This document shows, piece after piece, positions 1 through 64,000 of a stretch of DNA of 64,000 nucleotides. The DNA comes from Nannobrachium achirus (taxonomy: Eukaryota > Chordata > Actinopteri > Myctophiformes > Myctophidae): the NCBI GenBank assembly GCA_963921795.1, contig OY997639.1, positions 53,974,553-54,038,552 of the forward strand, written 5' to 3'. Within the stretch, counting starts at the first letter, position 1, and the number at the start of each line of letters is the position of its first letter. The position numbers and the translations under genes were made by a program. The notes under the pieces were generated by a model. It was not told the origin of the DNA, ran no database searches, and saw only the letters and a list, made by a program, of their open reading frames with translations.

Positions 1-235
1 TATAGATGCATTTGGGGTGGTTGTACTTAGTCTCCCTGCTCTTCTATTGAGACATTTAGATCCTGTGTCTGGTTTGACAAGACTTGTTGACATAAGTGGT
101 ACTAACTGCATGCCTGCAGGTCGAAATTCAGTTTCTCCCCTGAGCAAGCAGGCAGGTGCTGTTAGCTCAGAGGTAAAACTAAATATCAGCACTTATGAGA
201 CCTGGGTTCAAATCCAGAGTGGAACATTAGGATTA
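1..235 (+). repeat. tRNA-derived SINE-like repeat
   Basis: The segment ends in a tRNA-like part with an A-box-like TTAGCTCAGAGG near 164 and a B-box-like GGTTCAAATCC near 205. A preceding part (CTCCCTGCTCTTCTATTGAG) recurs in the opposite orientation at 59650-59868, where the same tRNA-like part is also joined to it. Two copies sharing both parts argue for a dispersed tRNA-derived repeat, not a tRNA gene. The left boundary may lie outside the window. Confidence 0.55.
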
Positions 236-250
236 TAGAGTGTCGCTTAA

Positions 251-844
251 CCCATTTAGGCCTAGAATTATTGACTGCTTTAGCCAGTGAAAAATAGCAG
301 ATATACAAGCTCACAGCGCGGCACCGAGTGCCGCGCTGCGAGCTTGTAGATCTGCTATTTTTGAAAAAGTCATGAAAATGTGTGCAAATCTTTGAATATA
401 TGTATTTTCAAAGCGAACGGTTGTAACTCAAATGTTGCTTCTGGGTGGTCCCTGGAACTAAATATTTTGAGATGCGGGTCCGTGGCCAAATAAATATCAT
501 TTTGGGGGTCCTTCACATGAAAAGGTTTGAGAACCACTGACACAGTAGTCTCTCAAGAACAGACTAACTGAGCTCCAGTTAAGTGAAAAGGACCTTTTCT
601 TTGACGATGGCTGGCCAGATTGCTGACATAGAAACATAGGTTTTTTCCAAAAATCTTAGAAGGATTCAAAAGACACTTATAGAATCGGGTCAAAATTCTA
701 ATGTTCACGACTTTTCAAAAATAGCAGATCTACGAGCTCGCAGCGCGGCACTCGGTGCCGCGCTGTGAGCTTGTATATCTGCTATTTTTCAATAGTTAAA
801 GCATAAAATAATGATACACAAAATGTGTACCCGTTCTAAATGGT
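251..844 (+). mobile_element. TTAA-flanked piggyBac-like MITE (copy A)
   Basis: Non-autonomous element flanked by TTAA at 247-250 and 845-848. Its ends are CCCATTTAGG and, inverted, CTAAATGG, which is the TTAA|CCC arrangement of piggyBac-type transposons. Near-copies lie at 14317-14850 (inverted), 18768-19378 and 61784-62362. It carries two copies of the dispersed hairpin (about 292-362 and 718-790) around a piece that resembles one end of a CAGTGGTTCTCA hAT element (GTTTGAGAACCACTG near 526). No protein is encoded. Confidence 0.75.
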
Positions 845-848
845 TTAA

Positions 849-1165
849 GTAAAAGTAGCTATACCACAATATAAAAAAGGGACCTGAGTAAAAGTACAAA
901 AGGGATGTCATGAAAATACACTTACAAAACAAGTAAGTCACACGTTCTGTAAGGCACGTTGTGAGCTTGTAGATCAGCTAATAGTCAAATCTAAATCAAA
1001 GCAAAGTAACTAAAGCTGTCAAATCATTGTAAAATGTTTTGACTGTGGGTTGTAGCCTTAAGTATCAAAACATGGGAGATCAATCATCAAGTAAAAGTAA
1101 AAGTGCCTCAAAATTGTTCTTAGGCACAGTACTTGAGTAAATGTATTTAGTTACTTTCCACCAAT
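849..1165. mobile_element. hAT MITE fragment, AAGTA family
   Basis: The stretch is rich in AAGTAAAAGTA and TACTTGAGTAAA words and ends in GTTACTTTCCACCA, the right end of the CAGTGGTGGAAAAGTA family seen whole at 5926-6301. The right half of the dispersed hairpin is at about 957-980 (TTGTGAGCTTGTAGATCAGC). The left end is missing because it abuts the TTAA element. Confidence 0.5.
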
Positions 1166-1656
1166 ATGAGAAGGATGTTGCACTGTTTGTTTCCAGCACT
1201 GCTGGGGATGCCATGCCATGAAAACAGCCACTGACAAGTTAATCCACTGCAGTTGTACCTTTGCCAAGGCCCAGCCATATTAAGGCTGCTTAAGGATATG
1301 TTATGCTTGTGTGATTCATACTGTAGGTATAAGGAAACTAGGGATTTACGCTTTGGAATCTGATGACGCATGATGAGTCACTCTGCAAATATTGGCAGAA
1401 TTATCTTAAATAAAATTAACCCATGTGCTCTTATTCTTTAGTCTTGTCTAGAACTTTTTTCTTTTTTTCAAGGATCCCCTCATAACTCTGAGTGTTTGGT
1501 TCCATTTGTACACTGTCATGGCCTTTTCACATACTGTATAAACCCTTTTAAACTAACCGAACTGAGTCCTCTTCAAGAGGACCATGGAGTGGACCAACAG
1601 AAAAGGTTCTGAGTTCTTTCTTTGCGTTCACATTGTCAGTTCATTTGAAAGAGGAC

Positions 1657-2035
1657 TCAGTTCTCTTTCTGGTGAACTTCAGCTCTGTTGGGGCCTCAGT
1701 CCTCTTTAATTTCACGGGAGTTAATTTTTAGGCTTGGCACAGAATACTATGGCATAGGGTGAACGTTTCGCTACTCAGACCACCTTTCGAGGTAGTCTGA
1801 GTATGGTTCTTTTCGCATGTTCACATGTCATGGTCTGAGTCCAGTCCACTGCAGGGGCTGAAAGCGTCCTAGTGTGAAAATGTATACAGCAAGGCGTTCA
1901 CTACACCCTTTGCCATAGTATTTTAGCCCTAGGTTTGCCATAGACGATCGCATGCTGTGCTAACGCTAAAAATGAACTCTAGTGTGAACAAAAAAATCAA
2001 GGAGAGCTGAAGTTGACCAGAAAGATTCCTTTCTT
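1657..2035. repeat. Imperfect foldback repeat
   Basis: Outer arms CTCTTTCTGGTGAACTTCAG (about 1660) and CTGAAGTTGACCAGAAAG (about 2009) are inverted. Inner arms ACTATGGCATAGGGTGAACG (about 1747) and CGTTCACTACACCCTTTGCC (about 1893) are also inverted. No coding potential and no recognised family. It lies in rims2 intron 1. Confidence 0.45.
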
Positions 2036-2077
2036 GGGGGGTCCAGGGGGTCCAGGGGGGTCCAGGGGGTCCCCAGC
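2034..2077. repeat. G-rich tandem repeat (GGGGGTCCA)n
   Basis: About four tandem units of GGGGGTCCA/GGGGGGTCCA. The closely spaced G runs could form a G-quadruplex on the plus strand. The same GGGGGTCC word is common in the neighbouring hAT elements. Confidence 0.7.
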
Positions 2078-2470
2078 TAAATGAGTTAATATAGCATAAA
2101 TATCAGTTTAACCACTTTAAACCCACAGTATATATACAGTACACAGTCTATTTGAAAATAGTTGAACATTTTTTGAAATTTTTAACAACCCAAATCTTAT
2201 CAGACAGCCAAATAATATCAATTTGGGGGTCCTTGAAAAGGTTTGAGATCCATCGGCCAAAAGATTCTCGAAGCTCCGGTCCGTCATTGAGGCAGGTCCT
2301 TTAAGCAAGGAACAGCTGCTTCATCTGCCAATGCTTCATTCATGATGACCGCCATGGCTTTTGACATCACATAGTCTTTCAGCCAGCCTGCCAGTGACTA
2401 AAAGCTGACACATCATAAGAGAATAAGAAATACGAAAACGCTCATCCATTGGGGGTAACAGAAGACAGAC

Positions 2471-2477
<7 letters not shown>

Positions 2478-2528
<51 letters not shown>
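2478..2528. repeat. (GA)n microsatellite
   Basis: About 25 uninterrupted GA units, followed by a short GGT run that provides the target of the adjacent hAT element. Confidence 0.95.
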
Positions 2529-2530
<2 letters not shown>

Positions 2531-2540
2531 GTGGTGGTGG

Positions 2541-3099
2541 CAGTGTTGATTTTGTCGACTAAAACTCAGACAAAAAATGTTGACTGCTTTTCTTTCACTG
2601 ACGAAAACTAAATCAAAACAAAATCAAAACTAAGCTGTGATGACTAAAACTAAGGCTAAATATATTGACAATTTCGTCAACGAAATAAGAACTAGACTAA
2701 AACGTTAGGGAGGGACTAGTGGAGAAGAGAGTCATTTTATGTTTGGTTGCTCTCAGGTGTTGTGTGCTGAAAATAGCAGATCTACAAGCTCACACGCTGT
2801 GAGCTTGTAGATCTGCTATTTTCAGCACACAACCAAGTGTAAAATCTGTCATTACATGCCATCAAGGCCTGCCAAAATGCATTTCAGTTGACTAAATCAA
2901 CTGTAGCTTTGGTCGCCTAAAATCTTATGATATTTAGTGGACTAAAATTAGACTAAAACTAAAACCTTTCGGGTGACTAAATTATGACTAAAACGAAAAT
3001 TACATTTTATTCAAAAGACTATGACTAAAACTAAATTACATTTTATTCAAAAGACTATGACTAAAACTAAATCAACATTTGCTGTCAAAAACTACACTG
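2541..3099. mobile_element. hAT-type MITE with 8-bp target duplication
   Basis: Begins CAGTGTTGATTTTGTCGAC and ends AAAAACTACACTG. It is flanked by identical 8-mers GGTGGTGG at 2533-2540 and 3100-3107, although the target is itself a GGT repeat. The interior is built from many GACTAAAACTAAA words. A perfect palindrome of about 75 bp (2759-2833) sits in it and carries the dispersed TAGCAGATCTACAAGCTCAC stem. No transposase is encoded. Confidence 0.7.
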
Positions 3100-5008
<1,909 letters not shown>

Positions 5009-5095
5009 GCGGCCAAGCTTAATGGGAAAGTACTGACAACTTGATCAGTTTATTCTCGGCAAACAATGCCGTTGTGCTACGGAGTACCTATAGAC

Positions 5096-5507
5096 CAGTG
5101 GTTCTCATCCTTTTCAGGCCGCAACTCCCCAAATAATCATATTTTAACTGGCGACCCCTCCACCCTGACGAGCACTAATAGTTGAGGCATTACATTTTGT
5201 ATATCACGGTTCTATTGTGAAAATAGCAGATCTACATGCTCACAACGCCTCGCAACGCTATCGGCTATTTTCACAATTTCTGCCTCTAATATTTGACAAT
5301 TTGGCCAATGTTTAATTTGTCATTTTAGAGGTATTAAAAAGTCCTTAAATTGTCACTTTAGAAATGTGGATATACCCTCCATACACTTAAAAGTTATGCT
5401 GGTTTGTTTACTGTTGAGTGAAAAAACAATGTTACACATTAAATTAATCATCTGGGGACCCCCCAAAATAATTTGGGAACCCCCCTGGGGGTCCCCCTGA
5501 CCCACTG
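5096..5507. mobile_element. hAT-type MITE, CAGTGGTTCTCA family
   Basis: Starts CAGTGGTTCTCATCC and ends CCCACTG, with near-identical 8-bp flanks CTATAGAC (5088-5095) and CTGTAGAC (5508-5515). The interior carries a degraded copy of the dispersed hairpin at about 5218-5275. A second member of the family starts right after the flank, at 5516. Related sequence is at 24476-25224. Confidence 0.7.
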
Positions 5508-5515
5508 CTGTAGAC

Positions 5516-5690
5516 CAGTGGTTCTCAAAGTGGGGTCTGGGGGGGCAGAATTTCTTTGTTAATACAGCATCAACATTTGTTTTACTTGTAGCTTGTAGAA
5601 GTTGTGAGCTTGTAGAATAAGTGAGTTACCGGAGGTTTTAAAAATGGGGGCCGGGGACCCCCAGGGGTCCTTGAGGAGTTACTGGTCTGA
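5516..5690. mobile_element. hAT-type MITE fragment
   Basis: Starts CAGTGGTTCTCAAAGTGGGG directly after the CTGTAGAC flank of the preceding element and runs to GGGGTCCTTGAGGAGTTACTGG. The right end is not clear. A partial GTTGTGAGCTTGTAGA hairpin arm lies near 5600. Confidence 0.5.
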
Positions 5691-5925
5691 GTGTGTGCAA
5701 ATGATTTGGGCATTTAGCAGACATTTTTATCCAGAGTGATTAGCAAGGTAATCACATACAGACAGTATGTATGACAGATAGTATAGTGCCTCAAGAAACT
5801 AGGGTCCCAGATAGACCAAGAAACGTGGATCCTTAAATAGGCCTATGGGTCCATTTGAACGCTGAAGAATTTACAGTGGAGATTGAGGGCCTGGTTGGGT
5901 TTGAGAACCACCCCTATAATAGCAA

Positions 5926-6301
5926 CAGTGGTGGAAAAGTACTCACACATGTTACTTAAGTAAAAGTATCAGTACTGCCGTATAGAAATACTCCGCTACA
6001 AGTAAAAGTCCGGCATTCAAAATGTACTTGAGTAAAAGTATAAAAGTGCTGGCATCAAAATGTACTTAAAGTACCAAAAGTAAAAATACAAAATGTTTGA
6101 AAACAGCAGATCTACAAGCTCACAACGCCTCGCGATGAGACACGTTGTGAGCTTGTAGATCGGCCATTTTCAAATAGCCAAGGTATAAAATAGGGCTAAA
6201 GCACTTGAGTAGGCCTACAGTACTTAAAGGTCTCATGTCACGCTCCGAAGATTTACATTATAATACAGTAGGTAAATATACTCAGTTACTTTACACCACT
6301 G
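5926..6301. mobile_element. hAT-type MITE, CAGTGGTGGAAAAGTA family
   Basis: Starts CAGTGGTGGAAAAGTACTCA and ends AGTTACTTTACACCACTG. No matching 8-bp flanks were seen. The centre holds a full dispersed hairpin (about 6097-6174) with loop AACGCCTCGCGATGAG. Other members: 46021-46419, 52088-52705 and 56337-56854. Confidence 0.7.
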
Positions 6302-6398
6302 ACTGAATAGAAAGCCGTTCCACCTTAAAAGCCAGTGGACAGGCGCTCTCCATGGTGCTGAACCACTCTGCTTCGAGCGACATCTGTACACACAACCG

Positions 6399-6672
<274 letters not shown>

Positions 6673-7445
6673 GCACACGCACGAGACAACATCCGTCCAG
6701 CAAGCGATCTCGCCGACGTAGTGTTGTGTAATCCCTCCCCGTGACGTTTCACGTGAAAAGGTTACGCATTTTTGGCATGATATTACGCGAAAATGGCGCC
6801 CGTTGCTAACCCAACCCCATGGCTAAACAGAGCGGTTGTGTAAAACCAAACCAACCGACGTACGGCATGATTGGGAACACGTTCATCATCCCATAGCAAG
6901 CCCACTGCTGCATGCCATAGATAGCCTACAATACATGCATGATGCTGTGTGCTCTAGTCGGAATATATAAACGCCCAAGAAAGGGATGCCCCTTAAACGA
7001 GGTGAAGAAGACACCACAGTCCATACACACATCATCATAGTAGCTTTTTACTGTCGACCAAATCCTCAATCTCACCATTATATCGAATGTAGCCAAACCT
7101 ATAGGCTGTTCTGCTCTGATCATCAACCAGAACAGCATGTATTATATAGGTTACGTTGTGTTCGTGTTCTTATAGTAGGCTATAGACCATGTCTGCTTTC
7201 GACGTTACGGGGCAACAAACATACAACCAGCCGAGCGGACAGCTCTCTCACACTGTGGCAGTTCTATCAATTCCATGGTGATGTTAATGCATCACGTCCA
7301 CTTTACTACAGGCTTATGATATATAGAAATACACCACGGAAAACCACCAGCACCACAACAGACAGACTGACATCTGCATGTCGGTCGGTCGGTGCTCTCT
7401 CCTCTTGCTCTCACGTTACAAAACGTGTCTTTTCCTTATCCTTAC

Positions 7446-7639
7446 TTGAGCATGGACTGTTCCTTCGCCTCCTCCTTCTTCTGTCGGTCCATGACGCCGA
7501 GGATGATCTTCCTCTCCTCCTCGGTCAGGTGGCTGAGGTCCGGCATGTCCGACCCGCCTGGACCGGCGGCGGCGGCGGCGGGAGGAGCAGCAGCAGCAGC
7601 AGCAGCAGGGCCGCCCCGGGGCCCGAGTGGAGCAGACAT
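7446..7639 (-). CDS. rims2: Regulating synaptic membrane exocytosis 2 (RIM2), first coding exon
   Basis: The minus-strand exon starts at ATG 7639 and ends at a GTAAGG donor (7440-7445), giving 64 codons plus two bases. The peptide begins MSAPLGPRGG. After an alanine-rich stretch (residues 11-26) it reaches MPDLSHLTEEERKIILGVMD and then RQKKEEAKEQSML, matching the start of vertebrate RIM2. RIM2 is a presynaptic active-zone scaffold. This segment is the start of its N-terminal Rab3/Munc13-binding region; the zinc finger, PDZ and C2 domains must lie left of the window. The alanine runs (seven and five Ala around PP) replace the proline/serine linker I recall from mammals. An in-frame TTG four codons upstream is not a likely start. 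Which teleost paralogue (2a or 2b) cannot be told from one exon. Confidence 0.9.
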
Positions 7640-8619
7640 CTTTACACACAATTGCTACATGAAAAACAAAAATGAGTTTTTAGGAGAAAAAAAAAGAAAG
7701 AAAAAAAAGATCAACGACCGATGAGATGTTAAGGCTGCGTTTCATATTCAGTAGAGCCGCACACACACAGCTGTCAAACATGGAATCACGAGGTTTGGGG
7801 CCTCAGTTGGAGAGAGACCGAGAGAGAGAGAGAGAGAGCGAGAGAGAGCTGCGTTAAGGCTACACTGCTAAGGACTCTGACATTATTATCTATTCATATT
7901 GAAATAAGAGGGTGAAATATTTGTTCACCAGGCTACAGGTTTCGCCATCGATTTGCAGTCATAAATGCTCCTAAAAGGGGCATGAAGTCAACTGTAACGT
8001 CTGTCTCTCTCTCTCTATCTCTCTCTCTCTGCATATAGAGAGGCTTCAAGAACAAGCCGAATCGTTTCATTCACACACAGAACAACCCCCTTTTCCCTGA
8101 AAGATGAAATGACTAAACGATGACAAAATGATGCTACAACAATCCACATAATATGAGTCCATCCATATATAACTGTCCAACCGTATAGTAGCCTACCAAC
8201 CTCCAACTATATATATGGCTATGGATGCACAGCACAGGTTAGGGAATAAGGGAAGAAGAAGAAGAAGAAGAAGAAGAAGAAGAAAAAAAAGCTCTTGCCT
8301 TTTATTTTGCAATCATGTTAAATCCTGTCTAACCCGTCGCTTCCATCCTCTGGAAATGGTTTACTCGCATGTTGAGAATATCTATGATCCCCAGTCCAGT
8401 CCGTCCAGGATTGTTTTTCTTTCGAGTGTCTGGTGCCCCCCTCTCCCTCTCTCTATTGCTATCCTTCCCCAGGTTGGTTAATTCTTGGAGATGTCTTAAA
8501 TGCACAAAAATGGATGCAATGAGAGAAAAAAAAATCCCAGATAGGAGAGTAGGCGGAGCTACGAGAAACACGTAGAACAAAGCTTGAAAAGAACGGGGGG
8601 GGGGGGGGGGGGGGGGGGG

Positions 8620-8680
<61 letters not shown>

Positions 8681-8700
8681 TGCCGACTCTGTATGTTCAT
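7640..8700. other. rims2 5' region with simple repeats
   Basis: This is the upstream side of rims2 exon 1 and probably holds its 5' UTR and promoter, but no start site can be placed. It holds a GA tract (7815-7850), a CT tract (8003-8031), GAA/AGA units (8251-8285), an uninterrupted run of 28 G (8595-8622) and then about 27 GA units (8624-8678). No other gene was seen. Confidence 0.5.
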
Positions 8701-8929
8701 TGACAGTAGGCAGATGAAGCGTTTCGCAAAACACGGACTGGAGTCAGTGGAGACCTCCCTCCCTCCCTCCAGCCCGGATCATCACAGTAGGCCATATACC
8801 AGGAAAGCATCATGCATATTTCATGTGTGGAGACCAGGCTGTGATGAGTGAGAGAGGTGAGGTGAGAGGTAAATACAGAAATGAGCGTCAGCAATTGCGT
8901 GACTCAGATAAGTTCCAGTCAGACCTCTA

Positions 8930-9180
8930 ATCCATAAGAAAAAAAATCCTATAGGATTTCAAAGAGGGAAAGAAATCCAATTAAAAACAAATATGCTATT
9001 GGATTTTTTTTAGGAGTATTATTATTCTATAATTTACCTAATATTTGTTCCAAAATCTTATAGGATTTATCATTATTTATTATCCTAGAAGAATTTATCC
9101 AATAGGATTCGTTCCAATTTTGTATAGGATATTTCCCTATTGAATTTTGAATTATAGATTACAATCCTATGACTTCTTGA
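8930..9180. repeat. Cluster of palindromic TCCTATAGGA-like words
   Basis: An AT-rich block in which ATCCTATAGGATT and variants (ATCCAATAGGATT, TCTTATAGGATT, GTATAGGATATT, CAATCCTATGA) recur roughly every 20-60 bases on both strands. Spacing is irregular, so it is not a tandem repeat. Function and family are unknown. Confidence 0.45.
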
Positions 9181-9199
9181 CTAGAGAGCTTTTATTTTA

Positions 9200-9360
9200 C
9201 TATAGTCATCAATAATAAGCCCATATCTCATCAATATCTCATCATAGTCATCAATAATAAGCCCATATCTGGGAATGCCCATATATTAAGCCCATATTTG
9301 GCAAGGGGCTTATTATTGATGACATCATGGATCTCCATATATGGGCAGGATATCCAGGTG
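9200..9360. repeat. Short inverted repeat with GCCCATAT words
   Basis: GTCATCAATAATAAGCCC (9246-9263) and GGGCTTATTATTGATGAC (9306-9323) are inverted around GCCCATAT-rich sequence. A related block occurs in slc25a32 intron 3 (39680-39840, 41530-41600), so this is a dispersed repeat. It contains CCATATATGG at 9335-9344. Confidence 0.5.
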
Positions 9361-9559
9361 ATGATCAGCAGTCTTGACAGACAGTCAACAATTTGATGTC
9401 AGAACAGCTAAATAGACATTGAGGTGTCACGGACGGACAGACAGAATGGGCCGGTTTTCATAGTAAAATGCGACCTACAGTCGCAATTATTAATCGAAGT
9501 TCCCAGAAGTTCTTGCCAGCTCTTGCATATATAGGCCTGAAAACAGGAAGGACGAGAAA

Positions 9560-10940
9560 CAATGAATTACGAATACTGCGCTATAATCATTCATAAAAGC
9601 TTATACAGAAATAAGAATCGCCTAATATCCTTCAGGGGTCTTCGACGTTTTCAGGCCAGGGACCCCCAAACTGATGGGCGGATGATGGAACAGTGTATAT
9701 TGTATATTTACGTATACAAATGTGTTTTGTATAAACATGCCATGTTATTGTGCATTCAACTATAGCTATTAAAATAATAGGATGATATATATATTCATGC
9801 TTTTACTTTAAACATACAACTTGTCTTAGAACCAATGTCAATACTATCAACAATCTGCACAATAATAATAACTAGAAATACTGTTCCTACGAAACAGTGT
9901 GGGCTCACTGCTCCCTCATTGGCTAAAGGCCCTGCCTTTGTACTGTCGCTCATTTTTTGGCAGAGAATAAACTTGACCTATAAAGATTTGGTATAACATA
10001 CCAACATACTGGTCTCGCCTTTCAGCGAGCACACAATAATGTATTAAAATGGACAGAATCATGTCTTATTAAAAAAAATGCCTATTAATGTCACTGCCAT
10101 GCATAAATATACTATACCTGTTATGTTGAAAACAACACTGAGCTATTAAAATGTTTAGATTTTTAACAAATGTGAATGTGTGCATTTCCTAATGAAGGAT
10201 AACACCTTCTGCCTCTATTTATCTGTTTGCTACATGGATATTAATTATTATCTAATATTAGGCCTACTGGCTGCCTACAACATCAAATGTTAGGCTACTT
10301 ATAAGGAAGACTAAAAAAAACACATTGTGACGCTGACAATCACTGTTTCTTCTCCTGTCAAGAATTATATAGGTCTCAAGTTGCATTCAAACATGACATG
10401 ACATGACATGACAGCTACAGGAGTCCATCAGGAGAAGACAGTTTGAAAAATTGTCTGGGGGAGTTGAGTAGGTTACTGCATCAGCTCGCCTAGGCTAGTC
10501 CCTCTGCTGGAGGAAGTAGTTCTGTTTTGTTTATCCTGGGTTTAGCCTTCCCTAACACAGGCTGATTTTGGTTCTCGAGGGGGCGGATTCACTCGCTGAA
10601 AACAGCCGGTGGATCCTATTGGTTCACGATCTGTGCCATGGCCCGCCACTTCCTATGGCAGAAATTGCAGCAGGTTACCCCAGGCTTTTATTTTTCTTCC
10701 AATCGCCAAAATGAAAGCCTGGGTTTCCGAGGCTACCCTGGGTTTAACAGTAAGAGTACTTATTTGGAATTTGAACATGTCTATAATTGTATGAAGGTTT
10801 AGATGATGTCCATGTTTCAACCACTTGATGGTTTAAAGTGTGGTCTGAGGACCCGCACAGTGGTCCTTGAGGTCCTTTCAGGGGGTCCCCAGCAAAATAT
10901 CAAAGGCTATAGACAATGACAAATCTTTTTTCAAGGTTTA
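9560..10940. other. Intergenic, no gene seen
   Basis: A hAT-like start CAGGGGTCTTCGACG lies at about 9634. A repeat unit (AACTAGAAATACTGTTCCTACG, about 9869) recurs at about 12230, and both copies lead into GTGTGGGCTC. Four short ACATG units lie near 10390. A hAT-like TGGTTTAAAGTGTGGTCTGAGG remnant is near 10830. No exon was recognised. Confidence 0.4.
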
Positions 10941-10944
10941 AAAC

Positions 10945-11475
10945 AGTAGTTCACCCCCCAAAAATCTTATTTTCTATCAATCACACACCCCATGAAGCCT
11001 TGAATTTTTGGCGATCTTTTAGTTTTTGTCACATTCCTGAGCCAATAATTTGATGACTGAGCCAACGGTCAGTTGGATATAGAGTTCTCAAATTCTGCCC
11101 GAACCCGACCGACATTTAGGGTAGGGCCGGGCCTAAAATGTATGCTAATTAGTAGGGCCGGGTAGGGCCTCGGGCTCAATGAAAAAAGAAAATATATTTT
11201 TTAATTATTTTATTACTATTACTCTGTGATAGACCCGACCATACCCAACCCGACGTTTTCGGGCCGGGTAGGGCCTAAAATGTACTAGTAGGGCCGGGTA
11301 GGGCCTCGGGCCTGCCCAGTTAGGGCCGGGCCTTAATTTTCAGGCCCGTTGAGAACTCTAGTTGGAGACTCAATAGGACTCTTTGAATGTCAATAGGACT
11401 CCGCTGGTCACCCCGTTCAAGACTTCATGGGGTGTGTAATTGATCGAAAATAAGAAACCTTTTGGGTGAACTACT
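10945..11475. mobile_element. Terminal-inverted-repeat element, AGTAGTTCACCC ends
   Basis: The ends AGTAGTTCACCCCCCAAAA and TTTTGGGTGAACTACT are inverted. Inside them, ATCAATCACACACCCCATGA and TCATGGGGTGTGTAATTGAT are also inverted. The element is interrupted by the hAT insertion at 11080-11360. No transposase is encoded and no clear flanking duplication was seen. Confidence 0.6.
11080..11360. mobile_element. hAT-type MITE inserted in another element
   Basis: Ends TAGAGTTCTCAAATTC and TTGAGAACTCTA are inverted and flanked by 8-bp direct repeats GTTGGATA (11072-11079) and GTTGGAGA (11361-11368), seven of eight identical. The interior is made of GGGCCGGGTAGGGCCT units. It splits the element at 10945-11475, so it is the younger insertion. 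Confidence 0.75.
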
Positions 11476-12290
11476 CCTTTATTTTTTAAATAAACATTAT
11501 CGATACAAATATAAGTGTTTTGCCAATTGTTTGGGGCAATTGGGGGCACACTTGCAATATCCTCACAGCCTGCAACAGTGGCTCTGGCCCTACACATCAA
11601 GCCTCTGAGAGGCTACAGTGTTGATGGGATTATAATACAACAAGACAAGCCTGGATGGTGAAAGTCTGCAACCATTAAGAGGATCCCTCATTAAGGCTAT
11701 AAGAACATTAGCACCAGTAAGGCAATCCTAAACACTGCTTCAAGCAGGGTAGATTGCTGTGGTCTCTCAACTGACCAACAGATAATTCGATTTCTTAACT
11801 TTTATTTATAAAACCACAAAAATACTTCTCGTCTCGTGAAGCCAGATGATCAAACTGTAGAGCCGCCTACTAATGTCGGGAAAATCTAAATTCTGTGAAT
11901 CATCTGTCAGGTGGAAACCTTGTATGTCCAAAACTGTTACTTTCTGGTATCAACTGTCCCTTCTAAAGAGAAGAAATACAGTGTTAAAATAAAGAAAGAA
12001 AAGGTATCACAGGATCTATACCCAATGTATCATAGTTTTAACATTTTATTTTCCTGTTATGCATTTACTGAACAGCAATAATCGGGTGAAAACCTCATGT
12101 ATCAAACTGTTAATTTTCAGGGTTCAAATTCAAAAATAGCAAACAAAAAGCAGATCTATAAGACTCAAAACCTTTTGACACTCTAGGATGATTAAGCAAG
12201 GCGTCATTTACAAAATAATAATAATAATAATAACTAGAAATACTGTTCCTTCGAAACAGTGTGGGCTCGGTTCCAACCCAACAAATAGGA
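11476..12290. other. Intergenic, MITE remnants
   Basis: Remnants of the GTCAGGTGGAAACC family occur near 11907 and 12085. A degraded hairpin arm (AGCAGATCTATAAGACTC) lies near 12150. No gene was seen. Confidence 0.4.
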
Positions 12291-12295
12291 TACTT

Positions 12296-12886
12296 TAAGG
12301 TACTGTAAGGTACAGTACCTTACAGTATTGTACTGTACCTTACTATACTGTACTGCACCTTACTGTACTGTACTGTACTGTACTGTACTGTACTGTACTG
12401 TAACTTACTGTACTTTACTGTACTCTACTGTACTGTACTTTACTGTATTCTACTGTAACTTACTGTACTTTACTGTACTCTACTGTACCTTACTGTACTG
12501 TACTCTACTGTACCTTACTGTACTGTACTGTACCTTACTGTACTATACTATACTGTACTCTACTGTACTCTACTATACCGTACTGTACCTTACTGTACTG
12601 TACTCTACTGTACCTTACTATACTGTACTTTACTGTACTCTACTGTACTTTACTGTACTCCACTGTACCTTACTGTACTTTATTCTACTTTACTGTACTT
12701 TATTGTACTTTACTGTACTCTACTGTACCTTACTGTACTGTATTGTACTTTACTGTACCTTACTGTACTGTACTCTACTGTACCTTTCTGTACTGTACCT
12801 TTCTGTACCTTACTGTACTTTACTGTACTCTACTGAACCTTACTGTACTTTTACTGTACTCTACTGAACCTTACTGTACTGTACAT
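12296..12886. repeat. TACTG-based minisatellite, about 590 bp
   Basis: Nearly the whole block is pentamers: TACTG alternating with TACCT, TACTT or TACTC, giving higher-order 10- and 15-base units. One plus-strand frame is free of stops for 179 codons and reads as tyrosine-threonine-cysteine-leucine repeats. That follows from the 5-base period and is not a protein gene. Confidence 0.9.
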
Positions 12887-13732
12887 ATTCTATGTGTTCT
12901 AGATCTACATTTTTGATTCTGTGTTTGGGAACCAGCAACTGTCAAATGGACTCCAACTGTAGTGGAGTATATTGAGTGCATATACTGTAGGCTAACAATC
13001 CCAGATCACATATGTCCTCCACTATGTCTATAACCAAGGCGTTCTTCTATGTGGCCACTCCAGACTGAGGAGTGGAGCATGGCTTTTATTGTGTTTGTGG
13101 ATCTGACTTGGAAATGCATTGGTTTTGATATCTCCCTGACAACCAACAACAACCACTAATATGGCTGACTGTCCCTGCGGGCTCTAGGATATATGGCTAT
13201 GGGATTTACATCCCATCGCCCGGACTTGATTCTTGATCACAGCTGTGTAATCAGTAGAGTGGAGAGGGACATTTATTTATAGTTTTAACTATAACTATAG
13301 TTTTATACATCACACAGCTTAGACATTTGGATCAAATCAGAGAGCAGACCTGTGTGAACGCAATGATATAGATAGCATATCTGAAGTGTGAACACTGCAG
13401 CCACAGCGCCTTAACATAAACATGGGTCTATTATCCTTCTCTCCACTCTGTAAACCCATTGGAAATGCATTGGGTGCTTAAAGTTAAACATTTTTATTTT
13501 TTTATATTTATACTACAAAACATTTCAAAACCAAAAATACAAGCACACTTGTCCTCAGTAAGCTGAACACATAAAAATTTGAATGGTGTTGAAAGGTGTA
13601 AGCGTTTAAGAGATGAAGCGCGCCAAAATATTGAGGAGATACTGACTAGTATATAAATAAATAATGAAGATAACATACGTGTGCTCGCCTTCCAGGCGAG
13701 CCCACAATAAAATAAATTAAAATATGGAGATA

Positions 13733-13980
13733 GGGCGGCATAGCTCAGGGGTAGAGAAACCGATATTAGAGCAGTTCCCAGTTCGAATCCGGGCTCCCCC
13801 TGAGTTAATGAAGGGTCCTTGGGCAAGACTCTGAACCCCTAATTGCTCCCGGTGAGTAGGTTGGTGCCTTGCATGGTTTCCTCCGCCACCGGTGTATGAA
13901 TGTGTGCGTGAATGGGTGAATGTAATGCACAATCTCTGTAAAGCGCTTTGGATAAAAGCGCTATTTAAAATGCACCATTT
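13733..13980 (+). mobile_element. tRNA-derived SINE
   Basis: The tRNA-like head has an A box (TAGCTCAGGGGTAGAG, about 13740) and a B box (AGTTCGAATCC, about 13780). A conserved-looking core follows (CTTGGGCAAGACTCTGAACC). The tail (TGTAAAGCGCTTTGGATAAA, about 13935) resembles the 3' end shared by fish SINEs and CR1/L2-type LINEs. It is near full length. An open frame across its minus strand is not a gene. Confidence 0.8.
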
Positions 13981-14316
13981 TTAGGCCTAAAGGAGGTTTC
14001 TGCCTGACAAAAGTGTATGTAAGGCAATACCAAGTCAAAAGATACTCGGGTAAATTGTTAATTCTGTCTTATATTCTTATTTGAATACAAAAACAGAATG
14101 TGGCTATATTAATCCAGGCCACATGTAGAACAAAATTATCATCTAATTTGAGTAAAAATCATTCTGGAAACCTTGTCTTTTGATATTTGTAGCCTTGGCA
14201 CAGTAAAACGGATCTTGGCCTTGCGATGAGCAAAGCCCTTTCACAGCGGTGTTTGTGTGGGGCTGAATGTGTGTGGAGTCTGAACATTTCAGGAGTCCTT
14301 CAGTTGTGTGTAGTAA

Positions 14317-14850
14317 CCCATTCAGAATGGGTACACATTATGGTGTATCATTATTTTATGCTTTAACTATTGAAAAATAGCAGATATACAAAATCTGCTA
14401 TTTTTGAAAAGTCGTGAAAATTTGAATTTTGACCCGATTCTATAAGTGTCTTTTGAATCCTTCTAAGGTTTTTTGAAAAACCTATGTTTCTATGTCAGCA
14501 ATCTGGCCAGCCATCGTCAAAGAAAAGGTCCTTTTCACTTAAATGGACCTCAGTTAGTCTGTTCTTGAGAGTCTACTATGTCAGTGGTTCTCAAACCTTT
14601 TCATGTGAAGGACCCCCAAAATGATATTTATTTGCCCAAGGACCCCCATCTCAAAATATTTAGTTCCAGGGACCCCCCAGGAGCAAAATTTGAGTTACAA
14701 TCGTTCGCTTTAAAAATGCATATATTCAAAGATTTGCACACATTTTCACGCCTTTTTTTCAAAAATAGCAGATCTACAAGTGCCGCGCTGCGAGCTTGTA
14801 TATCTGCTATTTTTCACTGGTTAATTCTGGTCAATAATTCTAGGCCTAAA
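14317..14850 (-). mobile_element. TTAA-type piggyBac-like MITE (copy B), inverted
   Basis: An inverted copy of the element at 251-844: it starts CCCATTCAGAATGGGTACAC and runs through both hairpins to GGCCTAAAT near 14850. The left flank reads GTAA in place of TTAA. The first hairpin (about 14370-14410) has lost most of its stem and the second (14758-14818) has lost part of its left arm. The right end is cut by the hAT element starting at 14859. Confidence 0.7.
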
Positions 14851-14858
14851 TAGTATAT

Positions 14859-15188
14859 CAGTGGTTCTCAAAGTGAGATCCGTGGACCCCCAGGGTCCTT
14901 GATGGTGTTCCAGGGAGTCGCCGCCGGTTACATTTGTTAATTTAACATCACAATCAGTTGAACCACTTTAAACCAATTTTAGACTTCGGCGATTTGGATA
15001 GCAGATCTACAAGCTCAACACGTAGCGATGCGATGTATTGTGAGCTTGTAGATCTGCCATTTCTTGACAAGTTCTCTTCTGAGGGTCCCTGACTCCCTGG
15101 CACCAAATCTTTTCAGATGGAGTTCTGATGGAGTTCCCCTACATATCAATTTGGGGGTCCTTGAAAAGAAAACGTTTCAGAATCACTG
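14859..15188. mobile_element. hAT-type MITE, CAGTGGTTCTCA family
   Basis: Starts CAGTGGTTCTCAAAGTG and ends CGTTTCAGAATCACTG. A dispersed hairpin with loop around CGTAGCGATGCG lies at about 14996-15063. The flanking 8-mers do not match exactly at these borders; TAGTATAT (14851) and TAGTACAT (15191) are similar if the end is two bases further on. Confidence 0.6.
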
Positions 15189-15386
15189 TGTAGTACATTG
15201 GCTTACATAAAAGGATCATATCACTTATCTTAGCTGATAATTACTTAACACACAAACTGCCTAACCCGACTTAAGTCGTGTTAACTAAAATCCAAAGCTG
15301 GATGGCGCTGTTCACTGTCACCTTTGAGTCGGGGGCATGTCACCTGATGATGTCACGATGTATCAGCCCGGAAATGCCTTTTTTTT

Positions 15387-15410
15387 GGGGGGGGGGGGGG
15401 GGGGGGGGGG
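15387..15410. repeat. Poly-G tract
   Basis: An uninterrupted run of about 24 G preceded by eight T. Its length in the assembly is likely to be uncertain. Confidence 0.9.
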
Positions 15411-15669
15411 AGACAGACCTTAGTGTCTATGGGGAGAGTGTCTGGGAGCAGACTGCACACAGACAGCTGGATCTTTCACATTCATGCTCGTGGTCGGACA
15501 AGGAATATTTTCTGATTCTAAAAGACCAGTGGCCGTCTTTTATATCCTCAGGTGCACGGATGCGCGCAACAGATAATATTCAGCGACGTATTATTATATC
15601 GGACAAATAGAAAAATGATTGCAAATACAGAGACAATTTCCCTTTCAGTCTCTGAAAGTGACAATGAAT

Positions 15670-15767
15670 TTGCCATTTGCAATGGTCATGCAAGGAGGGA
15701 GCGAGAAAGAAAAGCTTTAACATCAAACTTAATAAGCCACCTGAAGCTCCGACATCCCGAAATATAG
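15670..15767 (+). pseudogene. Possible BED zinc-finger remnant
   Basis: One plus frame ends TSNLISHLKLRHPEI and then stops. This resembles the second half (TSNLxxHLxxxHP) of BED zinc fingers found in hAT transposases and ZBED proteins. The expected C-x2-C pair is not found upstream in this frame, and CKEGARKKSFN appears in the next frame, so at most a decayed fragment is present. It could also be chance. Confidence 0.35.
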
Positions 15768-16230
15768 CACTCCTCCGCACATCTGTTGTACGGAGGTGTG
15801 CGATATTCAGTGTCGTGTTCAGTAAGTCTAATAAATCAGTTCATAACAAAGTAATATTTTATAGAGAAAAACAACCGGGTGCTCACAGGAGATGAAAATG
15901 TCTAAAAGGTGTATGGTGCTTCTAGGGTCAGCGGGAATATAGACAGATAAAACAGAAGAAGATATCCCAGAATTCAAAATATGTAGAGGAGAGGGAGGGA
16001 GAGCGAGTGCATTTTCTGGCAACTGCCGGCGATGAAGCACCTCTGCAGCACACATTGTCCGGCGATACCTAACCCAACCTTAAAGATGCAGTGGCAGTGT
16101 CATTTTGACTTGTAATGACTTAGTTAGTTGCATGTAAAAAAAAAAAAAAGATTTACGCAAATATGCTCCCTAGTAATTTGAATTTGATATTAACCTTTAA
16201 CGCAAATGCACGTCTTTCCTCCCACCTTAC

Positions 16231-16312
16231 CGGATGTGTCTCTGACGGATGAGGACGCGAGCATGGTGGATGGTTTTGGCCAGACCCAGCTTGAAGAGTG
16301 TTCTGGCAGTCT
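16231..16312 (-). pseudogene. Ribosomal protein S9 exon fragment
   Basis: The minus strand reads LFKLGLAKTIHHARVLIRQR then HIR, followed at once by GTAAGG (16225-16230). RPS9, a small-subunit ribosomal protein with an S4 RNA-binding domain, has FKLGLAKSIHHARVLIRQR at this place. Upstream, AGACTGCCAGAACACTCTTC resembles the RPS9 codons for RLQTQVF but is out of frame, and a stop follows further 5'. No other RPS9 exon was found nearby. The donor-like GTAAGG after the match suggests a copied genomic exon, not a processed copy. Two other small indels are possible. Confidence 0.75.
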
Positions 16313-17219
16313 ATACAGAACCAAATGGACCCACCAGCCATTCCTTAAACACACACATAATACATATACACAAATAATATAGCTCAGTGCAGTAGGGGGT
16401 AGAAACTCAAGTTCTGTAGACTTGAGCCTAAGCCAACGTCAGCAAGGGGCCGGGGGAGAAGACGACAGCCAGCCACAAGACATCTTGTGAAATAAACTGT
16501 CGTCAACCAATCATCAAGGACGATGATACACGAAAGACGAAGTTACCCTGATGAAGACCTTAACCGGTCGAAAAATGTTGGCATTATTATATTATAAAAA
16601 TTGTTTTAACTTTACTTCCTCTCCAATTTTGAGAGCTTGGATCACATTTAATTTGTATTTTTGTAGAATTGGGTGTCGTTTGGCACAGAGGTTTGCAAGC
16701 TTAGTTCCGTAATCACACACAGACAGGTATATGGTAAACCCTACTGTTGGAAAATGGTATTTGAATATCGGTATCGACAGCGGTCAATACAACCATGGAA
16801 ATAATCAGTTGTCGGCCAAAAGGACAATCAAGAAGGAGCACACCATTCAAAGTAATAGGGCGACTGAATAGAACATTTCGTCCATTGAAGTTCAAAGGAG
16901 AAGTGGCGCCCTGTTCTATTCGGATCCTCAAGCTCGAAATTGTGCTTACATACCAACTAGTTCTTGCCCGTTTGAACTTATGTGCTCTGAATTATGTGCA
17001 GTTTGGGTTATGGGGTGTGCACAGTATGAGATGTAGGAGTCTCAGAAGTAATGTTTGAGAACCCAGACGTATCAGTGATCAGTCATCTACAAATTCGGGC
17101 ACCGTTTCGGAATGCGGCTGTTACCATGGCGGCAATGCATGTGCAGTACAGGCGGCGGTATCGGTGATGTCAGTTTGCGTGTATATCAGAAAGACATTGG
17201 ACAGACAGACATTCGGTCG

Positions 17220-17434
17220 TTTATTAGTAGGACGTAAGAAAAAAGAAAAAGAAAAAGAAAACTCGACAGCGAACCAGCTGTAATTTTAAGCGGGAGCTGC
17301 ATTAAAATGTCCTCATGTACAGTAGATGTAATCTTGGTACAGTCTCTGGATGGTAGCGATTGGGGTGTCTTCTCTCTCCTCATGTAGACGTAATCTTTGT
17401 AGTCTGTGGATGGTTCTCTCTTCTCCAGCTTGGT
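17220..17434 (-). other. dcaf13: dcaf13 3' UTR with polyadenylation signal
   Basis: AATAAA on the minus strand at 17220-17225 lies about 210 bases past the dcaf13 stop. The UTR contains two imperfect copies of a roughly 60-base unit (around 17315-17375 and 17376-17434; shared words ATGTAATCTTGGTACAGTCT and CGTAATCTTTGTAGTCTG). UTR extent is inferred. Confidence 0.55.
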
Positions 17435-20400
17435 CTATTTGACCACAGCCACTACATGTTTCTGCTTCTCTGACACCACCGGAACACTTCCTGGTGCGCT
17501 GTGCTTGCGCACGTTCTTCTCCCTGGGAAATACAAATCACAAGAATCAGCATGAGTAACCCAGCTATAGTTGTCTAATAGTAAGAACAGGACTGGGCAAT
17601 TAATAGAAAATACTGTATATCCGACATTTAGAACCAATAACCTACTTAATATTGCTTGTGTAGGTTCATTTAATAATCATCATTTTTCATAAGTTATTTC
17701 TATTTCTTTTATATCAATGAATCGACTGAAAAATACAGTTGAAATAACCGTGCTATTGATTTGAAGTAACCCGGTTTGAGTAACCCGGCTACAGTCTACT
17801 GCTAAGAATAGTTCATAGGGTGGACAGGAGAGTGAGAAAGAGAGATCAGAAAAGCAAATAGAGGATGGAGTGAGCGAAGGAGAGTGAGACAGAGGTTGTT
17901 GACCTTACACCTACGTCATTGACTACACTAACGTACCCTGAAAAAAAAAAAAAAAAAAAGATACATGCATAGTAAATCATTCACAGCGTCCAAGCACTGT
18001 CCCCACACACATAACAATAGTGATGTCAGTGTCTAAACAAACGCAACTGACTGACTGGCCCCGTTTGCCCTGCAGTTCAGTGATTCATAGGTCAATCAAT
18101 TCACAATGGAAAACTGTAAATGAGTATGCAATATCTATCTGTATTCTGTAAACAAGGCAAAGGGGACAGTCGTGTCTATGATGCTTTCAACTTGACCAGT
18201 AAGTCTGCATGTAGAGACCAATGATAAGTTGGTCTGACTGATACATCAGCCATTATTTTACTTCTCTGCAATTATGCAGCACATAATTCCCAATTTCTAT
18301 CCACTTTCAACCTGCCGTCCCTATTTTGGGCAAGTCGTTCTTGGCAAATGTTTTCAAAAATAGCTGATCTACAGGCTCATAATGTGATGCGTTGTGAGCC
18401 TGTACTTTGGGCTGTTTTTGAAAAGTTTTGAATAGGACTGCTTGAATAAAATGAGTCCTAGTGAAATGTCCACAAAATAGAAACGTAAACCAAATGAAAC
18501 CTTTTCAAATTGATTAGAAAATGTTGCACTTTTTGACAAATATCGGTCAAAATAGGTAATCGGTGGTCTAGGACTCAAAATTGTGGCATCGGTCGGGCTC
18601 TAGTCAGATGATGGCAAGCAGCTGGATTTATCATGGAAAAAATTAGGCGTTCTCTTAACACTCTGGGACAAAGGCCAGGATAGGACTACCCTTAAATAAA
18701 AAGAAAACATACTTCCTGCGTCGTGCTTCCCTCAGTAAGGGTGCAATATAAAAAAAATATATATATACATTTAGGCCTAGAATTATTGAATGCTTTAACC
18801 CATTCAGGCCGGGTACACATTTTAGTGTATGGGAGGGGCTTACAGTACATGTACAGTATGTTGCAAAGTATTTGTTTTTGTAGGCTAAATTCTGATTTAG
18901 GCCTAACTAATAGGTTAGGCCTAAATGGGTTAACCAGTGAAAAATAGCAGATATACAAGCTCACAGCACGGCACCGAGTGCCGCGCTGTGAGCGCTGTGA
19001 GCTTGTAGATCTGCTATTTTTGAAAAAGTCATGAAAATGTGTGCAAATCTTTGAATATATGTATTTTCAAAGCGAACGTTTGCAACTCAAATTTTGCTTC
19101 TGGGGTGGTCCCTGGAACAAAATATTTTGAGATGGGGGTCCGTGGCCAAATAAATAACATTGTGGGGGTCCTTCACATGAAAAGGTTTGAGAACCACTGG
19201 CATAGTAGTCTCTCAAGAACAGACTAACTGAGCTCCAGTTGAGTGAAAAGGACCTTTTCTTTGACGATGGCTAGCCAGGTTGCTGACATAAAAACATGGG
19301 TTTTTCAAAAAACCTTGTTTTTCAACAGTTAAAGCATAAAATAATGATACACAATAATGTGTACCCGTTCTAAATGGGTTAAAAAGTTTCAGAAAATGTA
19401 ATAGCATTTCCAAACTAAATAAATAAAAAGAGCCCTTACTTTCTGCGTCGGGCCTCCTTCATGACTCGCAGCTCCTTGGCCTGGTTGAAGACGGTCTTGG
19501 GCAGGTGACGGTGCTTTGCGATGCGTCGGATCTTAGGGTGGTGCTGGAACTTCTCCTTCAGCTTCTGGTTGTAGTTCACCGCTTCCCTCTCTCTGGGCGC
19601 CAGCTGCCATTAGAGGAGAAACATTGTTTCTCAAACCTTTTCATTTCAAGGACACCCAAGTTTGGCATGCATTAGGCCACGGACCGCCGTAACTCTGCGA
19701 GTATACAAATAGAACCAAATGGATCAGTACGGGTCCATTTGGTCCATTTTGTACACTCTCAAGAGTTACAGACCTGAAAGGGTCCATATGTTTCCTAAAT
19801 TCCCCTGGAAACCCACCACTCTGGTCTCAGAACCGCACTTTGAGAACAACTGGTATAAATTGCAATATGAAGACAGGGACGGTATAAAATGGTGGGGGGG
19901 AGAAAATAAATAGTAGGAATGGAAGGGTGCAGACAGTTGATCGAACATAAAAAATAATGAAAATAATACCCAATGTACAAGATGACAACGCATCACATCA
20001 TGATGCGTTATGGACTTATAGATCTGGCAATGTTCACTATTTTTGCACGACACTGTTGTGTGGCGAAATCAGTGCTTAGTGCTTGTTCGATTACTCGATT
20101 AACCCGGGAAAGTAATCAATAGAATAATTGCTAAGTAAATAATGGATAGCTGCAGCCCTAAGAAGACAGTGTATAGGGAGACAGTATTAGGCAGCAAGAG
20201 TGGCGAGGAGAGGAAAAGTGAAGTGGAGGAACAGGAAAGGAGGGGAGAACCAGCCAACAAACAAAGTGAATAAGCATTATAAATACACGGTAACGAAGAG
20301 AGAAAAGGTAAGGGCGGAGAAAAACTTGAAGAAAACGAGGTAGTGGCTGGCCAAGCAGTGCAATTATAATAGAGGCCAAGCCATGCGTTGGGTTTAATAT

Positions 20401-23400
20401 ACCACCGATATAGCCAAAATACCACTAGGTTTGTACCAACAGTTCTGCACGGTATTGATTCTTCAAATAGCTCGACTTTTACACTGCCTTTTATATTGCC
20501 CTTCTCACCAATTAGCTTCAAGCTATTTACTTCGGTTTCTACTACAGGAGACTGCATGGGCAAGATACTACCTTTTCTGGCAGGAGTAACTGCTAAACTG
20601 AGGAGGGACAGATTAAAAACTAAATACCCTTCCATCTGTTCGATCTCTAGCAATAAAATCTACATTGTGAGTCTATGGCTGCAGTCTATGGCTGGATGCA
20701 GATGCCTCATTTTGAATTATTTTCTGACATACAGCAATGCAGACATGGATATACTGTTATATAAAATATTTTGCATCGGAAATAAATGTAGTTCATATAA
20801 ATTCAACACTGAGCTCAAGATCGGTGTCTTAGTCTTACATCTTCAAAGAAACATGAAAATGTGTAGAGCTGCAGCCCTAATGAAAGCATTGAAAGCGCAA
20901 ATAGTTACATTTGTGCTTGCCGCTTCACCCATTACCGACAGTTCAAGTACGCTTTCTTGCTTTATGTCTGCTGGTTAGGTCATGAAATAAACGTTGGCCT
21001 GGATAACAGTAAGCAGTTAACTTCAGACTGACAACCTTAACATTCAAATCTGAATCAATGTCCGTTAAAAAAGCGAACACAACAGATCAACCATCTCTCT
21101 GCTGCCTCCATCTCTCTCTCATAAAAACCTCAGGCCCTCACAGACTCTCGAGCCTTAGCTGAGGTCCTTTAAGTGCACCCTTTCCTTGTGGGCTTTTATT
21201 CTAATTAAAAGCAATGATTTTTCTCAGATTCAATTTGTTTGAGAAGAGCTGATAGCTGCTGATCCTGTTGGAACACACCCTACTGTACCTCCACTTACAC
21301 ACCGGTCAGCGTGTTAAATGTTATTTACAATATATGACATTTTTTGGTAAGAGAGTCGGGAGATAGGAAGGAAGGGGAGCCGCTGGCGATACTTTCACAC
21401 AATAAAACCTTCACCTTATTAGGAGCATCAAGCTTGTACTTAACTTTAAACCCAATCTGAGCATATTCAGTGGGGTCGTAAATGATTGTGTCTATGTTAA
21501 CAGATCTGATGATAAGACACAAAATGAGAATACACCCAGGATTCTTCATTAGAAATCACAGGTATGTATCCAAACAGGACATTTTATTTCTAAGAAGAAG
21601 TAAAAAACCAAGTTGCGTCCTATATTTAAAATAGGCCATGATATTTAAACTAAAATGTAGTGTTCCCTACCTGTGCTGCACTAGATTGTACTGCTTAGCC
21701 TAAATACATTATCAAAACATTTCAACATCACATGCAAGAAAAGAAATTTAGCAGACATTGTGTGAATCTCCACCTTTGTCAGCTTAAGCCTTAATACTGT
21801 ACATCTAATTCAGAGGTTCCCAACCATTTCTGGATCTAGGATGATCAAGTAGGGCGTTCATTTAAGAGGTTTCTGCCCGACAGCAAAGATGTGTAATATT
21901 AGGATATATGATCACACCGTTTTGCCAATTACTATAATGTCTCACTTGCCAATTATGGTCACATCCCACTGGCTGGGAATGGGTGGTCTAATTGACACAG
22001 CGGGGGGGCAAAGGGCAGAGTCATTTCCGATGCCTTCCCATTGTAAGGCATCAGAAACCAGCCACAAGCGGCAGCAGCTCGACAGCGAGCGAACTCAGAG
22101 CTGGTCCGGTTTGCGATGCGATGCCTCCTTCAGCGAGATCAGACAGAGACATAGGCTTGATTCAGCATTTCTCCATAATTAAAGACCCTTTCAGTACAAC
22201 TTGATTGTTAATGCTTCATTATGTTCAGAGTGCCTGGGCTTTAAGTGATTGGCTGATTCAAACTGCTGATAGGAGCAGGGCTTGTCTGATCTGTTTAAGT
22301 GCAAAGCTTCCGAATAAATCTCCTCTCTTATACAGTGACAGTAAAACAAGTGCCAAAACTTGGCCAATTTTCCACCCCGGAGCTGCATTAAGGGAATAAG
22401 AAAGAGTGAATCCGATTGAGGATGAAAGATGGATCTTGGACAGAGCACAGGGAGATCCCATTGATCTCTGTTATTCATCCATAAATTGCGTTTTGGGCAC
22501 GGGAGCCCTTCCCCAATATTTTAAAGAAGCTTATTAGACAGATGAGCAAAACACAACATTAGGTGCGTTTCTGCTGACACAGACCACATTGTCCGTAAAG
22601 CCATAGACACAGTGCTTAGAAGATAATAAAACTCAACTTGGGAATTTTTAAGTGAGACAGTTTTGCTACACAATCGAGTCTTTTTTTTTTGGAAATCATT
22701 TGTAGAAACACGGAACAAACGCTTGACTTTTTCCTTTGTACTTTCCATCTGCCACCGGAGCCGCTGCCGCTGTGCCAATTGGTACATTGTACTTATTGGG
22801 AGTGATTCTTCTCTAAGTCAGCATCCATCAAAGTGTTTGGCAGTGGCAGTGCTGGCGCTCCTGGCACCTGCACTACTCTCAGTGGGGGAAGAAGTACTCC
22901 CCTTGTTTTACTCTGCTACACACAGACAGAGACCTGCATTACAGTAGTTTAAGAAATACTGGCATCAAAATAGTGTCGCTGTCAGGCAGAAACCTCTTAG
23001 GTCCATATTTCAATTTTGGGGGGGTTTCCGTAAATTGACGCCCCACTTCAGGGGTCCTCAACCGGGGGTCCGGGACCCCTAGGGGGTTACTACAGAGTTA
23101 CTACAAGGGGGCCGCCAAGTCTTTGTGTGATAGGATAATTCTTTTAAATTAACAACTTGAACCCTCGCATCCCTATTCCGAGGAGAACTTTAGCCAAGAA
23201 TAGCAGATCTACAAGCTCTCAACGCCTTGCAGCGCGAGGCGTTGAGAGCTTGTAGATCAGCTATTTTCTGCAAATAGGTTTGGTGTAGAGGTAAAAAAGA
23301 GCAGAACCAAGTACATGCGTGAAAGGTCAAGTTTACAAAATATTGACGATTTAAGTGATTAAATGTCAGAAAATAACATGAATGCAAAATAGACTGATGA

Positions 23401-25682
23401 CAGTGCTGTCAAACAAGTCTATGAATCTATCTATGAAATCGATGAAAATCTCTATCACACATTTTTCCAAATGTGTGATATTGTATAAATACTTCATCTC
23501 TCTCTCGGTCTCTGCTAAGGGTTCCTTGGCCTGAGAACGTTGAAGACCCCTGCCCTACTTGATCACACTACACTACAGCGTTGCACAAAAGCAGCAAAAG
23601 CAGCAGATCCACAAGCTGGAGCTTGTAAATCTGCTTCTTTTGAATTTGAATCCTGAAAAGTAACAGTTTTAGTTTCCACCAGACGGAGATATTAGTCCGT
23701 ATATACTGTATTCTTCAAGTACCAAAGTAAATATACTCAAATGTTTTCAAAAAACATTATTTTCAAATAAAATAGGTAAAATAATTATAGTGGGGGTTAA
23801 GAAAAGGTACATTTGCCTCTGTCAGATGTAATGGAGTAGAAGTACTGAAAAGTGTTAATTCTCAAGTAAAGGCTGTGGATAAAGATATGAATGGCCAGAT
23901 GGCCGTGGTTAGAAATGTCTGAATTAACAAGCTCCCCGTTGTGTCACTCATTTAAAATTAAATCATTTAAAGTGAAAGGCGGAGGATGGTAACTATTACT
24001 GAGTACATTTAGTCAAATAGATTTAGATAATTATCACTAAACATACATTAACAAATTAAGCCTTATTTTATAATAGGGTTTAACGTCACATGTTACACAG
24101 CGAAGAGTTGGGAGCTTCTAGACTGGCTAATACTAGTACTTTTACTAATCAGTACTGTTAAAGTACAAAAGTATTGGCACCAAAATGTACTTAAGTCAAC
24201 AGGCCTTTTACTAGTAACAGAGTATTTCTACACTGTGTAGTATGGCTACTTTTAGTAAAGTAAAAAAGGAGTACTTTTTCCACCACTGAAAGAAAAGACC
24301 ACAGCGTGAAAGTGATGGTAGAGGGCTGTACCGGCCCTAAAAATAGATCCAATGTGGTCAGCCAGGTGGACCTAGTCACTGGACCTAATCTTGGTGCGTT
24401 GTCGCCCCCTGTGTTGAGACAAGGTAAGGCCATAGCTGAAAGCCTAGAGGAGAGGCCGCCTAGGACAGTGGTTCTCAATCTTTTCAGGCTGCCACCCCTG
24501 AAATTAACTGGGGACCCCCCACCCTGACGTTGCGAGGCGTTGTGAGCATGTAGATCGCCTATTTTCACAATTTCTGCTTCTAATATTTGACAATTTGGCC
24601 AATGTATAATTTGTCATTTTAGAGCTATTAAAAAGTCCTTAAATTGTCACCAATTTTTGTTTGTTGGTTTGTTAACAATGTTGCACATTAACTCAATCTC
24701 TGCCAAAAAAAATACCCCTTTGTACCCCTTCCCTGCCATGCCCGAGGAACCCGAAGATTTAATAAGCTTTAATTAAAAAAAAAAAATTATCGAGGCGGAA
24801 CTAAAATAGGCCGGAACTAATGCTCCGTGATCGGTTTCTACACGGACACATTATTGAGCGGACCAGTTAACATTGAGACCGTAAACCGGAAGCGGCTGTC
24901 CGTCCTCTATCCTCTATTCGTTGGCTTTCTGTGTAAACACGGCAGCTTACAGACGGAGAACTTATGGATCAATTGGAAAAAAATAAAAGGATTTGAGAAG
25001 CTGATGGAATACGCGAACACACGATGCATAGCAGTGTTCGATCACGCACGATGGGAACTGGATTAGCGGCCGCTTTAACAGGTAGGAGAAGCCAGCAGTG
25101 AAAGACATAGAAAAAACTTCGGGCTCCTCGGCCGTTAACTACGAATGAGTTAAGTTAATCATCTGGGGAGTGGGGACCCCCCCAAAATAATTTGGGGTCC
25201 CAACCCACAGGTTGAGAACCACTAGGAAACAGAATGTCCCAAGCTCGATTCCTGGCCCTGGCAATGTGTCGAGCATGACACTTAACCCATAACTGCAACT
25301 GGTCGCAGCATTGTGAGCTTAGTCGATCGGCTATTTTCAGCGAAAGCTTTCCCAACAATAACAGAAAATAGAGAATACACTAGCATAGAGGCCTAAGGAC
25401 TCCAGTCAACCATATGGGGTTTAAAGGTAGCTCTCCACCAAACAGATTACTACAGATTGGCAGGGGAATGGAGTCGGGAGTGGTTAAGGCGAGACTCACC
25501 TTCCCCAGCTTCTCTGCGGCGTTGGCTTTCCACAGTCGAATGTTCATCTCATCAGAACCACTGAAGATGTACTTGTTGTCAGCTGACCACTTGACACAGA
25601 TGACATGCTGCATGCGTTTGGTGTGATAAATCTCCCTGAGAACCACACAGGCAAAACAGTAAAACTAATTGATTTAACCGAG

Positions 25683-25781
<99 letters not shown>

Positions 25782-28700
25782 GTCTCTGTCAGGCAGAAAC
25801 CTTGTATCTCCAAGTTTCAAATTTGTAAATCTTTTCGCAAAGTAAAGCACTGCTTCATCATACAAGGCCATCGCACAAAAGTAGTGAAAACAGCTGATCT
25901 ACAAGCACACAACGCCTCGCGGTGCGAGGCTTTGTGTGCTTGTAGATCGGCTGTTTTTTTAAAATGATAAATACAAAACAAATGGTTTTGGACATACAAG
26001 GTTTCCACCCGACAACGATGATGAAAAAATAACAACAATATAATGAAATAATGGAGTCGTCTTTTGATTCCACCACTGCTTACTGACCTGCTCTGCCCGC
26101 TGTCCTTGGCGAAGATGCGGACGGTCTTGTCAAAACTGGAGGAGACAAACTCCCTCCCTGTCGGGGAGTAGTCAACGTCTAACACGGCAGAGACGTGATC
26201 CATGTGCACCGTAACCGCTTTATCTAGATGCCTCATGTCGTATGTGTATAGACTGGTGAGAGGCAAGAAACACAGTCACGATTAGGGGTGAAACAGTTAA
26301 TGGAGTCTGCAACACAATTTTATACAATGTAGTGGGGGGTTCCTGCTTCATCTCTCTCTCAGCTATGGGGTCCTTAGCCTGAAAAACATTGAAGACCCCT
26401 GTAATAAATAATCTATTATAATAGAATTATTGATTGCTGTGTAGCAGAAATGGACCTTGAAGTCAAATAACAAAACAATTAAATAGGATAGCAGGCAGAC
26501 ATCAGTCTAAATGACAGTATGCTCACTTGTTGTCTTCATTTGAACATGTGAAGTAAAAAGCTTCCATCGGGTTCCAGCACAACGTGTTGCTCCTCATACT
26601 CATAATAACCTGTGGTAGGGGAGGGGGGGAAAGAAAAAAGATCATTTACACTTCAGTTTTCCCCTAAAACGATGTCTAACCAGGGCATGGAAAGCCCCAG
26701 GGACTAGAACAACATGTACATGTGCACCTCTTCACTGTAATGGTAGCACTATTTAATAAATGTTATGTCTGAGGCAGCCGTCTGGAACCCAGATCCAGGG
26801 TTTCTGCAGGTTTAGACAAGCTAGATTTTAAAGGATATCTCTGGCCAATGAGCCTTATCCTTAATACATGATATGCCCTATATAACATCAACAATTTGAG
26901 TAAAAGATTAAGTTCTAGATTAAGTGTTTTAAATTAGTTATTTTAGTTTATCCTTTTAAGACTTTTTAATTGCACTTGTCTCTGTCAGGTGGTCCAAAAA
27001 CTGTTACTTTTGAATTTGAAAAGAATCAAAAGTAGCAGATCAATAAGCTCAAAACACATTGTGAGCTTGTAGATCTGCTAAATTGATGCTTTTGTGTGAA
27101 GCTGTAGTATAATGAAGTAGGGCGATAATTTACTAAATAACTCAAAAAATTCAAATATGGAGATAAGAGGTTTCTGCCCGACAGCAACGATGACATAATA
27201 GGGACGCTAGAGTTGTATTTTACCTTTTTAAGTGGGGCAGATTCTCTCATGTCGTACAGCACTATACTTCTGTCTGAAGCACAGCTGGCAAGAAGCTCCG
27301 TCTGTGGAAACACAATCATGATTAATAAACTTTATTACACAATTCTGTGGAAAGACAATCACTGTTACTTAACTTAACATAATACATCTCTGGCATTATC
27401 AGGAATAAGTGTTAAAAGAAGATGCAAAGTTGGTATCGAAATTCAGTTTCAAGTAGGAACCGAATCCAAATTGCCAGCTACCCATAAGAATGAAGGAATT
27501 GAGATGCGCACCCCTAGTCTTCACTTCCCCAAGAGTAAAAAAGAATTAAGGGCAGTTATTTCCATTTGTAATATCCAACACCTTCTCAAACAAACCCTTC
27601 TACAGCTGGAGGGTATCAGGTCTAACGATGACAATTATCGATTTAATCATTAATCAATGACTTGATACATCTTGTCGATCGGTCATGGTTTGATACACAC
27701 AATTTACTTTTCCTAGTATCCTCCTTTTCCTATGATAACAGTTGAAAGCAGCAGTGGTTGAAACATTTGTGGATAATAGCATTTTTGAGCTGCTAATAAT
27801 ATTGTCACTGACGCTCCGAAATCTCGCATTTCCATATTCAAACTTTTTGTGTTTTTTTTTTTTTTTTGTAAATTAACTCATACAGTGCCAGGCGACTTTT
27901 AGAGCAACTTTCTCACTATGGGCTTCCCTGCCAAGCGACTTTGGGCGACTTTTACTTAGAAAAAAAAAAAAAAAAGTTTTAAATCTTTTTGGACCCCATT
28001 AAATCTAGTAAACATGATTTCAATCGCGATTTTGTATGTTCCACCCCCATACAACCCCATCTTTATACAGGGCAGCCATCTTTGTTTACATAACATGTAA
28101 ACAAAGATGGTGCATGATCTGTGCATGGGTGTGCATGATCTGTGCACTACAAATTACATGGAAGTCTATGGAGAGGGCTGGCACTAATGCCACTCGAGGG
28201 CATTTTTAATTGGCAGTAAAGTTAACACACTACGTAATCACACTACAGTGTCAGACAAAAGCATCACAAGTACCAGTAGTCCAGGCAAACTAGCGTTTTA
28301 CGAGAAAGTAATTGTAACAGAATTTTTTTCTTCACAGACCTTTTCTATAAGGTCTCCAGAACAACATACTAAAAGTCCTAATAAATCCTAGTTGCGGAAA
28401 TATGTTTAATTGGCACCAATCCAAGAAATCCACCCAGGAGGAAAATACCCAGAAAAATATTTTTTTTTCTGGGTATTTAAGGAGGATCTGAGGGGTCTAA
28501 CTAGGGGTTTGTCATGATGCTGAATCCATTGCAGGCATTTGTTTTGCACAAAAAACATTCCGTGGGCTAGAAATGGCCTCAGAAAACAATACACGTATGG
28601 GTGAGTATTCATGTTAGTCGGAGGCCTTAGGGTTTTTTTTCTCGTGCTAATCAGTCTAAAAGTGCAAAATTTTGCACAGATGTAGCTCAGGGCATGCTCT

Positions 28701-31700
28701 AATGATTTAGCTAGGGCGCCCGAGTCGGCGACCTTCGGGGTCACCACAGCAGCCACAAAACTCTGACTCAACACTTTTCATCACTAAAGTCGATGGGAGC
28801 CCAACTTGATCTGGCCGCTGTGGCGACCCCGAATGTCGCAGACTCGGGCGCCCTAGCTAAATCATTAGAGCATGCCCTGAGCTACATCTGTGCAAAATTT
28901 TGCTAACATGAATACTCACCAATACGTGTATTGTTTTCTGAGGCCATTTCTAGCCCACGGAATGTTTTTTGTGCAAAACAAATGCCTGCAATGGATTCGG
29001 CATCATGACAAACCCCTAGTTAGACCCCTCAGATCCTCCTTAAATACCCAGAAAAAAAAAGATTCTGGGTATTTTCCTCCTGGGTGGATTTCTTGGATTG
29101 GTGCCAATTAAACATATTTCCGCAACTAGGATTTATTAGGACTTTTAGTATGTTGTTCTGGAGACCTTATAGAAAAGGTCTGTGAAGAAAAGAATTCTGT
29201 TACAATTACTTTCTGTTTTGGGTCCAAAATGAGCTAGTTTGCCTGAACTACAGAGCCACAATCCCAAAATGTTGGCTGTTTTATCATTTGAATCCTGAAA
29301 AAAACTGTTTTGGAAATGTTTGAGACGATATGCAGGATTTTGTTTGCAATAACGAATGGCCGGGAAATCAGGACCGTAGAATGTTCAATAATGAATTGAT
29401 GAAATAGATTAATTTAACCGAGCCAATTCTTTAACAATGGATTAAATCGACACAACAATTAATTGTTGACAATTGACTTCCATAGCTTGGTCCACTCTGC
29501 GTAGAGCGGAGGGAGGTCTCACCTCTACGGGGTTGAAGCGCACGGAGCTGAAGCTGTCCACGCCCCAGGAGAAGGAGCGCACTGGACTGCTCCTCTGCTC
29601 GTCCCAGATGTCCACCTGCTGGCCACACGTCACAAACACGCCGTCGTTCTGGTGATGGTCCAACCCTGTGAACACCGTCTGGGATGATGGAGACAACGGC
29701 ATTAGGGATGGGACGATAAGCGATATTATCGTCTATCGTGATTAAAGATTTTAAAAAACCCACTCAAGATAATCGTATCGTAGAGTTTTAATTTATCGTG
29801 AAACCATCCTCCGTCATGCACTGGGATCAATTCACCTTTTATTTGCCGAGCTGCATATCTGTTACAATTTAAACCCTCTATAATTGGTCAAACGGACCTG
29901 GAAATAACATACTTGATACAGTGACCAAATTTCTTTGCCGAAAAATAGCCGATCTACAAGCTCACAACAACAAGATCTTGTAGATCTGCAATTTTTTGGC
30001 AAATGTTTCGCCTCAGGATTATGGATGTTGGGGATATTTTGATTATCGCAGTAATATCGTAAATCGCAATTTTTACGGTCACAATAATCGTGACATGAGA
30101 TTTTCATATCGTCCCATCACTACTGTGATGCTGGAGACACAACGGCATACATACATCAGCAACGCTCACACATTAGTATGACATCGTTTCAGGAGTCATA
30201 GTTTCCCAGGATTGTTGCTGTAATTATTAAAATATCAACAATCTTTGGCTTTCTGACTATATGATATCGCTACTGTTTAAGCCCTTTAAAACATCCATTA
30301 CATTAATGCTTGTCGTCATGTCAATAAAAATAAAAATAAATGACAGGTCTAATATCTCTGTGCTTATTTCTGGTTATTTGGTATTTACAACAGATAATGT
30401 CCAAAAAAAGGAAATGGGGCATGACATTTCCTATTGCTACTTATGTATTTGCCCTAGTAGTCCTATTTAGAGCAATAGATGCATTTCATAAGCTGCTAAA
30501 TGAGCCAAACATATATCTAAAAGCGCTTTATGATTGCCTGCAAATTTCAAGAATACTGTCATAAAGTGTGATAAACCATTTTTGACATTCATGGTCAATT
30601 TAAATTTCATTTTTTGTTTGCCTTTTACGCTTTGGCGATTAAGCAAAATAATTGTAATTATCTTACTTATAAATAAGGAAACCTCTGTCTTCAAAACATG
30701 TCTGTTTTGCCCAGTTCTCATCAGTGGCTGGAGCAATTCATCTGAATTTGCACAGTGACACTGGCCAAAATGTTAGCTATTATCCTGAAATAATGTTCAC
30801 GACTGGCTATGATGAGCTGTGGAAACAATACAGTAACGTCAGCTATACAGTACCTTTCCAAGAATAGTGTTGAGGGGCTCCTCTTCCTCCCCATAGCCCG
30901 GTTTCTCCATTTTCCATTGTTTGATGGTTCTGTCATCACCAACCTATCACACACACACGCACACACACACACACACACACACACGCGCGCGCGCACGCGC
31001 ACACGCACACGCACACACACACAGTTACTGTTACCCACTGCCAAACTGCTAGTAGGTTAAGTTTAGAAACCTGAGAATTACAGATCTCATGAAAGACCTC
31101 AGTTGTTGTTACAAATGGAAAAAGAAAGTTACCGTAAAGAAGGAAGTGCCACAGAATCGGACAACCATTCCCCGAACAAAGCCCTCATGGGCCTGGATCG
31201 TGCGGACACATTCACGTTTGGTTAGATCCCACAATCTCACCTGAGGAACAGATTAGAGAAACACTTAATTGGATAGCATATCACCATCAACGCTGTTATT
31301 AATGAAACAAAGTCATGTCATATATGCTAATATGCTGTGGTTATATATTGACCGTATTGCAATATGTCTATTTACTAGTAGTCTATCTCTAACAAAGACT
31401 TGATAACTATGGCGATCTATTGATATACGGGGGTAGGGCTGTTACGATCATGACATTATACTTGACGAGTAACTGTCTTACAAATAATAGCGATTAACAA
31501 TTTAATTCTCTCTTTGCCATTGAAATTGAGACATACATCAAAACAACGCTTATCTTTGACTTTTCAGGCTTTGTAAACAAAGTTTGCACAGCTCAAAGAA
31601 TATTCACAGAAATGACAAAAAATGACTGGTACCAATAATCTAAATAAATATTATGGACATGGACAAAATAGGTCATACATTCAATTCAATAATTGTACAT

Positions 31701-32654
31701 TTTCAAACATTACAAAAAAAAATAATGGAAATGAATTTAATTCTGACGATTATTTCAAATAATTGTGATTATTTCAAGCTGCGATCAGGGCATCAGGCAA
31801 TCAAGTAATAACTGTGAAAAGTCCTTTAACATGGCCTCAATATAGCTCAATAATACCTCTCCATCACAAGCACCAGACAGCAGAGTGGACAGACTTGTGG
31901 AGTGTTTGGCCATGCAGTTGATTCCATCTCTGTGTCCGTCCAGGGAAGCCAGGAATGGCTTTGCAAACACTCTTTCCAGCTTGGTGGCATTCAGAGCCCT
32001 GGTGTATTCCCTTGGAACCTCAAATGGGTTGAGGACTGGGTCATAGTTTCTGGGTACTGAAAGCAGTCAATAGTCAACTGCTTTGAATATTTTCTTCTCC
32101 TTGTTGTAATATCCGTTCTATGTGTTCAATTAGCTGACAGCAACTCACAGAGTGTTTATAACATTTAAGTTGTATTTGCTTCCTGTTTTAGACAAGACAA
32201 CTGGGAAACTTTAAAGTCTCAGGTTCGATGTTTCGAGCTGTCAAATGAGCAAACTTATCCCCCCAACATTTCTTATGTACATGATGTAGATAAGGCCTAA
32301 TATTTCTACAATTGCTACGAAACCTGTGGGCAGCCAGTCATAATGGGCATAAACAATAAGTTGAAGGGATCATTTAGGTCTAATAATGAGGTAATATGCA
32401 AGTTCAAAGTATACTTTACATAATTTCCGACCATTTCCCAAAGCATACATTTATTCTTATTTTTAACATTTTCGTGAAAGATTAATCATACAAATAAATA
32501 GAAACTGTAATAATATTTCGATTTTAGGTGCCCATCTCTGTAGTACCTTTGCTAACGAATAGCTAGTAGATCAAGATCACTCACCTCGCTGGATGTCATA
32601 TTTAGTCTCTCGGACAAAGTCGTCCGGGTTTCGCGAGAGAACTTTAACTTTCAT
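17435..32654 (-). CDS. dcaf13: DDB1- and CUL4-associated factor 13 (Sof1-type WD40 protein)
   Basis: Eleven minus-strand coding exons, all with GT-AG borders and matching phases: 32585-32654, 31857-32056, 31133-31240, 30854-30943, 29523-29678, 27224-27301, 26527-26609, 26088-26252, 25500-25635, 19440-19603, 17435-17522. They sum to 1338 bases, 445 residues, the same length as human DCAF13. The protein starts [12 protein letters not shown] and ends KHVVAVVK. It is a WD40 propeller (for example [41 protein letters not shown]) followed by the basic Sof1 tail from residue 363. DCAF13/Sof1 acts in the nucleolar small-subunit processome (18S rRNA maturation) and as a CUL4-DDB1 substrate receptor; YDMR in two blades may serve as DDB1-binding WDxR-like motifs (inference). 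Introns 9 (5.9 kb) and 10 are swollen with repeats. It is head-to-head with slc25a32. Confidence 0.97.
17940..17959. repeat. Poly-A tract
   Basis: A run of 19 A inside dcaf13 intron 10; no element body was recognised next to it. Confidence 0.7.
18354..18425. repeat. Dispersed hairpin, diverged copy
   Basis: Left arm TCAAAAATAGCTGATCTACA and right arm TTGTGAGCCTGTACTTTGGG, ending CTGTTTTTGA. The change to CAGGCTC in the left arm is matched by GAGCCTG in the right arm. No surrounding element was recognised. Confidence 0.7.
18713..18730 (-). other. Candidate 18-nt microexon of dcaf13
   Basis: In dcaf13 intron 10, minus strand, 18 bases (GGAAGCACGACGCAGGAA) are flanked by an upstream AG after a T-rich tract and a downstream GTATGT. 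Inserted between exons 10 and 11 it keeps the frame and would add a second EARRRK after the existing EARRRK. The similarity to the end of exon 10 continues a little upstream (LREARRRK against MKEARRRK), so it looks like a duplicated exon end. The 445-residue protein is complete without it. Whether it is used cannot be told from sequence. Confidence 0.4.
18768..19378 (+). mobile_element. TTAA-type piggyBac-like MITE (copy C)
   Basis: Third copy of the element at 251-844. The right end is CTAAATGGG with TTAA at 19379-19382; the left end is eroded to CATTTAGGCC. Its interior TTAA has itself taken an insertion (18799-18929). One complete hairpin is present near 18945-19022, with a repeated GAGCGCTGT in its loop; the second hairpin survives only as a trace near 19318. 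It lies 61 bases from dcaf13 exon 10. Confidence 0.75.
18799..18929. mobile_element. Short piggyBac-like insertion inside copy C
   Basis: 131 bases starting CCCATTCAGGCC and ending GGCCTAAATGGG, flanked by TTAA on both sides (18795-18798 and 18930-18933). Copy D has the uninterrupted target GAATGCTTTAACCAGTG near 61806-61822, so filled and empty sites can be compared directly. The inserted piece shares its ends with the host element. Confidence 0.8.
19629..19860. mobile_element. hAT-type remnant
   Basis: TTGTTTCTCAAACCTTTTCA near 19624 and CACTTTGAGAACAACTGG near 19836 resemble inverted ends of the CAGTGGTTCTCA family. The interior has words in GGTCCATTTGGTCCATTTTG. It starts about 20 bases upstream of dcaf13 exon 10. 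Confidence 0.4.
20060..21050. other. dcaf13 intron 9, unrecognised repeat
   Basis: TGTTCGATTACTCGATTAAC (about 20082) and two CTGCAGCCCTAA words (about 20150 and 20868) are typical of old hAT ends. Open frames of 184 codons (minus) and 196 codons (plus) overlap each other here. Neither resembles a known family by eye and the minus one is low-complexity serine-leucine, so neither is called as a gene. Confidence 0.35.
21060..22860. other. Repeat-poor island in dcaf13 intron 9, candidate conserved regulatory block
   Basis: Within one of the most repeat-dense introns, about 1.8 kb has almost none of the window's mobile elements (one MITE end near 21830-21890). It has long complex stretches with homeodomain-like TAATTA/ATTAAA words, such as TTCTAATTAAAAGCAATGAT near 21191 and CCATAATTAAAGACCC near 22174. 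No splice-competent exon was recognised. A minus open frame (21325-21549) is not similar to anything I know. The call rests on composition only. Confidence 0.35.
22979..23690. mobile_element. CTGTCAGG-family MITE, interrupted by a hAT element
   Basis: Starts GCTGTCAGGCAGAAACC and ends GTTTCCACCAGACGGAG. It is split at the CCCTACTT target by the hAT element at 23049-23552. The right part holds a shortened hairpin (AGCAGATCCACAAG..CTTGTAAATCTGCT, about 23603-23638). The sequence on both sides is of the AAGTA hAT family, so this MITE is itself an insertion. Confidence 0.65.
23049..23552. mobile_element. hAT-type MITE, CAGGGGTCTTCAAC family
   Basis: Starts CAGGGGTCCTCAACCGG and ends CGTTGAAGACCCCTG, with 8-bp flanks CCCCACTT (23041-23048) and CCCTACTT (23553-23560), seven of eight identical. 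It carries a long, nearly perfect dispersed hairpin at about 23200-23272, in which CTCTCAAC and GTTGAGAG match across the stem. A second member is at 47845-48306. Confidence 0.8.
24100..24292. mobile_element. hAT MITE fragment, AAGTA family
   Basis: AGTACTTTTACTAATCAGTA-type words end in GTACTTTTTCCACCACTG at 24275-24292. A decayed hairpin arm (GGGAGCTTCTAGACTGGCTA) lies near 24110. Confidence 0.5.
24476..25224. mobile_element. hAT-type element, CAGTGGTTCTCA family, with unrelated interior
   Basis: Starts CAGTGGTTCTCAATC and ends GGTTGAGAACCACTAG. The outer parts match 5096-5507, including a right hairpin arm near 24530-24565. The middle (about 24780-25150, rich in CG dinucleotides) is unrelated to that copy and may be a further insertion. 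Flanks GCCTAGGA and CACTAGGA agree in six of eight bases. Confidence 0.5.
25424..25490. repeat. AAGGTAGCTCTCCACC repeat fragment beside dcaf13 exon 9
   Basis: Left end of the family seen whole at 58423-58745. It reaches to within about ten bases of the exon 9 donor (25494-25499). Confidence 0.55.
25683..25778. repeat. (ATGT)n and (AT)n microsatellite
   Basis: About eight ATGT units followed by about 30 AT units, directly next to a CTGTCAGG-family MITE in dcaf13 intron 8. Confidence 0.95.
25786..26017. mobile_element. CTGTCAGG-family MITE with hairpin
   Basis: Ends CTGTCAGGCAGAAACCTTGT and ACAAGGTTTCCACCCGACAA are inverted. The centre is a complete hairpin (about 25887-25957) in which CAAGCACACAA is matched by TTGTGTGCTTG, against CTCAC/GTGAG in other copies. 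It occupies most of the intron between dcaf13 exons 8 and 9. Confidence 0.75.
26340..26405. mobile_element. hAT remnant, CAGGGGTCTTCAA family
   Basis: A right end reading GGGTCCTTAGCCTGAAAAAC then ATTGAAGACCCCTG. The left end is not found. Confidence 0.5.
26983..27187. mobile_element. CTGTCAGG-family MITE with hairpin
   Basis: Left end TCTGTCAGGTGG and right end GGTTTCTGCCCGACAGC. A hairpin with arms AGTAGCAGATCAATAAGCTC and GAGCTTGTAGATCTGCT lies at about 27024-27085. It is in dcaf13 intron 6, 36 bases from exon 6. Confidence 0.65.
28077..28112. repeat. Short palindrome
   Basis: CCATCTTTGTTTACAT and ATGTAAACAAAGATGG are perfect inverted arms around a 3-base spacer in dcaf13 intron 5. Confidence 0.8.
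28277..29251. mobile_element. Foldback element with arms of about 450 bp
   Basis: The left arm (about 28277-28756) and right arm (about 28813-29251) are inverted copies with over 90% identity by eye, around a loop of about 55 bases. Tips are GTAGTCCAGGCAAACTAGC and GCTAGTTTGCCTGAACTAC. The left arm has an extra segment of about 50 bases (near 28616-28664). The flanks on both sides look like pieces of a CTGTCAGG-family MITE, so it probably landed in one. Open frames on both arms are mirror images and not genes. A further copy is split by the LINE at 33185-34830. Confidence 0.8.
29938..30000. repeat. Dispersed hairpin
   Basis: Arms CGAAAAATAGCCGATCTACA and AGATCTTGTAGATCTGCAAT end in TTTTTTGG. 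It lies between ATCGT-rich sequences (29715-29810 and 30040-30120) that resemble the two ends of an old hAT element. Confidence 0.65.
30250..30770. other. Repeat-poor block in dcaf13 intron 4
   Basis: About 500 bases of AT-rich, complex sequence with none of the window's mobile-element words. No exon was recognised: its open frames have no coding character and no suitable splice sites in phase with dcaf13. It may be a conserved non-coding element, judged only by contrast with its surroundings. Confidence 0.3.
30949..31022. repeat. (CA)n/(CG)n microsatellite
   Basis: CA units with an inner CGCGCGCG stretch, starting six bases upstream of dcaf13 exon 4, so it forms part of the acceptor region of that exon (pyrimidine GT repeat on the minus strand). 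Confidence 0.9.
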
Positions 32655-32885
32655 TTCGTGATCGTAGAAACAATGAAGGAGGAAAGGGTCTTAAATTTAT
32701 AGAACAAAGTATTTAAATGTTTCACTGCATAGTTCACAACTGGCCCATGTGTTGATGTGTGAGAAAAAATAACGTCACGTGATACACTACTGTTGCATTG
32801 TGGGACACGGACGGCGCAGGAGCGGAGTCAATTCCCTTCATGGCTTGTTGTTCCGGTTGAACTCTGAAGCGGATACGGAAACGGT
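32655..32885. promoter_or_regulatory. Probable bidirectional dcaf13/slc25a32 promoter with a candidate slc25a32 non-coding first exon
   Basis: This interval lies just upstream of the dcaf13 start. It contains GTCACGTGA (32774-32782, an E-box of USF/TFEB type) and GCATTGTGGGA (about 32794). On the plus strand, sequence ending GGATACGGAAACG at about 32884 is followed by GTAAGTACG, a strong donor. A good acceptor (TTCTTGTTCACCTCAG, ending about 35438) lies 77 bases before the slc25a32 start codon. Human DCAF13 and SLC25A32 are head-to-head neighbours. Transcription here is inferred. Confidence 0.5.
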
Positions 32886-33184
32886 AAGTACGTGTATGTG
32901 TGCGTGCAAAACACCGGATCCAATGGAGACAATAGGGCAGGCTCTAGACCGGATATGAACATTGAGTAGTAAATAGAAACTAGGCTTTCCACAAGCATCA
33001 TATCAAAGGACAGGTCAGACGCGTCATGTAACTTGGTCCAGCAGCTGGCAGTTTCGTCAACATTTGTCAGGCACTGTTGTTCTACAATATGCATTTAAAC
33101 TAAATCGTTACCAAGAAATGTCTTCACCAATGTGTTTTTAAAGGTAAATATGTACAAACAGTTTGAAATGTGAGGGGTCAAACT

Positions 33185-34830
33185 AGGTTTTTTTTTTATT
33201 GATTGATTGAAGGCTTTATTAGAAGTTTGCATAGGAAAATGTACAGATTCATGACGGTACAGTTCACTGGTACAAGGTCTACTAAAAGGAGATCCATGAA
33301 AAGACTAAGCTTATTTCAACAGGAAACCATTAAAGTATCTCATATAACATTGAATGACAGACAAATAGAACACAGTACTATGCAGTAGATATGTAAAGAA
33401 AAAAAGAAAACAGTAGGTCTATACAATCAGTAAGTACAGTATATACAATATATACAAGGAAGGGGCAGGTAACAGTAAGTCTAAACAATCAGTATGTACA
33501 GTATATACAAGGAAGGGGCAGGGAGGGTAGGGTTGGGCTAGGTTTTTACCAGTTGTGAACGGCTGCTGCCTGTAAGTGGTTTTTTAGGGCAATTTTAAAG
33601 GATGCTAGTGATCCACACTCCTTTATGGCCTTCGGTAAGGCATTCCACATTTTTGTGGTGTAGCAGAAGAACGAGTTCGACCCTTTCTTTGAGTTGACTC
33701 TGGGTTGAACGTGATCTGTGGCACTGCCTCTGGTGTTGTAATTATGGACATCCTTAACGTTTATAAAGTATTTTGACAGGTACTTGGGTATCATAGTGGT
33801 GTAGTGTATCTTGTACACCAGGCCCATTGCAAGTTGCTGTACTCTGTCATCTACTCTGAGCCACCCCACTCTTAACTGGTGAGTAGCGGTGAGGTGAGTC
33901 TGATTGGGAAGGTTAAGCAGGACCCTAATTAGTTTATTTTGGGCTGTTTGGAGTTTAGTTTTTAGGGCTTGTGGGGCGTCACGATACCATACGTGGACTC
34001 CATAGTCAAAGAGGGGCTGGATTATTGCACCAGCTATGGTCTTCAGTGTGTTGAAGTTGACCATTGGGGCGATCCTCTGTAGGAAACGAGTTCGTTGGTT
34101 GATTTTTTGTATTACTTTTGAAGTCATCTTTTCGCTGGAAAGATTAGCTTCAAGGATACATCCTAAGTAGGAGATTTCGTTTTTTCGTGTTATGACCTTG
34201 TCACCCACTTTGATTGTGAAGTTCTCTACCTTTTTGAGGTTATGATTTGATCCAAAGAGGATGGACTCGGTTTTGCCCAGGTGAATTGATAATTTGTTGT
34301 CATTAAGCCATGTGCAGATCTTACTCAGTTCAGAGTTAAGTGTCTTTTCAACCTGCAAGTGGTCCTTGCCCGAGACTAGGAGAGCCGAGTCATCCGCGAA
34401 CAGGAACAGGTTGCAGTCGCAAGCAGATGCCATGTCGTTCACGTATATTAGGAACAACAGAGGTCCCAGTATGCTACCTTGGGGAACTCCACAGCTTACT
34501 GGGAGGGGGGGGGACAGGGTACCGTTAATCTCCACCACCTGTTCCCTCCCCACCAGGTAAGATTGCATCCAGCTCACTGCTGCGCTGTCAAGACCGATGG
34601 CTTTTAGTTTCTCAATCAGAATAGCATGATCCACGGTGTCAAATGCCTTCTGGAGGTCCATCATGACCATGCCACTATACTTGCCCTGATCCGCTTCGCG
34701 TTTGATTTGGTCAGTCAAATAGAGAAGGCATGTGTCAGTGGAATGGGATTTTCTGAATCCAGATTGGAACTCGTAAATCAGATTATTCTCATCGAGATAT
34801 CTTGCAATCTGTTCGTAGACTATTTTCATG
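33185..34830 (-). mobile_element. 5'-truncated LINE, CR1/L2/Jockey group, reverse-transcriptase ORF
   Basis: A minus-strand frame from about 34832 to the stop at 33546 encodes about 427 residues of reverse transcriptase and C-terminal region without internal stops. Motifs in order: SGFRKSHSTDTCLLYL; GMVMMDLQKAFDTVDHAIL with the first catalytic Asp; GVPQGSILGPLLFLIYVNDM; LFLFADDSALLV with the FADD catalytic pair; and a tail with YNTRGSA and MWNALPKAIK. No endonuclease domain is present, so the 5' part is lost. The 3' end is a short CAAT repeat plus an A run (33190-33210), as in CR1/L2-like elements. The intact frame suggests a recent insertion. The flanks are foldback-element sequence. Confidence 0.9.
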
Positions 34831-35438
34831 ATTCTGAATCCATTGCAAGCATTTCTTTTGCATGAAACATTCCATAAAAACAGACCCACAAAACTATGGT
34901 TTAGTGACGAGTCATCACTTTTCATAAACAATTTAATGATTGTCACCTGCATTGTTCAGATCTGTGAATACAGACCCCTGTCTGCCCTGGCCAGAAACTT
35001 ACTCAGTTCTGAATACATAAATTAATTAATAATGAGAAAGGGAAAAAAATAGATCAGGAAGACAAACAACGTGTGATATGTATTATTTTATATTACTGAA
35101 CAGATTATCTGACAAATTTACAATCATTTAAAAAAAGATATTAGTATGTATTCATAAAGCTATGGCGCATGCCATTACGTCGTGGTACGTCTGTCTTGTC
35201 CTTGTTGTATCATCCTTGAGGCTCACCTCTCAATCAGGCTTGCTTGAGAGAGCGGCAGGCTGGAAGAAGTGGAAAGGTCGAACCTTCAGACTGGATGTTT
35301 ACAAGCTCTCACACATGTCAGAAACGTGGTCCACACAAGAACATGCACAGTTCGACGGTATCGGGAGCCGCTTATGTGACAACGACAACGTTGCCGGGAT
35401 GTTAACATTGTTTTCCACTGGGGTTTCTTGTTCACCTC
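34831..35438. other. Intergenic between LINE and slc25a32
   Basis: 34831-34930 continues the foldback element interrupted by the LINE (CTGAATCCATTGCAAGC, CACTTTTCAT). The rest has no recognised repeat. The open frame at 35162-35458 has no recognisable product and may overlap slc25a32 5' UTR or promoter. Confidence 0.4.
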
Positions 35439-35514
35439 AGCTAACCTGCTTTAGCTAGCTACACTGAGCCGTGAGGCGTGAGCTCCTCGTCTGCTGCCGC
35501 ACGCTGCTCCAGCG

Positions 35515-43987
<8,473 letters not shown>

Positions 43988-46900
43988 GGACAAACGGACA
44001 AACCATGGGACAGTGGCAGGGGCACTCCAGTCTACGGGGTGCTGTGGAAAAGATACGGATAATGCAAGCAGTCTGTTAGTTTGCCAAGTTTGCACTTAAG
44101 GACACGCAAAGTTGTGGAAGAAAATTATATAAAAACTGTCATCTGAGAGATGAAGCAGTGATTGGTGCCAACAGCAACTTAAAGATGTTGTGGGTTCTCC
44201 GTAAAAATTCAAGTGATGGTGTGTGGAGTAATCCACTGCAGACTGGCACTGCACATAGGCCTCTGTTTCTGCCATGGATGCATTGCAAAGCCTTCTGTTT
44301 TAGGCAGAGGCGCAATTTCATAAAAAACTAGAGGGTGGTAAGGAAAAAAACTACTACTTAAACCCTATTCAAAAAATTGCTGATCTATCACGTCACACCA
44401 TCGCAATGTGTTGTGAGCATGTAGAGATATTTTTGTCTGTTTTTTAAGAATTACATTTTGTGGAACAGTTCGCGACATGTCCAAAATGGGGATGTATGGT
44501 TGCAGACAAGAAAACAGTGTCTTTAACGTGTGTCACATGTAGATGGAAGGGTGTGGATTGAGATGCACTCAGTGATGAGCTAAAGTCAGATTCATCTGCA
44601 AAATTCAGACTACAGTTAGAGAAAATATGCATGAAAGAGCTAACACCAAATGACACCCCTGGTTCTAGGGAAGAAAGCTGTGGCTTGACACATTGGAGGG
44701 TTTTACAACAGTCATTCTTTGATGCTGAGATTTGCTAACAAAATATCTGATTGGACTTTATAAAGGGCAACTCTGCCTGTATTTAACATGAATCCTATTG
44801 TGAGGATTGTGAATATTTAGGGTGCAACTTGAGGAGGAAAAGTGTCCCTGGGTTTCTAGAAGTGGAGGCCGTCTCCACGCTCGTGACCAAAGCCACAGGG
44901 TTCGAGTGTCTCGAACCACATACAAACTAAAAATAGCACCATGTTTTGTGGCCGTTTCCACTCGAGTCATTGTGGTCCACGACCTAATTGTACTGCCTTT
45001 TTGAGTTCTTATTTTGATGGGGCTCAATCGGACATTACACAGACTTTGTGCTAGGGAGCTGGTAGGCTAAAGTCTTGCATCATGTACAGTTGAACTGTTT
45101 CAGGCATTTGCATTCTCACATTAATACTCTGCTTAATGTCTAGATAAGTTCAGAGTTTGCAGTGCATGTAGCAGCCTCACTCACTGTGCTGGAAAATCCA
45201 CCTCAGAGCTTATACTGCATAGCCTAGTGTGGTGGTTCTCAAGCCTTTTAAACTGAGTTGCAGACCTGCAAGGGTCCATTTAGATTTTAGAACCCCCTCA
45301 AGGAACCCTGAGGGTCCCCGGACTCCACTTTGAGAACCATTGGCATAGATCTTAACACAGAATGTGAAAGGATTAATGTTAAATATTGGTGACATGCATA
45401 ACAGTGTTTTTGTTACTTTATATCTTATGATAAAAGAGGAGGCTATAGGCCTAAGTGCACAATATATGATACATAACATAATTATGGTAAAAGGCTTCAT
45501 CTATTTATACTCAGGGTTATCAATGCATGTGTGAGTTCATTATTTTTGTCTTTATATTTATCTTGTGTGATGTCTGTAATGTCTGAACCACACTGACTGT
45601 AGATGGGGCTTAATATCATGGTCCATTGATTTCTGCATTTTAGAAAGAAAATAATCTTAGTGAATGAATCTTTGTGAAGATATTTTCTAAACTAAGTGTT
45701 CTTTATCGCAGTCGGTTGTTAATTGCATGATAGAATGCTGTTTAGTTTTCAACATCCTTTCCCCCCCCCAGCTCTGTCTTCATTTTATTGTACTGCATAA
45801 CAGTAAATACATTATATACCATGCTTTTAGTTTATATTTTTGTGCAAAATGTAAAGGTTTTCATTGCATGTAAACTTCTGGGAGACATACAGATGACTTT
45901 ATTAATAACATGTAATAACAACGCATACAAACAGGTCACATTCTCCAGCCTATCGGCATTGTCAAAATCTCACAATGAAATGAATACAATGAAAATGTAT
46001 CTTGGTCTTATATTACTTATCAGTTGTGGACAGTAACTAAGTACATTTGCTTGCGTATTGTACTTACAGTAAGCTAGTTTTCTTTTTGAAAGTTAATGAC
46101 TCAAATAGAAATATTGTACTTTTGACTCCACTGCATTTCTTGGACTCTTGGGAACAAAACTTACACAAATATATTATGAATGAACCACTTAAGGCCTATT
46201 TCAGATATGGTGAAATATCCGATCTACAAGCTCACAACTCCTTTCACCTGCGTCATGTGAGCTTGTAGATCTGCTATTTTTGAAGATTTTCTTTACATTT
46301 TTTTATTTGGGGACATCTCAAAACAGCAATGCATAAATTAAAATAAAATGTGCTTCATATTTTCTACTTTTGAATACTTGAGTGTTCCTTGTCTATATAC
46401 TGTACGTTGTCCACCACTGCTCATCATACACACATTGACAACACATTTTCTGTAATTTGGCACCAGTTAACTAAAAAGGGTACAATCTCTAGCAGCAGTT
46501 TGGCTGCTCTCCGGCTACCAAACCGCCTTTCATTTCATGAAAATGAACAACAATTTGAGCAAAGGTTGACCTTTCCTCCTCAGTGTGACAAGGCACTTTA
46601 GCAGAAAGACTACAGTACAAAATGATACTACAGTAAAAAAAGAAAATGAAGTGTTATTTTTGGTACACAAAATAATACAGTACTCCCCCTTTTACATCCC
46701 TGTCGTGTCAACAAGTCTGGTATAAAAATAAAACATTCAAGTTGACATCGGTGATGCTGCGATGCCTCAACTGCTAAACCACAACTGATGGTTTTGGTGG
46801 AGCCACATGAGACAGCATTCTATGACCGGGGCCCTCCCCTCCAAATCATGGCTCTTTTCGACTAAGTGTAACGCAGAACCTTTCATAACCTGAACTGTCC

Positions 46901-47000
46901 AGAACCCGTAATGTTCTGTAATGTTTTAGTTTGTTTTTGTTTCCATTACAACCAGAAGAATGGGCGAGATACTTCATAAAAAAAACTATTAAAAAAAGCA
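43988..47000. other. slc25a32 3' flank and convergent intergenic DNA
   Basis: This contains the slc25a32 3' UTR, whose end is not clear (AATAAA occurs at about 46343 and 46727). A diverged hairpin with arms GCTGATCTATCACGTCAC and TTGTGAGCATGTAGAGAT lies at 44374-44432. A hAT remnant with CAGTGTGGTGG-like start and ACTTTGAGAACCATTGG end lies at about 45231-45345, and a hAT element at 46021-46419. The cthrc1 gene converges from the right. Confidence 0.45.
46021..46419. mobile_element. hAT-type MITE, AAGTA family, with hairpin
   Basis: Starts CAGTTGTGGACAGTAACTAA and ends GTTGTCCACCACTG. A hairpin with arms ATCCGATCTACAAGCTCAC and GTGAGCTTGTAGATCTGCTA is central (about 46212-46283). No matching 8-bp flanks were seen. 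Confidence 0.65.
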
Positions 47001-47032
47001 AAGATATCTTTGCAAAGCAAAAAGCAAAGATA

Positions 47033-47244
47033 TTTATTTTAAAGCATTTGAAAGTACATGTTCTGGATTGCAAGAACGCAAGAGTTAGTGCTCCCTCCTG
47101 AGCCAGTACCCAAATGAGGTTCCGAGGCCCAATTTGAAACCCGTAAGCGTATCACAAAACCAGACCTGGTGAAATACTGTTAGAAGATGGCAGGGCACGG
47201 TTCACACTTTGTTCTTGTAGTCGAAAAGAGCCCTCAGAGGGCTT
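47033..47244 (-). other. cthrc1: cthrc1 3' UTR with polyadenylation signal
   Basis: A minus-strand AATAAA at 47033-47038 lies about 207 bases past the cthrc1 stop. UTR extent is inferred. Confidence 0.5.
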
Positions 47245-54980
<7,736 letters not shown>

Positions 54981-55801
54981 CTTATCGTGTGGTTCTGTTC
55001 AGAGCAGCTTTGTAGAGAGAGAGAGGACAGTTGTTGCTCTGCAGCCAGAGCAGAGGCTAGGAGCAGGAGGCAGGACCATGAGGAGGACGGAGCCAGTCAG
55101 CTGGCAGGAGGGCTGGAACTGTGACCTGGCTCTAGACAAGACCAATACACTCTGGTTCTCAAGTCAAACCTTTACATTTCAAGGAAGTATAGCAATACAA
55201 CAATAGAAGCTACTCAGTTACTTAGTTGTGTGATGATATTCTAAAAGGTTTAAAGTACAAAAGTATTGGTATCAAAATACACTTAAAGTAGGCTACCAAA
55301 TGTAAAAAGCACTCATTGCCTATGCACCTTTGAAGATGTACTCAAGTACAGTAAGCTACTTGAGTTGAGTAAATGTACAGGTACAGTGGTGATGTGTATG
55401 CTGTGCAGAATGCTAGGAAAGTAGCCTGGCTTGGTCAGACTATATACTAATGTAATGCAGCTAACTAACTGCAGTATATATCCCCACCTTGTTTTAACAT
55501 GTACCTCCTGATTGTCAGTTGTAGACAGGACAGGATTGATGCATTCATTTAAGGCAGGAGCCTGGCTTCAACTGAGTATGCTCAAGATGCGCAGTTCGTT
55601 GTTCATGAATAATATAAAGAAAATACAGAAAATATGGTGATTGAACTAAGCATTTCATTACTGTTTAATTTCCATTCATATTAACCATTTAAACCCAAGC
55701 ATCTGTATTGTGGTTGTCGATTGAAAAACCCTTCCCCACAATAACAGAAAACAGTATGACAAGACCACTCTATATATATTTCTTTTTTCATGATTCAATA
55801 G

Positions 55802-58034
55802 TTTATTAAAAAGACACTGATACAAAATTCAAATGCACAATGTAAAAAGGTTCAAAAACTGAAATTAAAGAGCATTTCATAGCTAAACTACACTAGGTCT
55901 AGAGATCATCCAGAATGATAAAATGTAAAAGTATTTTATGAAATAGATGATGTTCCCTTTATCAAGTGTAACTGGATTGTCCTGGTCTTTCATACAAAAG
56001 GATCACATGATGGAAGGAAGAGCACTGGACCTCAAACACACAGCATTAAGAACAGTGTGTTTAACAGTGTCATGGTTTTCAAATAATCAGCACAGAAAAT
56101 AAATGGTGAAAATACTTACAAGAGATAATTCATGGTCCTCACCTGTACATTTCATGGGAACTTTCCTCATCTCCTTTTTTATTAACAGTCTGGTATATTG
56201 CTATTAAACTCAACATTCAATTGTGTGTAAAATGACATACGAGATGCTGTAGTGCAAGAGCTGTCACCATTCTGCAGATTGATTCCAATTTGAAATTAAT
56301 ATGAAAACTCCAATAAGAATAGGCACATGGCATAACCAGTGGTGGAAGAAATACTTTTTTTTTTACTTAGTAAAAATACCACATTATAAAAATAGGCACT
56401 TTGTTACAAGTAAAAGGACTGTAGGATATTCAAATTTTACTTAAATTAGAGTAAAAATGTGTCAATAGTGTCATGACACATTGTGAGCTTGTAGATCAGC
56501 TATTTTCAAATAGACAAAGTATAAAATATGGCTTAAGCCTTAAGTAGGCCTAGTTGTAGTGGAGTAAAAAAGTACAATGTGGAGTGGAATCCGCGTTCCG
56601 CCAATGCATTTCAATGAGAAGGGAGCGTTTTTTTGCAGAAATCCTCTGCTGGCATGAAACCGCTTCACTCTCATTGAAATGCATTGGCGGAGCGCGGATT
56701 CCACTCTCATAGGTATTTTGGTGTGAGGGCAGGGCACCCTTAAAGTATAAAGTATTGAAAAGTGTGAATACTCCAGTAAAGTAAAAGTAGATAGAATTGT
56801 ACTTAGGCACAGATTAGTATTTGAGTAAATGTTCTTGGTTACTTTCCACCACAGGGAATAACCATGTAATAACCCCACATGTAAAGCAATCCTTATTAAA
56901 AAAGAAGGCACATTCTTTAGGACAATATATAAAGCCATATTTCCCCAAATTCACAGGACATGAAACCGATGGCAATTTGAAACGAATAAAATCACAAAAA
57001 AAAAAAAAAAAAACTATTTACAGCATTTTATGTAGAAAAAAGACAAACATTGTAGTGATAGACACCACAGCGTCTGCAAAGTCTAAAACATGAACTACAC
57101 AATTTAAATATGTGTTCTTCAAAGAAATAAAAAAACAACACATATTTATAGACATAACTGTCTTCTGAATAAAAACAAATAGTTTTTGTTTGTTTGTTGT
57201 CTTACCCAAAGTAAGACTTTAAGTGGACTGTTTGGCAAATATCTTGACATCTCTCATCAAAGCACAGTGTAGAGACTAGTAGTCCAGTGACAGACTCTTG
57301 AATTCTAAAAAATAAAATATTATATACATAAATATTGCATTTGTTTACCAGTGTGCAGTCTACAACTTGTATGACATATACATACTGTACGTCTACAACA
57401 TGTATAGCTTTTTAATATGCATTAAAATGGGTTCTTTTACAGCAAACAAAACAGCAATTGCCACGGAAAGGCTTTGAGGCCCAAAGCTCAGTAAAGCTGA
57501 ATGACAATGTGGCATCACCCATATCTTGAGTGATAGCAACACTAATGCTTAATTTATGTCGTGCACCGAAAATATGCAATCTGTAATCTGTTTGTAAAAT
57601 TGTAGATTCCCATTTCTGGTGTGCACCGCTTCGTATGACGAAGTACAAGACTCTCTCCTCTGAACACGCCTACATAAAATGTGCCCAAGTTGCAAATACT
57701 TAAAGAGATTTGGCCGGAAATATAAGTCTTCTTACTAAAATACAACTTTACTCTATATGCTAACATAAAATGAACTCCCGGAAAATATAGCACAAATCAA
57801 TGCCCTCAATTGGTCTGTACTGTAGTGCCAATTCTCTCTCTGAACAAAATGGAACCAAATGGAACGGCAAAACACTCTCAGAGTTAAAAAGGTATGAGAA
57901 CCATTCATTTCCTTAACCCTCTGGCGTCTGGCATTTTGTTTTAAAATACAATTTGTGGTCATGTGTGGACGACTTTCAGATGGACATCAGGGTGGTTCAA
58001 AGTGTGTGCAGATGAAATGTGTGATTGGTGTGTC
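55802..58034 (-). other. fzd6: fzd6 probable 3' UTR
   Basis: The stretch lies downstream of the fzd6 stop (58035) and ends at a minus-strand AATAAA at 55802-55807. Other AATAAA sites occur closer in, so the true end is unsure. It contains a complete hAT element (56337-56854) with a palindrome, and a poly-A run near 56996-57012. No other gene was seen. Confidence 0.4.
56337..56854. mobile_element. hAT-type MITE, AAGTA family, with large palindrome
   Basis: Starts CAGTGGTGGAAGAAATAC and ends TTACTTTCCACCACAG, with flanks GGCATAAC (56329-56336) and GGAATAAC (56855-56862), seven of eight identical. It holds a right hairpin arm at about 56480-56512 and a second palindrome at about 56583-56706, with arms GAGTGGAATCCGCGTTCCGC and GCGGAGCGCGGATTCCACTC. 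Confidence 0.75.
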
Positions 58035-61000
58035 TCAACAGCTGCTGTCCTTGTTGTCTTTGCTCTCCTCTGGTACGGGCCGTACCGGGTGTGGGGCGGA
58101 GCCTTTGATGATGTTGCTGCTGTGCGATAGGCTTAAAGCTGAATGCTGCGGTCCAACGGGAGCGTGTCTGGCCTCTGATAGGTCACTCTTAGGAGTCATC
58201 CTAAAAAACATCATGAGATATTTAAGGATTTTTTTTACAGGTATTGTCAACGTACTGTAGAGACTTTTTGTCGCTGTTCCAAAATAATTATCTACCTAAG
58301 TCAAAGAGAAGACTTATAAGCAGATAGTGATTTTGGAATGCACCAAGCATTCTGATAGGCTGGGGACAATAATGAACAGTGAATCAGCAGAGAAAAAAAA
58401 ACAAAAGTCAAAGAGAAAACGCAAGGTAGCTCTCCACCAAACACACTACTACAGATTACTACAGACTGGCAGTCGGTTGGAAGGTTTGAAAAAAGGTTTC
58501 TGAATGCAAATGAGAGCCAACACCGACAGAGAGCTACTATGGTGCTAAAATAGCCTATGGCTTGATGTCTTTTTCAACAACAAGCCCGCTGCTATCCGAC
58601 GGCCCAAAGCTTGGTCGGCTTTTGACGTTTCCTTACAACTAGTGACTAGACAGTGTACCCACCGCCCATTCAACAGCAGATTTTCGGCAACAGACGCTTT
58701 CCAACACTTACCGTCGCCGACGTCGGTGGGGTGGAGAGCTACCTTTAGGTAGATAGTCATTTTTCTTCTTTTCTGAAAACCTTAACATATGATGTAGGCA
58801 ATTATGCTATGAGGCCAACGATATAATATCTATCCACCGAAGGAAGTCAACTTCACCAACCCATATTAAATGTATAGGGTGGCATAACATTACCAGGTAA
58901 AATCATACACTATAAACACAGCTGAAACATGGCAAAGTTCTATAAATCTCAAGAAGACAGTCTTATTTTGCCTTCCAACTGTGTCCACTATTCAAACATT
59001 AGTATAGTGATCATACATTATTTACCTAGGTAGTTGGAGACAGCGTTTAAGTTAGGGCAATTCATATTTTTTGGTTAAAACAAAATCAGTTGAGAGAAAC
59101 TGTCAGCTTTGATTGTATAATGTTCCAAACTCATCACTTACAATTTCACTTTATGCTACTTTTGATACTTTTGTGTGATGCTGTAGTATGATCACCTAAG
59201 GCCTTAATTTAGAAAAACACCTATTACCTCCTACTATCCCTCCCTTACCTTCCGTCCGGGACTCGTTGGAAGCTCTCAGAGCGGCTGCTGATCTTGCTGG
59301 AGCTCCCGGCCTTGCTGCGTCTCTCGACGGCCTCCCGGTGCAGGCCGCCCTCCCTCTCCCTCTCTCCTCCTCGCCTGGAGGTGCGTCCGGATGCCGCCCT
59401 GTCCAGGTGCTCCCTGCCCGAGGTCTCTGACGAGCCCCTGGGCTCAGAGAGGGAGCCGTGGAGCCGCAGGTCGTGGTTGCTGACGGCGGAGGTGCCCTGG
59501 TTGGCGGTGGTGGTGGGGGTGCCTGAGGCGGTGGTCGGTGCACCGCCCGTGCTGGTCCCCATGGACTTGGAGATAACCTTGAGCAGTGGGGTGTAAAGCA
59601 ACTGTAAGTACATTTACTCAAGTACTGAACTTGAAGCTGTATGTAACTTTACTGTTCTACCCCGGATTTGAACCCGGTTGGTTGCCTGAGCAAGTGCTGG
59701 AATATTTTACCATTGAGCTAATAGAGCCTGCCTGCTTGCTCAGGGGATAAATTGAATCTTGTCCATCAGGTCAAAATTGAGATCCTGTGTCTAGCTGAGA
59801 CATGACCTTTGACACAATCTAAATGTCTCAATAGAGGAGCAGGGAGACAAATTCCAACCACCCAATTGTATAAGTTACATTGTATTAACATACTCTACCA
59901 TACAGATTGGACAAAATGCCATTGTATTAATAAAAAAATGTTACATAGTGCTGCTTTAAGTACAATTTCAAACTTGATTTTACTTGATTTGCGTATTTGA
60001 ATTTTCCACTTCTCCGCTATATCTCAGTTGTACTTATTACCCCAATACATGTATTTGTAGTGGCTTTGGTTACTGGTTACTTTGCAGATTTAGATTATAA
60101 TTGGAATCATTATAAATAGCAGATCTACAAGCTCAGTATGAAAGCACAAGTATAAAATAGGGTATAAGTGGTTAATGATCAATAATTATAATACAATATG
60201 GGACATTCTGCATTAGCTACTTTAAGCATATTTTGAGGATTTTGTACTTTTAACTTAAGTAAGATTCTGATTACAGGACCTTGGATATTTGTACTTCTTC
60301 CAGCACCACTGACCTTGAGTTTGTGTGAGCCAGGCTTGTAGTGCTTCTTCTTGTGCTGCACGCGGCTGTTGTGTTTGAGGAAGAACTCGCAGGACTCCTG
60401 CAGCACCCTGCGGCTCTCGCTGATGGGGCTGTGGACCACAGACCATGATGGGGTCAAGACAGTGATCTTCTATACAGTGTTACAAGCTGCACATTGTCTG
60501 CCGATTATAAAAGCATGATGCGCAGAATAGGGATGCCAGTGTTAATGTGGTTAATTTCCTAATAAATAAACATAAATATACACAAATCTGTTATGTCAAT
60601 AGGCTATATGCATATACGCCATTTTGTTCTACTTCCGGGTGTCTTTCGACTTCCTTCACAGGTGTTACCGACATTCTGGTCAAACAGAGTCAGGGTGCTG
60701 ATATTGTGCATGTTGGCTCACTGGAAACACTCTGCTACACCAGTGGGTCTCAAAGTGTCCTTGAGTGGGTTCCATACAGGTGTGCAAATGGAAGCAAATG
60801 GACATGCAAGGGTCCATTTGCTTCCATTTGTTGATTCCATTTGTACAGAGTTATGGGGTCCTTGAAATTAAAGAACCACTGTACAATAAATCAAACAGAG
60901 CCTTCATTAGTATCATCAGTAACACCTGTGGGAAGTCGAAAGACACCCGGAAGTAGAACAAAATGGCGTATATATATGCATAGAGCCTATTACAGGTACA

Positions 61001-63842
61001 TGCACATACATTTTTCACAAATATATCAAAAGTATTAGCTCAAAACGTTCGAGCTTGTGGATCTGCTATTGTTGATGCTTATGTGTGACGAGGCAGTATG
61101 ATGAAAGTAGGGCATTCATTTACAAAAAAAAAAAAAAACACACAAAAAGTTAGAATATAGAGATAAGAAGTTTCTGCCCGACAGCAGAGATATGTATGCG
61201 ATAAGGTCTTGCTGCGCTGTCATTATGGCTTATATGGACACGACGGGGTGATAATTCCCCGAGGCGGAGCCGAGGGGAATTATCAGCCCGAAGTGTCCAT
61301 ATAAGCCATAATGACCAAGCAGCAAGACCTTATAGCACTTATTACCCGGCTAATACATAAAATTAATAATTTGACTCAAAACTAAAAACAAAACAAAGTA
61401 TTTCCTTGTTTACAGACGGCTGGAAGTGCGTCCCCCCGAGCGCAACACGGTCGCCTTGGAAAACAAGGAAGTGCTGGTCAAATAGAATCCATGTTCTGTT
61501 ACTGCGTCGTCTATTTCTCGCCTCAAATGGTTTTTAAAACATTTTTCAGAGCAACGTTTAGTTGTAAATGACGCTGTGTGTTTGTTTACATGGCTGCCAT
61601 GTTGGATACGGCACTACATTCACGCAGCGCAGCCTGAATGCAGCAGCTGTTCTGAGCCGTTGATTAGGCAGCGGTGAATTATAGAGCGGAGCGGTCATTA
61701 TACGCTCATAATTCACCGCTGATTTCAGCGCTCGACCAATCAGAATCAAGCTCCCAAACGAGCCGGGTAATAAGTCATGTTAACCCATTAAGCCTAGAAT
61801 TATTGAATGCTTTAACCAGTGAAAAATAGCAGATATACAAGCTCACAGCGCGGCACCGAGTGCCGCGCTGCGAGCTTGTAGACCTGCTATTTTTGAAAAA
61901 GTCGTGAAAATGTGTGCAAATCGTTGAACATATGTATTTTCAAAGCGAACGTTTGTAACTCAAATGTTGCTTCTGGGGGGGTCCCTGGAACTAAATATTT
62001 TGTAATGGGGGTCCGTGGCCAAATAAATATCATTTTGGGGGTCCTTCACATGAAAAGGTTTGAGAACCTCTCAAGAACAGACTAACTGAGCTCCAGTTAA
62101 GTGAAAAGGACCTTTTCTTTGACGATGGCTGGCCAGATTACTGACATAGAAACATAGGTTTTTCAAAAAACCTTAGAAGGATTCAAAAGACACTAATAGA
62201 ATCGGGTCAAAATTCGAATTTTCACGATTTTTTAAAAATAGCAGATCTACAAGCTCGCAGCGCGGCACTCGGTGCCGCGCTGTGAGCTTGTATATCTGCT
62301 ATTTTTCAATAGTTAAAGCATAAAATAATGATACACAATATAGTGTACCCGTTCTAAACGGGTTAAAGAGCAGCCGTCTCACTCTGTCTTGCGGGTCCTG
62401 TTGAAGAAGTAGGCCCACTCTGAGCAGGTCTTCTTGCTGCTGACCCAGAACACTCCAGATATTCCCACCACCAGCGTCATCAGATATTTCACCAGGAAAA
62501 GGGACAGATCAGGACGGTCATACTCCATTGTCTGAAACAGAGAAAACCAGCACATAAATAGATACACGTTATCCAGTGCGTTTGTGCGACATTACATTTT
62601 GAATCAACATTTTGAATTGAAGCGGTGAAAGCCGCTTCCAAGGAGTGGCTTTGTGTGTCCCGTACATGTCCATATATGGTCGTAACAGTCCAGAATGAAC
62701 AGGCTTGGTCTGTCCCGTACATGTCCCGTGCATGCAGAATTGAGGATTGGTCAAGCTTCACATGACAATTTGGCCCTCCAGATAAAATCATTCATTCATT
62801 CAGAATTCATAAAAATATAGAACTAAAGCACATAGAAAGTATAGATCTAGAACACAGAATGTATAGATCTAGAACACAGATTTCATAGCTCTAGAACACA
62901 TAGAATAGAAATTCACCGCTTCACTTCGAACCGAGGTTTGATTTTTTTGTGTGTTCCATATGACCAGTGGGTGTGCGGTGCAGTGTCCTGTGGCAATTTG
63001 ATTGGACCAACGGTATCAGAGAATTGAAAATCACAAATATCTCTATTATCTGTCTGACTGCGGGTCTCCGGGCAATGCACCGATTCTGTGCAGGATACAC
63101 AGAATCTCTGTGTGTTTACGGGGAGTGTATCCCTGATTGGCCAACCTGGATTGGTGAAGCTTCGAGTCAAGATTGAGCTAATTAGCCAATATAAGATCTT
63201 TATTGGCCAGCGCAAGCAGTCGGCTTAAAGTGAAGCAGAACGCTAGATGAGTGTAGCTGACAATGGGTACGAGGAGTGAATCAGATAACATGAGTGCTGC
63301 ACAATGGCTGTGGCCGTGTATTCCCGGCTTGCATCTGTCCCGAGAAGGCTGGTGCCCTTCTAGCTCTACACAATAACCACTACTGAACTACATCAATCAG
63401 CTTCAATAAATCCACAGTTTACCTTGTGTGAGCAGGGGATGCTGTACTCCTGACAGCGGTCGTTGATCCAGGTCTTCTCCCAGGTGCTGCGCTGGCTCTG
63501 CTCATAGATGTAGCACGCCAGCAGGGTGACCAGAGGCACCAGGTACAGGCCACTGAACACGCCGATGCGGATCATGAACTTCTTCAGCTTCTCCTGGTTG
63601 CGCTCGTCGTGCTGGATGACCTGCCGCACGTGGTTGAGAGACACGATGCCGGCCAGGAGCAGCGACAGGCCCACGATCACGCCCACGCACAGCGGGGCCA
63701 GCACAAAGTAGCGCAGCGCGTCCAGGTCGTAAAGGCCCACGAAGCACACGCCACTGATGTTGTCCCCCTCCACTTTGTTCAAGGCCAGCAGCAGGATGGT
63801 CAGTGCCCCAGGGAGGCCCCAGGCCGCCGAGTGGAACCACAC
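58035..63842 (-). CDS. fzd6: Frizzled-6, C-terminal five coding exons
   Basis: Minus-strand exons 63423-63842, 62383-62531, 60314-60428, 59249-59577 and 58035-58200 have GT-AG borders and continuous phase, ending in a TGA at 58035-58037. They encode about 392 residues. These run from transmembrane helix 4 ([20 protein letters not shown]) through helix 5, the loop [20 protein letters not shown], helices 6 and 7 ([20 protein letters not shown]) and the Dishevelled-binding KTxxxW motif, here KKTCSEW. The long FZD6-type cytoplasmic tail follows ([31 protein letters not shown]) and ends DNKDSSC. FZD6 is a Wnt receptor acting mainly in planar polarity. The cysteine-rich domain and helices 1-3 lie right of base 64000. 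A MITE sits 14 bases beyond the donor of the 62383-62531 exon. The tail between VISKSMG and the stop is poorly conserved and rich in Arg, Ser and Glu. Confidence 0.96.
58423..58745. mobile_element. Terminal-inverted-repeat MITE in the last fzd6 intron
   Basis: Ends AAGGTAGCTCTCCACC and GGTGGAGAGCTACCTT are perfect inverted repeats. The left part recurs next to dcaf13 exon 9 (25424). No transposase is encoded; the superfamily is not clear. Confidence 0.7.
59650..59868 (-). repeat. tRNA-derived SINE-like repeat
   Basis: On the minus strand, the A-box-like ATTAGCTCAATGGTAAAAT (about 59730) and B-box-like GGGTTCAAATCCGGGG (about 59667) form a nearly complete tRNA-like part. The adjoining piece, to CTCCCTGCTCCTCTATTGAG, matches 1-235 at the window start. 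It lies in a fzd6 intron. Confidence 0.55.
60113..60150. repeat. Dispersed hairpin, left arm only
   Basis: ATAGCAGATCTACAAGCTCA without a partner arm, inside AAGTA-family hAT sequence in a fzd6 intron. Confidence 0.6.
60598..60991. mobile_element. MITE with long terminal inverted repeats, interrupted by a hAT remnant
   Basis: Arms of about 70 bases: AATAGGCTATATGCATATAC at the left and its near complement ending GCATAGAGCCTATT at the right, both continuing into CCATTTTGTTCTACTTCCGG. Between them, 60741-60881 looks like a CAGTGGGTCTCAAAG..AAGAACCACTG hAT element with words in CAAATGGAAGCAAATGGA. Confidence 0.7.
61030..61195. mobile_element. CTGTCAGG-family MITE, right part
   Basis: A right hairpin arm (GTTCGAGCTTGTGGATCTGC, about 61047), then TAGGGCATTCATTTAC and the end AGTTTCTGCCCGACAGC. 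The left end is missing. Confidence 0.5.
61201..61333. repeat. Large palindrome
   Basis: ATAAGGTCTTGCTGCGCTGT to GGGGTGATAATTCCCC pairs with GGGGAATTATCAGCCC to GCAGCAAGACCTTAT, giving arms of about 60 bases with a short GAGGCGGAGCCGA loop. It abuts the element starting at 61337 and may be part of it. Confidence 0.75.
61337..61775. mobile_element. Terminal-inverted-repeat MITE, ACTTATTACCCGGCT ends
   Basis: Ends ACTTATTACCCGGCT and AGCCGGGTAATAAGT are perfect inverted repeats. An inner palindrome lies near the right end (GCGGTGAATTATAGAGCGG against CGCTCATAATTCACCGC). No coding sequence; superfamily unassigned. Confidence 0.75.
61784..62362 (+). mobile_element. TTAA-flanked piggyBac-like MITE (copy D)
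   Basis: The best-preserved copy: 579 bases from CCCATTAAGCC to CTAAACGGG between TTAA sites 61780-61783 and 62363-62366. Both hairpins are whole (about 61823-61895 and 62234-62307) with the GCGCGGCACcgaGTGCCGCGC-type loop. Its right TTAA is 10 bases from the splice donor (62377-62382) of a fzd6 exon. Confidence 0.85.
62532..63422. other. fzd6 intron without recognised repeat
   Basis: The intron between two fzd6 exons. It contains CCATATATGG at 62670, three spaced copies of an AGATCTAGAACACAGA-like unit (62840-62900) and the word GAATTGAAAATCACAAATAT. No hAT or TTAA element was seen. Confidence 0.4.
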
Positions 63843-64000
63843 CTACAGGTCAGAAACTAGACGCTCGTTACCATTTTCATTACAGTTTAATATTATTTAA
63901 CTCTTTTCTAAGAAACCAAATTTCGTCACGGAGTGAAAATATGTCTTTCGCTGGCAATTAGCTACCACACAATAATTGTAAGACAAAGGAAAGATAACGA

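Follow-up and report, generated by a model that had tools for sequence, protein, structure and literature searches.

One palindromic hairpin in many kinds of transposon, spread at least partly by hairpin-bearing elements nested in others and copied along

How can one short hairpin lie inside transposons whose ends are unrelated? The question comes from a window of 64,000 nucleotides (the whole stretch of DNA analysed; Table 1), for which the first-pass annotation reported about 30 hairpins, whole or as one arm, roughly one per 2 kb. The observation is confirmed and extends far beyond the window. We found 43 matches to the 20-base stem in the window with up to 3 mismatches, where 0 were expected and 100 shuffles gave 0. 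With up to 5 mismatches there were 52 matches, grouped into 32 sites that are either paired hairpins or single arms, which gives the reported density of around one per 2 kb. The palindromes were located where they had been placed, for example with 36/36 paired bases at 2759-2833. Both main loop types already described, AACGCCTCGC and GCGCGGCAC, were seen in window hairpins, and a third loop, AACGCGTCGC, is frequent outside the window.

Table 1. Hairpins, single arms and carrier elements located in the window.
Feature	Position	Strand	Remarks
Hairpin, left end of TTAA element 1, GCGCGGCAC loop	290..362	.	arms 35, 33 paired, loop 3
Hairpin, right end of TTAA element 1	710..796	.	arms 42, 37 paired
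TTAA-bounded element, hairpins near both ends, hAT-like end piece inside	251..844	.	TTAA both sides
Single arm	961..980	-	stem match
hAT-type element CAGTGTTGATTTTG, central hairpin 2759-2833	2541..3099	+	TSD GGTGGTGG, 8/8
hAT-type element CAGTGGTTCTCA, hairpin 5214-5277 with one damaged arm	5096..5507	+	TSD 7/8
Hairpin in CAGTGGTGG element 5926-6301, TTAA-MITE flank on right	6096..6174	.	palindrome and flank match
TTAA-element copy, hairpin 14378 collapsed, hairpin 14766-14809 shortened	14314..14851	-	
Hairpin in CAGTGGTTCTCA element 14859-15188, left TTAA-MITE flank	14999..15059	.	flank scores 110, 118
TTAA-element copy, hairpin 18940-19021	18799..19378	+	TTAA both sides
hAT-type element CAGGGGTCYTCAAC	23049..23552	+	TSD CCCCACTT/CCCTACTT, 7/8
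TTAA MITE (TTAACAACTTGAACCC ... AAGTGATTAA) nested in hAT 23049-23552, central hairpin 23199-23265	23149..23362	.	
CTG MITE, central hairpin 25887-25957	25786..26017	+	
Hairpin, second CTG subfamily	27033..27080	.	
Hairpin in GGGATGGGACGATA element (29705-30120)	29934..30003	.	duplication GGAGGGAG seen in L013 copy
Hairpin in CAGTGGTGG-type element 46021-46419	46213..46279	.	
Second copy of CAGGGGTCYTCAAC hAT	47845..48305	+	TSD 7/8
TTAA unit nested in hAT 47845-48305, hairpin 48079-48157	~47990-48208		
Hairpin in CTG element 49222-49445	49286..49368	.	both arms with identical changes (AGATCTGCAAGCTCGA)
hAT-type element CAGGGGTGTCGCAC enclosing TTAA-element sequence, hairpins 51523-51589 and 51788-51860	51385..51947	+	TSD CTCCCACC
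CAGTKGTGGAC element	53211..53768	+	TSD CACACAGC, 8/8
Single arm, partner arm lost, TTAA-MITE flank retained	56483..56502	-	
Single arm adjoining TTAACCACTTATACCC end (60147-60175)	60117..60136	+	
TTAA-element copy, hairpins 61822-61894 and 62234-62306	61784..62362	+	TTAA both sides

Genome-wide (1.66 Gb), the exact stem has 66,270 copies and the reversed-pattern control has 0. Twenty fixed-position 10-kb samples held 33.6 arms per 64 kb vs 43 in the window, and arms with up to 3 mismatches were present in 19 of the 20 sampled contigs; the high density is not peculiar to the window. Extrapolated from these samples, the genome would hold around 0.87 million arms at around 0.6 million sites. The shuffles, the empty reversed-pattern control and the spread over contigs make an origin by chance, from low complexity or through faulty assembly practically untenable, and we found no support for it. 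Known structured RNA did not appear either (Rfam over the window, 0 matches at gathering scores), and exact searches of viral and prokaryote collections with a 22-base and a 20-base pattern found nothing.

Regarding the carriers, they comprise nine to twelve hAT-type families, TTAA-bounded elements, one TA-flanked element and CTG elements. The earlier claim of a hairpin common to families with unrelated ends is thus borne out genome-wide, across 8-bp, TTAA and TA-flanked carriers. hAT elements are recognised by an 8-bp target duplication (TSD) together with CAGNG-like or TAGGG-like ends. The hAT-type carriers, putatively assigned from these two features, have duplications matching at 7 or 8 of 8 positions: 8/8 in CAGTGTTGATTTTG (GGT-repeat context), CAGGGGTGTCGCAC, CAGTKGTGGAC, TAGGGATGGGACAA, CAGGGACGTGCAGA, CAGGGACGTGCTGG, CAGTGGTTCCCAAA, CAGGGGTCAGCAAC and CAGGGGTTCCCAAA, and 7/8 in CAGGGGTCTTCAAC and CAGTGGTTCTCA-1. 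By eye, GTCTAGCG was found twice as target duplication of the CAGGGGTTTTCAAACG element. We recomputed the duplications for all 12 elements listed in the first-pass annotation, and seven of its boundaries stood, with TTAA or with a duplication of 8/8 (2541-3099 and 51385-51947, the former weak because it sits in a GGT repeat) or 7/8 (5096-5507, 23049-23552 and 47845-48305). The remaining ones were unclean, namely 14859-15188 (6/8), 5926-6301 (5/8), 46021-46419 (4/8) and the two CTG elements (3/8 and 5/8), and the first three, as single copies, lack the 8-bp duplication of hAT-type carriers.

TTAA was found on both sides of 251-844, 61784-62362, 18799-19378, the L009 copy at 8712-9288 and a set of 188-bp units. 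The ends of the TTAA elements read CCCATT and CCACTT, which does not fit CC[C/T]T, the terminal motif of piggyBac-type MITEs in the available text of PMC2872659, and therefore we name them TTAA-bounded only. The TTAA, TA and hAT-type elements have the length (179-594 bp) and terminal inverted repeats of MITEs at a scan threshold of 11/14 matching end bases; the ends of some listed elements match less well (7 to 11 of 12). Their copy number is also that of MITEs, since one junction alone has 29,332 copies, and genome searches for three families gave 3,554, 656 and 1,463 first-look candidates. Among the window copies, three ORFs of 120-181 codons overlapping elements or a remnant (25605, 48030, 24191) had no Pfam match, and a fourth ORF (25817-26266) has a WD40 match that lies outside the CTG element.

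Nesting accounts for part of the sites, which leaves the puzzle of the unrelated families about half solved and the first-pass interpretation partly supported. The 188-bp units, with TTAA on either side, are nested in the CAGGGGTCTTC hAT (L009 and L016), and the junction between hAT and TTAA MITE is the one with 29,332 genome copies (up to 2 mismatches; control 0). The TTAA-group end TTAACCACTTGAACCC has 15,374 exact genome copies (control 0). TTAACC-like ends pointing inward lie near 12/105 arms, where 1.06 were expected, and in the opposite orientation near 1/105. Flanks matching the TTAA-bounded MITE group were found at 67/123 sites, stand-alone TTAA elements included as well as nested ones, vs 8/400 control pseudo-sites. 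Hairpin-bearing CTG elements with both ends seen lie inside the CAGGGGTCAGCAAC (L010) and CAGGGACGTGCTGG (L013) hATs, TSD 8/8, and one CTG end lies inside the CAGGGGTTCCCAAA hAT (L026, TSD 8/8) and another inside a second CAGGGACGTGCTGG-type copy (L019, TSD 7/8). A TTAACCCATCTAG end was also found within the CAGGGGTGTCGCAC hAT: inside the CAGTKGTGGAC element there is a CAGGGGTGTCGCAC end (53237), then the TTAACCCATCTAG end (53322), a loop-less hairpin (53368-53438) and a further arm at 53554.

One nested insert is fixed in its outer family, with 29,332 filled junctions and no empty one found. The genome-wide search for the empty site of the nested TTAA unit gave 30 matches, all with two mismatches (control 12), so we infer this insertion from the inner ends rather than from the site itself. 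In the CAGTGTTGATTTTG hAT the palindrome is present in 40/40 scored genome copies, a count that includes the query's own copy and favours hairpin-bearing copies because the query contained the hairpin. The L024 context, with one match in the sample, is a repeat, and its 40 scored copies all span the hairpin.

We therefore lean, with moderate confidence, towards the view that ancient and highly successful MITEs carry the palindrome as their conserved core, and that it reached other families mainly by nesting. Chief among these MITEs would be the TTAA-bounded group with ends TTAACCACTTGAACCC and TTAACCCATTTAG. A hairpin-bearing MITE would insert where another MITE, mostly of hAT type, has interior sequence that it can spare. 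The transposase of the outer element would spread the combined element to thousands of loci, and the inner ends would decay while the palindrome stayed recognisable. Repeated rounds (TTAA MITE in hAT, CTG MITE in hATs, hAT in hAT) would put one palindrome into many families. Those families in which no inner end is recognisable would presumably be older cases of nesting, and this order of events is likewise presumed.

We measured flank linkage with consensus alignments and with anchored ones, both controlled, which replaced an earlier profile search on an automatic flank alignment (few usable scores, seeds too mixed). A pairwise flank comparison was discarded, since its labels split related copies (14/777 nominal cross pairs above 99.9% of the null). 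In the anchored test the flanks of CTG, CAGGGACGTGCAGA, TCCACAAGTTTCC, TAGGACTG, CAGTGGTTCCC, L015 and L024 score as random, and CAGTGTTGATTTTG (p 0.007) and CAGTGGTTCTCA-1 (p 0.012) are borderline, on one side each. The TAGGGATGGGACAA family passes the consensus comparison and fails the anchored test (p 0.11 and 0.22), and some of the flank matches behind the 67 sites may be due to chance in AT-rich sequence. L017_6836 passes the consensus comparison, yet its own family fails the anchored test. The longer shared segment named earlier as the alternative to an independent module thus exists at the 67 sites and in the 188-bp units, and the anchored test detected none in the CTG, CAGGGACGTGCAGA, TCCACAAGTTTCC, TAGGACTG and CAGTGGTTCCC families; where TTAA-type flank is lacking, an independently spreading or recruited hairpin is possible.

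Between flank clusters, stem identity is 0.76-0.96 at 16/20 positions; in the five bases outside it is 0.77, 0.76, 0.63, 0.56 and 0.38, and from the sixth around 0.25 (random 0.257). This match halts sharply at an A-run, which argues against nesting, as the nesting of a 200-bp element predicts otherwise unless the flanks decayed. Nesting also does not explain why this palindrome, rather than another insert, is everywhere.

The sharp edge, and the several families with nothing else detectable in common in the anchored test, would be expected if a bare palindrome moved or was copied between elements without carrier ends, through template switching, say, or when DNA that is capped by a hairpin or cut at a cruciform is repaired. 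We consider this rather unlikely. Some copies of the CAGGGACGTGCAGA hAT do close exactly at ATATCG|ATGC: the 23-base closed-junction pattern has five matches (two exact, three with one mismatch), L073 has a further closure two bases off the pattern, and the filled copies L011_2508 and L091 have CG on either side of the hairpin, the pattern expected of a 2-bp duplication. Nevertheless, exact closures are few (40 copies scored from 1,463 first-look candidates in the joined-flank search) and lie within a series of partial deletions, so taking them as true empty sites is unsafe. They occur in both sub-forms of the family, and closed copies diverge by 0.024-0.049, like whole copies at 0.016-0.043 (L018: 0.107); the closures may thus have arisen by deletion between CG repeats. 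Arm remnants persist in CAGTGGTTCTCA and CTG copies that lack the hairpin, and no family examined has a clear duplication at the hairpin. Thus, where exact empty sites had been hoped for, most of the hairpin-less copies examined are ragged deletions in or around the palindrome, with around six exact closures in CAGGGACGTGCAGA only. The mobile hairpin of the first-pass annotation gains no firm empty-site support, and capture or movement of a bare hairpin is possible for CTG, CAGGGACGTGCAGA, TCCACAAGTTTCC, TAGGACTG and CAGTGGTTCCC, in which the anchored test detected no TTAA-group flank.

Transposons could also retain or recruit the palindrome for a function useful to them: it might enhance transposition, form a DNA structure that a host protein reads, or give rise to small RNA. 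The stem is kept across flank clusters that are otherwise unalignable, family-specific changes are present on both arms, and palindromes are lengthened outward by family-specific bases. The two arms within a hairpin resemble each other more closely than arms of different hairpins do (171 mismatches vs a permuted mean of 207; 0/5000), but this may only reflect common family ancestry, with 160 one-arm vs 29 both-arm changes. Among 20 CAGTGTTGATTTTG copies selected for their whole-element score, divergence from the consensus is 0.045-0.068 in the hairpin bins vs 0.008-0.067 in well-covered bins elsewhere, so that these copies seem free of constraint. The arms diverge less in other families, but this is biased because those copies were picked by their arms, and we claim no within-family constraint. 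As precedents, the available texts describe an internal region conserved across CMITE families (PMC2872659) and internal sequences by which the mobility of mPing is increased or decreased (PMC9921582). All in all, a functional part seems distinctly unlikely.

A single lineage by descent, with exchanged ends and an inherited palindrome, would account for the flank sequence that the two TTAA types and the unit within CAGTGGTGG elements have in common. It is very improbable, because the carriers have different ends and different surroundings (8-bp duplications, TTAA or TA), and several families have no detectable similarity beyond the stem.

There is some chance, though we doubt it, that the hairpin is a hitch-hiking module crossing superfamilies, recruited repeatedly by DNA transposons of different transposase classes, by nesting and bare, because an interior hairpin aids amplification; several hundred thousand copies in one genome would then come from repeated recruitment. 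The interior of a MITE is commonly regarded as arbitrary filler. A palindrome near the centre of 8-bp, TTAA and TA-flanked families would make a transposase-independent help to multiplication testable. If it is pure hitch-hiking, there would still be large-scale MITE-in-MITE nesting that creates high-copy families, and repeat annotation would be at risk of joining unrelated families via the common hairpin.

Related systems are known. Angel is a palindromic teleost MITE, and Tol2 in fish has internal inverted repeats, that is, a palindrome inside a hAT element; both resemble the present hairpin in description. Tol2-like ends read CAG.GGTG with subterminal repeats of AAGTACTT type, and such ends were seen by eye here; the CAGTGGTGG element 5926-6301 is putatively Tol2-like. 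Bacterial REP/REPIN sequences are likewise short, dispersed, high-copy palindromes, moved by a dedicated transposase, RAYT, which is a feature of the bacterial system. Among open-licence papers, none on Angel was found by title (the word is absent from PMC7599744) and none had the stem strings, which does not establish their absence from print.

The nearest precedent is the coral CMITEs. In Acropora, according to the available text, they have TTAA duplications, are linked to piggyBac and share a 75-bp internal region more conserved between families than the ends; its authors suspect that this region takes part in transposition, and they also report a new TE that arose through CMITE insertion (PMC2872659). 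As far as that text goes, both cases concern short MITEs with an interior common to families with different ends, whereas here the families have a palindrome in common, and it occurs in carriers with 8-bp duplications, with TTAA and with TA flanks. Compared with the hairpin, the 60-base CMITE sequence in print shows no match (score 38; 608/1000 shuffles as good). The V domain common to V-SINEs and the MER6 MITE is, in the text available, also a conserved module of one TE class spread within the burst of a DNA transposon (PMC6887750); that is a SINE domain in a mariner-type MITE, whereas here a palindrome lies in many families of one genome.

Regarding hairpin orientation, the 24542 copy was considered as a flipped hairpin and rejected, since by eye 24542 and 5224 are different one-arm deletions of one full hairpin. 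A palindrome flip-flop, suggested by CAGTGTTGATTTTG copies that have either A or C as stem position 5, was dropped because the combinations look independent by eye. Most TTAA and CAGGGGTCTTC copies keep a single hairpin orientation.

With up to 3 mismatches the 20-base stem TAGCAGATCTACAAGCTCAC matched the window 43 times (0 expected), and with up to 5 mismatches 52 times, giving 32 sites, each a paired hairpin or a single arm. The hairpins that the first-pass annotation had placed at particular positions were recovered by a palindrome scan made without the stem, with 36 of 36 pairs in the hairpin at 2759-2833. Regarding the twelve elements it had listed, the target duplications were clean or nearly clean in seven (TTAA at 251-844 and 61784-62362; 8/8 at 2541-3099 and 51385-51947; 7/8 at 5096-5507, 23049-23552 and 47845-48305) and not in the other five.

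The genome holding the window (1.66 Gb, 564 contigs) contained 33,439 and 32,831 exact copies of the 20-mer and 0 of the reversed 20-mer control. We also sampled twenty 10-kb stretches, one taken at 10.0 Mb in each of contigs 1 to 20, and found 105 arms with up to 3 mismatches (10 exact), present in 19 of the 20. If this sample is typical, its 525 arms per Mb extrapolate to about 0.87 million arms in the genome, and its 72 sites with such an arm to about 0.6 million sites. The window is only somewhat richer, with 43 arms per 64 kb against a sample mean of 33.6. Window and sample together, with up to 5 mismatches, gave 186 arms (0 in the reversed sequence) in 123 sites, 63 of them paired.

The outer flanks of these arms formed 54 clusters, 34 of them with a single member. 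Cross-cluster identity, computed with one arm per cluster (48 clusters used), ranged over 0.76-0.96 for 16 stem positions out of 20 and was lower at positions 5, 9, 19 and 20 (0.38, 0.71, 0.65 and 0.64). In the five bases outside the stem it was 0.77, 0.76, 0.63, 0.56 and 0.38, and farther out about 0.25-0.33, the random value being 0.257. The two arms within one hairpin are similar for about 12 bases outside the stem, with exceptions; the palindrome is prolonged there by family-specific sequence. In the 63 pairs the two arms of a hairpin were more alike than arms taken from different hairpins, with 171 mismatches where permutation gave 207 on average and none of 5000 permutations came as low. 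This likeness can be explained by shared family ancestry, and 160 changes were confined to one arm while 29 were common to both.

Carriers were sought around all 123 sites by scanning for terminal repeats with a target duplication, disregarding many TA hits, several of which lay within palindromes. We count nine to twelve hAT-type families, because some ends resemble one another, and besides them TTAA-bounded elements, a TA-flanked element and the CTG elements, which are MITEs named by their ends. The labels hAT, Tol2-like and MITE were given from end and duplication patterns, not from a transposase. In L016 (L-numbers denote stretches or element copies outside the window) the TA element lies inside a TTAA element. 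Other copies of TTAA elements show this site without it at eight places, and the TATA there is split and not clearly duplicated.

Carriers of the hairpin in window and sample, and coding matches in the window
Feature	Position	Strand	Basis
hAT-type carriers CAGTGTTGATTTTG, CAGGGGTGTCGCAC, CAGTKGTGGAC, TAGGGATGGGACAA, CAGGGACGTGCAGA			8/8 duplication
Further hAT-type carriers CAGGGACGTGCTGG, CAGTGGTTCCCAAA, CAGGGGTCAGCAAC, CAGGGGTTCCCAAA			8/8 duplication
hAT-type carriers CAGGGGTCTTCAAC; CAGTGGTTCTCA-1			7/8 duplication
hAT-type carrier CAGGGGTTTTCAAACG	L029		GTCTAGCG at both sides, by eye
TA-flanked element TCCACAAGTTTCC, 179 bp	L010 8133-8311; L016 7513-7691		
Frizzled/Smoothened-family receptor exon	window 63393-63842	-	Pfam PF01534, 2.3e-52
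WD40 repeat match	window ~26110-26206	-	ORF 25817-26266, PF00400, 5.4e-6, residues 21-52
468-codon ORF, reverse transcriptase domain, LINE-like	window 33546-34952	-	PF00078

The best-supported account of the spread of the hairpin is hitch-hiking by nesting, which three settings show: the CAGGGGTCTTC hAT, the CAGGGGTGTCGCAC hAT, and hATs that contain CTG elements. In the CAGGGGTCTTC hAT, aligned over twelve copies (some partial, and L005 without useful alignment), there is a complete smaller element, TTAA-CCACTTGAACC, the hairpin and GGTTCAAGTGG-TTAA, which the scan found in L009 and L016 as a unit of 188 bp bounded by TTAA left and right. The hAT/TTAA junction had 29,332 genome matches at up to 2 mismatches (control 0), whereas the joined, insert-free junction had 30, all with two mismatches (control 12); therefore, the TTAA insert is a fixed part of this family. 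The sequence TTAACCACTTGAACCC had 15,374 exact genome copies (control 0). A CAGGGGTGTCGCAC end is followed, at 53322, by a TTAACCCATCTAG end within the CAGTKGTGGAC element 53211-53768, whose duplication is perfect. Finally, hAT interiors contain hairpin-bearing CTG elements, with both CTG ends in L010 and L013 and a single end in each of L019 and L026.

The flanks support nesting at roughly half of the sites, and at the rest we infer it. When a score no lower than the second-highest among 1500 random flanks was required, at least one flank matched the TTAA group (TTAA-bounded MITEs with the hairpin) at 67 of the 123 sites and at 8 of 400 pseudo-sites; the match held for 57 of 96 well-matched sites and 21 of 32 window sites. 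Among the 67 are TTAA elements standing alone and probably a small number of chance matches in AT-rich sequence. An anchored test, comparing the family flanks beside the hairpin with the flank of the TTAA unit, was significant for CAGTGGTTCTCA-2, the outer sides of TTAA elements, CAGGGGTGTCGCAC and CAGGGGTCTTC, and weaker for CAGTGTTGATTTTG (p 0.007), CAGTGGTTCTCA-1 (p 0.012) and the CAGGGGTTTTCAAA hAT (p 0.032); the CAGTGGTGG flanks were its seed and so were not counted. It was not significant for either CTG subfamily or for CAGGGACGTGCAGA, TCCACAAGTTTCC, TAGGACTG, CAGTGGTTCCC, L015, L024, L021, 18361 and TAGGGATGGGACAA; 18361 and TAGGGATGGGACAA have flanks resembling the TTAA type in other tests. 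Families without such a flank have detectably only the palindrome in common. Nesting in a longer segment, which the first-pass annotation had set against an independent module, is supported at part of the sites. In the families with only the palindrome in common a bolder reading may apply, namely that the hairpin was recruited, or moved, by itself.

Among published cases CMITE comes nearest, with an internal region better conserved across families than the ends (PMC2872659). CMITE elements have TTAA duplications, and their sequence, as far as that source gives it, did not match the hairpin. The CC[C/T]T end, described in the same source as a piggyBac hallmark (PMC2872659), is absent from our TTAA elements, and therefore we do not call them piggyBac.

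Where CAGTGGTTCTCA-1 (at three places in L028) and CTG (in L019) had no hairpin, the copies retained arm pieces or had also lost flank, and we read them as deletions. For the CAGGGACGTGCAGA hAT the query was the two flanks joined without the hairpin, which favours hairpin-less copies, and 20 of 40 scored copies matched across the junction. Among 20 fetched copies, four (L073, L074, L089 and L090) closed exactly at ATATCG|ATGC, four had the whole hairpin and 12 carried changes or cuts within the palindrome or close to it. Across the genome the 23-base closed-junction pattern had two exact matches and three with a single mismatch; three of the four fetched closures were among these five (not L073). 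Because CG may stand on either side of the hairpin in filled copies, the closures are either rare relics of an unfilled state or deletions between the two CGs, and we lean to the latter. As candidates for the exact empty sites proposed as a check there are thus five to six closures, all in this family.

Regarding constraint, the palindrome was kept in 40 of 40 scored copies of the CAGTGTTGATTTTG family. Nevertheless, in 20 fetched copies (reference row excluded) its 20-base bins diverged by 0.045-0.068, no less than the 0.008-0.067 elsewhere in the element, where two bins of thin coverage and the final bin, which extends past the element, were dropped; therefore these copies look unconstrained. 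Any benefit of the palindrome would act on master elements. Lower arm divergence in other families was left unused, as those copies had been chosen by their arms. Many of the CAGTGTTGATTTTG copies L033-L052 have the loop or palindrome centre deleted differently, a natural series of such deletions.

The Frizzled-family exon, together with the kinds of repeat, suggests that the DNA is from a ray-finned fish. A host exon probably lies just past the CTG element 25786-26017, judging from the WD40 match. A long palindrome without the shared stem (61197-61337; arms 64, 57 paired) stands just past a CTG element end, and a TTAACCACTTTAAACCC..CTATTTGAAAATAG flank with no hairpin behind it (2108-2153) lies in a CAGTGGTTCTCA-like remnant. 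The window also has a long imperfect inverted repeat at 28276-29251 (self-alignment 83.5% over 1042 columns) and an inverted duplication of about 1.2 kb at 38081-39240 / 40160-41360 (94% identity) containing CAGGGGTC-type ends. Outside it, the stem pieces CTACAAGCTCAC / GTGAGCTTGTAG occur in successive repeats (L025 ~2555-2935, L021 ~4480-4700), resembling a satellite that arose from the hairpin. In L005, L031 and L032 the CAGGGGTCTTC hAT has its end region, GACCCCTTAGTTGAGAGAGAGATGAAGCAGG, in tandem repeats, so that a transposon end has become a minisatellite.
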